DNA of 64,000 nt, taken from NCBI RefSeq assembly GCF_000002425.4, contig NC_037271.1:11850786-11914785 (forward strand), in the 5' to 3' direction. This document shows positions 1-64,000 of this stretch, in pieces (the stretch's first letter is position 1; every line of letters begins with the position of its first letter). This stretch comes from Physcomitrium patens (Eukaryota; Streptophyta; Bryopsida; Funariales; Funariaceae). A program made the position numbers and the translations under genes. Below the pieces are notes generated by a model. It worked only from the letters and a program-made list of their open reading frames with translations, was not told where the DNA came from and did not search any database.

Positions 1-450
1 ATAACAACTCCAAATTGCCCAAAAATAATGCTCGTAAAAACCTTATTCAGTTTTCTATCAAATCCCTTTCTTCAATCTGCCAAAGAGTCTTTGAGTTGTC
101 ATCGAGACTCGGTTTTGTGCCTCTGGATCTGATTTCAACCAAGGTTGATAATAGGCTCTCCTTGGGTATCAAGATCTAGTTTTTCTAGATTATTTTTGCT
201 AGAATTTACTCTTAACTTCCTTCTAAATATGTCTATATCATTTATTTTTCCAATCTACCTTATTTTGCCTTATTTTTGGCCCTAAAAAGTAAGTAGAAGC
301 TATTTTTCTAAAAGGGCAGCGTCACTACTAAAAGTTTTACTACCTTCCTATCTTTTATCCATATTTTTCTACTTTATCTTTTAACTTGGCTCTTCTATAA
401 TAAGATCCATATTATTATCTTTCACCATATATTTATGTTACAACACAACA
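1..450 (+). repeat. S1 LTR-like element, copy a (right end only)
   Basis: The right end of an S1 element, cut by the window start. It matches the right end of the S1 copy at 23633-25342, including a shared stretch around a 'ttgtgcct..ggatctgatttc' block, and ends in CAACACAACA at 450. The next four bases are ACGT, the presumed target duplication; the other flank lies outside the window. It interrupts family B copy B1 exactly between protease and reverse transcriptase. No coding sequence seen. Confidence 0.7.
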
Positions 451-2785
451 ACGTGGATTTGAAAGGCATTCCTCCTAAAGTTTGTAAGCATCAAATTATT
501 TTGGAGGAGAATACTATATTAATTTGTCAAAGACAATATTGATTCAATCCAAAATATTTCCTTATGGTAAAAGAAGAATTAGACAAGCTTCTTGATGTGG
601 ATTTTATTTATCTAGTTTCCTATAATGAATGGATTTTATCAATTGTAATGGTAGCAAAGAAGAATGAAAAAATTTGAATTTATAATAATTTTTATAAATT
701 AAATATAGCTACTAAGAAGGATTATTTTTCTTTACCTCAAGAGATAGATAGTATCATGGATGTGGTAGCCAAGCATGAATGTTATTCTTTTTTGGATGGA
801 TTTTTGGATTACAGTGAAGTTAAAATTGCAGAAGAAAACTAGTTAAAAACTACTTTCACTATGAACTAGGAGACCTTTGCTTATAAAATTATGCCATTTG
901 GATTATATAATATCTTAGCCATATTTCAGAGGATAATAAAAAAAGTTTTTCAAGATCATTTATGACATTCAATGGAAATATTTTTAGATGATTTTTATAC
1001 ATTTAGTATAAATGCCAATCATTTGGAATATCTTGATAAGTATTTGGATTGCTGTGGCTATTATAAAATCTCTTTGAACTCAAAGAAATACCAATTTGGA
1101 GTACCATCTGGTAAATTATTGAGATACATTATTTCAATAGCTAGTATTGCTATTGACCCGGATAAAGTTACTTGTAGATTGACTTTATTAAAGCTAAAAA
1201 CAGTGTTGGATATTCATAGTTTCATCAACCATGTCAGTTATTATCACTAATTTATTCATTCATTTGCGGTCATATGTTAGTCTTTAATTAATCTCTTAAA
1301 AAACTCCATATTAGATGAGTCTAATCCAATTTGGACTGAGAAATGTACAATTGCGTTTAAAAAATTGAAACAAAAATTGGTGTGTGCACCAGTATTAATT
1401 GGACCTTGTTTGATAATACTATTTCATATTTATATTGATGCATCCAATGTTGCTATTGGATCCATATTAAGTCAAAAAGATAAAAAGAATTTTGATCATC
1501 GAATATATTATTCTACTCAATAATTGGTTGCAGTTGAATAAAATTATATTAATACTTAATGAAAAGCTTTTAGAATGATTTATTCTATTTAAAATTTTTT
1601 GCATTATTTTCTTAGTTATGCATTCATGTTTCATATCGATCATGATGCTCTTAAGTATATGGTTAATAAACCTCAATTGAGTGGATGCATTGCTTGATGG
1701 GTGTTACTACTTCAAGAATTTAACTTTGCTATCAATGTCAGATCTGAAAAGAAACATGCCAATGCGGACCACATGTCCCATTTCTCCAATATATTGGATA
1801 ATAAGCCTATCAATGATGCCCTACTTGATGTGGAATTATTTGCCGTCAATATGATTATATCCAAATATAGTGAATTGATTTAATATCTGACATTTCAAAT
1901 ATTTCTACCTACTTATAGTGAGAAACTTAAGAAATCCTTGATTTTAAAAAATGTGCCATATATGATGATTGGTGATGCCTTATATAAGCAAGGGCGGGAT
2001 GGAATTTTACACCACTGTATCTTTTAAAGTGAAATACATGCCATCTTAGAAGGCTACCATTTAGATAGTTATGGTAGACATTTTGTCAGTAATAGTATTG
2101 CTCGTAAAACTTTAATGGCTACATATTAGTGGCCAATAATATTTATGGATACATACCAATATGCCTAAATTTGTGATTTTTGTCAACAAATTGGTCGACC
2201 TATTGGAACTTATGCCATGCCATTGGTACTAATTTTGGTACAAGCACCGTTTAAAAAATGGGATATTGATTTTGTAGAATCAATTACACCAGCTTCACGT
2301 AATGGAAAAAAAAAGATTATGTAACAAAATGGACTGAGGTGACGGCAATGAAAACTGATACTATCAATATAGTAGCTATATTTTTATATGAAAATATTAA
2401 CACTCGGTTTAGTTGTCTCAAAGAATTACTTTGTAGGCTTATTGTATTGTATATAAAATGACTATCAATTCCACACCATTTCAATTGGTGTACATGCAAG
2501 AAGCAATATTACTATTTGAATTAGAAGTTCAAATTTTAAGAATTGCATTGGATAAATATCTTGGCAACAAGAAATCCCTCCAATATGAGATCGCACAATT
2601 AAAAAAATTGAATAAAATTAGGGCTATGACTCTTTTGACTATAGAAGCTATACATCATCACTGTAAGAATTATTATGATAGTAAATTATGTCCTAAATCT
2701 TTTCAATCTAATGATCTAGTGCTTATTTATGATAGTCAATTTTATAATTTTTTAGGAAAATTTCAAGTCCATTGGCATGGACCGT
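451..2785 (+). pseudogene. Decayed family B pol (RT, RNase H, integrase), copy B1
   Basis: Aligned by eye with the better copy at 37688-40231, this stretch reads through reverse transcriptase, RNase H and integrase in order, with many stops and frame changes. Recognisable parts are 'VKEELDKLL', 'CYSFLDGF', the RT catalytic box MEIFLDDF (about 973-996), an RNase H segment with 'YIDASNVAIGS', and integrase pieces near 2215-2330 and 2458-2785. The longest open pieces are only about 60-110 codons. It reads away from the S1 element on its left and is cut on its right by another S1 copy inside the integrase C-terminal 'WHGP' motif. Not functional. It is the oldest-looking of the four family B copies here. 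Confidence 0.8.
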
Positions 2786-4711
2786 TGTTGTGATGTAAAA
2801 TGGCCAATAGGTAAAAAGGTGAAGAAAATATCATAATTTTGAAGATCTTATTTCAAATATATTATAACAAATTATCTTTAAAAATTAGATAATAGTCAAG
2901 GGATAGAAAAATTAAAGGTGCTAGTATTGCCTTTTTACAAAATAGGCTTCTACTTACTTTGTAGGACCACAAATAGAGCAAAATAAGGTAGATTAGAAAA
3001 ATAAATAATATAAGCACCTTTAGAAAGAAATTAAAAGAATAATTTCTAGAAAAAATTATCTAAAAAAATTGTATATTGATACCTAAAGAGGATTGGTTAT
3101 AAACCAGGGTCAAAATCAGATCCCAAGGCACAAAATCGAGCTCCAATGATGATTTTAGGATTCTTTTGGAAATCGAAGGGTAAGATCTGTGAGTTGACTT
3201 GACAATTTTTCTATAAGTATTGACTTGGGATGATTTGAGTATGTATTAACTTTGTAAGATCTTTACAAAGTTGGGATTTGTTTTGGATGACTCTAAATTT
3301 GTAAAATAAAGTAGGTGATAATTTTTAGAAAATTTTGTAAGTTTGGCAATAGATCTGCAAGTGAAATTTTTAGAATTTTTGGATATATATGTATTTAATA
3401 TATGCTGTGAGTTTTAGCTTGATTAAAAAATTGGATCAAGGATTATTGAAGTTTGAGTGGGTCCGGGTCTTGGAAAAAAGAGTTTTAGATCTAGTAAGGA
3501 TTTCTAAGTTTTCTTGCAATCTATCAATTAGATTGGAATAAAAATTATATATATGGGTAATAGATTTATTTTACTACATATATAAAAAATTTGAAATCAA
3601 TTGAATAGTTCAATAAGGAGATATTGAGGCTGGAAATTCAACATTCAAATTGAAGAAGGAAGCCAGCCAACATCCAAGCAAATATTAGGATTGATCTTCT
3701 TTTTGGTGAATTCGATCTTCTTTAAAAATTTTGTACTTCTAATCAACTTAATCATGAAGAGGTGTGCAAAATTTGAGTTAAAATCAATGGTTCATTCATT
3801 ACTTATTGAAGTTTAAATCTACTATATGAATTATTTGGATTATTTAGGATTTGATTAGAATATGTTTTGGATTTAATTAGGATTTGATTAAGGTTTGTTT
3901 AGGTTTGTTTAGGACTTGGTTAGGATTTTTTAGGATTTGACTAGGATTTGATTAAGATTTGTTTAGGATTTGACTAAAATATATTTAAGATTGATTAGAG
4001 TTTGGTTAGGATTTCACTAAGGTTTGGTTAGGATTTGGTTAGAATTTGATTAGGATTTGGTTAGGATTTGGTTAGGATTTGATTAAGTTTTTTTTAGGAT
4101 TTGATTAGAATTTGGTCATGATTTGTTTAAGAATTGACTAGGATTTAATGAAAGTTTATTTAGGATTTGATTAGAGTTTGATTAGGATTTATTAGGGTTT
4201 GACTAAGATTTGGTTAGAATTTGTTTAGGATTTGTTTAGGATTTATTTAAGATTGATTAAGATTTGATTAGGATTTGATTAGGAATTGATTAGGATTTGA
4301 TTGAGGTTTGATTAGAATTTGATTAGAATTTGGTTAGGATTTGACTAAGTTTTATTTAGAATTTAGATAGGATTTGATTAGGATTTATTTAAGATTTCTA
4401 TTTTAATATTTTATTAATATTTCTATTTTAGTATTTTATTAATATTTCTATTTTAATTTTATTTTTAAATTCCTATGTTATTTCTTTATGATTTCTTTAA
4501 AAGATCTTTATGAATACTTTGTGTTTCTTATATAATTCCTTTGTAATTTTGAATGAATTTGATTGATATTTGAATTATATTTGTTAATCTTTAATTGTAA
4601 TTTTTTTAAGAATCTATTAGAATTTATAGGACTTGTTGTTGCAATTTTTCTTTTAATTTCCACAGCTAGGTGTCCAGTGCATTCTCAAGCCAAATGCCAC
4701 ATAATACAACA
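2786..4711 (-). mobile_element. S1 solo-LTR-like element, copy b
   Basis: A 1.9 kb insertion in the integrase tail of B1. It starts TGTTGTGATG and ends ATACAACA, and is flanked on both sides by CCGT (2782-2785 and 4712-4715). Removing the insert and one CCGT rejoins the integrase motif. It is the reverse complement of the S1 copy at 23633-25342, with the same outer ends and the same repeat-rich middle. The inner end (reverse strand) begins like family A LTRs, with a related 'TTGAGAATGC' block. No ORF of note. I infer a solo LTR because no second LTR or internal region is present. Confidence 0.75.
3830..4395. repeat. Degenerate TTTAGGATTTGGTTAGGA-type tandem repeat
   Basis: About 560 bp of imperfect short repeats built from 'ggatttgatta', 'ggatttggtta' and 'tttaggatttg' units, with no constant period. 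The units resemble degenerate plant telomere repeat (TTTAGGG), but exact TTTAGGG units are rare. It sits in the middle of S1 copy b; the equivalent array appears on the other strand in S1 copy c. Confidence 0.7.
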
Positions 4712-5510
4712 CCGTATCATATAGTGCAAGGTTTTTTTAATGATTCAGTTCAATTTGAAGATTTTATAGATACCCAATTTATCACATATATTAACAAAAA
4801 TCAATGACAACTTTATTATAAGTAAACCTGGGACGGGTTTTAAAAATTGGAAGAAAGAGGACTTACTTATTAATGATAGATTGCCTATACTCATACGTAT
4901 ATGATGGATACTAAAGATGATCAATGGTTGGTTTTAGGTCCTAATATTGATTAGTCAAGAAAATCAGAAGTAAATTTAGAATAAATCAAATTAGAGATTA
5001 TTGATTCAGATCCTAAATAAAAAGTTAGGAGCAAGGCACTTAGTAGAAGTTTTCTTCAGCATTTTGAACATTGTTATTTGAGATATAACTATTGAAGTGT
5101 AGGGTTTACTTTAGTAAGTAAGAAAGTAATATTAGTATGAGCAAGGAGTGAGAAGCAAGTATTCCATAATATCAATGGAAAGAGTGAAGAGAGCTAAAGA
5201 CAAAGACGAAAGCTGCCAAAATATGAAAGCTAAGAATAATTTGGGATCGCCATTCTTAGTGATTCTTATCAATATTGAACCAATGAAGTTGAAAATCTAT
5301 TGGTCCTCCAAAAGTCAAAGAGATTTTTAAAATGCATAGTTATATCCATTTTTGCAAAGATCATATAACTTACTACCAATTGATGTGGAATTGATGGAAG
5401 AATATATAGCAAATTATGATCTAAAGGATGATTTGAGTATTGTCAAGGGAAGCATTATTGAGATGGATGAAACTACCTTACAAAAGATATTGCACCTCTC
5501 AATTGGTGAG
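4712..5510 (+). pseudogene. Family B integrase tail and start of ORF3, copy B1
   Basis: 4712-4860 resumes the B1 integrase C-terminus with the same layout as 40235-40351 in B3 ('VQFEDF', then a short basic tail). 5148-5510 matches the N-terminal third of ORF3 (compare 40639-40985): 'MERVKRAKDK', 'INIEPMKLKIYW', 'PIDVELMEEYIANYDL', 'LHLSIGE'. It has two in-frame stops near 5329 and 5338. It is cut at 5510 by insertion of B2 and resumes at 26956. Confidence 0.75.
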
Positions 5511-6283
5511 TGTGATTGTCGTTTTACTTATTCTGCAATTCTTTCCAGAATAAACCTATATAAGAAAATTCAAACACATGGAAAGACATTGCATGAATTT
5601 TACTTATTAGGATCACACAATTAACTGTATTCCAAACCACTAAAATACTAAAAAATACTACAATGCTTCCTCCCAGTAACAATACTCCTCCATCAATTGA
5701 TAACCATAATATGCAACCCTGCACTCTCAAAAGATGGCTCAAACCTCAATAAATTCCATCCAACACCAGGAATAATAGACTTCACTCCAATCAAACTGAA
5801 TTCACAGAATTCTTGTAATCACAGACTTCCTCTATCGAAACACACACACAACTCTCAATAAACAACAATCATAATCTTCCATCCATAATCAATCTTCCAA
5901 TAACTTCTCATATAATTCAATCACTCAGTACTCTAATTACAAAATCAATAACTCATAAATCAATCTCTGATTTATTCCACAGACTCACTTCTCAGTATTC
6001 AAAAACTATCTATTATTCTTCAACAACAAAGAAAACAAAAGAAACAAAGAAGAAGCACCAAGCTTAACCCCGACTCATGACTATCACAGTCTGGCATTTT
6101 CTTCCTCTCTCCCATCCTCCTTATACTACCCTGAGATACCAACTCCTATACTATGGATAATAACTACTTTTCCTGACTATTCATCCATTCTACCTGTTGA
6201 ACCACCATTTCAGTAGTTATCTATCTTTGTTTACACTATACACTAGATATCTATATTTTAAAAATAACTACTTATTCTACATA
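5511..6283 (-). repeat. 3' LTR of B2
   Basis: 773 bp, TGTAGAATAAGTAG... at its start (6283, minus strand) to ...ACAATCACA at its end (5511). It matches the LTRs of B3 (31931-32706) and the partner LTR at 26176-26955. Its outer flank is GTGAG. Confidence 0.85.
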
Positions 6284-6298
6284 GCTCCACTCCTAATT
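6284..6298 (-). promoter_or_regulatory. Polypurine tract of B2
   Basis: On the minus strand the sequence just before the 3' LTR reads AATTAGGAGTGGAGCTA, the position and composition expected for the plus-strand primer. B3 (42298-42316) and B1 (29722-29737) have the equivalent tract. Confidence 0.65.
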
Positions 6299-6329
6299 GT
6301 GCACCGTCTCTGTAAACACAATATTGATA

Positions 6330-8031
6330 AACAAAAATCAATCATTTTATTTTTTTTATTTTTATTTTTATTTTTTTTTAAACTGGATTGTTCAATCTCT
6401 TCAATTTTTGACGTTGACTCCATTTGGTCTCGTTCTAATACTATTTCTTCCACTGACTCATCTTGAATCTCTACCCTTAATTGAGCTATTAAATCTTCAT
6501 TATACGCTCTCAATTTTCAAACCTGAGCTTCCAATTGGAGTATTCTAGCATCTTTAGCTTCTAATTATTGCTGCTGCTGTTGCAATTTCTCCTCCAATTT
6601 TCCAATTCTTACTCCCATTGAGGCAGATGTCTGTGACTGACCAATATTGACCAAATCACTTTTCAATTTCATTACTGTTTCCTTCAAAACAATAATTTTT
6701 GTCTGTAGCTCATCCGTTTTATTTCGATATTGATCATCCAATTATTTCTTTTCAAGCTCCAATGCCTCCTTCTCTCGTTTCATCTTCAACTGAGTATTTA
6801 TCTTTTCATGTTTCAATCTATATGATTTGTGAATTTGTAATAATTCTTGCCTTTGATTTTTCAGGATATGCTGAATTCTCTGTTTCTCCTTTGACCAGTT
6901 TTCCACTCTCTCATCCAATTCACGCTTCACTCGCATCTTGGATTTTGATTCTACCTTGATGACTTATTTTTGTTCCTTGATTTTATAATTTTGCTCCAAT
7001 ATTATTTTCTTGCTCGCTTCCACGTGCCTTATTAAGCTACCCTCATCTTTGAGCTTACTCACCATAAGTTGCAGCTGAAAAATTTGACCCAATATAACTT
7101 TTTTAAGATTCCACCCTTCTGTTACACCCTATTGAAATCCTAATTGGTTGCTTTTCCTTGGAACTGGTATTGATATCATCATCTCTATTGTCGATCGAAT
7201 TGAAATTCACTCCGGTGTAGATATTGGTCTTGCTTTCCATTCTGCCGCTCTGCTGGATTCTCCCACTTCATACACCATTACCCCTAGACTAACTGTTTCC
7301 ATTTGTAAACTTAGAACTACTGGTTGACATTACTGTTTCAATGTATACTCTATCACTGAGTTTACATAATTGGAACATAATAGTGAAGCAAACTTCCCCG
7401 TCTTCCGCTTAGCTCTCATTTCAGCATGTATCCTTGTGGCCACATAAGTTGCCCAATTGAATACCATGCCTTTTAGTGTTCATATCGTGGAAAATAATAA
7501 TCACTTTGCCATGTAGGTGGTATACCAATTCAATGCTAATCACTTCTGAACAAATCACATCCATTCTATAAGTTTGGGCGTAAGTGCCTCCTGTACCTTC
7601 CATCCTTGATTTTGCTCGAGAGATGACATTCTTCCTTTGAAGTAGCTTCTTGGCCTTAAATCATTTGACGCATCTCCTCCCACCTCAAGCTCTCTGGTTG
7701 GTAAATACAAGATCTTGTGTAAGATATTCTCATCTATCCCAATCAAGATTCTTCTTATCACACTCAAACCATCCTTTGGATCATAATTTTTTATATATTC
7801 CATCGCTCGTTCTACATCAATTGGTGGTAGTTTAACCGATCCTCGCAAAATCATAAATAACTGTGCATTTCTAAAATCTTTTTGTCTTTTCAATGACCAA
7901 CAGATATCTAACTTCATCGGTTCCATGTTGGTGATAATTACAAGAGACGGCGATCCCAGATCCCACTTAGATCTTTTATTGCGACGACTTTCTGATTATT
8001 TCGGTACTCTCTTCGCTCTTTCTATCAACAT
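6330..8031 (-). pseudogene. ORF3 (post-integrase ORF) of B2, broken
   Basis: Matches ORF3 of B3 (40639-42222) along its length but with stops and frame changes. The N-terminal part (7926-7555) reads 'MEPMKLDICWS', 'PPIDVERAMEYI', 'SYFKGRMSSLEQNQGW'. The C-terminal part (6936-6742 and 6513-6400) is a charged coiled coil, for example 'REKEALELEKK', ending near 'YNEDLIAQLR', which matches 'LNEDLMARLN' in B3. It lies between integrase and the polypurine tract, as the env-like ORF does in Athila elements, but I see no signal peptide or membrane segment. Function unknown. Confidence 0.72.
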
Positions 8032-8339
8032 TGTGAAATCAAACTCTCAATACTTCCTCATGCTAACACTATTGCTGATTACTGTCGAAAAGCTTACAGT
8101 TCAAAGCACAATGTCTGAAATTTACAACAATGAAACCTTCTATGAGTGCCCCGCTCCTAAGTGCTTACTCGGGATCTAAATCAAGAATGTCTAAGCTAAT
8201 GTACTTTAATCTCACGTCTAATCAAGAATGTCTAATTTCTTGACTAATCAGTTTCAATATCCAAAACTAACCATCAATCGTTTCCTAGCTATCATAACCT
8301 TTCCAATCCTATCGAGTAATCATTATTACGGAGACTTCC

Positions 8340-8814
8340 TTCCGCCACTGAGTAAACCTGTCCCGAGTTTACGTATAATATAGACGTAATCGATTCCCAT
8401 TAATGCATGTTGTGATGTGGATTCCCAGAAAATCTTTTAATTAAATTGAACCATTAGGGAAAACTTCCACCACCCGATATGGCCCATGCCATCGTACTTG
8501 CAATTTACTAAAAAAGTTGTTAAAGCCGCTATCATAAAGTAGTACCAAATCATTGGGCATAAAATATTTTAGCTGTAACTTACTGTCATAATAACTCTTT
8601 CTGCAGCACTGTGTAGCTTTCATGATCAAGAAAGCCGTAGTCCTAGCTTCATCCAATTTCTCCAATTGGACTAACCTATATTGAAGAGATTTTTGTCTCC
8701 CATACATTCATCCAACGTAATTCGTAAACTTTGGACCTCCAATTCAATTGGTAGAATTACCTCTTGACCATATACGAATTGAAATGGGATAGAATTGATA
8801 GTTACTTTATACGC
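8340..8814 (-). pseudogene. Family B integrase C-terminal part, copy B2
   Basis: Minus-strand continuation of the integrase that stops at 18505. 8707-8441 is open and reads 'KSLQYRLVQLEKLDEARTTA', 'SYYDSKL', 'FMPNDLVLLYDS' and 'RWHGPYRVVEVFPNGSI', the linker and C-terminal DNA-binding part of a gypsy integrase. Bases 8811-8814 (ACGC on the plus strand) are one copy of the target duplication of A1; the other is ATGC at 18505-18508. Confidence 0.78.
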
Positions 8815-9005
8815 TGTTGTATTACGTGCTTTCTTGCTCGAGAACGCGCTGGGCGTCTGGCTGTAGAAGGTAGCATGGAGATTCGCTAATAATCAAGCAG
8901 TCTATCGGTTTTTGACTGTTGGAATATAAACAATTGCAAGAATACATCGTAAATCTATACGAATATCCTTCGACTACTCACCAAAGTCCTTTTTACCTCA
9001 GCCAG
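8815..9005 (-). repeat. 3' LTR of A1, distal end
   Basis: The last 190 or so bases of the A1 3' LTR (minus strand), from TGTTGTATTACG at 8815 up to the point where fragment A6 begins. It aligns with 17237-17425 of the 5' LTR. The rest of this LTR continues at 10357-11359; about 80 bp of LTR between the two parts is missing. Confidence 0.7.
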
Positions 9006-10356
9006 TGTCGTATTACGTGCTTTCCTGCTCGAGAACGTGCCGGGCGTCTGGCTGTAAAAGGTAGTATGGAGATTCACCGATAGTCAAGCAGTCTATCAGT
9101 TTTTGACTGCTGGAATATAAACGACTGCAACAATGTACCATAAATCTATACGGGTGCTCTTCGACTGCTTGTCGAAGTCCTTTTTGCCCCAGCCGGTAGG
9201 TCTCTAGACGTTACAGAGAACCCCGTACAACCCAAACTGTTAACCTTCAATACTGCTTTATACTTACGATCTTGTATCCACTGACTGTCTTGTTAGATTA
9301 ACCCAATAAATTTCATTCACTCCGCATACTCAATCCTATAGACACCCTTTTAATCCTTCAATCACAGACGTAACTTGATTTCACAAAACAATCAAGAGTA
9401 TTCAAACCCACTTCATTTAAAAATCCCGATTCACCATTACAACACTGACTTCAGCAGCGATTGCCTCAGTCTTCCCCAAAACTCTACGAAGAAGAAAAAT
9501 CCAAATCCTATGTCTTTCCTTCCCCGACCCGAAGCATGAAGCTCCTCTCTCTAATTCCCTTGATCTTCAAAAACCTCCCATCCCCCATAAAAACCCACAC
9601 CACTCCAAAACTATATCCCCCCTAACCTTATCCTCTGAATTTCTTCAATCTTCCGTCTTAGATCCGGAATTGGCCCCCACCTCAAGCTTGGATCCGAAAT
9701 TGGCTCTCGCCGCCAAGCTTTCTCCTCCGTTTTTACCTTTAAGAAATCTATTTACCGAAAACAACGTTCCCTGAGACGGCACAGAGAACAGGACAGCCTG
9801 AAACAGAATCGAACCCCGTAATCGGGACCACATTGAGTCGCCCGACCAATTCAGGTCCTATATTGGGAAGGATGCCCGTAGTAACCTGGATGTTCCCGTA
9901 ATTGGGTCCAATTGGTCCTCGCGTCAGATTGGCTAAGACCCGTAGTAAGACCTGGATTTCTCGTAACTAGACTGCATTGGGTTGTCCCACCAATACAGGT
10001 CTCATATTGGGTAAGAGGACCCGGATTGAATTATCGAAATTGGATCCAATTGGCTCCTCAAACCCATCGTGTGAATTGGTCCTTCTCTTCCTGCTGACTC
10101 CCGTTATTGGAATCGAATGGGGCATTCCAGTATGCCCCGGCTGACTGTAACGGAGTCACTGAACCTGACCACTCAGTATTTGTACTAGAGTTGGTCAATG
10201 CTCCCAATATTCGAGGTAACTAAATATTAATAAAATTCCCCTTTCTTTTTATTTTCACTGTATACTCGTGTTTCAACACGACATCCACCCCCTCTGAACC
10301 TGTGCATCCTCCGGTATGCACCAATTTACCCAATTGCTGTTTAATTCAGAACATAT
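9006..10356 (-). mobile_element. Family A fragment A6: full LTR plus a short internal end, inserted in the A1 3' LTR
   Basis: 9006-10283 is a complete family A LTR (TGTCGTATTACG...CAACACGACA). It is followed by the polypurine tract (10284-10298) and about 60 bp of the integrase-end region, then by a jump back into A1 LTR sequence at about 10357. The flank on the LTR side is CCAG (9002-9005) at a place where other LTR copies read CCGG. The other flank is lost. Probably a second insertion that later lost its 5' part by deletion. Confidence 0.65.
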
Positions 10357-11359
10357 CCTGTATCCACTGACTGTCTCGTTAGATTAACTCAATAAATTTC
10401 ATTTACTACGCATACTCAATCCTATAGACACCCTTTTAATTCTTCAATCACAGACGTAACTCGATTTCACAAAACAGTCAAGAGTAATCACATCTACTTC
10501 ATTAAAAATCTTGATTCACCATTACAACACTGACTTCAGCAACGATTGCCTCAGTCTTCCCAAAACCTTATGAAGAAAAAAAAACCCCAAATCTCTGTCT
10601 TTTTTTCCCACCTCGAAGCATGAAGCTAGCTCTCCGATCCTTCTCAAAAAACTTATTCTCCCGCCTTCATTTCTTAACCTATCCTCCCCTTTAATCCTAA
10701 TTCTCTCTTCTTTTAAACCCTAGCTTTTGAATTTCTTCATTCTTCCGTTTTGGATCCAGAATTGGCTCCGCCGTTAGAATTCTCTCATTCGTTTTTACCT
10801 TTAAGAGATCCTTTTACCGAAAACAACGTTCCCTGAAACGGCACATAGAATAGGATAGCCTGAAACAGAATCGAAATCCCGTAATTGGGACTACATTGAA
10901 TCGCCCGACCAATTCACGTCTCATATTGGCTAAGAGGCCCGTAGTAAGACCTGGATGTTCCCGTACTTGGGTCAAATCGGTCCTTTGCGTTAGATTGGCT
11001 AAGTGGCCTGTAGTAAGACCTAGATGTTCTCGTAATTGGACCGCATTGGGTTGCCCGACCAAGTCAGGTCTCATATTGGGTAAGACTTAGATTGGATGTC
11101 TTGAAATTGGATCTAATTGGCTCTTCGAACCAGGTTCACCTGTTGTTGAATTGGTCCTTTCTCTTTCTGTTGACTCACGTTATTGGAATCGAATGGAGCA
11201 TTTCAGTATGTCCCGGCTGACTGTAACGGGGTAACTGACCCTGGCCTCTTAGTATTTGTATTGAAATTGGTCGTTGCTCCTAATATTCGAGGTAACTGAA
11301 CATTAATAAAAGTTCCCTTTCTTTATATTTTTTCGATATACTTGTGTTACAACACGACA
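10357..11359 (-). repeat. 3' LTR of A1, proximal part
   Basis: Begins at 11359 (minus strand) with TGTCGTGTTGTAACAC and runs to about 10357, aligning with 17505-18504 of the 5' LTR. The first bases form a 5-bp stem (GTGTT/AACAC) next to the terminal TGTC. Confidence 0.75.
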
Positions 11360-11375
11360 TCCACCCCCTCTGAAC
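11360..11375 (-). promoter_or_regulatory. Polypurine tract of A1
   Basis: The minus strand reads CAGAGGGGGTGGA directly before the LTR start TGTCG. The same tract precedes the 3' LTRs of A2 (48842-48857), A3 (54089-54105), A4 (58086-58098) and fragment A6. Confidence 0.75.
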
Positions 11376-11421
11376 CTGTGCATCCTCCGGTATGCACAAA
11401 TTTACCCAATTGCTGTTTGAT

Positions 11422-12702
11422 TTAGAATATATTCTCTACATCTTTACCTAGTTCGTCTTCGTCACCTTCATTATCCAAATCACTTTCATCTTCTTTCGGC
11501 GGAATCTCTGTACCTTCATTAAGGTCTTCCATATTCATCTCCGCGTGTCTTCGTTTAAATATTTTTACTCGCTTTCCTGTAATTGGTATTTTCAATTTTG
11601 TACCATCTAACTCTCGTAATGAGTAAGTCGCATTATCATAAATAGTTGTTACTACATATGGTCCAAACCAACATTTTAAAAATTTCCACAAAGTACTATG
11701 TTGATTATCCAGACTATTGTCATAAACAAGTACCCAGTCACCTTCCTTGATTGCTTTAGGTCTCAATCGATGTTGCTTATCGAATCGCGCCTTCTTTTGT
11801 AACCTTGCTCTTTTTAACCTTTCCAATGCTATCTGCATATCTTCCGATCTTTGCTCCAATTGTCGAATCCTAATAGCGAGAAGTTCTTCTCTTGTCAATC
11901 TATCTTCCCATGGTAGCATACTCCAAGTAAATACCTTTTCTTCAATCGGCATAATTAATTTACGACCTGTCATAAGTTCTATTGGCATATATCCTATCAC
12001 CAAACTATGTGTTGTTCGATCAGCCCATAATGCAAATGACAGCCGTGGCCACTCTTTAACTTTCCAATTACAAGCTTTAACTAATGCATTCATAATCGAT
12101 GGGTGACCATGTTCGCTTTTTGTATTCCCTTCTTGATTATAAGTAGTAGTCAATGATAGTTTAACTCCACATCTTTCAAAGAACTTACGAGCTTCTTGTG
12201 CATTTAATTCTCCATGATCTGCAGTGATTTTTCCTATGCATCCGTAGCGGGAAATGACATCTTCAAGCAAAAACCTACAAATCTCCTCTGTAGATTTTGT
12301 CCTCAATGCTCTTCCTTCTACTTGATTTGATAAATCTTCACGAGCTAAGATCAAATATCTCATCTGCCATAATTCAACTGGCATAATAACCAAATCAACA
12401 ACCCATTTAAAATGAATAGCCAGAAGATACGTAGGATGAAGACCATCTCGATGTCCGATATTAGAATACGATTGACAGATTTCACATGACTCTACAAATG
12501 AGAGCACATCTCGATACATATTTTTCCACCAATATCGTTCTTTGAGTTTAGCAAAAGTAGTCCAGATTCTTCTATGCCGTGCCCATAAACTATCATGAAA
12601 CTCCTTTAATAATTTTAGTTTTTCTTCCTTATTGCCTATCACTCGTTGTGGCATCCCAATTCCTTTCTTCGGTCTCTTCCATAAGAATCCATCTCGAAAC
12701 AA
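11422..12702 (-). CDS. Integrase of family A (A1)
   Basis: A 426-codon open frame. It contains an HHCC zinc-binding part with histidines in 'HDSLWARHRRIW' and cysteines in 'CEICQ', then the catalytic core with Asp in 'WVVDLVIMP', Asp in 'ITADHGEL' and Glu in 'NTKSEHGHP', spaced 34 residues from the second Asp. A C-terminal 'GDWVLVYD' and 'WFGPYVV' segment follows. The tail after about residue 385 is strongly acidic and has no chromodomain. In sequence style it resembles integrases of basidiomycete gypsy elements. The frame is shifted relative to RNase H at a run of eight A, a shift shared with A2, so the integrase is cut off from the rest of pol. Confidence 0.85.
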   Translation of the reverse strand: MFRDGFLWKRPKKGIGMPQRVIGNKEEKLKLLKEFHDSLWARHRRIWTTFAKLKERYWWKNMYRDVLSFVESCEICQSYSNIGHRDGLHPTYLLAIHFKWVVDLVIMPVELWQMRYLILAREDLSNQVEGRALRTKSTEEICRFLLEDVISRYGCIGKITADHGELNAQEARKFFERCGVKLSLTTTYNQEGNTKSEHGHPSIMNALVKACNWKVKEWPRLSFALWADRTTHSLVIGYMPIELMTGRKLIMPIEEKVFTWSMLPWEDRLTREELLAIRIRQLEQRSEDMQIALERLKRARLQKKARFDKQHRLRPKAIKEGDWVLVYDNSLDNQHSTLWKFLKCWFGPYVVTTIYDNATYSLRELDGTKLKIPITGKRVKIFKRRHAEMNMEDLNEGTEIPPKEDESDLDNEGDEDELGKDVENIF

Positions 12703-13768
12703 AAATCCATATGCTTTTTTTTCTTATTTGTTTGAATTTTACTATAGACCAATTCCCCTGCTTAGTCAAGGTATTCAAGTAATGACCAATATCCAATAAT
12801 TCTCCTTCATAAGATTCTTCAAGAAATACCTTGTCTTCTTTGTTGAAATTTGATATTGAATAGAATTTCAATCCGACGTCATCAATGTCTTCAACCATTT
12901 CGTCCTCCTTCTTGTATCTTGCTCGAGATAGCATGTTGGCTACTAAATTATCCTTCCCAGTAACATGCTTAAATTCTGGATTAAGTGACTTAATATAAGC
13001 ACTCCATCTCAACATTGCAATATCTGGCGTTGAACAGTTAGTAATCATTCCAAGCAATGGCAAGCAATCTGTTTCAATTACTAATACTGTCCCAATCAAA
13101 TAGTCCTTTTCAGCTTTCATAGCCGAAACAACTCCCCAAAGATCTCTTTTGACTTGCGAATATGCACGCTGACGAATACTTAAAACTTTAGCTCCAAATC
13201 GAACTGCAAATCTATTCCTACTTGAATCATCTTGATCCACAGCCCATCCAAAGGCAATTAGACTAGCGTCCATAGTAAGAATCACTGGTCTATTGCACTT
13301 ATAATCAATCTTCCTCAATATTGGAGGTGACATCAATAATTTCTTCAATCTTTGCATTGCCTAAATATGCCGTTCTTTCCATTTAAATCAGTAGCCCTTG
13401 CGTAACAGTTCATATAATGGATCCACTGTGTGAGCATAATGAGGGATCTAGATTCGATAAAATACACATGCACCTAAAAACCTGCGAACCTCTGTTAAAG
13501 AATCACAATCCTCTTTCATCCTTCCAATTGCATCAACTTTAGTCGGATCTGGTTTTCTTCCATAAGATCCACATAAATGTCCAACAATCACAACTTCTTG
13601 TATTCCAAATATGGACTTCATACCCGATAATGTAAGATGAACTTCTCCAAGCCGAGTTAAAATCTTTTTACAATCTTGTATATGATCAACAACATATTTA
13701 CGACACCCCCTCTTATCTAAAGTTTCATCCTTGTCTCCTTCTCTGCACCCTTTTATAAGAATATTATC
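12629..13768 (-). pseudogene. RNase H and RT C-terminal part of family A (A1)
   Basis: 13357-12629 is open for 242 codons and holds the RNase H-like domain ('LTMDASLIAFGWAVDQ', 'ETDCLPLLGMITN', 'KHVTGKDNLVANMLSR'). 13768-13358 continues RT (thumb and connection) in the same frame, broken by stops. One TGA near 13395, in 'GY*FKW', is also present in A2. The 3' end overlaps the integrase frame by about 74 bases because of the poly-A frameshift. Confidence 0.78.
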
Positions 13769-14818
13769 TCAAAAAGATATAGTCTTCTCCGGAATAAAAT
13801 CTCTCAATACCTTATTCATCTCATTCATCATATGTACAACTGAGTTGGTCACGCCTTGAGAAACAGTGCATATTCTAACCAATCCAAGTGGTGTCGTCAT
13901 TGTTTTCATATCTCTACTTCCTTCGGTAATTTGAAATTGATCATAACCTGAATACAAGTCACTCATTGAATAGATCGCCCTTCCTGCAAACGCCTTAGTA
14001 AATTCATCCACAATAGGTCTAATTCCTGCATTCTTGACAGTTACTACATTCATCGGTTGCATATCTTGAATAAAACATAGTGACCCATTCCTCTTAGGTA
14101 CTGTAAACCATCGATTAGAATATGGCACAAATGAGGGTTTCAATATTTTCATCTTCATCTTTTCTTTTAATAGTTCCACCAATTTAGATAAATGTACCCT
14201 CAGTACTAGAATCGATCTTAGATTCCAAGGTACATGCTGTACAGTGAAGATAACCATAGGTGTTATAATATTTGGATCCACACACCCAATTTCATGAGAT
14301 TTGAAGGAAAATGATCTACCTTGTTTAGCCAACATCTTTTTGAAGCAAGTAATTTCCTCCGACAATAAAGAACCATCAGAATCAATCTTCAATTCTTCAA
14401 AAGTCTCTTTAGTAAACTGATATCCAATATTCATTGGATCTCTTAAACTTGCTTCTTTTGATGCTTCTCCCATTTGTTCTTTAAAATCTTCTGGTAATGG
14501 TCTGGCAATAGGCTTTACCTTGTTATTTGCCGTTTTATATCTCGTCTCTACAGTGACTTCTGGTGCTTGAAAAGATTCAAGTATGGTATAAACCTCTCTT
14601 GAATGAATCTCAACAATCTTATCATTATCTCCTAACTCAATAGATGTAATCAATTCCAATGAATCTTCCAGTCCATTTTCTTCATAAACACCTAAAATCC
14701 TCTCATTATCTTGCAATGTAGCTAACTTGCGTAATTTTCCTTCAATATTATATAATATTTTTCTTTCTTTTCTTTTAAAATCATCAACTTTCTTATACAT
14801 AATATTTCCAATCTCCAA
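13769..14818 (-). CDS. Reverse transcriptase of family A (A1), truncated at the catalytic box
   Basis: 349 codons in the frame that follows protease by one further -1 step. The N-terminal 150 residues are a linker. RT motifs are 'KPSFVPYSNRWFTVPKRNG', 'FIQDMQPMNVVTV', 'IYSMSDLYSGYDQFQI' (first catalytic Asp) and 'PLGLVRICTVSQGVTNSV'. The frame ends at TGA exactly where the FxDD box should be; the codons after the stop give D then N, so the second catalytic Asp is also lost. A2 carries the same stop and the same Asn at 52500-52515. An upstream TAA near 14850 replaces a GAA found in A4. Close in style to basidiomycete gypsy RT. Confidence 0.85.
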   Translation of the reverse strand: MEIGNIMYKKVDDFKRKERKILYNIEGKLRKLATLQDNERILGVYEENGLEDSLELITSIELGDNDKIVEIHSREVYTILESFQAPEVTVETRYKTANNKVKPIARPLPEDFKEQMGEASKEASLRDPMNIGYQFTKETFEELKIDSDGSLLSEEITCFKKMLAKQGRSFSFKSHEIGCVDPNIITPMVIFTVQHVPWNLRSILVLRVHLSKLVELLKEKMKMKILKPSFVPYSNRWFTVPKRNGSLCFIQDMQPMNVVTVKNAGIRPIVDEFTKAFAGRAIYSMSDLYSGYDQFQITEGSRDMKTMTTPLGLVRICTVSQGVTNSVVHMMNEMNKVLRDFIPEKTISF

Positions 14819-14895
14819 AATACCAATAAAACTCGCATCAAAGGCACATTAATCTCGCGAGAGTATCTCCTCTTTTGTACCTCCATAATCTCGCT

Positions 14896-15804
14896 TTACA
14901 GTGGTACCTCCCTAAAATCCTTAAATCTTTCAACAATCTTTGGCAATGGTTTTTCCCTCAACCTATCTCGATTCCATTCATAGTTAGGAGGTACTGTTAG
15001 AAATTGTACAACTTTCCTCCCATCTTCGCTACGTATCCTTGCATAAACAGAACCATCGTCAAGTACTTTTGTTTCCATCCATGTTGCCATAATATAAGGT
15101 TGTCCTAAAATCAACGGATAAGACATTGTATCTTGAACAAAGAAATGTTGCTCCGTCGCAACATCCCCAATCTGAATTTTGACATCTGGACAAGCTCCAT
15201 ATAATTCGGCTTGTGTGTTATTAGCTGCTTGTATTGTCCATCCATGTTCCATATCAATTGGCCATTTTTGCTTCTTATAAAGATCTTTAGACATGAGATT
15301 TATTTCAGAACCATGATCGACTAAAGCAACAATTGGTTCTTCTATATCTCCTACTTTCACCAATACCTTAGTAGTTGCCCTTGCCCAATGCTTTCGAGTA
15401 TAATGGCTCAAAGTTTCCATTTCCTTATCACTATAAACTTCGAAACGTACTCGTTGATTATACCCATTCTTTTCATTTATTGGTTGTTTGTAACCAATAT
15501 CAACCTCTTCTTCATCTTTATATATCCTTGCATCAATAGCATGATTCATTCCAATTTTACCCATTAATTGCCTCTTTCGCTTAATGCTGTCAATGATAAT
15601 ATCATGAAACTCCTTTTTTGCAATTTCCAAGACTTCTTTCAATGTGAATTTCACTTTAGCGTTTAATATACGTTCTTCTAACATCCCTTTCAAATTTGTT
15701 GCTGCTTCAATGTCAGAAAGTAGCTTATAAGCAATTGATTTGCCCTTATCTTTTGTCTCCTTTGTTTTTTCTCCCAATGATGCTGAGGTATCCTTTACAG
15801 GCAA
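14896..15804 (-). CDS. Aspartic protease of family A (A1), pro frame
   Basis: 302 codons in a frame -1 to gag. The retropepsin active site reads LVDHGSEINLMS (Asp-His-Gly where DTG or DSG is usual), followed by the second conserved segment PLILGQPYIM. The N-terminal half is a charged linker ('KGMLEERILNAKVKFTLKEV'). The gag frame ends 10 bases inside this frame. The RT frame starts by another -1 step near its stop codon in 'FREVPL'. A4 and A3 have the same stop at the same place, so the frame border belongs to the family. Confidence 0.82.
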   Translation of the reverse strand: MPVKDTSASLGEKTKETKDKGKSIAYKLLSDIEAATNLKGMLEERILNAKVKFTLKEVLEIAKKEFHDIIIDSIKRKRQLMGKIGMNHAIDARIYKDEEEVDIGYKQPINEKNGYNQRVRFEVYSDKEMETLSHYTRKHWARATTKVLVKVGDIEEPIVALVDHGSEINLMSKDLYKKQKWPIDMEHGWTIQAANNTQAELYGACPDVKIQIGDVATEQHFFVQDTMSYPLILGQPYIMATWMETKVLDDGSVYARIRSEDGRKVVQFLTVPPNYEWNRDRLREKPLPKIVERFKDFREVPL

Positions 15805-17165
15805 TTCATGTGAAGCTGCCTCCCGAGCCTTGTCTCCTCGAGTTTACCTCTTAGAAGAATTTCCTTCTCTAGTATTGCACCTTGTATTGTAGCTGCAGTC
15901 TTCAATAACGCTTCTCGAGGTAATTTCCCTTCTTGCATTGTAGAAATGGCAGAAGTCCAAAACTCACTAGTTTCCGTACTTTCACCAAGGTCATCATCTA
16001 ATCTAGCACCATAACTTGCACTTTCTCGTGCTACTGTTTCATGCACTTTTAAGTAATCTTGAACTAATGCTCTCATTCCTCCCTTGCCAAAATTGGTTTG
16101 AAGAAGATCCTTCCTATCTTTTAATGCTATCTTTCCATCTTTCTAGCAAATAATTCCTTGCCATATCATATTATTAAATTCATTGCAATCTTTTCTAGTG
16201 TGTGAAGCGTCATCACACCAAATGCATCTTTGTACATATCCTTGTTTTGAAACATTCTTCAAATTATTTGTAGAAGTATTCTCTTCAAGTCTTGCCAATT
16301 TGATTTGAAGATCTTGCATTCCTCGTATAATTTCTTCCATCCCCATATCTACTTTTTTTGATAAGGATGTCAAAGGTTGAACTGTAGGCATTGTTGGTGG
16401 TGTTGTACATACTGGAGCTTTGGGTGCTTGTATTGTTTTTGGAATATTACTCCTATCCTTCCTCCTTTCTCTTTTTGTAAGCAACTCCATCGCATCTTCA
16501 ACGTTCTTCCACTTTGTTGTCAATCCTTCATCTTCTTCTTTGTTTTCATGAAGGAGTTCTAATTTTCCTTCCAATTGTCCATCAGCAGCTTGAAGAAATA
16601 GATCAACTTTGTTCGGCTCCAATGTCAATTTTTCTACCTTCGACAATTGAGAGTACTGCCTCTCAAATTCCCTTAGTAGCTCTGTTGCTTGTAAATTCTT
16701 ATTAGGCCGTTCAATCCATTCCAGAAATAGCTTCTTAGTAACGCGATCAGCATCTTCTAAGAAATATTCGTCTTTCAATGCATGTGAAAAAACCTCCCAT
16801 GAATTCCCATAACGATCCGTAATCGATATAATATGGTTTCTTATCTCCGGTATCGTGGCAAGTCAAAATAATTCAACCATTTTCTTCTTTGAAACCCGAT
16901 TTAATTCCATTTCACGAACATAACATCTTAAATACCTTGAAATATGCCTTCCATCAAATTGATCAATTTTATTGACCATTGCTTGCAATGCTTTGGTTGC
17001 CAAAGCTTCCTTTCAATCATTGCTTTGTTGTTGCTACATTGATAATGAGAAGGCTTGAAACATACTAGCAATAGACGGATCCATGTGCATACCTTGTCCT
17101 TTAGAAGAACCCCCACCAGAAACTCCTCCCAAAGATCCTTCAAAATTTTTATTTTCGTTTTCCAT
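15795..17165 (-). pseudogene. Gag of family A (A1)
   Basis: Starts at ATG 17165 ('MENENKNFEG') and stays in one frame to the stop at 15795, with in-frame stops. Open pieces are 16778-16143 and 16076-15795. It has a Gly/Ser-rich N-terminus, a helical capsid-like region ('KKLFLEWIERPNKNLQATEL') and one CCHC zinc knuckle CIWCDDASHTRKDC near 16235-16190. The stops TGA in 'VELF*LATIPEI' and TAG in 'IIC*KDGK' recur in A4, so they predate both insertions. Both fit TGG to TGA or CAG to TAG changes. Confidence 0.78.
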
Positions 17166-17213
17166 AAAAGTAAAAATAAAATCAAACAAAATCCAATACC
17201 TTCCACCTCAAGC

Positions 17214-17232
17214 TTTCACATCGGGTTCACCA
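17214..17232 (-). promoter_or_regulatory. Primer binding site of A1 (tRNA-Trp-like)
   Basis: The minus strand reads TGGTGAACCCGATGTGAAA, four bases after the 5' LTR. From memory, plant cytosolic tRNA-Trp ends in ...CACGTCGGGTTCACCA, which would pair along this site with one mismatch. A4 has a more diverged version at 55441-55458. Confidence 0.65.
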
Positions 17233-17236
17233 CTTA

Positions 17237-18504
17237 TGTCGTATTATGTGCTTTCCTGCTCGAGAATGTGCTGGGCGTCTGACTGTAGAAGGTAGTATGG
17301 AGATTCGCTAATATTCAAGCAGTCTATCAATTTTTGACTGTTGGAATATAAACAACTACAAGAATACATCGTAAATCTATAGGAATGCCCTTCGACTGCT
17401 CTCCGAAGTCCTTTTTGTCCCAGTCGGAAGGTATCTAGACGTTACAGAGAACCCCGAACAACCCAAACTGCTAATCTTCAATACCGCTTTATACTCACGA
17501 TCTTGTATCCACTGACTGTCTTGTTAGATTAATCCAATAAATTTCATTCACTCCGCATACTCAATCCTATGGACACCCTTTTAATTCTTCAATCACAGAC
17601 ATAACTCGATTTCACAAAACAGTCAAGAGTAATCACACCCACTTCATTAAAAATCCCGATTCACCATTACAACATTGACTTCAGCAACGATTGCCTCAGT
17701 CTTCTCAAAACCCTATGAAGAAAAAAAAATCCCAAATCTTTGTCTTTTTTCCTCGCCCTAAAGCATGAAGCTAGCTGTCCAATCTTTCTCAAAAAACTTA
17801 TTCTCTTCCCTTCATTTCTTAACCTATCCTCCTCTTTAACCCTAATTCTCTCTTCTTTCAAACCTTAGCCTCTGAATTTCTTCAATCTTCTGTTTTTGAT
17901 CCAGAATTGGCTCCGCCGTCAAAGTTCACTCCTCCGTTTTTACCTTTAAGAGATCCTTTTATCAAAAACAACGTTCCCTGAAATGGCACAGAGAACAAGA
18001 CAGCCTGAAACAAAATTGAAACCCCGTAATCGAGACCACATTGAGTCGCCCGACCAATTCAGGTCTCATATTGACTAAGAGGCCCGTAGTAAGACCTGGA
18101 TGTTCCCGTACTTGGGTCAAATCAGTCCTTCGCGTCAGATTGGCTAAGAGGCCCGTAGTAAGACTTAGATGTTCTCGTAATTGGACCGCATTGGATTGCC
18201 TGACCAAGTCAGGTCTCATATTGGGTAAGACTTAGATTGGATGTCTTGAAATTGAATCTAATTGGCTCTTCAAACCAAGTTCACCCGTCGTTGAATTGGT
18301 CCTTTTTCTTTCTATTGACTCCCATTATTGGAATCGAAAGGAGCATTTCAATATGCCCCGGTTGACTGTAACGGGGTGACTGACTCTGGCCTCTCAATAT
18401 TTGCACTGGAATTGGTCGTTGCTCCTAATATTCGAGGTAACTGAACATTAATAAAATTCTCCTTTCTTTATATTTTCCCGGTATACTTGTGTTACAATAC
18501 GACA
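17237..18504 (-). repeat. 5' LTR of A1
   Basis: 1,268 bp on the minus strand, starting TGTCGTATTGTAACAC at 18504 and ending CATAATACGACA at 17237. It matches the solo LTR at 36420-37687 and the LTRs of A3 and A4. Confidence 0.85.
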
Positions 18505-20712
18505 ATGCAATACAATACGCCCATAAAGCTGCAAACAATTTAGTGTCCCAATCGGTTCCCACTCTTGAAATAGTCTTTATTAAGATCTTACATAGGATAC
18601 TATTGGTCTTTTCTGTTTGCCCATTGGCTCGTGGATGATAAGGTGTAGTTTTGCGGTGCTTGATCTCATACTTCACTATTAGTGCTTTAATTGTTGTATA
18701 ATAAAATGTATTCCGCGATCACTAACCAATTCTTTTGGACAGTCAAAACAAGTGATAATGTTCTCATATAAAAATGTTGTTACGGTATTGACATTATCAG
18801 TTTTCGTTGCCATGGCCTCCGCCCATTTGGTGACATAATCGGTGGCTACTAGAATATAACGTTTATGTCCATATCGAGAGGTAAGTGCAATGGATCCTAC
18901 AAAGCCAATACCCCATTTTTTGAATGGTGCCTATGCCAAAATTGATACCAATAGCATTGCAGAAGTTCCAGTAGGGCGTCCAATTCATTGGCAAGGATCA
19001 CAATGACGAACATATTGGTGTGCATCTGAAAACATTGTTGGCCACCAATATCCAGCCATTAAAGCCTTACATGCGATGCTATCATCCGAAAAATGTCCTC
19101 TACAACTGTCCAAATGACATCCTTCTAATATTGTATGAACTTCACTTTGAAAGATGCAACGGCATAAAATTCCATCCCGCCCTTGTTTGTATAAGGCATC
19201 TCCAATCATGATATATGGCACACTTTTTAAAATCAGATGCTTCTTTAATTTTTTATTATAAGAAGTTGAAAAAGTCTGAAACGTTAGATATTAGATCAAT
19301 TCATCATATTCGAGTTTAATGACATCCACAGCAAATAATTGTGCATCCAAAAGGGCATCGTTTATCAGCTCATTACCTAGTATATTAGATAAACAGGGTA
19401 AGTAATCTACATTGGCATGTTTCTTATCGGATTGAATGTTAATCATAAAGTTGAATTTCTAGAGAAGTAACACCCATCGAGTAATTCATCCACTTAATTG
19501 AGGTTTATTTATCATGTACTTAAGTGCATCATGATCAATGTGGAACACAAATGGATATCCAAGTAGATAGTGGTGGAATTTCTGTACAGAGTAGATCATT
19601 TCGAGGGTTTCTCGCTTGGTAGTATTATAATTTTGTTCTATAGTAATGAATTATTGGCTCGCATAATATATGAGATGATTTAATCTTTTTTCATCCTTTT
19701 GACTGAGAATAGATTCAATAACAATGTTGGACGCATCTACATAGACATGAAACGGTTTTGTCCAACAAGAAGTTACAAGAATTGGAACAGATACCAATTT
19801 TCATTTCAATTCGTCGAATGTAAAAGTACAGTCTTAAGTCTATATTAGGCTAGATCCGTCTAAGGGGGTTTTTTTAACAAGTTGGTTAACGGTTGACAAA
19901 TAACCGCAAAAGATTCAATAAAATACCGATAGTAGTTGCCATGGCTGATGAACCGTGCATGCCCGACATCATATCTGGCTTTGATAAACCCAATATATGA
20001 GTAACTTTATCGTAGTCCATAGCGATACCTTCAACAGAGACAATGTATGCCAATAACTTCCACGATGGTATGCCAAATTGACACTTCTCTGAATTTAGAG
20101 ATATCCCATACTTATCGCATTGATTCAAATAATTATCCAGACATGTGAGATGTTCAGTCGTTGTGCTAAAGGTGCAGAAATCGTCCAAAAATATCTCCAT
20201 TGATAAACGTAGGTAATCTTGAAATGCTTGTATCATTACTCATTGAAAAGTAGCTAGAGCATTACATAATCCAAATGGCATTACTTTATAGGCAAATGTA
20301 TCCCAATCTTTCATAAACGTAGTCTTCAACTGGTCTTCTTCGATAATTTTAATTTGATTATATCCCAAAAATCCATCCAAAAATGAATAACATTCATGTT
20401 CGGCCACTGTGTCCAAAATACTATCTGTAAACGGTAACGAAAAATAGTCCTTCTTAGTAGCTTTCAAAAATCTTGACATATCTTGATTTTTCCATTTTTC
20501 TTCTGTACCATCACGATTGGCGACACCCATGCACTATGTAGAATAGGATAAATAAAACCCACGTTGAAAAGTTTATCCAATTCCTCACTCACTAAAAGAG
20601 AATATTTTGAGTTAAGCCGATATTGTCTTTGACAAATTGGTATAGCATCCTTAATCAATGTAATGTGATGTTCATACATAATTACTGGAATATCCTTGAA
20701 ATCTGCAGACGT
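18505..20712 (-). pseudogene. Family B RT, RNase H and integrase N-terminal part, copy B2
   Basis: Minus strand. RT pieces are 20679-20464 ('SLLVSEELDKLF', 'SAWVSPIVMVQKKNGKIK'), 20530-20240 ('CYSFLDGFLGYNQIKI', 'MPFGLCNALATFQ') and 20236-19886 with the catalytic FLDDF. RNase H remnants span 19880-19300 with stops. Integrase zinc domain is 19221-18985 ('HLDSCRGHFSDDS', 'YWWPTMFSDAHQYVRHCDPCQ'), then core fragments up to 'LWAYCIA', where A1 is inserted. The catalytic-Glu region still reads 'ANGQTEKTN', unlike B3 and B4. The empty ACGT site between protease and RT is intact at 20709-20712. Confidence 0.8.
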
Positions 20713-23632
20713 CTAAGCAAAGGATAATTTATGCTTGAGAAAGATTTCGTTCTACTTACTCAACTAGTTACCTTGAATATCCGTATATATCTTTATATTC
20801 TGGGGTGCTTCATGGGTGCCTAAGTTCATAGAATAGAAAACAGGTTCTTTCACAACTGCCGATTTAAAATTGCTTATTGGCCCATCGTCTTGCGTACGAG
20901 ACAGCAACTGCTGGTTGCTCATTTCTAACTTCTTTGCACTCACAAGATTGACATCATATTTGATCATCCATTTGGTAATAACATGATCCGAGTTAGTCAC
21001 ATCTTCCTGGTGTAGTTAATATTTGCTGGGACCTCCACATTGGTAGATTCTTGCCTTTGTTGTTGAAGTGTTTTGTCCTATCCCAAATTGCGGTGAACCT
21101 ATAGCATCATCATCTTCCTCAATCGATTGACTCTTGTTGTCCAATATAAATTTTGATTCTGACAATTGAGATTTTCCATGATATTGTACTGGGTACATCT
21201 ATAGAACGATCTAATCACGACCTTTTCTAATTGTCAATGTACCTCGATTCCAATCGTTTTTAATTTTGGCTTGATAAAGCCAAGGTCTGTCTAATAAAAT
21301 TGGATACGATAACGTAGAACTCTGTTATCGAAATACAATATAATCAATTTTGTATGTCAATCCTACGATTACAATGGTAATATTGCATAAGATTCCTATT
21401 GGCTTTATTCGACTATGATTCGTCATTCGTAAGACCAATGTCGTAGGTAGCAATTACTTTAGATCCAAGTCCTCCATTGTATCCGCATTCATTAAATTTA
21501 CACTGGAGCCACCATCGACTTGTATCCCTGGAATTAAAATACCATCAATTGATACATCAATTGTTGGTGCTCCCGAATCTGGGTTTAAGCTAACTTCATG
21601 AATTTCTTTAGTATGGGATCTTCATCGTATAAACGCTGAATTCAATGTAGATCGACATTCTAGTGCTACAGCCAAAAGTTGCTTCATTATAATTGAAGGC
21701 TGAATAACATCCACATCCTTCAGAATGTCGTAGGGATCCATATTGAGAGTAATTCTCAATACTCTTTTGCGTTCCATTGGTTTTAATTTTATTCCGTTTG
21801 GTAGCAATTCCTTCCTGGCGATTGGGATTGCCGCTGGTAACTTTGCCAACTTTTCTACAACTAAAGGTTCCTTTAATTCATAAGATCTTTTATTAGGCTG
21901 TACAGGTATTGATAGTTGGTCAGTTGGGATCGATCTTGATGGTCTCAGCAAATTGGCATGTAGAACCAAATTGGGTTCTTCAGTCTATTGAGGTCTCAAT
22001 ATTGGGATATGTCCCTATATTGATATTGGTTCGTTTAGCTCCGTGGATGGCACTACTTGCTCTCCTGTGATTGCTTCATCCAAGTCATGAATTAGATTCT
22101 TATCTTTTTGTTGGCCTCTGGTAAGCACTGCATTCACTACCTCGATACAATATACCGGTGAGTCTCGTTGAATAGGACCTTTGTCCTCCGCAAGTTGACT
22201 TGTTTGCATTTGTTGGTCCCAATTATTATAATTAAAGGGTGTATTGCACTGCTGATAAGTGTGACCAGACTGCTTACAATTTCCACATATTAGAGCATAG
22301 TCATCACTGGCCCTTGGATTAGGACATTCACTTGCATAATGTTTGATCTGTCTACAACAATAACACCGAAGTAGTCTCCTTTCAACACTATCAGGAATAT
22401 TGGAGGTATCTACTAGGATGTACTAGCTCGGCCTGTTCCAAGTCGAATGGGTAAATGATCCCGGTTGTCTAGTTGGTACTGTAGAATCCGAATTTGATTA
22501 CTGAAAGGATTGATATTGGGAATATCCTTGCTTGTTTTGTACCATTCTTTGAGCATTGGTTCCGTATTCCTGATTGTATTCCAAATTTTGAAATTTGGAA
22601 AAATTTCTATTTGGCTTATTGGAATGATTCCCGTTCCAGCTAAACCTATTTCTTATCTAAATTTAGTTAATGTCCCATGAAGTTGGTTGGGTCATTATCT
22701 GATTACAGAGTTGTTGTTGCTTATGTAAATTCTAATAATTGGTGGTAATATGCTTGTCTCTGCAAAAGGTACATTCTATAGTCATTTGGGGTAGTGAAGG
22801 ACATTCTGTTACTAAATGACCTTGCCCCTTACAATTGCTGCACCAGACATTGAGACGCATATTAGTTGGTTCATGCCTCTTTTCCTTGTCTTTTGCTAAG
22901 TTGATAGCCAATTCCTCCATTTTCTTTGTCAAAGTTATCAACAAAGCCTCATTTGGATCTTTTGGTCCAGTTTCACTTGATAATTCTTTTATAGGTACTA
23001 CTTTTTGATATAGGGAGTATGGAGAATATAGGACTACAGTTGTTGGTGGTATATTCTGTAATGGAACTGCATTCACTACTCTTTGTGGATTAACACTAAA
23101 GTTTGCACCGTAATCCAGCATTCTTGGGTAACTGCTCCCAGTTTCATTCCAGGTTGGTATTGGGTAACCTGCTTGAAATAGAATCATTATAGCTCTAACT
23201 ATTAAGTTTTGGTCATAGTAACATTCCTTCCATACTTTTGTTTGCTCAAGAGATGATGCAATGGTGGTTGATTGGGCCTACTTTATAAACATCTTTAATT
23301 TTGGTGAGTGTAGTCTATTAATCAATATGGACAACACAAACCATTTTGGCATTTGGTTATTTGACCATTTTCAAAGTATATCTGCTACAGGACCATAATA
23401 TGATTGTATCACTTCTCTTGGTATTTATTCTGCTCTTCATTAATTCTTTTCTAAGACGTTCTTCAATACCAATTGATCAAAAATAGGCTAAAAATATATT
23501 TTTCAATGCCATCCAATTAATAAATTGTCCCACAAGTTGGCGGTTATACCACTCAAACGCTGTGTCTTTCAATGTCGCTGGTAGCCATCTCAGCCAAATA
23601 TCTTCTGTTCTTCCATTATTGGCTACACACGC
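20713..23632 (-). pseudogene. Family B gag C-terminal part and protease, copy B2
   Basis: Minus-strand counterpart of 33540-36419 in B3, split by stops. 23674-23477 holds the gag motif 'EDIWLRWLPATLKDTAFEWYNRQLV'. 23187-22732 includes the first zinc knuckle in intact form, CSNCKGQGHLVTEC, and a second, CTFCRDKH. Further knuckle remnants are at 22360-22230. Protease with 'VDGGSSVNLMNA' lies near 21520-21480, and the linker to RT is at 21198-20764. The N-terminal border at 23632 is the insertion point of S1 copy c, with ACGC at 23629-23632. Confidence 0.75.
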
Positions 23633-25342
23633 TATCGTAATATGTGAAATCTTGCTTGAGAATGCTTTGGGCACCTAGCTATAGAAGGAAGAATAGAAAT
23701 TGTAATAACAAAATCCTAATTCTAATAGAATACTAACAATGCTCTAATTAGATCATAATAATGCTAAGCAAGCTTAATCAAATTCAAAAAAACTTCAAAG
23801 AAATTTCAAACAAAAAATAAGAATTCTTAAAAAAATATTAGAAGGATCACAAATATCACTCAAATATATCTCAATTCAATCTTAATTTAATTCTAGTTAA
23901 AATCCTATTGAATTTCAGTAAACTTTAGGCCAAAACTAATTGAATCTTAAATCATAATAAAATCCTAAATCCTAAATCAAATCCTAAATAAACCTTAAAC
24001 CAAATCCCAACCAAATCCTAAACCAAATCGTAACCAAATCCTAAACATAATCCTAAATCCTAAATAAAACCCTAACTAAACCCTAAATCAAATCCTAATC
24101 CAAATTCTAATCCAAACCCTAAATCCTAAATCAAATCCTAACCAAATCCTAAACCCTAAATCAAACCCTAATCCTAAACCAAACCCTAATCCAAATCCTA
24201 AACCCTAAATCTTAAATCAAACCCTAATCCAAACCCTAAACAAACCTTAAACCAAATCCTAAACCAAATCCTAATCAAATCCTAACCAAATCCTATTAAT
24301 TCCTACAACAGATTTAAACCTCAATAACTAATTAATAAACCGTTGATCTTAACTCAAATTTTGCAAACTTCTTAAAAACTAAATTCAAAACAAGCACAAA
24401 AAAATTGAAAAAGATCGAAGTTACCAAATTGATGATAACCTCAAAAATGTGCTCGGGTATTGGCTGGCCTCCTTCTCCAATCTTGATACCAATTTTCCAG
24501 AGCCAATATCTCTCTTTTACACCGTTCGATTCATCTCAAAATTCTCATACACATAGAAAAACAAGTCTAATATCCTTTCACAAAAGCTTCATTCCAATCC
24601 AACTAGTTGATTGTATGAAATCTTAAAAAACCCTATTGGATCTAAAATTCTACTTTCTAAGAACTTGATCCACTTAAACCTCAATATTCCTCAATTCAAC
24701 TGTTAGATCGAGCTCAAATTCACGACTTATATTAAACACAACTATAACCATAAGCCTACAAAATTCCACCCGTAGATCTATTACAAAACTCTTGAAATCA
24801 CCCAAAACATAAACCCTATTTTATTTCATAAAATCCAAATCATCCGAAACAAACCTTGACTTTGCAAAGCTATTACAAAGTCAGTACAAATCCAAATCAC
24901 CCAAAATCAACACCCATAGAAACCCTATTCAATCTTCTATCAAATTCTAATCTTTGATCTGCCAAAGAATCCTTGAGTCGCCGTCAGAGTGTGGTTTTGT
25001 GCCTTGGGATCTGATTTCGACCCAGGTTCATAACCGGTCCTCTTCGGGTATCAACTTTCATCTTCTTGAGGAAATTTTTACTAATTTGCACTCCTAACTC
25101 CTCCATACATATGCTTATATCCTTTATTTTTCTAATCTACCTTGTTTTGCCTTTTTTATGGCCTTACAAAGTAAATAAAAGTATAATTTGCAAATAGGCA
25201 GTATTCGCACCTTTAATTTTTCTACCCTTTGACGATTATCTATTTTTTCAAGATAATTTGCTACAATATTTTTGAAGTGAGATCCTCAAAACATGATATT
25301 TTTTTTACCCTTTCAGTTGTTATCTATGTTACATCACAACAA
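23633..25342 (+). mobile_element. S1 solo-LTR-like element, copy c
   Basis: 1,710 bp inserted in the gag gene of B2. It starts TATCGTAATATGTG (a TG-to-TA change at the terminus) and ends CATCACAACA, and is flanked by ACGC on both sides (23629-23632, 25343-25346). The first 60 bp are clearly related to family A LTR ends ('CTTGCTTGAGAATGC', 'CTATAGAAGG'), so S1 is probably an LTR of a relative of family A. The middle is repeat-rich; no coding potential seen. Confidence 0.78.
23930..24300. repeat. Degenerate CCCTAAA-like repeat inside S1 copy c
   Basis: About 370 bp of 'aaatcctaa', 'aaaccctaa' and 'aaccaaatccta' units, including several CCCTAAA heptamers, the complement strand of plant telomere repeat. 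Spacing is irregular. It occupies the same internal place in S1 as the array at 3830-4395. Confidence 0.7.
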
Positions 25343-26150
25343 CGCTGTCAAGAATTGAGACAAATATTGATCTGGATCGGCTCTTGGTAAACCTCTAAAA
25401 GTAGATAATGGAGCCACGCTAGTTGTGCAATCTCCCGCCGCACCCATATGGAATGCAATTCGAACTGCTGGTCCTCCGGACGCCATTAAAGATGCCGATG
25501 TTTCACTCAATTCCTTATTAAAGTAAAAAATGTCTCTCGCAAAAGTCTTTTTCGGACTTCTAGGCCTTCTCGATTGACTATTATTATCCCCAAATAATTT
25601 TACTAGTTGAATATGAGGTGAAAACAATGGATTTTGATATACTCTGATTTGGTCTTTACTGGCAAGTGATTTATGTCGATCTTCAGAACCAGTCTTGTTA
25701 GAATCAGACGTATCTCTAATTAGAAAAATACCCAATGGGGTACCTAATTCCTCTGTGCCTTCCTCGCTTTCAGTTAACGGCCTGAAGATTTTCACTGGAA
25801 TGTTAACAAAATTTTCTGCGAGTATTCTTAGTAACTTTTCTAACAATACATATGACTGCAAAATTAACAGTCTGTCCGATTTTTGATATGTTCAGATGTG
25901 CCGACAAGCTTGCAACCGTGGTTTAATCCAACTCTGTCGATGTTTTCTTTTAAGATTAGGTTCTTCCTTCTCTCTAAGCAAGTTCCTTCCTTGCGTTCTT
26001 TCCTGTCTTTCTCTCAACTGATTTATTTTCCTCGATGTAATGTTCTCATTCTTATTAATCATAATCTTGTTTCAAGCACTACTGAAATCGTCTTCCATCA
26101 CCAATTTTATCACATGTTCAATAATTAATTCCTAACACTCAAAGTTATTA
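25343..26150 (-). pseudogene. Family B gag N-terminal part, copy B2
   Basis: Minus strand. 25861-25334 is open for 175 codons and matches 33000-33530 of B3 ('QSYVLLEKLLRILAENFVNIPVEI'-like start, 'GGPAVRIAFHMG', 'LSTFRGLPRADPDQYLSQFL'). Upstream, to an ATG near 26090, the frame is closed by a TGA at the same place as in B3. Function: capsid and nucleocapsid precursor of the element. It is cut at 25343 by S1 copy c. Confidence 0.72.
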
Positions 26151-26152
26151 TC

Positions 26153-26172
26153 ATTCCCCAGCAACCGTACCA
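26153..26172 (-). promoter_or_regulatory. Primer binding site of B2 (tRNA-Asp-like, degenerate)
   Basis: Just inside the 5' LTR the minus strand reads TGGTACGGTTGCTGGGGA, a decayed form of the TGGCGCCGTTGCCGGGGA site used by Athila-type plant elements (complement of the tRNA-Asp 3' end). B3 has a closer match at 32711-32728. Confidence 0.65.
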
Positions 26173-26175
26173 AAA

Positions 26176-26955
26176 TGAGATTATCATTTTATTTATTCTG
26201 CAATTCCTTCCAGAATAAACCTATATACGAAAATTCGAACACAGAAAAAGACTAAGCATATGAGTTTCACTTGTTAAGATCACACAATTAATTGTATTTC
26301 GAACCACTAAAATACTAAGAAATACTACAATACTTCCTCCCAGTAACAATACTCCTCCATCAACTGATAACCACAATGTACAAACCTGCACTCTCAAAAG
26401 ATCGCTAAAAATTCAATAAATTCCATCCAACACTAGGAATAATAGACTTCACTCCAACCAATCTGAATTCACAAAATTTCTATAATCACAGACTTTCTCT
26501 GTTGAAACACACATACACAACTCTCAATAAACAACAATCATAATCTTCCATCCATAATCAATCTTCCAATAACTTCTCATGTAATTCAATCACTCAGTAC
26601 TCATAAATCAATAACTCATAAATAACTCATAAATCAATCTCTGATTTATTCCACAAACTCACTTCTCAGTATTCAAAAACTATCCATTATTCTTCAACAA
26701 CAAAGAAAACAAAAGAAACAAAGAGAAAGCACCAAGCTTAATCCCGGCTCATGACTATCAAAGTTTGGCATTTTCTTCCTCTCTCCCATCCTCCTTATAC
26801 TACCTCGAGATACCAACTCCTATACTATGGATGATAACTACTTTTTCTAACTATTCATCCATTCTACCTACTAAACCACCTTTTCAACAGCTATATATCT
26901 ATGTTTATACTATATACTAGATATTTATATTTTAAAAATAATTACTTATTCTACA
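26176..26955 (-). repeat. 5' LTR of B2
   Basis: 780 bp, TGTAGAATAAGTAATTATT... at 26955 to ...GATAATCTCA at 26176 (minus strand). Partner of 5511-6283. The outer flank GTGAG completes the target duplication. Confidence 0.85.
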
Positions 26956-27000
26956 GTGAGCTTGTGGTGGATGTTGAAGTATCTAGTGATTTCAGACAAG

Positions 27001-28271
27001 TGTCGTACTGTAAATGCTTACAGTATGTAAAAATTAGTTAAAATATATTATATATTAATAAATCTAGATGTGTATTAGAGTGGCTAGTAGATTAAATTAA
27101 AAGAAGTTGATATAAGAAACTTTACTTTGTTTCTTTACTTTGTTTCTTTACTTGTTTTGATTTTGGCATTAAAATATATATATATATATAGGACCTAAAT
27201 ATTTAGTATAAAGCCTTGGAAGAAGGTGGCAGCCTTAGGATGAAAATCTAAACTAGTAGGAGGCTAATTGAGAGGGATAAAAGCAAGACATAGTCAGATA
27301 AAGGCAAGGAATGGAGAACTTCATCCATATTGATCGAATACCATGTCTAATGGGCTTTGAGGAGGCTGCCTACAACCTTAACAAAGGTTTCAGTGACTTC
27401 AAAGAAGGCATTCGTAGTTTATAAGAGTTGTAAATTTTAGGATTTGAAGTAAAATTTGTGTACAAAAATTAGAGGATTTGGAGTTAGAGTGATGAAGTTA
27501 TAGCCGTTTGAAGTTAAAGTATTAATTTAAGACATACTGTTACTCTTTTGAGGATACGAGTAATTTTTCAGCAGCTTTTGGAAATCAAAAGATGCGACTA
27601 GAATGGCGATTTCAAGGCCTACATCTTTTATGAAAGAATTATTACTTTTGGAGTTCATATGAAGGAGTTATAAGGAATTGAAGGCTGCACTTCTAAATCA
27701 AAGGCAGTAAGTAAGCAGTTTTATTTGTAGTAATGGTTGGAGCCATAACTTGAGTTTTCGGACGAATTTTTGGCTCAAAATTTTTGGAGAATGTGAATTT
27801 TTGTATTAAAAAGTTATAAATAGAAAATTCGTAGAATTTAAGCTTATATTTTATGAGATATGAAGAAAAATTACACATGGGTATATAAAGACAAGGGTTT
27901 GAAGTGACTGTTAGGATTTTCAAGATATCTCAAGATCCGCAATGAATTTGCAGTTGAAAATTATTATAGAAGTTAATAAAAATACATCAGTACCTCATGT
28001 AAAGTTTGAGTTTGTTTGGACAGTCGGATTAGGAGATATGAGGTGTTGAAGTTTGGAAAAAACTCCATATAAAAATATACAAAGTTTTAGAGGATTTTAT
28101 CATATTTTGGATGTTGTTGGTTACTTGAGGCTTGTGTATTTGGTGTAATTGTTTGAAAGGGAAAAATTTATATATAAACTTAGGACTTCTCTTATTTTCA
28201 AGATTGATTGAACAATTAGTGATAGCTAGAAGCCCAGTGTTTTCTTGAGGCAAACTCTCTCTACCCGGACA
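27001..28271 (+). mobile_element. S2 solo-LTR-like element, copy a
   Basis: 1,271 bp, TGTCGTACTG...CCCGGACA, matching 49144-50394. Flanks are CAAG (26997-27000) and CTAG (28272-28275). The uninterrupted ORF3 in B3 reads CCGG at this site (41017-41020), so the flanks look like two independently decayed copies of CCGG. It contains a short (AT)n run at 27174-27191. No coding potential beyond short chance ORFs. Confidence 0.72.
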
Positions 28272-29214
28272 CTAGAAAGTTATTTCAAAGATGGCATTTC
28301 GTCATTTGAAAAGATTCAAGATTTCTAAATAGTGGAGGTACTTACACTAAAATTTATGGAGTGGATGCATTTCGTTCAAAAGTAGTTAGGCTTGAATCAA
28401 CATACCAGGTACATATCCAAAGAGTTACTATTTGGTAGGATAGGAATGCTTGAAAGTATGGTGTTTAATAGAGAAACTTTTGCAGCAACTAGAATCCATG
28501 CGGAGATAGGAGCGAAGCAAAAGATGGAAAAATTGTATCTTTGATTTACTCCAATTATGTGCATTCCATGATTGTGTATACATTGAGTCAAATACCACTA
28601 GTAAGAGAGAAAAATATACCTTCTCCAATACTTCAATGATGTGTTCAGGGTTTAATGACACTAACAATTAGTCTAAGAGTTGTGGTATACAAAATTAGAG
28701 AATCAAGTAATTCATTGGGACAAGAGGCTATACCAAAGATTATACTAGAGCGAGTTCCAATTCGTTTTGTGATTGAGGTAGAGATTAAAGTCTCAATTTT
28801 GATGGACATAAACTAATTAGCATTTCGACAGGATAGAATATCGGAAGGAGTGAATTTCAAGGAAGTTATATTGGCTCAAATTTCTCAATGATAACTCAAA
28901 GTGAGTAAATTGGATGGAGAGGGAAATTTAAGGCAAGAATTGGAGGCCAACAAAAAAGACATATTGAAACAAAGCCATTGAATTAAGAAACAAGATTGAA
29001 TTATCTAAGAAAATTTAGAATCCAAGTTACTATTAGAGTATAAATTTAGAGAGAAACACGAAACTTGGGCAAAAAAAAAAAAAAACACAGTCAACGTCTC
29101 CTAAACAGCCAAAGACAAGAACTATTACAGAACCACAAGACATGAAGTTTGAAATGAGAAGAGGTGAAGTATTAGTTGAAAGTAGAATAAGAGAAGGTAG
29201 AGTTTTTGGAATAG

Positions 29215-29255
<41 letters not shown>
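29215..29255. repeat. Poly(A) run of 41 bases
   Basis: An uninterrupted A run inside the decayed ORF3 of B1. A 37-base T run follows at 29653-29689, about 400 bp away, so the two could pair as an inverted repeat. Length may be affected by sequencing or assembly error. Confidence 0.9.
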
Positions 29256-29257
<2 letters not shown>

Positions 29258-29648
29258 ACCAGTATAGAATGAAACAAAAAAGTTTCTAATAGAAACTGAA
29301 ACCTTGAAAGCTCTAGTGACAAAATTGGACGGTGATTTAGCCAATATTAATTGATTAGAGATGTTTGTCCTACCAATTTTAATATTTGATGAATTGAAGA
29401 AGAAGATGAGGCAACAACATCATTTGGAAGCAAAAGATGTCAAGATTCTATAATTGGAGGCTGAAGTTTATAAATTAGGAGTGTATAATGAAGACTTATC
29501 AGTCCAATTGAGAAGAGAGCTGATAGAAGTATTGGAGGAAGATGAGGACTTATCATTAGACTAAAATAAGTGGAACTATCTATGAAGAATATTAAAATTG
29601 ATTAATCCAATAAGCTAGAAGAATAAAAACTTTGTATGGATTTCATTG

Positions 29649-29652
<4 letters not shown>

Positions 29653-29689
<37 letters not shown>
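29653..29689. repeat. Poly(T) run of 37 bases
   Basis: An uninterrupted T run between the end of ORF3 and the polypurine tract of B1. Complementary to the A run at 29215-29255. Confidence 0.9.
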
Positions 29690-29692
<3 letters not shown>

Positions 29693-29737
29693 CAATTCTG
29701 TATTTACGAGGATATTGCACAATTAGGAGCGGGGTTA

Positions 29738-30598
29738 TGTAGAATGGATAGAAATTGGTTTTTATAGGACATTGGTTAGATATTGATAAAATTGATTAAT
29801 TATCCATAGGATAGTCAATTTAGGACATAAGATGGATGATTTTTTTTAGAAAAGTGGTTAAATAAAAAATATTGGTTGGAATTTCTATTTTGGAATATGT
29901 ATAAATTAATTGAAGAAGAAGTAGATATGGCCAGAATGTGATAGTCATGAGTTAGATTAAGCTTGGTGTGACCTCTTATTTTTATTTTTTATAGAAGAAA
30001 GGCAATAGATAGAATTTGAATAATGTGAAGTAAAATTTTGTAATGAAAAAAAGATTTGATTTATATGATATCAAATGAGAAATTGAATTTATTGTGTACT
30101 AAATTATAAGTGGAGAATTGAAAAATTGATAAATGAAGATATTTGTGAAATATGGATATGATTGAGAGAATTATAATATATTGATTTTTGAGAGTAGAAA
30201 GTATACCAAAAAAAAAAGTCTGTGGAGTCTAGAATTATGTGAAATAGATTATTGGGAATGACAATTAATTTTGGAGAATTCTAGTGATTGGATTATGGAA
30301 TGTTTTGTGTAAACTTTTAAGATAGTATAGTATTACATATTGTTGTCATAAGTTTGAAGAGGAGAAGAGATAATGAATGCATAAGATAGAATTATCAATA
30401 TTTTATTTGTTAAAAGAGAAATTGATAGAATGTGGAAGGTATTGTAGCTTTTTTATATATTTTTAGTGGATCAAAAGATAATTAATTGTGTGATCCTAAT
30501 GTATAAACTCATGCGGATATTCTTTTTTCATATTTGAACTCCCCTTTACAGGTTTATTCTGAGTAGATATTTGAAGAATAAGTAAAATGACAATTACA
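29738..30598 (+). repeat. 3' LTR of B1
   Basis: Begins TGTAGAATGG after the polypurine tract ATTAGGAGCGGGGTTA (29722-29737) and ends GACAATTACA. It is about 860 bp, longer and more diverged than the B2 and B3 LTRs but with the same end block ('GGTTTATTCTG...AAGTAAAATGACAA'). It abuts chromovirus LTR sequence at 30599, so B1 inserted into family C. The B1 5' LTR is outside the window. Confidence 0.7.
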
Positions 30599-30920
30599 TA
30601 TATACTTTTTTATTTGTATTTTTTCATATTTTTTTGAGAGAGTCTTTCTTATTTATTTTCTTTCATTGAATTCTTGTCCTTGATGGATTAACAAGAATAC
30701 ATTTACAATATCAGAGCTTTGTCTTTTTTTGATTAAGAAAGGATTATCCTTTTTTCTTGATAAGACTTAAGCATATTAGGAGTTGCAGATTACCCTCTTC
30801 TAAATCGATATCATATTTAGTATTTATTTCTATTTTCAAGTCTTTTCTTGTATTTATCTTGAATAATATCAAATATCTACTATTTTTTAGGTATTATTAA
30901 AATAGAGCTTTTATCTCTGA
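30599..30920 (+). repeat. Family C (chromovirus) LTR end, primer site and leader
   Basis: 30599-30707 matches the end of the LTR at 30921-31491. It is followed by ATATCAGAGC (30708-30717), a decayed form of the TGGTATCAGAGC initiator-tRNA-Met primer site, and a leader of about 200 bp that also follows the next LTR. No coding sequence. Confidence 0.6.
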
Positions 30921-31491
30921 GATATGCATGTAAGCCAATAATTACATGTATAAATAAGTAGAAGTAAGTAAAAATAGGTAAAAGTAAGTTAATTCTATAA
31001 TATTTACTATGAAAGCTTCTTAGAAGCCTCATAGACACTGCTTTGACTTTATAGGTATTTTTAATTGACTTTTTGGATTAGAAACATGATCAACAAGTTG
31101 GCCATGTACGACACATGTTGTTAGCTTGAAGACCAAGCTAATTATATGGCCCACACGTAGAAAAACTTGCCTTATAAGTCAAGGCATGTGTCCTAGAAAG
31201 TCAACACATATTAGAGGTCTTATAGAACATTGCTACGTAGCTCCTAATTAGATAGTATATATAGAGACAAGAGTGAAGTCTTTTTCACTCTTATCAACTC
31301 TTTTCTTACTTCAAGTCTAGTTTTAAGGATCTCTAGTTTTCTTGGCTTTTGGCAATAGCCATTCCAGTTTCTTTCTTAATATAAATATCAAGTTATTTCT
31401 ATTTTGTCATCTTTCTTTGGAAGAAGTCTCAATTTTTTATTTGATTTTATCATATTTTTGTGCTTGAAAAATTGACAAGAGTACACTTATA
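30921..31491 (+). repeat. Family C (chromovirus) LTR
   Basis: Matches 61210-61757 over most of its length ('GATATGCATGTAAG...' to 'GACAAGAGTACACTTATA'), with its first bases lost. A primer site remnant ATATCAGAGC (31492-31501) and a leader to 31681 follow. That gives an LTR-leader-LTR-leader order with no gene between, probably a tandem left by recombination. Confidence 0.65.
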
Positions 31492-31681
31492 ATATCAGAG
31501 CTTTCTCTAATCTTCATTAAGAGTAGATTATTCCTTTTTCTTGATAAGACATAAGCATATTAAAAGTTGCGGAATACCCTCTTCTAAATTGATATTGTTC
31601 TTAGTATTTTCTTTGTTCTTAAGTCTTCTCTTCTATTTTTTTTGAGCAATATTAGACATCTTTTCTTTTCTAAGTGTTATC

Positions 31682-31930
31682 ATGGCAAAACTTATTGAAA
31701 TAAAGAGTGCAATGGTACAAATGTAAGAGCAATTGAGGGAGTTAATACTTGCAATGCATCAACTCAATTTACTACCACAAGTAGCAACAAGTTTGGTAGG
31801 AAGTGAAGATATAGAAATGATTGGAGCTGCTTCAACATCTGTACCAAATCATATTCCTTTTCTTATTGTGGAACGTCCTTCTAGTATTAGAGAACCAAGA
31901 ATTGCCCTACTTGAGAAGTTTGATGGTACC
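31682..31930 (+). pseudogene. Family C gag N-terminal part
   Basis: Starts at ATG 31682 ('MAKLIEIKSAMVQM', then a TAA) and stays recognisable to 'LEKFDGT', the start of a Ty3/gypsy retrotransposon gag domain. It is cut at 31930 by B3 and resumes at 43098. It matches the second family C gag at 61780-61995. Confidence 0.7.
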
Positions 31931-32706
31931 TGTAGAATAAGTAGTTATTTGCTGATTTGTAGATACTTAGTTTATAGTGTAAACAGGGATAGATGACTAT
32001 TAGAAAGGTAGTTCAGTAGTTAAAATGGATGAATAGTTAGGAAAAACAGTTTTCATTAGAGATGTAGCAGTTGATATCTTGTGGTAGGATAAGGAGGATG
32101 AGAGAGAGGAAGAAACTGCCATTACTATGATAGTGTGAGCCGGGGTAAGTTTGGTGCTACCTCTTTTCTTTTGTTGTTATGTTCTTTGAAATAAGAGTAT
32201 TGAGAGTTTCTGAATATTGTGAAGTGAATCATGGAATAAAAGTGTGAATGGAATTATATGTTATTGAATGAGAAGAAGAGAGATTGAATGCTAAAATCTG
32301 AATATAGTTCAGCAGAAAGAGTGTATCTGTGGTTGTGTGAAACACTGTAATATGAATGGTAGTTCTGTGTGAAGAATTCCAATAATTGGAATGAGGGTAA
32401 TTGTATGCTGAAGCTGTGATGTTGAGGTATTACAGTTGAAGATTATAAGAGTGAAGATATATTGGTGGAAATAATAGTTATTGGTATGACTGAATTGTTG
32501 CAAGGAAGAGAGTGATAAGGTGAAAGGAGAGATTATCGTTTTCCTATGTGCTTAGACAATGGAAATAGTGACGATACATTGGAGGTAATTAATTGTGTGA
32601 TCCTAACGTGAACGCTCAAGCAACTAGTCACTCCCCGTGTTCGAATTCCCCTATATGGGTTTATTCTGGGAAGTTTCTTCCGAAATAAGTAAAACGAAAA
32701 ATCACA
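31931..32706 (+). repeat. 5' LTR of B3
   Basis: 776 bp, TGTAGAATAAGTAG...GAAAAATCACA. Aligned base by base with 42317-43092 there are 18 substitutions and no gaps. Confidence 0.92.
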
Positions 32707-32710
32707 TTTT

Positions 32711-32728
32711 GACGCCGCTGCCGGGGAG
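32711..32728 (+). promoter_or_regulatory. Primer binding site of B3 (tRNA-Asp-like)
   Basis: TGACGCCGCTGCCGGGGA, four bases after the LTR. It differs at two positions from TGGCGCCGTTGCCGGGGA, the tRNA-Asp site typical of Athila and related plant gypsy elements; both are transitions. Confidence 0.8.
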
Positions 32729-32782
32729 TGATAATAGCTTTGAGCGTTAGGAATTAATTACAAACGTGTGAGAAAATGGGCA

Positions 32783-35700
32783 ATGGAAGACGATTTCAGT
32801 AGTGTTTGAAGAAAGATTATGGTTAATAAGAACGAGAGCATTGCATCGAGGAAAATAAATCAGTTGAGAGAAAGACAGGGAAGAGCGCAAGGAAGGAACT
32901 TGCGTAGAGAGGAGCAAGAACGTAATCTTAAAAGGAAGCATCGATAGAATTGGATTAAACCATGGTTGCAAGCTTGTCGGCGCATCCAGACATATCAAGA
33001 ACCGGACAAACTGTTAATTCTGCAGTCTTATGTACCGTTAGAAAAACTGCCAAGAGCACTCGCGGGAAATTTTGTCAACATTCCAGTGGAAATCTTGAGG
33101 CCGTTAACTGAAAGAGAAGGAGGCATAGAAGTATTTGGTACTCCATTGGATAATTTTCCAATAGGGAGTACCGCTGAAACGAGCAATAGGGGCTCTACAG
33201 ATTGGCATGAATTGGTCGCCAATAAAGGCAACTATATTATATTTCAAAATTCGACGTTTTCACCTGCAAGTCAACCAATAAAACTATTTGCCGGAAATAA
33301 CAGTAAAACAAGGACCGCTGAGAGCTCGGTAATTAGAGTAAGGGAAAGCAGAGATTATTTTAAAATAAATTTCAGAGGAACAAAAAATTCAATGGCGGCA
33401 GGAGGACCAGCCGTTCCGATTGCAATTCAAATGGGTACCTTGGGCGATCGTACGACTAGCGTCGCATCATTACCTACTTTTCGTGGTTTGCCAAGTGCGG
33501 ACCCAGATCAACATTTGTCTCAATTCTTGACGGTGTGTGTAGCCAATAATGGAAGGACAGAAGACATTTGGCTGAGATGGTTACCAACGACACTAAAAGA
33601 CACAGCGTTCGAGTGGTATAACCGCCAACTTGTAGGTCAATTTATCAATTGGGAGGCATTGAAAACGGCATTTTTAGTCCATTTCCGACCAATTGGTTTT
33701 GAAGAACGTCTTTGAGAAAGATTAATGAACAGCAGAATGGTACCAAGGGAAGCGGTACAGTCATATTATGGTCGTGTAGCAGATATACTTTGGAAATGGC
33801 CAAATAACCAAATGTCGGAATCGTTTGTGTTGTCCATATTGATTAATGGATTACACCCACCAGAATTGAAGATGTTTGTAAAGGAGGCCCAATCAGCTAC
33901 CATTGCAGCATCTCTTGAGCGAGCAAAAGTATGGGAGGAATGTCATTACGACCAACACTTAACCGTTGGCGCCACGATGATTCCATCGCAAGGCGGTTAT
34001 CAAATGACAAATTGGAATGACGCATCGGAAAGTTATCCGAGAAGGAGTAATTATGGTACAATTCCACAGGGAATAGTGAATGTCGTTCCATTGCAGGCTG
34101 TACTACCATCATCGTCACAACTGTATGTACCTTATTCCGCGTATCAAAAACCAATACCTATGAAGGAATTGACCAATGAATTGGTATCAAGGGATCCCAA
34201 TGAGTCATTGCTGTTAACATTAACGAAGAAAATGGATGAATTGGCTGTGAATCTGGCCAAGGATAAAGAGAAAAGGCATAAACCGACCAATATGCGACCC
34301 AATGTTTGGTGTAGCAATTGTAAGGGACAAGGTCATTTGGTAACCGAATATTCTTCACCACCCCAAATGATGGTTCAATGTACTTTTTGTGGGGGTAAGC
34401 ATACCACTGCCAATTGTTGGAACTTAAGGAAACAACAACAAGTCGGACAACAGACCATGAGTCAAGCAACTTCGTGGGATGTAAATCAAGTACAAACGAA
34501 TAATAGGTTCGGCTGGAATGGAAATCGAGCGAATAGACAAAACAGAAATTATTCCAATTTTCAAAACTCTGAATTTCACCAAGAAGGTATATCCAATACC
34601 CATGGCTTGGGGGTGAATCAGCAAGGATATCATCAATATTCACCCATACAGAAGCCAATGCCAGAATCTACAGTACCAATGGGTCAACCAAGATCCTTTA
34701 CTCAACCGACATGGAATAGACCCAGCCGTTATATATCAGTAGAGACACCCAATATCCCTGAAGGAGCTGGCAAAAGACCACTTTGTTGCTATCGGTGCAG
34801 ACAAATCGGACATTATGCGAGTGAATGTCCTAATCCAAGAGCAAGTGATGATTATGCCCCAATATGTGGAAATTGTAAGCAGTCTGGTCATACTTATCAG
34901 CAGTGCAATGCGGCTTTTAATTATAATAATCGGGACCAGCAGATGCAAACAAGCCAACCGGCGAAGGACAAAGGTCCTGTTCAACGGGACTCACCAGTAC
35001 ATCGTGTCGAGGTGTTGAACGCAGTGCTTACCAGGGGCCAACAGAAAGGCAAGAATCCAATTCAGAACCTGGATGACCCAATTGAAGTAACAACAGTAGC
35101 GCCGTCCAAGAGGCGGACTGAACCAATATCAGTATTGGGACGTATACTAATATTGAGCCTTCAACAAGACGAGGAACCCACTTCAGTTTCACGTGCCAAT
35201 TTTTTGGGGACATCAAGATCAATTCCAAATGACCACGTCCCAATACCCGCACAACCCAATATAAGCTCGTACCCATTGAAGGAACCTTTAGTGGTCGAAG
35301 AGTCGACTAAGAGGAAGGAATTATTGCCGAACAAAGTCAAAACAAAACCAATGAAACACAAAAGAGCATTGGGAGTTACTCTCAATATGCAACCCTACGA
35401 CATTTTGAAGGATTTGGATGTTATCCAGCCTTCAATTACAATGAAGCAACTTTTGGCTGTAGCACCAGAATGTCGATCAACATTGAATTCAGCGTTAATA
35501 TGGCGGAGATCTTGCACTAGAGAAATACATGAAGTTAGCTTAAACCCAGATCCGGGAGCACCAACAATCGATGTATCAATCGATGGAGTTTTAATTCTAG
35601 GGGTACAAGTCGATGGTGGCTCCAGTGTGAATTTAATGAATGCTGATACAATGGAAGACTTGGATCTAAAGCAATTGCTCCCTACGACATTAGTTTTGCG

Positions 35701-36419
35701 AATGGCAGATCATAGTCGGGTTAAGCCGATGGGAATCTTACGTGATATTGCCACTGTAATCGCGGGATTGACATACAAAATCGATTATGTTGTATTTAGG
35801 TTACAGAGTTCTACGTTATCGTATCCCATTTTATTGGGCAGACCTTGGTTGTATCAAGCCAAGGCTAAGAACGACTGGGGCCGCGGCACATTGACAATTG
35901 GAAAAGGCAGTGACCAGATTGTTCTACAAATGTACCCGGTACAATATCACGGAGAAACCCAATTGTCCGAATTAGAATTTACATCGGATAACGAGAGTCA
36001 CTCGATTGAGGAAGATGACGATGCTGTAGTTTCACCGCAATTTGGAGTAGGTCAAATCCCTTCTACAACCAAGGGAGGAGTCTACCAATGTGGTGGCCCC
36101 GGTGAATATTTACTCCGTCAGGAGGATGCCTCTAACTCCGATCATGTTATTACCGAATGGATGACCCGATATGATGTCAATCATGTGAGTGCAATGCGGT
36201 CAGACATGAGTCACGAGCAGTTGCAGTCTCCTTCGCACGATGACGGGCCAACAGGCGATTTTAAATCGGCGGCTGTGGAAGAACCTGTTTTCCAGACTCT
36301 GAACTTAAGCACCCCTGACGCGCCCCAAAATATAAAGATATACAAAGGTAATCAAGGTAACGAATTGAGTCAGTGGAAAGCATTCTTCCTCCGGCATAAA
36401 TCGTCCTTTGCTTGGACGT
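32783..36419 (+). CDS. Gag-protease polyprotein of B3, three stops, cut by solo LTR A5
   Basis: One frame from ATG 32783 to the insertion point, with in-frame TGA at 32807, TAG at 32945 and TGA at 33713; the last 900 codons are open. Gag holds 'LPTFRGLPSADPDQHLSQFL' and 'WLRWLPTTLKDTAFEWYNRQ', a plant-type retrotransposon gag domain. Four zinc knuckles follow: CSNCKGQGHLVTEY (last Cys changed to Tyr), CTFCGGKHTTANC, CYRCRQIGHYASEC and CGNCKQSGHTYQQC. Protease near 35605-35640 reads QVDGGSSVNLMNA (Asp-Gly-Gly active site), with ILLGRPWL as second segment. The frame would run on into RT at 37688 without the LTR insertion; as it stands it ends inside the LTR at 36478. Confidence 0.85.
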
Positions 36420-37687
36420 TGTCGTATTACGTGCTTTCCTGCTCGAGAACGCGCCGAGCGTTTGGCTGTAGAAGGTAGTATGGAGATTCGCCGATAGTCA
36501 AGCAGTCTATCAATTTTGACTGCTGGAATATAAACGACTGCAACAATGTACCGTAAATCTATACGGATGCTCTTCGACTGCTTGTCGAAGTCCTTTTTAC
36601 CCCAGCCGATAGGTCTCTAGACATTACAGAGAACCCCAAACAACCCAAACTGTTAATCTTCAATACCGCTTTGTACTTACGATCTTGTATCCATTGACTG
36701 TCTTATTAGATTAACCCAATAAATTTCATTCACTCCGCATACTCAATCCTATAGACACCCTTTTAATCCTTCAATCACAGACGTAACTCGATTTCACAAA
36801 ACAGTCAAGAGTATTCAAACCCACTTCATTAAAAATCCCGATTCACCATTACAATACTGACTTCAGCAACGATTGCCTCAGTCTTCCCAAAACTCTACGA
36901 AGAAGAAAAATCCAAATTCTTTGTCTTTCCTTCCCCGACCCAAAGCATGAAGCTCCTCTCTCTTTAATCCCTTTGATCTCCAAAAACCTCCAATGAAAAC
37001 TGAACTAGTAACCTTGCAAAAGCTTGAAAACTAGCTCCCCCCGATTCTCAGAAAAAAAAAACCCCCCCTTCAAAACTATATCCCCCCTAACCTTATCCTC
37101 TGAATTTCTTCAATCTTCCGTCTTAGATCCGAAATTGGCTCCCACCGTCAAGCTTGGATCCGAAATTGGCTCTCGCAGTTAGAGCTTTTTCCTCCGTTTT
37201 TACCTTTAAGAAATCCATTTACCGAAAACAACGTTCCCTGAAACGGCACAGAAAATAAGACAGCCCGAAACAGAATCGAAACCCCGTAATCGGGACCACA
37301 TTGAGTCGCCCGACCAATTCAGGTCCCATATTGGGTAAGATGCCCGTAATAACCTGGATGTTCCCATAATTGGATCTGCATTGGGTTGCCCGGCCAATTC
37401 AGGTCTCATATTGGATAAGAGGACCCAGATTGGATTCTCGAAATTGAATCCAATTGGCTCTTCGAACCTGTCGTGTGAATTGGTCCTTCTCTTCCTGCTG
37501 ACTCCCGTTATTGGAATTGAATGGAGCATTTCAGTATGCCCCGAATGACTGTAACGGGGTGACTGAACCTAGCCACTGAGTATTTGTACAGGAGTTGGTC
37601 AATGCTCCTAATATTCGAGGTAACTGAATATTAATAAAATTCCCCTTTCTTTTTATTTTCACTGTATACTCGTGTTACAACATGACA
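36420..37687 (-). mobile_element. Family A solo LTR A5
   Basis: 1,268 bp, TGTCGTATTACG at 36420 to CAACATGACA at 37687, the same length as the A1 5' LTR. It is flanked by ACGT on both sides (36416-36419, 37688-37691). Without it B3 reads straight from 'SFAWT' into 'YADLKGIPE'. No internal family A sequence is present, so recombination between two LTRs of an inserted element is the simple explanation. Confidence 0.88.
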
Positions 37688-38953
37688 ACGTATGCAGATC
37701 TGAAGGGTATTCCAGAAACGGTGTGTGAACATCGTATTACATTGGTTCCGGATGCTACACCAGTTCGTCAAAGACAACACCGTTTCAACCCAAAATATTC
37801 CTTGATGGTAAAGGAGGAATTGGACAAATTATTGCGCGTGGATTTCATTTATCCGGTTCCGTATAGCGAATGGGTCTCACCAATGGTAATGGTACCTAAG
37901 AAAAATGGCAAGATTAGAATCTGTCAAGATTTTAGGAAACTCAATGCTGCTACCAAGAAGGACTATTTTCTTCTACCTTTTACGGACAGTATATTGGATG
38001 CCGTAGCAGGACACGAATGTTATTCATTTCTGGATGGTTTTTCAGGTTACAATCAGGTGAAAATTGCCAAGGAAGACCAGCTCAAGACGACCTTTATGAC
38101 AGATTGGGGTACATTTGCATACAAAGTGATGCCATTTGGATTATGTAATGCACCAGCCACATTTCAAAGAGTGATGACACAGGCCTTTTAAGATTATTTA
38201 TGAGTGTCAATGGAAATATTCTTAGATGATTTTTGCACGTTCAGTACGATAGCCGATCATTTGAACTGCCTGGGACGATATCTGGACTAATGCGATAAAT
38301 ACGATATATCATTGAATTCAGAGAAGTGTCAATTTGGGGTCACCTCTGGAAGACTCTTGGGCCACATAGTGTCCAGCCGTGGTATTGCTACGGACCCAGA
38401 TAAAGTAACTCGAATATTGGCTTTACCAAAGCTAGAAACGGTGTCAGGAGTACGTGGCTTTGTGGGCCATGTCAGCTATTATCGGCGTTTTATTCACTCC
38501 TCTGCGGTACTTTGTCAGCCATTGACAAATTTGCTAAAAAAACCACTATTGGATGGATCTAGTCCCGTATGGACGGCAGAATGCAGTGTTGCCTTTGAGG
38601 CCTTAAAGCAAAAATTGGTGTCTGCACCAATACTGGTTGCCTCATGCTAGACGAAACCATTTCAGGTTTATGTCGATGCATCCAACGTCGCGATTGGATC
38701 AATATTGAGTCAGAAGGATGACAATAACCGTGATCATCCAATATATTTTGCGAGTCGACAATTAGTTATGGCCGAACGCAATTATAATACTACCGAGCGA
38801 GAAGCCCTCGGCATGATTTATTCTATACAGAAATTCCGCCATTATCTACTAGGCTATCCGTTTGTGTTCCACATTGATCTTGATGCGCTTAAGTATATGA
38901 TAAATAAACCCCAATTGAGCGGACGAATTGCTTGCTGGGTGTTACTTCTCTAG
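37688..38953 (+). pseudogene. Reverse transcriptase and RNase H of B3
   Basis: In frame with gag-pro. RT motifs are 'MVMVPKKNGKIRICQDFRKLN', 'CYSFLDGFSGYNQVKI', 'MPFGLCNAPATFQRVM' and the catalytic MEIFLDDF at about 38210-38233. The connection has 'VSYYRRFIHSSAVLC'. RNase H has 'VYVDASNVAIGSILSQ', 'REALGMIYSIQKFRHYLLG' and 'FHIDLDALKYMI'. Stops at 38189 (TAA), 38201 (TGA), 38288 (TAA), 38648 (TAG) and 38951 (TAG) each match CAA, CGN, TGG or CAG in sibling copies, that is, one C-to-T or G-to-A change. The stop at 38951 is also present in B2. Confidence 0.85.
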
Positions 38954-40351
38954 GAATTCAATTTTACAATTAATGTTTGCCCTAGCAAGACACATGCCAA
39001 TGCAGATCACTTGTCCCGTTTATCGAATATATTGGGTAATGAGCCGATAAACGACGCCTTTTTAGATGCACAATTATTCGATGTGGAGGTTATTACACCC
39101 GAATATAGTGACTTGATCCAATATCTCACATTTCAGACTTTTCCAATTTCTTATAATGAAAAATTAAAGAAGCGTCTGATTATAAGAAGTGCGCCATATA
39201 CCATGATTGGAGCCACATTAGACAAACAAGGACGGGATGGTATTTTACGACGTTGCATATTTCCAAGTGAAGTGTGTACCATATTGGAAGGATGTCATTT
39301 AGATAGCTGTGGAGGACATTTTGCGGTTGATAGCACCACGCGTAAAGCTTTAATGGCTGGTTATTGGTGGCCAACAATGTTTTTGGATGCTCACAAATAT
39401 GTTCGTCGTTGTGACCCTTGTCAATAAATTGGTCGACCTACTGGAACTTCTGCCATGCCCTTGGTACCAGTTTTGGCGCAGGCACCATTCAAAAAATGGG
39501 GTATTGATTTCGTCGGACCAATTGCACCTGCTTCTCGAAATGGACAGAAACGTTATATTTTAGTAGCCACCGATTATGTCACCAAATGGGCGGAGGCTAC
39601 GGCAACAAAAACTGATAATACCACTACTGTAGCAACATTTTTATATGAGAACATTATCACTCGTTTTGGTTGTCCGAAAGAATTGGTTAGTGATCGAGGA
39701 ACCCATTTTATTAATGCAACCATTGAAGCATTGACAACGAAGTATGAGATCAAACATCGAAAAACTACCCCTTATCATCCACGTGCCAATGGGCAGACCA
39801 AAAAGACCAACGGTATCCTTGGTAAAATCTTAACAAAGACTATTTCAGGAGCGGGAACCGACTGGGATACTAAATTATTTGCAGCATTGTGGGCATATCG
39901 AATTGCGTATAAAGTAACGACCAATTCCACACCTTTTCAATTGGTATACGGGCAGGAGGCCATCTTACCAATAGAATTGGAGGTTCCCAGTTTAAGAATT
40001 GCATTGGAAGAACAGTTGGGTAACAAAGAATCTCTCCAATATCGGTTAACAGAATTGGAAAAATTGGACGAGATTAGGGCTTCGGCTTTGATGACCATGG
40101 AAGCTATTCAGTGCCGCCGGAAGAGTTATTACGATAGTAAACTCCGCACAAAATCATTTATGCCCAATGATCTTGTCCTGCTGTACGACAGCCATTTTCA
40201 CAATTTTTCGAGAAAATTTCAAATTCGGTGACATGGATCCTATCGCGTATTGGCTGCTTTTCCCAATGGTTCCGTCCAATTGGAAGATTTCACGGAAACC
40301 AAATTCACAACCCGTATCAATGGAAACCGACTACGCTTGTATTATACATAA
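38954..40351 (+). pseudogene. Integrase of B3, with the catalytic Glu replaced by Lys
   Basis: The zinc domain has His in 'GCHLDSCGGHF' and Cys in 'VRRCDPCQ', followed by a TAA at 39425. The core (39455-40231) has Asp in 'GIDFVGPIAP' and Asp in 'VSDRGTHF'; the residue 35 positions on is Lys (39800-39802, in 'GQTKKTN') where B2 has Glu. The C-terminal part has 'MPNDLVLLYDS' and, after a TGA at 40229 (TGG in B2), 'SYRVLAAFPNGSVQLEDF'. The catalytic change alone should block strand transfer. 40352-40638 between pol and ORF3 holds no recognisable gene. Confidence 0.83.
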
Positions 40352-40638
40352 ACCCGGGGGCGGGTTTATCAAGATTGGAGGGGGCAGATGTGCCGTTCGT
40401 GATGACTTGCCTGCCATCATAAGTGTCTAATCGGAGGCAAATGACGGCGGTTGATTAGTGTATTAGAACATCAACAATCAAGATTAGGGATTCTTGTTTC
40501 ATAATTGGGTAAACAGTTAGGAGAGGGGCACTCTGTATAGCTGTCTTTAGTATTTTGTCTAGAATTGTTGAAGCAGAGTTCGTTAGTAGAGAGTTCACGA
40601 CAAATCATAGTATTAGTGCGAATACGCAGAGATTTACA

Positions 40639-42222
40639 ATGTCGAGGGAGAAGGTGAAGAGAGCCTCGGAGAAGGAGGAAGAGGGTAGAAGGGTGAGGTC
40701 AAGGAGTAATATGGATGAGCTTTCTCTTTGTATACTCACAAATATGGAACCCATGCGGTTAGAAATTTGCTGGAATGCAACGCGGCAGAAGGACTTTAGA
40801 AGTGCGCAGCTTTATCCTTTTCTGCGAGCGGCAAACAATTTACCATCAATTGATGTAGAACTATTGGAAGAATACTTGACGAACTATGATCCTGAGGATG
40901 GTTCGAGTGTTATAAAAGAGAGGACTTTGGGAATTGATGAGAATACCTTGCATAAGGCATTACAGTTACCAATAGGAGAGTTAGCGGTTGGCGCAGAAGA
41001 GTCTTCAGACTTTAATCCGGGGAGTTATTTTAAAGGACGTATGATGTCGCTAGAAAGGAATGAAGGATGGCGGACGGCGGATGCACTTATACTAGAATTG
41101 ATGGAGTGGATGCGCTTCGTTCAGAAGAGGTTGGGATTAAATAGACATACGACGTATATGGCTAAACGATTATTATATGCGACAATAGGCTCCTTCGAGG
41201 ATATGGTGTTCAATTGGGCAGCGTACGTGGCCACCAGAATTCATGCAGAGTTGAGTTACAAGCGCAGGTCGGATAGAATTGCAACGCTTTTGTGTTCCAA
41301 CTATATACTGTCTGCAATTGTTTATGAGTTGAGTCAACCGTTGCCGGAGAAAGGGAAGACGATAGCAGCTCCAGTACTACCAAAACCGAGGAACAATTTA
41401 TTAGCACTTCCATGGGGACCAGGAGAAACAAGCCAGCAGGCGGGAGAACCAATCAGTGTTTGGGAGAGGGGTCCAATGGCTCAGCGAGACAATAGGCTAG
41501 TGGACATTCAACATCGAACACCAGAGGAGAACAGTGTGAAAGAGCGATTTTTGGTACAATTATCCCAATTGTAGCAGACGGCAAACAAATTGGTTGATCA
41601 CACAAATTTTAAGCAGCAATTGGTGGCGTGTAAGAAGAAAATGGCAAAACAACGTCAAAAACTGTTGGAACAAGATCGGGTGAATAGGGCCACCAAAGAA
41701 GCCAATTCGAGACTAGAGCATGCCCTTGGAGTAAAACAGCAAGCGTGGGAAAAGGAAAGAGAGCGCCTTCACCACGGAATGATGCATCAGAAACAAGAAC
41801 TCTCCAATTCTCTCAATCAATCGAAACTGGAAGTTGAGAAAATGAAGCAACAATTGGAATTGAACCAGACGAAGATGGCGACTTTGAAACAAGAAAAGAA
41901 GACGATGAGTGACCAATTCAGAGTGAAAACAGAGGAAATGCAAGGGGAGATCAACACTCTGAAGGAGGTTGCAAAGAAATTGGAGGAAGAATTGGTCAGC
42001 GTTCAACGGCCACAAGGGTCAATTGAAGGTTCAATTGGCGAATTGGAACAGAAGGTGAAGCAACAACAATACCAATTAGAGGCGAAAGACACCCAAATTC
42101 TGCAATTAGAAAGTCAAGTCCGTGAATTGGGAGCACTTAATGAAGATTTAATGGCCAGATTGAACATAGTGCCAATAAATGTATCAGACGGGGAAGACGA
42201 AGAAGTGACTTTAGAATTGTAA
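40639..42222 (+). CDS. ORF3 of B3: post-integrase protein with C-terminal coiled coil
   Basis: 527 residues from ATG 40639, with one in-frame TAG at 41572 that would be Gln by a single C-to-T reversal. The N-terminus is basic ('MSREKVKRASEKEEEGRRVR'). A globular alpha-helical region follows, with 'PSIDVELLEEYLTNYDP', 'GSYFKGRMMSLERNEGW', 'HTTYMAKRLLYATIG' and 'FNWAAYVATRIHAELSYKRR'. From about residue 315 to 500 it is a long Gln/Glu/Lys/Leu-rich coiled coil, ending acidic ('SDGEDEEVTLEL'). No signal peptide or membrane helix is visible, unlike an envelope protein. Homologous decayed ORFs stand at the same place in B1 and B2. I do not recognise a function; DNA- or RNA-binding and self-assembly are guesses. 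Confidence 0.78.
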
Positions 42223-42297
42223 TCAATAGCAATGAGTATGGAAAATGCTAAGGAGTCACCAGTTCAATTTCAAACTGGTTGTTTGCGAGGATGCTGC

Positions 42298-42316
42298 ACA
42301 GTTAGGAGTGGGGCTA
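42298..42316 (+). promoter_or_regulatory. Polypurine tract of B3
   Basis: CACAGTTAGGAGTGGGGCTA ends directly at the 3' LTR start TGTAG. The same short tract stands in B1 and B2. Confidence 0.7.
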
Positions 42317-43092
42317 TGTAGAATAAGTAGTTATTTGCTGATTTGTAGATACTTAGTTTATAGTGTAAACAGGGATAGATGACTGTTAGAAAGGTAGTTC
42401 AGTAGTTAAAATGGATGAATAGTTAGGAAAAGCAGTTTTCATTAGAGATGTAGCAGTTGGTATCTTGTGGTAGGATAAGGAGGATGAGAGAGAGGAAGAA
42501 ACCGCCATTACTGTGATAGTGTGAGCCGGGGTAAGCTTGGTGCTACCTCTTTTCTTTTGTTGTTATGTTCTTTGAAATAAGAGTATTGAGAGTTTCTGAA
42601 TATTGTGAAGTGAATCATGGAATAAAAGTGTGAATGGAATTATATGTTATTGAATGAGAAGAAGAGAGATTGAATGCTGAAATCTGAATGTAATTCAGCA
42701 GAAAGAGTGTATCTGTGGTTGTGTGAAACACTGTAATGTGAATGGTAGTTCTGTGTGAAGAATTCCAGTAATTGGAATGAGGGTAATTGTGTGCTGAAGC
42801 TGTGATGTTGAGGTATTACAGTTGAAGATTATAAGAGTGAAGATATATTGGTGGAAATAATAGTTATTAGTATGACTGAATTGTTGCAAGGAAGAGAGTG
42901 ATAAGGTGAAAGGAGAGATTATCGTTTTCCTATGTGCTTAGACAATGGAAATAGTGACGATATATTGGAGGTAATTAATTGTGTGACCCTAACGTGAACG
43001 CTCAAGCAACTAGTCACTCTCCATGTTCGAATTCCCCTATATGGGTTTATTCTGGGAAGTTTCTTCCGGAATAAGTAAAACGAAAAATCACA
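42317..43092 (+). repeat. 3' LTR of B3
   Basis: 776 bp partner of 31931-32706. Eighteen differences, all transitions. Confidence 0.92.
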
Positions 43093-43251
43093 GTATCAAA
43101 TTAAAGTTTAGAGGATTTATCAATCAAAAATAACTTGTAATTGAACTTCAACCCCAAAACTATCCAACTCCAGGATTGCAAGTTAGATTCATTGGTACGC
43201 TTCATTAAGGTTCAACATTATCATGGTTTTCATCTTTTCTTGAACGACGAG
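43093..43251 (+). pseudogene. Family C gag, continuation after B3
   Basis: Rejoins 31930: 'KLKFRGFINQ', 'VIELQPQNYPT', 'VRFIGTLH' and 'LSWFSSFLERR', the core of a Ty3/gypsy gag domain, with two stops. It is cut at 43251 by B4, whose LTR starts TGTAGAATAG; only one flank (ACGAG) can be read. Confidence 0.7.
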
Positions 43252-43788
43252 TGTAGAATAGATAAATAAACTTTGTGGTAAGTTATTGGTTGGTTATTGA
43301 CAACCTTGAGAATTAGACTGATGGTTAGGCAGTTTAGTTGATAATAGTAGGTTGTTAGTGGAATAAATGGTTAAGAATTCAAAGGGTCATAACCTTTGGA
43401 ATCTGTTGGCCAATGGATCATCTTTTTGGTAGGATAAATAGGTTGAAAAAAATAAGCCGAGAGCCAAACTGTGAAAGTCGTAAGCTGAGGTAAGCTTGGT
43501 GCTACCTCTTTATTTTCTTTATTATTTGCTTATGAAGAATTGTGATTGAGAGAAGTATTGTTGAATTGATAATCATAGAATGGATTATGGATTGAATTAA
43601 GATGGAAGTACTAAGCCTCAATATTTTATAGTTTGATAATTGATTTTAAATACCCAGAGTATAATCAATTATAACACTAACATATCTAATTTATATAACT
43701 AGTCTTTCCTCGTGTTCGAATCCACTTCTATTAGTTCAATTACTTTGGTCTACTGAAGCTTGAACGCAACGAGTTATTATCTACAAAT
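43252..43788 (+). repeat. Family B LTR remnant of B4
   Basis: Starts TGTAGAATAGATAAATAAAC and shares blocks with B-family LTRs ('GGTAAGCTTGGTGCTACCTCTT', 'ACTAGTCTTTCCTCGTGTTCGAAT'). It then runs into unassigned sequence and joins the middle of RT at 43789, so the LTR end, gag, protease and first half of RT are deleted. Confidence 0.6.
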
Positions 43789-45013
43789 TTCAATGGAAAT
43801 ATTTCTAGATAATTTTTGTACATTTAGTACGAGAGCCTAACATTAAGAATATCTACGTCAATGTTTGAATTAATGTGCCAAATATGGAATTTCTTTAAAT
43901 TCAAAAAAGTACCAATTTGGTATACCTTTGGGTAAACTGTAGGATCATATAGTTTCGATGGCAAGCATTGCTACAGATCCAGATAAAATAAAGATTATAG
44001 TAGAATTAAAGCAACCAGACACTGTTACGAGTATTCGAGCATTTATTAGCGATGTCACTTATTATCAGTAATTTATCTATCTATTTGTATTTATATGCCT
44101 TTTTTTAATAAATCTCTTGAAAAAACCACCAATTGATGGGATCAGTCCATTTTGGACAAAGGAATATATAATTACATTCAAAACATTGAAATAGAAATTA
44201 GTTTTAGCACCAATCTTGGTGGCACCTTGTTGGACTTAACCATTTCAAGTTTATGTGAATGCATCTAATGACGCGATTGGTTCTGTGCTAAGCCAAAAAG
44301 ATGAGTAGGATTTTGATCACCCTATTTATTATGTAAGTCATCAATTGATAGCAGCCGAAAGAAATTATACAACAACTGAACAAGAAGCATTGGGGATGAT
44401 TTATTCCATACAAAAATTTGACATTATCTTCTTGGATATAAATTTGTTTTTTATGTCGACTGTGATGCTTTAAAATATATGATTAATAAATCTCAATTGA
44501 ATGGTCATATTGTACAATGGGTTCTACTCTTGCAGGCATTTGATTTTATTATTCAGGTAAGACAAAGAAAATCACATTTCAATGTAGACCATTTATCTCG
44601 GTTATCTAATGTATTGGGTAATGAACCCATTAACGATGCACTACCTGATGCAAAATTATTTGCGATAGATGTAATTACTCAGGAGTATAATGAAATAATT
44701 CAATACTTGACATTTCAAACCTTCCCACCTAATTTCAATGAAAAGCTTAACTGCCGCTTAATATTAAAATGTACACCTGATACGATGATTGGTGAAGTTT
44801 TATATCAACAAGGCAAAGATGGAGTTTTGCGACGCTGTATTTATCAGACTGAAGTGAATACTATATTGGAAGGCAGCTACTTGGACAGTTGTGGTGGACA
44901 TTTTGCGGGAGAGAGCATGGCTTGTAAAGCCTTACAAACTGATTATTGGTGGCCAATAATATTTGCAGATATCCACCAATTTGTCTATCATTGTGATCCA
45001 TGTCAGAGAATGG
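43789..45013 (+). pseudogene. Family B RT end, RNase H and integrase zinc domain, copy B4
   Basis: 43794-44240 reads MEIFLDNF (second catalytic Asp changed to Asn), 'YGISLNSKKYQFGIP' and 'INLLKKPPIDG', with stops. 44240-44470 is RNase H ('VYVNASNDAIGSVLSQ'), with a one-base frame change near 44420. 44479-45013 is open: 'HFNVDHLSRLSNVLGNEPIND', then integrase zinc domain 'YLDSCGGHFAGES', 'YHCDPCQRM'. Cut at 45013 by S3. Confidence 0.75.
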
Positions 45014-46349
45014 TGTCGTGTTGTGGTTTGGCTACTATATGAAAATAATGTAATTATATACTTAATATATACTTTATTAAGTAACATGGTGAGAGCCATG
45101 TTAGTAGATTTTAATTGGTTGTAGAATATAATTTGATTATTACCTTGAGAAGAGGTTGTTTAAAAAGATTACTATAGAATTTGTATAACTTTAATTTCCT
45201 TTTGATAGTGGCTTTTAAGATTGGTTTTGGTTGATAGTAACTTCTACATACTTAGAATCACCTTTGTTAGACATTGGTGACCTTTGAAAACTTCTTTTGG
45301 TTCTTTTATTTGGTGTTTAGAGCATAAATTATATAAATCTTATAAGAAAAAGGATTGAAAAAGGATTTTGGTAGCAAAGGGAGTAATTAGGATACCAATA
45401 TACATGAATGGAGATGAATAATAAAAATCTCCATTCCTATTGGTCAAAAATCATGACCAATGGGCTTTGAGGAGGCTGCCCGAGGCCATATTAGAGATGA
45501 GGGTTAGTTTCTTCGAAGCCATTTGAGTTTTGAAGGCTAAGGTCAGAAGGTTTAGGTTTTTGGCTATAGTTTTGGTTCAAGTTTTGTATGGTTTGGAGTA
45601 TATATGAAGGAGATATAAGTGCTCAAAGTTAAGGTATTGATTTGGGAGCTATTGTCACTCTTTTTGGCATAATGCACACGTACAGATAGCAATTAAGGAT
45701 TGGCAACTACGACTGGAGAAAGAACTTTTGCAGCTATACTTTTTACATACTGCTTATTAGATTCTAAGTTGAACTAAAGGAGTTCTTGGATTTTAAAGTC
45801 AGTGTATGCAATCTAAGGATAGTAAGTAATCCAATTTGCTAGTGGTTGTTTCTTGAGCTATATCTTGAGTAATTTGACAAGGTTTTGGTTCAAAATTTCA
45901 AAGAATGTGTAATTTCATGTTAATAAACTTTATACATAATTTTTATGATATTTGGAGTTTGGATTTTTGAGATATAAGAAAAATAGTTTTTCAGGTGCTT
46001 GTAAATTAGGGTTTAGAGTACCTGTTAGGATTTCTTAGATGCCAGAAGATTAGAAGTGAATTTATGATTGGCTTTTTTTTGTAATAAAAGTTAAGGATGG
46101 ATTTTACCTATCCTATATATTTAAGATAAACTGAATAGTTAGATCAATAGTTATGATTTTCTAAAGTTTAGGACAAGAAAACCCTTTGAAGAAAAAATAT
46201 GTTTTAAAGGGATTTTGTTATACTTGGAGTTTTATACAAAAATAAAGGAGTTTTGGAAGCTAAGACAAGAATCATATAAAGGTTTAAGCTACACTTTCTA
46301 CAGTTAGATACCCAGTATATTTCCAAATAGCAAATCACGCCATACGACA
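45014..46349 (+). mobile_element. S3 LTR-like element
   Basis: 1,336 bp, TGTCGTGTTGTGG... to ...GCCATACGACA, splitting the B4 integrase between its zinc domain and core. It shares a conserved block with S2 (45431-45480), including an inverted pair of CCAAT-type boxes. Its first 150 bp recur in reverse at 59843-60000. Flanks are ATGG and GACC, so no target duplication is visible. No coding potential. Confidence 0.65.
45439..45464. promoter_or_regulatory. Inverted CCAAT-type pair in S3
   Basis: ATTGGTC and GACCAAT arms separated by about 9 bases, followed by the conserved GGGCTTTGAGGAGGCTGCC. The same arrangement is in S2 copy b (49450-49475) and, mutated, in S2 copy a (about 27326-27356). It could be a promoter element or a hairpin in the LTR. 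Confidence 0.45.
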
Positions 46350-47506
46350 GACCTGATGAACCTACTAGAACTTCAGGAATGCCATTGGTACCAATTCTGG
46401 CTCAAGCACCTTTTGAAAAATGGAGAATTGATTTTGTAGGACCAATTACACCAGCCTCGAGAAATGGAAAAAAACTCTATATACTAGTAGTAATGGATTA
46501 CGTAACAAAATGTGTTGAAGCAGTAGCTACAAAAATTGATAGTACAAGTACAGTAGTAACTTTTTTGTATGAAAATATTATTACACGGTTCAGTTGTCCA
46601 CAAGAATTGGTTAGTGATCGAGGAACTCATTTTATAAATAATACAATTGAAGCACTTATGGCTAAATACGAGGTAAAACATCATAAGACTACACCATATC
46701 ATCTTAGAGTCAATGGACAAATAAAAAAGACTAATAGAATTTTATGTAGAATCTTCACTAAAACAGTTTCAGGAGTGGGAATAGATTGGGACACTAAGTT
46801 GTTTACAGCTTTATGGACATACCGTATTACGTATAAAGTTACTACCAATGCTACTTCTTTCCAATTGGTTTATGGCCAGGAAGCAATATTATTTATTGAA
46901 TTGGAAGTCCAAAATTTACAAATTGCTATAGATAATAGATTGAGAGATCAGAATTCATTACGGCACCATTTAGAAGAATTGGACAAATTAGATGAAACTA
47001 GAACCAATGCATTAATGATAATAGAAACTATCCAAAAATGAATGAAGACTTATTATGATAGTAAGCTTAGACCAAAGGCTTTTATGCCAAATGATTTGGT
47101 ACTTCTTTATGATAGTCGATTTAAAAATTTTCTAGAAAAGTTTCAAATTCAATAGCATGGGCCATATCGAGTTATTGAAGGATTTCCAAATGGTTCAGTA
47201 CAATTGGATGATTTTATGGGTACTAAATTGATGACACAAATCAATGATAATCGATTTAAACTTTATTATCCAGAAACTCGGGACGGGTTTTCTGTTACAA
47301 AAGGAAGAGATGACCCAATTGATTGGACCATAGTAGGAAGTAAGAGGGGGGCTCTTGACAAGCATCATATTTTCTTTTGTGGTTAAGGAGAAGATGGCGA
47401 ATATGGTATTTGAGATAGTTTGGATGGCAAACCATCAAACACTGAGGAAGATGATAAAGATGTAAAGAGGAGAAGGTCACCAATTCAAAAGGTGATAAGC
47501 CAACGC
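46350..47506 (+). pseudogene. Family B integrase core and C-terminus, copy B4
   Basis: 46379-47041 is open for 220 codons: 'APFEKWRIDFVGPITPA' (first Asp), 'ELVSDRGTHFINNTIE' (second Asp), and Lys in 'GQIKKTN' where Glu is expected 35 residues on, as in B3. After a TGA at 47039 the C-terminal part continues ('MPNDLVLLYDS', 'VQLDDFMGT') to about 47330. 47341-47506 is the start of the pol-ORF3 spacer and holds nothing clear. A2 is inserted at 47507, with ACGC at 47503-47506. Confidence 0.75.
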
Positions 47507-48841
47507 TATCATATTACATGATATCTTGCTTGAGAATGTGCCGGGCGTCTAGCTGTAGGAGGTAGTATGGTGTTTCGCTAGTATTCAAGCACTCTATCAG
47601 GTTCTTGACTACCCAAATACAATCTATATTGGATTGCAATATGAAAGCTTAATTCCAATATAAAATGCCTAGAGATCCTATATAACTTCAATCTCTTTTG
47701 TTATTTTTTTTTATTTTATCTTTATCGTTAATTACCTTAATCCTAGACCGTGAACTTCAGTAAGTTGTAATCCTCAATCTGCCCTTTCGACTTGTTGTGA
47801 AACATCTATCACTAGTATCTGCAAGCCCTTTCGAATGCTCAAGAAGTTCCAATTCAACTCCACTTACAAATTGTGAGGCTATGCTGCAATCTGCACCGAT
47901 GTCCCTTGGCCGCTCGCCAATATTCCTCTTATCCCTGTCGGTAGGTTCCCAGTTATCATAGAAACTCTAAACAAATCCCAATTTATCAACTCCCAAAACC
48001 TCTTTAAACTGTTGGCAGATATCCTATATCCGTATAATCAGATTTAGACAACCACGCATGCATTCAGCATACTCAACCTTCTAGACAACTCTAAATTTCA
48101 ACCACAGAAGTATCTCCCATTCCAACAACAATCAAGAGTACCAGCCTTTTCCCTCTTTCGGAAAAAATCCAATTCACCAATATAACACTGACTTTCAGCA
48201 ATGATTGTCTCAGTCTTCCCAAAACCCTATGAAGAAAAAAAACCCCAATTCTCTGTCTTTTTTTTCGAAGCATGAAGCTAACTCTCCTCCCTTAAAACCC
48301 TGATTCTCCTCCCTTCATTTCTTAACCTATCCTCCCCTTTAACCTTGAGAAGATTCTATTCTTCTGCCTTGGACTCCCCGAATTTGAATAGCCGACCTCC
48401 CCATTTTTACCTTTAAGAGATCTTTTTACAGAAAGGACGTTCCTGAAATGGCACAAAGAACGGAATAGCCTGAAACGGAATCAAAGCCCCGTAATTGAAC
48501 CGCATTGGGTTGCCCGACCAAGTCAGGTCTCATATTGGATAAGAGGCCCGTAATAGGACCTGGATTAGAGGTCTTCTGAAGTTGGATCCAATTGGCTCTT
48601 CGAACCAGGCTCACCCATCGTTGAATTGGTCCTTTCCCTTTCTGCTGACTCTTGTTATTGGAATCGAACGGAGCATTTCATTATTGGTGAATATGCCCCG
48701 GTTGACTATAACGGGGTGACTGAACCTGGCCTCTCAGTATTTACACTAGAATTGGCCACCGCTTCTAACATCCAAGGTGACTAAATATTAATAATCCTCT
48801 TCATTTATATTTTCATCATATAGACGTGTTACAACACGACA
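47507..48841 (-). repeat. 3' LTR of family A copy A2 (divergent)
   Basis: 1,335 bp, starting (minus strand) TGTCGTGTTGTAACACG at 48841 and ending at 47507 in a decayed terminus (plus strand TATCATATTACATG). It is clearly related to other family A LTRs at both ends but diverged in the middle. The polypurine tract (48842-48857) follows on its coding side. Confidence 0.72.
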
Positions 48842-48903
48842 TCCACCCCCTCTCAACCTGTGTATCCTCCGGTATGCACTAATTAACCTAATTGCCGTTT
48901 GAT

Positions 48904-51442
48904 TCATAATATGTTCTCCAAATCTTCGTCTAGTCCATCTCCACCGTCTTTGCTATCCAAATCAATTTCATCTTCCCACTGCAGAATATCTATGTCTTCA
49001 TTTAGGTCTTCTATATTTATTTCTGCATATCTTTGTTTAAACAATTTCAATCTCTTCCCTGCAATTGGTATTTTTAATCTTGTGCCATCTAACTCCCGCA
49101 ATGAATAAGTCGCATTATCATGAACAGTTGTTGCCACAAACGGTGTCGTATTATAAATGCTTACAGTATGTAAAAATTAGTTAAAACATATTATATGTTA
49201 ATAAATCTAAATGTGTGTTAAAGTGATTAATAGATTAAATTAAAAAGAATTTTTTTAAAAAAAACTTTATTTTATTTTCCTTACTTAGTTTGATTATAAT
49301 ATATAAAAGTTATAGAACCTTAATGTTAAGTATGAAGCCTTGAGAGGAGATAGGGGCCTAAAGATGAAGATTTAAACTAATAGGAGGTTAATTGGGAGGG
49401 ATGAAACCAAGGCATGGTTGGATGAAGGTAGAAATAAGGATCTTCATCCCCATTGGTCGAAATCCATGCCCAATGGGCTTTTAGGAGGCTGCCCGCGACC
49501 TTGATAAGAGTTTCGGCGACTTCAAAGAGGCCATTAGGAAATCGGAGGCAAGGATTGTAAAGTTTAGGGTTTTGGCTACAATTTTTGTGCAAATTTTATA
49601 GGGTTTGGAGTTAGGGTGAATAAGTTATAGCCGTTTGAAGTTAAGGTGTCAATTTGAGACCTACTGTTACTCTTTTGAGTTTAAGAGGAGTCTTACGGAA
49701 GCTTTTGGAGATCGGAAGGTGCGGCTGAAAGGGCAACTTTAAGACATACATCTTTTACGAAGAAAATTTTGCATTTGGAGTTTATGTAAAGGAGGTATAG
49801 GGAGTTAAAGACAGCGCATTCAAATCAAAGGCAGTAAGTAAGCGGTTTTGTTCAAAGTAGTGTTAGGAGCCATAACTTGAGTTTTCGAACGAAATTTTGG
49901 TTCAAACTTTGAAAGAATGTAAAAATTTGTGTTAAAAAGCTATCTATATAAGTTTCGTGGCATTTGGACTTATGGATTGTGAGATATGAAGAAAATTACG
50001 CGTGGGTATATAAAGATTAGGGTTTGAAGCGGCTGTTAGGGTTTTGAAGATATCTCAAGATCCGCAAAGAATTTGCGGATAAAATTTGTTGTACAAATTA
50101 ATAACAACATATCAGTACTTCATGTAAATTTTGATCTTGTTTGGACGGTTGGATCAAGAGTTATGAGGTGTTGAGGTTCGGGAGAATTTCCACACAAGGA
50201 TATACAAGGTTTTAGAGTACTTCTACCATATTTTGGGTGTTGTTGGTTATTTAAGACTTAAGTATTTGGTGTAATTGTCAAAAGGAGAACTTATATATAT
50301 AAAATTAGGATTTCCTTATTTTAAGCTTGATTGAGCAATTAGTGATAGCCAGAAGCCCAGCGCTTTCTTGAGGCAAAACCTCTTTTTCCCAACAACGGTC
50401 CAAACCAATGTTTTGAAAACTTCCGTAAAGTGCTATATTGGTTGTCCAGACTACTATTATAAACAAGTACCCAATCACCTTCTTCAATTACTTTAGGTCT
50501 CAATCGATGTTGCTTATCAAATCACGCCTTGTTTTGTATCCTTGCTCTTTTTAACCTTTCTAATGCTATCTGCATATCTTCCGATCTTTGCTCCAATTGT
50601 CGAATCCTAATAGCCAGAAGTTCTTCTCTTGTCAATCCATCTTTCCATGGTAGCATACTCCAAGTAAGTACCCTTTCTTCAATCGGCATAATTGGTTTTC
50701 AATCTGTCATAAGTTCTACTCGCAAATATCCTATCACTGAATTATATGTTGTTTGATCAGCCCATAATGCAAATGACAAAAGTCGTGGCCACTCTCTAAC
50801 TTTCCCATTACAAGCTTTAACTAATGCTTTCACAATCGCTGGGTGACCACATTTGCTTTTTGCATTCCCTTTTGGATTATAAGCAGTAGTCAGTGATAGT
50901 TTAACTCTACATCTTTTAAAGAATTTACGAGCTTCTTGTGCATTTAATTCTCCATGATCTGCAGTGATTTTTCCTATGCATCCGTAGCGGGAAATGACAT
51001 CTTCAAGCAAAAACCTACAAATCTCCTCTGTAGATTTTGTCCTCAATGCTCTTCCTTCTACTTGATTTGATAAATCTTCACGAGCTAAGATCAAATATCT
51101 CATCTGCCATAATTCAACTGGCATAATAACCAAATCAACAACCCATTTAAAATGAATAGCCAGAAGATACGTAGGATGAAGACCATCTCGATGTCCGATA
51201 TTAGAATACGATTGACAGATTTCACATGACTCTACAAATGAGAGCACATCTCGATACATATTTTTCCACCAATATCGTTCTTTGAGTTTAGCAAAAGTAG
51301 TCCAGATTCTTCTATGCCGTGCCCATAAACTATCATGAAACTCCTTTAATAATTTTAGTTTTTCTTCCTTATTGCCTATCACTCGTTGTGGCATCCCAAT
51401 TCCTTTCTTCGGTCTCTTCCATAAGAATCCATCTCGAAACAA
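48904..51442 (-). pseudogene. Integrase of A2, split by S2 copy b
   Basis: Two parts, 51442-50395 and 49143-48904, with S2 (49144-50394) between. The first is open for 247 codons and nearly identical to A1 over the zinc domain and first half of the core ('HDSLWARHRRIW', 'CEICQ', 'ITADHGEL'). The catalytic Glu has become Lys ('NAKSKCGHP'; Glu in A1). The second part ends in the acidic tail, which is shorter than in A1. Codon and base identity with A1 is high between about 50930 and 51630 and falls outside it. Confidence 0.8.
49144..50394 (+). mobile_element. S2 solo-LTR-like element, copy b
   Basis: 1,251 bp, TGTCGTATTATAAATG...TTCCCAACA, flanked by ACGG on both sides (49140-49143, 50395-50398) and splitting the A2 integrase. 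Matches 27001-28271 end to end. Only one LTR-like unit is present; no ORFs of note. Confidence 0.8.
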
Positions 51443-52500
51443 AAATCCATATGCTTTTTTTTCTTATTTGTTTGAATTTTACTATAGACCAATTCCCCTG
51501 CTTAGTCAAGGTATTCAAGTAATGACCAATATCCAATAATTCTCCTTCATAAGATTCTTCAAGAAATACCTTGTCTTCTTTGTTGAAATTTGATATTGAA
51601 TAGAATTTCAATCCGACGTCATCAATGTCTTCAACCATTTCGTCTTCCTTCTCGTATCTTACTTGAGATAGCATGTCTGGTCCTAAATTGTCCTTCCTAG
51701 TAACATGCTTAAATTCTGGATTAAGTGACTTAATATAAGCAATCCATCTCAACATTGCAATATCTGGCGTTGAACAGTTAGTAATCATTCCAAGCAATGG
51801 CAAGCAATCTGTTTCAATTACTACTACTGCCCTAATCAAATAGTCCTTTTCAGCTTTTATAGCCGAAACAACTCCCCAAAGTTCTCTTTTGACTTGCGAA
51901 TATGCACGCTGACGAATACTTAAAACTTTAGCTCCAAATCGAACTGCAAATCTATTCCCACTTGAATCATCTTGACCCACAGCCCATCCAATGGCAATTA
52001 GACTAGTGTCTACAGTAAGAATCACTGGTCTATTGCACTTATAATCAACCTTCCTTAATATTGGAGGTGACATCAATATTTTCTTCAATCTCTGTATTGC
52101 CTGAATATGCCGTTCTTTCCATTTAAATCAGTAGCCCTTGCATAACAGTTCATATAATGGATCCGCTATGTGAGCATAATGAGGGATCTAGATTCGATAA
52201 AATACACATGCACCTAAAAACCTGCGAACCTCTGTTAAAGAATCACAATCCTCTTTCATCCTTCCAATTGCATCAACTTTAGTCGGATCTGGTTTTCTTC
52301 CATAAGATCCACATAAATGTCCAACAATCACAACTTCTTGTATTCCAAATATGGACTTCATACCCGATAATATAAGATGAACTTCTCCAAGCCGAGTTAA
52401 AATCTTTTTACAATCTTGTATATGATCAACAACATATTTACGACACCCCCTCTTATCTAAAGTTTCATCCTTGTCTCCTTCTCTGCACCCTTTTATAAGA
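51369..52500 (-). pseudogene. RNase H and RT C-terminal part of A2
   Basis: 52088-51369 is open for 239 codons, with the same RNase H motifs as A1 ('LTVDTSLIAIGWAVGQ', 'ETDCLPLLGMITN'). It has the same eight-A frameshift before integrase and the same TGA in 'GY*FKW' near 52133. 52500-52100 is the RT thumb region. Confidence 0.78.
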
Positions 52501-52979
52501 ATATTATCTCAAAAAGATATAGTCTTCTCCGGAATAAAATCTCTCAATACCTTATTCATCTCATTCATCATATGCGCAATTGAGTTGGTCGCGCCTTGAG
52601 GAAGAGTGCATATTCTAACCAATCCAAGTGGTGTCCTCATCGTTTTCATATCTCTACTTCCTTCGACAAGTTAAAATTGATCATAACTTGAATATAAGTC
52701 ACCCATTGAATAGATCGCCTTTCTTGCAAACGCCTCAGCAAATTCATCCACAATAGGTCCAATTCTTGTATTCCTGACAGTTACTGCATTCACCGGTTGC
52801 ATATCTTCAATAAACCGTAGTGACTCATTCTTCTTAGGTACCGTAAACCATCGATTAGAATACGGCGCAAATGAGGGTTTCAATATTTTCATCTTCATCT
52901 TTGCTTTTATTAGTTCCATTAATTTAGATAAATGTGTCCTCGGTATTGGAAGCAGTCCTAGATTTCAAGGTACATGCGG
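52501..52979 (-). pseudogene. Reverse transcriptase of A2, truncated
   Basis: Holds 'KPSFAPYSNRWFTVPKKNESL', 'FIEDMQPVNAVTV' and 'IYSMGDLYSSYDQF', then a stop in A2 only, then the FxDD box as stop-Asp-Asn, as in A1. It is cut at 52979 by A3; the flanking four bases are GCGG. The N-terminal part of RT, protease and gag of A2 are not found further right, so a deletion must have removed them or they lie elsewhere. Confidence 0.75.
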
Positions 52980-54088
52980 TGTCGTATTACGTGCTTTCCT
53001 ACTCGAGAATGCACTGGGCGTCTGGCTGTAGAAGGTAGTATGGAGATTTGCTAATATTCAAGCAGTCTATTGGTTTTTGACTATTGGAATATAAATGATT
53101 GTAAGATTATACCTTAAATCTATACGGATGTCCTTCGACTGCTCGCCAAAATCTTTTTTGTCCCAGTCGGTAGGTTTCTAGACATTACAGAGAACCCCGA
53201 ACAATCCAATCTGCTAATCTCCAATAACGCTTTATACTCACGATCTTGTATCCACTGACTGACTGGTTAGATTAATCCAAAAATTTTCATTCACTCCGCA
53301 TACTCAATCCGATAGACACCTTTTTAATTCTTCAATCATAGACGTAATTTTAATTTTACGAAACAGTCAAGAGTAATCACACCCACTTCATTAAAATCCC
53401 GATTCATCAGTACAATACATCGACCTCTCAGCATTGATCGCTAGAAGTCCTTTTTCTGACCCCTACCCAAAAACCTTGTATCCTCCCTTCTTCTTAACCT
53501 CCCTAATTTCCGAATCTCTGAATCCTCTCCTCCACCCTAACCATTTCCGAATGTTTTTTTTCTTTCCTCTCAAATCCTAGCCTCTGAATTTCTTTAATCT
53601 TTCGTCTTGAATCCGGAATTGGCTCTGCCGTCAGAGCTTTCTCCTCTATTTTTTATCTTTTAAAAGGTTCTTTTTCCAGAAACAACGTTCCCTAAAATAG
53701 CACAGAGAACAGGACAGCCTGAAACGGAATTGAAACCCCCGTAATCAAGACCACATTGAGTCGCCTGACCAAATCAAGTCTCATATTAGCTAAGAGGCCC
53801 GTAGTAAGACCTGGATGTTCCTGTAATTGGGTCAAATTGGTCCTTCGCATCAGGCTCGCTTAGTCATCGATTTAGTCCTTTTAATTCTGTTGACTCCCAC
53901 TATTGGACTCGAACGGAGCATTTCGTTACTGGTAAGTGTGCCTTGACCGACTGTGATGGAGTATCTGAACTGGCCCCTGAATATTGGCATTGGAATCGGT
54001 CGTTGCTCCCAATATTCGAGGTAACTGAATATTAATAAAAGTCCCCTTTCTTTATATTTTCATGGTATACTCGTCTTACAACACGACA
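52980..54088 (-). repeat. 3' LTR of family A copy A3
   Basis: 1,109 bp, from TGTCGTGTTGTAAGACG at 54088 (minus) to GTAATACGACA at 52980. Polypurine tract 54089-54105 lies on its internal side. Confidence 0.78.
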
Positions 54089-54231
54089 TCCACCCCCTCT
54101 GAATCTGTGCATCCTCCGATATGTACCAATTTATCCAATTGCTGTTTGATTTATAATATATTCTCTACATCTTTGTCCAGTTCATCTTCGTCACCTTCAT
54201 TATCCAAATCACTTTCATCTTCTTGCTACGT
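54089..54231 (-). pseudogene. Internal 3' end of A3 up to the A4 insertion
   Basis: Minus strand: the acidic integrase tail ('ESDLDNEGDEDELDKDVENIL'-like), then a junction to 'CKLGT' sequence that continues at 59271 after A4. This joins the far end of integrase directly to the start of RT, so RT, RNase H and most of integrase are missing. The same junction is seen in A4 near 57946-57962. ACGT at 54228-54231 is one flank of A4. Confidence 0.7.
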
Positions 54232-55434
54232 TGTCGTGTTGTAACACGAGTATGCCGTGAAAATATAAAGAAAGGGGACTTTTATTAATATTCAGTTACC
54301 TCGAATATTGGGAGCAACGACCAATTCTAGTGCAAATACTGAGAGGCCAGGTTCAGTCACCCCATTACAGTCAGCCGGGGCATACTGAAATGCTCCATTC
54401 GATTCCAATAACGGAAGTCAGCAGGAAGGGAAAGGACCAATTCAACGATGGATGAGCCTCGTTCGAAGAGCCAATTAGATCCAATTTCAAGACATCCAAT
54501 CTAGATCGTCTTACCCAATATGAGACTTGACTTGGTCAAGAAACCCAATGCGGTCCAATTGCGGGAATATCCAGGTCTTACTATAGGCCTCTTATCTAAT
54601 ATGAGACCTGAATTAGTCGGGCGACTCAATGTTGTCCCGATTACGGGGCTCCGATTCCGTTTCAAGGTGTTCCGTCCTTTGTGCCATTCGAGGAACGTCC
54701 TTTCGGTAAAAGGATCTCTTAAATGTAAAAACAAACGAGAAAGCTCTGACGGCGGAGCCAATTCCGGATCCAAGACGAAAGATTGAAGAAATTCAGAGGC
54801 TAGGGTTTGAAGGAGGAGAGAATTAGGGTTAAAGAGGAGGATAGGTTAAGAAATGGAGGAGGAGAGAATAAGATTTTGGGAGAGAAGGATCAAAGAGCTA
54901 GCTTCATACTTCGGGAAGGAGAAAAAAGACAGAGAATTGGATTTTTTTTCTTCATAGGGTTTTGGGAAGACTGAGACAATCGTTGCTGAAGTCAGTGTTT
55001 TAATGGTGAATCAAGATTTTTAATGAAGTGGGTTTGATTACTCTTGACTGTTTTGTGAAATTGAAGTTACGTCTGTGATTGAAGAATTAAAAAGGTGTCC
55101 ATAGGATTGAGTATGCGGAGTGAATGAAATTTATTGGGTTAATCTAACAAGACAGTCAGTGGATACAAGATCGTGACTATAAAGTCGTATCAAAGATTAG
55201 TAGTTTGGATTGTTCAGGGTTCTCTATAACGTCTAAAGACCTACCGACTGGGGCAAAAAGGACTTCAGTGAGCAATCAAAGGGCATCCGTATCGATTTAC
55301 AATGTATTCTTACAGTTGTTTATATTCCAACAGTCAAAAACAGATAGATTGCTTGAATATTAGCGAATCTCCATACTACCTTCTACAGCCAGACGTCCAG
55401 CACGTTCTCGAGCAAGAAAGTACGTAATATGACA
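54232..55434 (+). repeat. 5' LTR of A4
   Basis: 1,203 bp, TGTCGTGTTGTAACACGAG...GTACGTAATATGACA. Matches 58099-59270 and the A1 LTRs in reverse orientation. The first 16 bases contain a GTGTT/AACAC stem. Confidence 0.85.
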
Positions 55435-55440
55435 AAAAAG

Positions 55441-55458
55441 TGGTGAACTCGACTTGAA
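55441..55458 (+). promoter_or_regulatory. Primer binding site of A4
   Basis: TGGTGAACTCGACTTGAA, six bases after the LTR. A decayed version of the tRNA-Trp-like site of A1 (17214-17232). Confidence 0.6.
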
Positions 55459-55507
55459 AGCTTGAGGTGGAAGGTATTGGATTTCGTTTGGTTTTATTTT
55501 TACTTTT

Positions 55508-56878
55508 ATGGAAAATGAAAATAAAAATTTTGAAGGATCTTTGGGAGGAGTTTCTGGTGGGGGTTCTTCTAAAGGACAAGGTATGCACATGGATCCGTCT
55601 ATTGCTAGTATGTTTCAAGCCTTCTCATTATCAATGCAGCAATAGCAAAGCAATGATCGAAAGGAAGCTTTGGAAACCAAAGCATTGCAAGCAATGGTCA
55701 ATAAAATTGATCAATTTGATGGAACGAATATTTCAAGGTATTTAAGATGTTATGTTCGTGAAATGGAATTAAATCGGGTTTTTGAGAAGAAAATGGTTGA
55801 ATTATTTTGACTTGCCACGATACCGGAGATAAGACACCATATTACATTGATTACGGATCGTTATGGGAATTCATGGGAGGTTTTTTCACATGCATTGAAA
55901 GACGAATATTTCTTAGAAGATGCTGATCGCGTTACTAAGAAGCTATTTCTCGAATGGATTGAACGGCCAAATAAGAATTTGCAAGCAATAGAGCTACTAA
56001 GGGAATTTGAGAGGCAGGACTCTCAATTATCGAAGGTAGAAAAATTGACATTTGAGCCGAACAAAGTTGATCTATTTCTTCAAGCTGCTGATGGAGAATT
56101 GCAAGGGAAATTAGAACTCCTTCTTGAAAATAAAGAAGAAGATGAAGGATTGACAACAAAGTAGAAGAACATTGAAGATGCGGTGGGGTTGCTTACAAAA
56201 AGAGAAAAGAGGAAGGATAGGAGTAATATTCCAAAAACAGTACAAGCACCCAAAGCTCCAGTATGTACAACACCACCAACAATGCCTACAGTTCAACCTT
56301 CGACATCCTTATCAAAGAAAGTAGATATGACAATGGAAGAAATTATATGAAGAATGCAAGATCTTCAAATCAAATTAGCAAGACTTGAAGAGAATACTTC
56401 TACAAACAATTTGAAGAATGTTTGAAAACAAGGATATGTACAAAGATGCATTTGGTGTGATGACACTTCACACACTAGGAAAGATTGCAATGAATTTAAT
56501 AATATGATACGGCAAGGAATTATTTGCTAGAAAGATGGAAAGATAGCATTAAAAGATAGGGAGGATCTTCTTGAAACCAATTTTGGTAAGGGAAGAATGA
56601 GAGCATTAGTTCAAGATTACTTAAAAGTGCATGAAACAATAGCACGAGAAAGTGCAAGTTATGGTGCTAGAGTAGATGATGACCTTGGTGAAAGTACGGA
56701 AACTAGTGAGTTTTGGACTTCTGTCATTTCTACAATGCAAGAAGGGAAATTACCTCGAGAAGCGTTATTGAAGACTGCAGCTACAATACAAGGTGCAATA
56801 CTAGAGAAGGAAATTCTTCTAAGAGATAAACTCGAGGAGACAAGGCTCGGGAGGCAGCTTCACATGAATTGCCTGTAA
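55508..56878 (+). pseudogene. Gag of A4
   Basis: One frame from ATG 55508 ('MENENKNFEG') to TAA 56876-56878, with about six in-frame stops. Open pieces are 55847-56164 and 56597-56878. The zinc knuckle CIWCDDTSHTRKDC lies at about 56449-56490. Stops in 'VELF*LATIPEI' and 'IIC*KDGK' are identical to those in A1. The last 10 bases overlap the protease ORF in the -1 frame. Confidence 0.78.
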
Positions 56879-57777
56879 AGGATACCTCAGCATCATTGGG
56901 AGAAAAAACAAAGGAGACAAAAGATAAGGGCAAATCAATTACTTATAAGCTACTTTCTGACATTGAAGCGGCAACAAATTTGAAAGGGGTGTTGGAAGAA
57001 CGTATATTAAATGCTAAGGTGGAATTCACATTGAAAGAAGTCTTGGAAATTACAAAGAAGGAGTTTCATGATGTTATCATTGACAGCATTAAGCGAAAGA
57101 GGCAATTAATGGGCGAAATTGGAATGAGTTATGCTATTGATGCAAGAATATATAAAGATGAAGAAGAGGTTGATATTGATTACAAGCAACCAATAAATGA
57201 AAAGAATGGGTATAATCAACGAGTACATTTTGAAGATTATAGTGATAAGGAAATGGAAACTTTGAGCCATTATACTCGAAAGCATTGGGCAAGGGCAACT
57301 ACTAAGATATTGGTGAAAGTAGGAGATATAGAAGAACCAATTGTTGCTTTAGTCGACCATGGTTCTGAAATAAATCTCATGTCTAAAGATCTTTATAAGA
57401 AGCAAAAATGGCCAATTGATATGGAACATGGATGGGCAATACAAGCAGCTAATAATACACAGGGCAAATTATATGGAGCTTGTCCAGATGTCAAAATTCG
57501 GATTGGAGATGTTGCGACGGAGCAACATTTCTTTGTTCAAGATACAACGTCTTATCCGTTGATTTTAGGACAACCTTATATTATGGCAACACGGATGGAA
57601 ACAAAAGTACTTGACAATGGTTCTGCTTATGCAAGGATACGTAGCAAAGATGGGAGGAAAGTTGTACAATTTCTAACAGTACCTCCTAACCATGAACGGA
57701 ATCGAGATAGGTTGAGGGAGAAACCATTGCCAAAGATTGTTGAAAGATTTAAGGATTTTGGGGAGGTACCACTGTAA
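56869..57777 (+). CDS. Aspartic protease of A4 (pro frame)
   Basis: 302 open codons, in the -1 frame relative to gag (the -1 frame is open from about 56834). The active site is LVDHGSEINLMS at about 57350-57385, with a second motif 'PLILGQPYIM'. It ends in 'FGEVPL' and TAA, the same place as in A1 and A3. The next -1 frame, open from before 57771, continues as the pol linker. It is the best-preserved coding region of family A here, which fits recent mobility of this derivative. Confidence 0.85.
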   Translation: MPVKDTSASLGEKTKETKDKGKSITYKLLSDIEAATNLKGVLEERILNAKVEFTLKEVLEITKKEFHDVIIDSIKRKRQLMGEIGMSYAIDARIYKDEEEVDIDYKQPINEKNGYNQRVHFEDYSDKEMETLSHYTRKHWARATTKILVKVGDIEEPIVALVDHGSEINLMSKDLYKKQKWPIDMEHGWAIQAANNTQGKLYGACPDVKIRIGDVATEQHFFVQDTTSYPLILGQPYIMATRMETKVLDNGSAYARIRSKDGRKVVQFLTVPPNHERNRDRLREKPLPKIVERFKDFGEVPL

Positions 57778-58036
57778 AGCGAGATTATGGAGGTACAAAA
57801 GAGGAGGTACTCTCACGAGATGAAGGTGCCTTTGATGCGATTTTTATTGGTATTTTAGAGAATGGAGATATTATGTATAAGAAAGTTGATGATTTTAAAA
57901 GAAAAGAAAAAAAAAGAGATTATATGATATTGAAGGAGAATTATGCAAGTTAGGTACGCAGCAAGAAGATGAAAGTGATTTGGATAATGAAGGTGACGAA
58001 GACAAACTGGATAAAGACGTAGAAAATATATTCTAA
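57771..58036 (+). pseudogene. Pol stub of A4: start of RT linker joined to integrase tail
   Basis: 'VKRDYGGTKEEVLSRDEGAF' and 'IMYKKVDDFKRKE' match the start of the A1 pol frame. A run of nine A near 57907-57915 shifts the frame. After 'CKLGT' the sequence jumps to the acidic integrase tail 'QEDESDLDNEGDEDKLDKD' and ends at TAA 58034-58036. No catalytic domain remains. Confidence 0.78.
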
Positions 58037-58085
58037 ATTAAACAGTAATTGGGTAAATTGGTGCATACCGGAGGATGCAAAGGTT

Positions 58086-58098
58086 CAGAGGGGGTGGA
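58086..58098 (+). promoter_or_regulatory. Polypurine tract of A4
   Basis: CAGAGGGGGTGGA, directly followed by the LTR start TGTCG. Confidence 0.78.
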
Positions 58099-59270
58099 TG
58101 TCGTATTGTAACACAAGTATACCGTGAAAATATAAAGAAAGGGGACTTTTATTAATGTTCAGTTACCTCAAATATTGGGAGCAACGACAAACCCCAGTGT
58201 AAATACTGAGAGGCCAGGGTCAGTCACCCCGTTACGGTTAGTCGGGGCATACTGAAATGCTCCGTTCGATTCCAATAATGAGAGTCAGCAAAAAAAGAAA
58301 GGACCAATTCAACGACGGGTGAACTTGGTTTGAAGAGTCAATTGAATCCAATTTCAAGACATCCAATCTAGGTCCTATTATGGGCCTCTTAGTCAATCTG
58401 ACGCGAAGGATCAATTTGACCCAATTATGGGAACATCCAAGTCTTACTACAGGCCTCTTAGCCAATATGAGACTCGAATTGGTCGAGCGGCTTAATGTGG
58501 TCCCGATTATGGGGGTTCCGATTTAGTTTCTCGCTGTTCCGTCCTTTGTGCTGTTCCGAGAACGTCCTTTCGATAAAAGGATCTCTTAAAAGTAAAAATG
58601 GAGGAGAAAGCTCTGACGGCTGTCAATTCCAGATCAAAGATGGAAGATTGAAGAAATTCAGAGGCTAGGATTTGAGAGAGGGAAGAATTAGGATTAAAGG
58701 AGAGAGAATAGGTTTTGTTGAAGGATCAGAGAGCTAGCTTCATGCTTCGAGGCGGGGAAAAAAGACAGAGATTTGGGATTTTTTTTCTTCATAGGGTTTT
58801 GGGAAGACTGAGGCAATCGTTGCTGAAGTCAGTGTTGTAATAGTGAATCGAGATTTTTAATGAAGTGGGTGTGATTACTCTTGGCTATTTTGTGAAATCG
58901 AAGTTACGTCTGTGATTGAAGAATTAAAAGGGTGTCTATAGGATTGAGTATGCGCAGTGAATGAAATTTATTGGGTTAATCTAACAAGACAATCAGTGGA
59001 TACAAGATCGTGAGTATAAAGCGATATCAAAGATTAGCAGTTTGGGTTATTCAGGGTTCTCTGTAACGTCTAGAGACCACCGACTAGGACAAAAAGGACT
59101 TCGGCGAGCAGTCGAAGGACATCTGTATAGATTTACGGTGTATTCTTACAGTTGTTTATATTCCAACAGTCAAAAACCGATAGACCGCTTGAATATTGGC
59201 AAATCTTCATACTACCTTCTACACCCAGATGCCCGACATGTTCTTAAGTAGGAAAGCACGTAATACAACA
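58099..59270 (+). repeat. 3' LTR of A4
   Basis: 1,172 bp, TGTCGTATTGTAACACAAG...CACGTAATACAACA. Differs from the 5' LTR at many positions and by small indels, so this insertion is not very recent. Confidence 0.85.
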
Positions 59271-59842
59271 GCATACCTAACTTGCATAATTCTCCTTCAA
59301 TATAATATAATCTTTTTCTTTCTTTTCTTTTAAAATCATCAACTTTCTTATATATAATATTCCATTCTCTAAAATACCAATAAAACTTGTATCAAAGGCA
59401 CCTTCATCTCGCAAGAGTACCTCTTCTTTTGTACCTCCATAATCTCGCTTTATAGTGGTACCTCCCCAAAATCCTTAAGTCCTTCAACTATCTTTGGCAA
59501 TGGTTTCTCCCTCAACCTATCTCGATTCCATTCATGGTTAGGAGGTACTATTAGAAATTGTACAACTTTCCTCCCATCTTTGCTACGTACCCTTGCATAA
59601 GCAAAACCATCGTCAAGTACTTTTGTTTCCATTCGTGTTGTCGTAATATAAGGTTTTCCTAAAATCAATGGATAAGACGTTGTATCTTGAACAAAAAAAT
59701 GTTGCTCCGTTGCAACATCCCCAATCCGAATTTTGACATGTGGACAAGCTCCATATAATTCGCCCCGTGTGTTATTAGCTGCTCATATTGTCCATCCATG
59801 TTCCATATCAATTGGCCATTTGTGCTTCTTATAAAGATCATT
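59271..59842 (-). pseudogene. Protease and pol start of A3
   Basis: Minus strand: 59668-59450 is open and matches the protease end ('MILGKPYITTTRMETKVLDD'), with the family stop after 'FGEVPL'. 59449-59271 matches the pol linker down to 'CKLG', where A4 is inserted. It is broken off at about 59842 in the middle of protease, next to S3-like sequence; the rest of A3 (gag, 5' LTR) is missing. Confidence 0.75.
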
Positions 59843-60000
59843 AAACAACCTCTTCTTAAGGTAATAATCAAATTATATTCTACAACCAACTAAAATATAT
59901 TAACATGGCTCTCACCATGTTACTTAATAAAGTATATATTAAGTACATAATTATATTATTTTTATATAATAGCCAAATCACAATACGACAACGATACATT
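59843..60000 (-). repeat. S3 end fragment
   Basis: Reverse complement of the first 150 bp or so of S3 (45014-45170), ending CAATACGACA at 60000. The next four bases are ACGA. It joins a broken A3 to chromovirus sequence, so this is a recombination or deletion scar. Confidence 0.65.
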
Positions 60001-60630
60001 CTTCTACAAAATAAACACCTTTCTTTGCTAATTACGGTTATCATCCATGACTTGATACTTTTGACTTTTTTAAAAGTTGATAATCTTATTGCAAAAGATT
60101 TGGTAATTCATTTGTCAAAGCTACATGCAATGATGAAGGCACAATTAAAAGAAGCTCAAGAACAACAAAAGGTCAATGCGGATGTCTTTCGAAAGGAACA
60201 ACCACCATTCTACATGGGTGATAAGGTATAGTTACTTTGTCGCAATATCAAGACTACTTGTCTTTGTGACAAGTTGGACTATCGAAAGCTTGGACTATTT
60301 TCTATTTTTGTATAAATTAATCTAGTTGCATATCTTTTACACCTATTGTAGTTAATAAAAATTCATCCAATATTCCACGTATCTCTTCTTGAACCATACA
60401 AGACAGTGGACATACTAAAAAGAAGACAAGCTCTACCTCCTCCTATGGAAATAGAGAATAATGAAGAGTTTGAATTGAAAGAAGTCTTATATTCAAGGCG
60501 GCACCAAAATAAATTAGAATATCTTGTCCATTGGCACGGATATGATATTAGTGAATGTACATGGGAGCTAGTAAAGAATCTTATAAATGCAGCAAAGGTG
60601 AGAGAGACTTTTCATCGACAACATCCATGA
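60001..60630 (+). pseudogene. Chromovirus (family C) integrase C-terminus with chromodomain
   Basis: 60060-60231 reads 'AKDLVIHLSKLHAMMKAQLKEAQ' and 'PPFYMGDKV'. Then, with stops, 'CDKLDYRKLGLFSIF' and 'KIHPIFHVSLLEPYK', the GPY/F-type integrase C-terminus. 60406-60630 is open and carries a chromodomain ('EFELKEVLYSRR', 'KLEYLVHWHGYDISECTWEL'), with the aromatic positions Tyr, Trp and Trp in place. Such chromodomains guide integration to marked chromatin. The style is that of fungal and moss (Tcn1-like) chromoviruses rather than the usual flowering-plant ones. The upstream pol is missing. Confidence 0.8.
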
Positions 60631-61200
60631 AAATTAAGATGAAAATCTTCCTTATAAAAGAAACAAGATCTAAGCAAGATAAAATTATACTTTAAATTCT
60701 TGTTTGTAGCTTCTTTGTAGTTGTGGCGCTGAGGAGATGGAGAACCAACAACCAACAGATTCGACTTAAGAGCCTTTGTTTGCTGACTTGCCGGATGAGA
60801 CATTATGATTGTTACAACCTTTAAGATGATGCAATTGAGATGAAGATCTTCAAGAACGACATGTTCTTCCTCAAATAGATGGCGAGATACAATGCATTTG
60901 GTATCACGACCTTGAAAGGGACTCCCAATGTTTGGTGATTTTAGTAAAGGTAGGAATAACTCCTGACGATGTTCCAAATATTTTATTCAAAAGAAGTTAT
61001 GAAGGCCTCAATAATGATCAAATAAGTGAGTAGTCTTCCCTTCCTAATATCGAACACTACCGATGATTGAGAGGCCCTATCAATCTTCTTTGAAGAAAAC
61101 AAAGATCAGAGTATGTGGCGAATATAATTTGTCACATCATAGTTTTTTTATACATATGATGACCACTCTTCATGGAACTCGTCCCTAGAAAGGGAGGTAA
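60631..61200. other. Chromovirus 3' untranslated region, no gene seen
   Basis: 570 bp between the chromodomain stop and the LTR. No conserved protein in any frame; a 121-codon minus-strand frame (60977-60612) looks like chance. It ends in a polypurine tract CTAGAAAGGGAGGTAA (61185-61200) directly before the LTR start TGTCATGG, a typical chromovirus 3' end. Confidence 0.6.
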
Positions 61201-61757
61201 TGTCATGGACATATGCATGTAAGAAAATAATTACATATATAAATAAGTAGAAGTAAGTTAAAATAAGTAAAAGTAAGTTAATTCTATAATATTTACTATG
61301 GAAGCTTCCTAGAAGCCTCATAGATACTACTTTGACTTTATAAGTGTCTTTAATTGACTTTTTGGATTAGAAACGTGGTCAACAAGTTGGCCATGTGCCA
61401 CACATTTTATTAGCTTGAAGACCAAGCTAATTATATGGCCCGCACGTAGAAAAACTTGTCTTGTAAGTCAAGGCATGTGAACACAAAGTAAACACATATT
61501 GGAGGTCCTATAGAATATTGCTACGTAGCCCCTAGTTAGATAGTATATATAGAGACAAGAGTGAAGCCTTTTTCACTCCTGTCAAGTCCTTTCTTGCTTC
61601 AAGTCTAATTTCAAGGGTCTCTAATTTTCTTGATTTTTGGCAATAGCCATTCCAGTTTCTTTCTTAATATACATATCAAGTTATTTCTATTTTGTCATCT
61701 TTTTTTGAGAAAAGACTGATTTATTTATTTATTTTTATCATATTCTTGTCTTTGACA
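61201..61757 (+). repeat. Family C (chromovirus) LTR
   Basis: Begins TGTCATGGACATATGCATG after the polypurine tract and matches 30921-31491. It is followed within about 15 bp by gag coding sequence; the primer site and leader seen at 31492-31681 are deleted. Confidence 0.72.
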
Positions 61758-61769
61758 GCTTTTCAAAAT

Positions 61770-62770
61770 AGAGAGTGCAATGGTACAAATATAAGAGCAA
61801 TTGAAAAATTAATGCTTGCGATGCATCAATTCAATTTACTACCATAAGAAGCAATAAAAATGATAGGAAGTAAAGTTATAGAGATAATTAGAGCTGCTTC
61901 AATATCTACATCAAATCATATTCTTTTTTTTTAATAGAATATTCTTTCAATATTAGACAATTAAGGATTACATTGGTCAAGAAGTTTGATGGCACAAGAT
62001 TTGAGTTTCAAGTATTTATTAATTAAGTATAACTTGTGGTTGAACTTTAATTCCAAAGCTATCTAATTTTAGGATTATAAGTTAGATTCATTGATACATT
62101 CCTTTCAAGTTCAGCAATATCATAGTTTTTATCTTTTTTAAATAATGATATTTAATATTAAATAACTTGGAAGCTTTTTTGGCAAAGTTTCAATCAATGT
62201 ATGGAGAATATGATACAATTTGTATTGCAACCAATAAATTTTTTATTTTTCAACAAGACAATAAATTGATAATATTATATGCTTCATAGTTTTGATAACT
62301 TACAATTCATATCAAGTAGAATGATGTTGCACTTGTTAGCCAATTTTTCTATAAATTATAATATGAAGTAAAAAATTTAAAGATCAACTTACATAACTTT
62401 CAAAAATTGAGTGAAGCAATTGACTTTGTTGTGAGATGTAACAATTGACTTTTTGAATTTTGATCTAAGAGTTACATAAGTACATCTCAATATTACTTTA
62501 ATTCAATGACAATGCCAATATCTTCTCAACACTTACATTTGGAAGTAAAGGATATGCAAATTAATGCAATATTTTTCAAACCTCTTACAAAGCAAAAGAA
62601 AACTTATCATTATTAAGAAGGATTGTGCTTATATTATGGAGAATCTAAGTATTGAAGAAAAGAAGTCTAAAAGCTACAAACACTTAGCATCAGTAAGGAT
62701 TGTAGTCTAAGAGAAGTGTGGAGAAAGATGACTTTTACTTCCAACACTCTTTACTTATAGGTGGTGGTTT
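61770..62770 (+). pseudogene. Family C gag, second copy
   Basis: Many stops, but order is kept: 'IESAMVQI'-like start matching 31700-31740, 'KKFDGT' (61978-61995), a capsid segment 'FLAKFQSMYGEYDTICIATNKF' (about 62190-62250), 'NDVALVSQFFYKL', and a zinc-knuckle remnant 'LCLYYGES' near 62620. Ty3/gypsy gag of the chromovirus type. Confidence 0.68.
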
Positions 62771-62992
62771 GTTCACCAACGAGGCAACTTCCATCCTTTT
62801 GATATTACATCCATTTCTACCTCATCCAACTAAATCCTTGATGCCACCACAATAATTTACTTTAATTCTTTACTATCTTTTTACTATTAGTAATATACTA
62901 TGCTTAATTTCTATGTAGTTGTAACTAAGCAAGTACTTCTTGATCTTCAATACTCTCACTTTGCTAATATTCAAAAGGCTTTTAATCTTAAT
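62771..62992. other. Spacer between chromovirus gag and the copia remnant
   Basis: AT-rich, no ORF or repeat that I can assign. Confidence 0.4.
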
Positions 62993-64000
62993 CTCTGAAT
63001 CTAGTCATGATGTCTATCCTTCATGAATGTTTTTATAAGCACATCAGTAAGCATGTCATTTGTAATACAATACTTCATACCTATTATTCTATCTTCAATC
63101 TTCTCTTGTATGAAATAATGTTGAACATCAATGTGCTTAGTCCTTGAGTAGTGGTTTGGATTCTTGGTAAATGCAAGACATCCTTGATTATCACACATAA
63201 TGAGAGTTGCTTCTAATTGCACTAGATCAATGTCTTCTAAGAGTTGTCTTATCCAATATGCCTCTATTACACAATGACTTGCTGCCATGTACTCTGCTTC
63301 CATCGTTGATCTTGTAATGATAGGTTGTCTCTTGTAATTCTATGAAATGGCTCCCATTCCAATGAAGAATACATATCCTGTTGTGGATCTTCTATCATTT
63401 GCATCTCCAACCCAATCCGCATCACAATAACCTTACAAGTCAATGTTCTTACCACCAAGGCACAATTTAAAGTCTTTTGTACCTTTTAAGTACCTCAATA
63501 TCCTCTTTACCGTTTTCCAATGCATTGGTCTAGCCTTAGATATGTGTTGGCTTACAATACTCACTACATATGCAAGATCCACTCTTGTGGCCACCATTGC
63601 ATACATGAGTGAGCCTACTACTACTGTATAGAACACTTTGTATCTCACCTTCAATTTATGCAAACTCCTCATCCGTGAGCTTCATCAACTTCAAATTTGT
63701 CTCGAAGGGTGTTCCAATAGGCTTACACTCCTTTATATTGAATCATTTCAACACTTCTTCAATGTACTTGATTTTGCTCATTGTAATGGTCTTGTTATTA
63801 TGATCTCTTACAAATTCCACTCCCAAGCAATAGTGCAACTCTTCCAAATCACTCATCTCATATTCCTTCTCTAATTTGGCCTTCATCCAATCCATCTTTT
63901 CCATATTGTTAGCCAAGATGATCAAATCATCAATATAAAGGATTACAATCAGCAAGAACTCTCTAGATTGCATCACATACAATGAATGATCAGCTTTACT
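62993..64000 (-). pseudogene. Ty1/copia pol remnant (RT and RNase H), runs off the window
   Basis: Minus strand, 5' part beyond 64000. 63982-63743 has the RT catalytic box in 'LLIVILYIDDLIILANN' (YIDD) and 'LHYCLGVEF'. A frame change near 63740-63680 leads to 63672-63433 ('VVGSLMYAMVATRVDLAYVVS', 'RILRYLKGTKDFKLCL'). The same frame continues through stops near 63436 and 63343 (the latter TAG where Trp is expected) to 63303-63001, with RNase H motifs 'MEAEYMAASHC', 'IMCDNQGCLAFTKNPNHYSRTKHIDVQ' as separate blocks, and the usual end 'DVLIKTFMKDRH'. Only Ty1/copia element in the window. Confidence 0.82.

Follow-up and report, generated by a model that had tools for sequence, protein, structure and literature searches.

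What decides where the LTR retrotransposons of the moss Physcomitrium patens insert? The question is raised by a 64,000-nt stretch of its genome (the window), in which the initial annotation had reported 4-bp target duplications centred on CpG (N-CG-N) around the elements of family A and around LTRs of two further types, S1 and S2. Its list mixed exact and decayed cases, as would be expected if the pattern came from chance or from the selection of suitable examples. We called 29 LTR termini in the window without looking at their flanks. One was discarded as spurious (6238), seven inner junctions next to the PBS or PPT were separated, and 21 outer junctions were kept. The adjacent 4-mer has a central CG at 14 of the 21 outer junctions against a background of 2.05% (P = 2e-19), and at none of the seven inner junctions. 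At each of 14 other offsets, CG is found at one outer junction at most. Counted by hand per insertion event, CG is present in at least one flank for 10 of 13. The CpG-centred duplications are thus real: the flank-blind scan of the window agrees with that of a genome sample described below, which refutes chance or selection and leaves it a negligible probability.

Four of the seven insertions with two readable flanks have identical N-CG-N on both sides (strands are given where assigned): a solo S1 LTR at 2786..4711 (CCGT at 2782-2785 and 4712-4715), a second one at 23633..25341 (ACGC at 23629-23632 and 25342-25345), a solo family A LTR on the minus strand at 36420..37687 (ACGT at 36416-36419 and 37688-37691) and a solo S2 LTR at 49144..50394 (ACGG at 49140-49143 and 50395-50398). 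The other three pairs, which had been counted as N-CG-N or close to it, are not identical. These flank a minus-strand family A element at 8815..18504 (ACGC at 8811-8814, ATGC at 18505-18508), a solo S2 LTR at 27001..28271 (CAAG at 26997-27000, CTAG at 28272-28275) and a plus-strand family A element at 54232..59270 (ACGT at 54228-54231, GCAT at 59271-59274). Single outer flanks are readable on the right of an S1-type LTR end truncated by the window edge (1..450; ACGT at 451-454) and of an LTR fragment (59841..59990; ACGA at 59991-59994), and on the left of three minus-strand family A or A-type LTRs: one nested in another A LTR (9006..10283; CCAG at 9002-9005), one at 47507..48841 (ACGC at 47503-47506) and one at 52980..54088 (GCGG at 52976-52979). 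The flank positions given in the initial annotation, including the uninterrupted junctions at 41017 and 57956, hold apart from two: the right ACGC of the second S1 LTR starts at 25342 and not 25343, and ACGA at 59991 and not 60001. The proposal that two independent inserts (ending at 450, and 36420-37687) share one host site was partly supported only and was set aside; the host copy at 451 apparently misses four bases right after ACGT.

Family B served as a control. A minus-strand element with nested inserts (5511..26955) lies between exact copies of GTGAG (5506-5510 and 26956-26960), and a plus-strand element (31931..43092) between GTACC (31926-31930) and GTATC (43093-43097), where GTACC had been given for both sides. 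Both duplications are of 5 bp without CG, as had been claimed.

The genome-wide check of flanks proposed with the initial annotation was run on a sample. One exact 20-mer from the LTR end, searched against the genome of the window itself (470,438,890 bases in 101 contigs), has 5,806 matches, making family A very abundant; the sample comprises 100 listed ends, in order along part of one contig. The excess of central CG is present: the centre is CG in 93 of 107 distinct outer flanks, CA in seven, TG in five and another dinucleotide in two, and inner junctions have no CG (0/79). Among full-length copies, 9 of 12 have identical 4-bp duplications, every one N-CG-N, and a 5-bp duplication fits none. 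The core is narrower than the N-CG-N originally described: the symmetric (A/C)CG(G/T), or M-CG-K, accounts for 64 of the 93 CG-centred flanks, compared with 333 of 1313 in the background. A pyrimidine-purine (YR) step occupies the centre of 105 of the 107 flanks, and integrases with a 4-bp stagger favour YR (PMC4422553), so that the bendability of DNA might be all that is selected, with any YR step sufficing. However, with 5194 occurrences in the window against 1313 of CG, TA is the most frequent YR step there, and yet it is the centre of none of the 107 flanks; this makes selection of bendability alone very unlikely.

Paralogous copies of the host sequence reveal the state before insertion. 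All seven inserts tested lie within repeats of which the window has further, paralogous copies, and the empty sites contain the target 4-mer once. This demonstrates that the flanks are true 4-bp target duplications. Five of 13 empty-site paralogues have the central CG. The site of the solo A LTR at 36420 reads ACGT when empty, and that of the S2 LTR at 49144 reads ATGG. For the three mismatched pairs, the empty sites (ACGC, ACGT and ATAC for 8811/18505; CCAA and CCGG for 26997/28272, in alignments of just 65-67% identity; GCGT and ATGT for 54228/59271) indicate that N-CG-N was likely the original sequence. The three events without CG in a flank (27001, 9006 and 45014) have N-CG-N in one of two, six of six and three of three paralogous empty sites, respectively. 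The paralogues of the latter two were aligned by eye: the six LTR paralogues of the 9006 event read CCGG, TCGG or CCGA, while those of 45014..46349, a solo LTR without a clean duplication that was absent from the original list, read TCGA, TCGA and ACGC. The centre is neither CG, CA nor TG in two of the 13 empty-site paralogues (TCCT and ATAC) or in the paralogue of 52976 (GCTG). Many LTR ends themselves contain CG (TGTCGT...ACGACA), and the flanking CG could in principle be supplied by the element ends or arise after insertion. Yet the outer bases differ among copies while the two sides agree in those 9 of 12 pairs, and the presence of CG in empty sites refutes this explanation, to which we give almost no credence.

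Comparison of paralogous repeats in the window shows that the pooled rate at which CG is matched by TG or CA (0.42) is about double that at which any other C is matched by T (0.19); in a repeat pair of 96% identity the rates are 0.36 and 0.07. Judging from this decay of CpG, the targeted repeats are probably methylated, and the TG and CA centres would be explained by the same process. The element might read methylated CpG, as the initial annotation had suggested, or be delivered by a reader of methyl-CpG or heterochromatin, with targeting following methylation and not the bare sequence; the location of all tested inserts in repeats with so high a CpG transition rate is in favour of this. On the other hand, the symmetric M-CG-K motif, with T and A avoided at its edges, looks like an ordinary sequence preference of an integrase, and family A has no chromodomain. 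We consider such methylation-guided targeting improbable. The same low probability applies to its specific form, in which the integrase recognises methylated CpG and sends copies into silenced, CpG-methylated repeats, where methylation decay then erases the used targets. The decay fits methylated targets, whether or not methylation is read.

The rule is common to several LTR families with shared ends, and the claim of a CpG-centred palindromic target that sets them apart from family B stands. For S1, the centres of 39 left flanks include 8 CG, 14 TG and 10 CA, with no CG (0/39) at each of 10 other offsets, and those of 24 right flanks are CG (5), TG (6), CA (5), AT (4), TA (3) and CC (1). The identical two-sided duplications in this S1 count are all centred on TG or CA (5/5), so insertion of S1 into TG or CA sites is possible. 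The evidence for S2 consists of two inserts. The S1, S2 and 45014 LTRs have no internal region assigned within the window; S1 and S2 are presumably served by the same kind of integrase as family A.

The coding capacity of family A was examined in the element at 8815..18504. Its internal region measures ∼5.9 kb, and five minus-strand ORFs occupy the larger part of 11422-16862; as in Phygy, the element is short and coding nearly throughout its internal part. The copy is broken and its RVT_1 and rve matches are under the Pfam cut-off, but RT, RH and INT are covered by BLAST to intact relatives, in the Ty3/gypsy order. The integrase ORF (11422..12720, minus strand) has a predicted zinc-binding domain, rve core and SH3-like C-terminus, and ends ∼60 bp short of the 3' LTR, which ends at 11359. 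It matches the integrases of Ty3 (E 6e-9) and PFV (E 4e-7) in sequence; the fold match to both is at a TM of about 0.3, from a weak model (pLDDT 69, pTM 0.43) in which contact residues are not assignable. No Chromo model matches family A at E ≤ 10. Family A is therefore a Ty3/gypsy element without a chromodomain, and membership in the chromoviruses, such as Tcn1 or RLG1 of P. patens (PMC7466625), was rejected. Against the traits of OTA, Tat and Athila (an extra RH in Tat, extra ORFs, mostly 5-bp duplications), family A has one RH region seen and duplications of 4 bp, duplication length being a weak criterion for classification according to Neumann et al. 2019 (PMC6317226). Relatives named among the matches listed in three protein searches (best 120 of 147, 120 of 312 and 120 of 205) come from Riccia, Ceratopteris and Adiantum, with one more that bears the label of the bacterium Bosea; none is named as P. 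patens, and the majority of the listed matches carry no species name. No relatives were found in viral contigs. Seven contigs from two cyanobacterial MAGs (L001-L007) resemble family A and were taken as plant contamination; they carry no readable target duplication, and the only long direct repeat, in L002, is interrupted by contig ends.

By its features rather than by a tree, family A is most probably Phygy, a non-chromovirus gypsy clade of P. patens (Physcomitrella patens in the sources). Both are short non-chromovirus gypsy elements of a moss host with a preference for NCGN and mostly 4-bp duplications. The preference was described by Neumann et al. 2019 (PMC6317226), and the predominance of 4-bp duplications, GC-rich at their centre, by Jedlicka et al. 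2019 (PMC6911290). From these statements the core fact is already known. Our additions are the refined motif, the proof from empty sites and the rule common to several LTR families; the M-CG-K core and a rule shared with S1/S2-type LTRs are not part of these statements on Phygy, with which the comparison is one of features and not of sequences. Jedlicka et al. observed no excess of palindromes around Phygy sites (285 elements, 5.3 vs 5.3, p 0.94), in a test aimed at palindromes longer than the 4-bp core. The abundance of family A (5,806 matching ends) is hard to square with those 285 elements (PMC6911290).

The integrases of PFV, MoMLV, PERV and XMRV are related to that of family A and resemble it in their 4-bp stagger, favoured central YR and avoidance of T first and A last, but their preference is far weaker (YR averages 63% over random) and their centre is not restricted to CG (PMC4422553). 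Drosophila gypsy-superfamily elements likewise combine a 4-bp duplication with a palindromic motif, which is TATA or ATAT instead of a CG-centred one (PMC3276498). Rice Tos17, also a plant LTR element with a palindromic target consensus, is a copia element with a 5-bp duplication and no CpG centre (cited in PMC6911290).

Taken with the observed 4-bp duplications, CG centre and M-CG-K preference of family A, the comparison favours a non-chromovirus Ty3/gypsy integrase of Phygy type that very probably chooses palindromic (A/C)CG(G/T). The integrase would join both cDNA ends with a 4-bp stagger over the palindrome, and repair would then yield the 4-bp N-CG-N duplication. The centre would be a flexible pyrimidine-purine step, as with other 4-bp-stagger integrases, narrowed to CG presumably through base contacts of the integrase, and old copies would have lost CG through CpG decay. 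The choice of target would be made by the integrase itself.

Strong sequence choice by an integrase is unusual among plant LTR retrotransposons, Phygy being the exception among the lineages treated by Neumann et al. (PMC6317226). A CpG-centred target links integration to the very dinucleotide at which DNA is methylated. Whether methylation is a guide or a coincidence could thus be put to a direct test in this genetically tractable moss, where the thousands of matching LTR ends would allow very large statistics. If methylated CpG were read, this would be a retrotransposon landing on the silencing mark of its host, with no chromodomain needed.

The window is a nest of LTR retrotransposons (64 kb, 36% G+C, CpG observed/expected 0.64). 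The initial annotation proposed that the Ty3/gypsy family A and two further LTR families, S1 and S2, insert at N-CG-N, leaving 4-bp target duplications centred on CpG. When the listed flanks were re-read, every tetramer was as described; two coordinates were corrected, one ACGC lying at 25342 and the ACGA at 59991 instead of 60001. LTR ends were located blind to their flanks, using 30-base family termini and a threshold of 21/30 matches over the whole window, which gave 29 termini. Terminus 6238, inside an LTR of the second gypsy family, B, was discarded as spurious, and seven of the 29 were excluded as inner junctions beside the primer-binding site or polypurine tract; CG occurs in none of these seven. 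The 4-mer adjacent to the LTR has a central CG in 14 of the 21 outer (host-side) flanks, while each of the remaining 14 offsets has at most one CG (background 2.05%, P = 2e-19). With each of 13 events taken once, a hand count gives 10 with CG (P = 4e-15). The local CG density is unchanged within 300 bases around the sites (127/6195). The proposed CG excess at the flank centre is thus well above chance.

The seven two-sided inserts sit within other repeats, so uninterrupted paralogues are present in the window. We joined about 150 bases from each side of an insert and aligned the product to the window. Each empty paralogue holds the target site once: CCAT, CCAT and TCCT for insert 2786; ACGC, ACGT and ATAC for 8815; ACAC for 23633; CCAA and CCGG for 27001; ACGT for 36420; ATGG for 49144; GCGT and ATGT for 54232. 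One extra match for insert 49144 is its own right flank and stands outside these 13 paralogues, whose centres are CG in five, CA or TG in six and other in two (TCCT, ATAC). The position of insert 9006, flanked by CCAG, reads CCGG, TCGG or CCGA in six LTR copies, one of them the inserted LTR itself. An insert missing from the initial list (45014-46349) is without a clean duplication; aligned by eye, its position in three paralogues reads TCGA, TCGA and ACGC. The paralogue of 52976 reads GCTG and gives no help to the N-CG-N reading. In separate copies of a single host element, an S1-type LTR (451) and an A-type LTR (36416-37691) sit at one ACGT, or at positions very close to it; the host copy at 451 seems to be four bases short directly after this site.

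A search of the genome (470,438,890 bases, 101 contigs) with a 20-base family A LTR end, allowing no more than two mismatches, returned 5,806 matches; the reversed 20-mer had no match. We sampled 100 listed places, all exact and in order along one contig, at 1.5 kb each. Sorting by an automatic rule, which told host-side flanks from inner junctions, yielded 110 outer flanks, of which 107 remained once three duplicates were removed; the start was unreadable in 11 LTRs. Their centres are CG in 93, CA in 7, TG in 5, AG in 1 and CC in 1, so that the genomic copies in this sample do carry the central CG excess. CG occurs 0 to 5 times at each of 12 other offsets, and in 0 of 79 inner junctions. The commonest tetramers are ACGT (25), CCGG (15), CCGT (13) and ACGG (11), with at most six of any other. 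The form (A/C)CG(G/T), or M-CG-K, accounts for 64 of the 93 CG-centred flanks versus 333 of 1313 CpGs in the window, which alone served as background (P = 2e-18). Nine of 12 full-length copies (LTR identity 0.933-0.993) have identical 4-bp duplications, all N-CG-N; the other three pairs are GCGT/GCAT, GCAT/GCGC and CCGT/CCGC, and a 5-bp duplication fits none of the 12. Exact duplications flank 4 of 14 solo LTRs, and two of these 4 represent a single site that was itself copied.

According to passages of PMC4422553, retroviral integrases whose stagger is 4 bp favour a flexible central YR step and avoid T first and A last. Judged by these passages, family A has the same edge preferences, but its centre is narrowed to CG: TA is the most frequent YR step in the window, yet it is found at none of the 107 flank centres. 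Most likely, targets would be chosen through sharp DNA bending at the centre together with base contacts that we infer for a symmetric integrase pair.

Family A ORFs encode RT, RNase H and integrase domains. In a broken copy the RVT_1 and rve matches fall under the Pfam cut-off, and BLAST alignment to intact relatives spans all three domains. The 432-aa integrase ORF contains a zinc-binding domain and an rve core; no chromodomain was found in it at E up to 10. By sequence, its PDB matches include Ty3 integrase (E 6e-9) and PFV integrase (E 4e-7); a structure search with a weak model (pLDDT 69) placed PFV first and Ty3 second, at TM about 0.3. Among the matches listed, the top protein is an unnamed entry; the nearest relatives that bear a name belong to a liverwort, Riccia (71% over 403 residues), ahead of those of two ferns, Adiantum (62% over 126) and Ceratopteris (51% over 280). 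Passages of PMC7466625 ascribe a chromodomain to the abundant moss family RLG1, whereas family A, also very abundant by its count of LTR ends, lacks one. At 9006-11438, two A LTR copies with adjoining internal sequence lie in register (9269-10362 and 10355-11438; spacing 1086 bases, 80% identical), as if nesting had been followed by recombination. Family A's integrase group is also encoded on six contigs (L001-L003, L005-L007) from the MAG of a cyanobacterium (Trichormus, ERR2144891); these contigs probably come from contaminating DNA of its plant host, which may be Azolla.

Family B (31931-43092; 5511-26955) is a different gypsy element. Of the 5-bp duplications attributed to it, GTGAG/GTGAG, around 5511-26955, is exact and the pair around 31931-43092 reads GTACC/GTATC. 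The copy at 31931-43092 has a PBS-like TGACGCCGCTGCCGGGGA and two ORFs beyond integrase (40513-41574 and 41575-42222). These features and the 5-bp duplication give family B the look of an OTA-type gypsy; the OTA account, in passages of Neumann et al. 2019 (PMC6317226), names no moss.

For the older family S1, 39 of 41 genome places were used, with the copy in the window itself and a weak, partial match set aside. Left-flank centres, a few of which may be inner junctions, are CG in 8, TG in 14, CA in 10, TA in 3 and other in 4, and CG is found in 0 of 39 at every one of 10 other offsets. The 24 readable right flanks have CG in 5, TG in 6, CA in 5, AT in 4, TA in 3 and CC in 1. The TG and CA centres fit decayed N-CG-N sites. 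S1 may also have inserted directly into TG or CA sites; the five identical 4-bp pairs are each TG- or CA-centred. The S1 LTR also contains an array of 11-base period (3857-4430).

Decay of CpG was measured in nine paralogous pairs, where CG stands opposite TG or CA in 206 of 486 comparisons (0.42) versus 907 of 4801 (0.19) for other C opposite T; the 96% pair alone gives 0.36 versus 0.07. Judged by this difference in transition rate, the target repeats are probably CpG-methylated.

Among the 20 papers listed of 52 that contain NCGN, none deals with these elements. Phygy is described as a non-chromovirus gypsy clade of Physcomitrella patens, with a preference for NCGN insertion sites, in passages of Neumann et al. 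2019 (PMC6317226). In passages of Jedlicka et al. 2019 (PMC6911290), its commonest duplication is 4 bp, 4-bp duplications are GC-rich at the centre, and a palindrome excess around Phygy sites was not found. It is thus highly probable that the CpG-centred insertion seen here in raw sequence is the Phygy preference already in print. As far as the published passages go, our analysis adds the proof from empty sites, a target core narrowed to M-CG-K, the measured decay and the extension of one rule to A, S1 and S2 as three separate LTR families, the last from two inserts.
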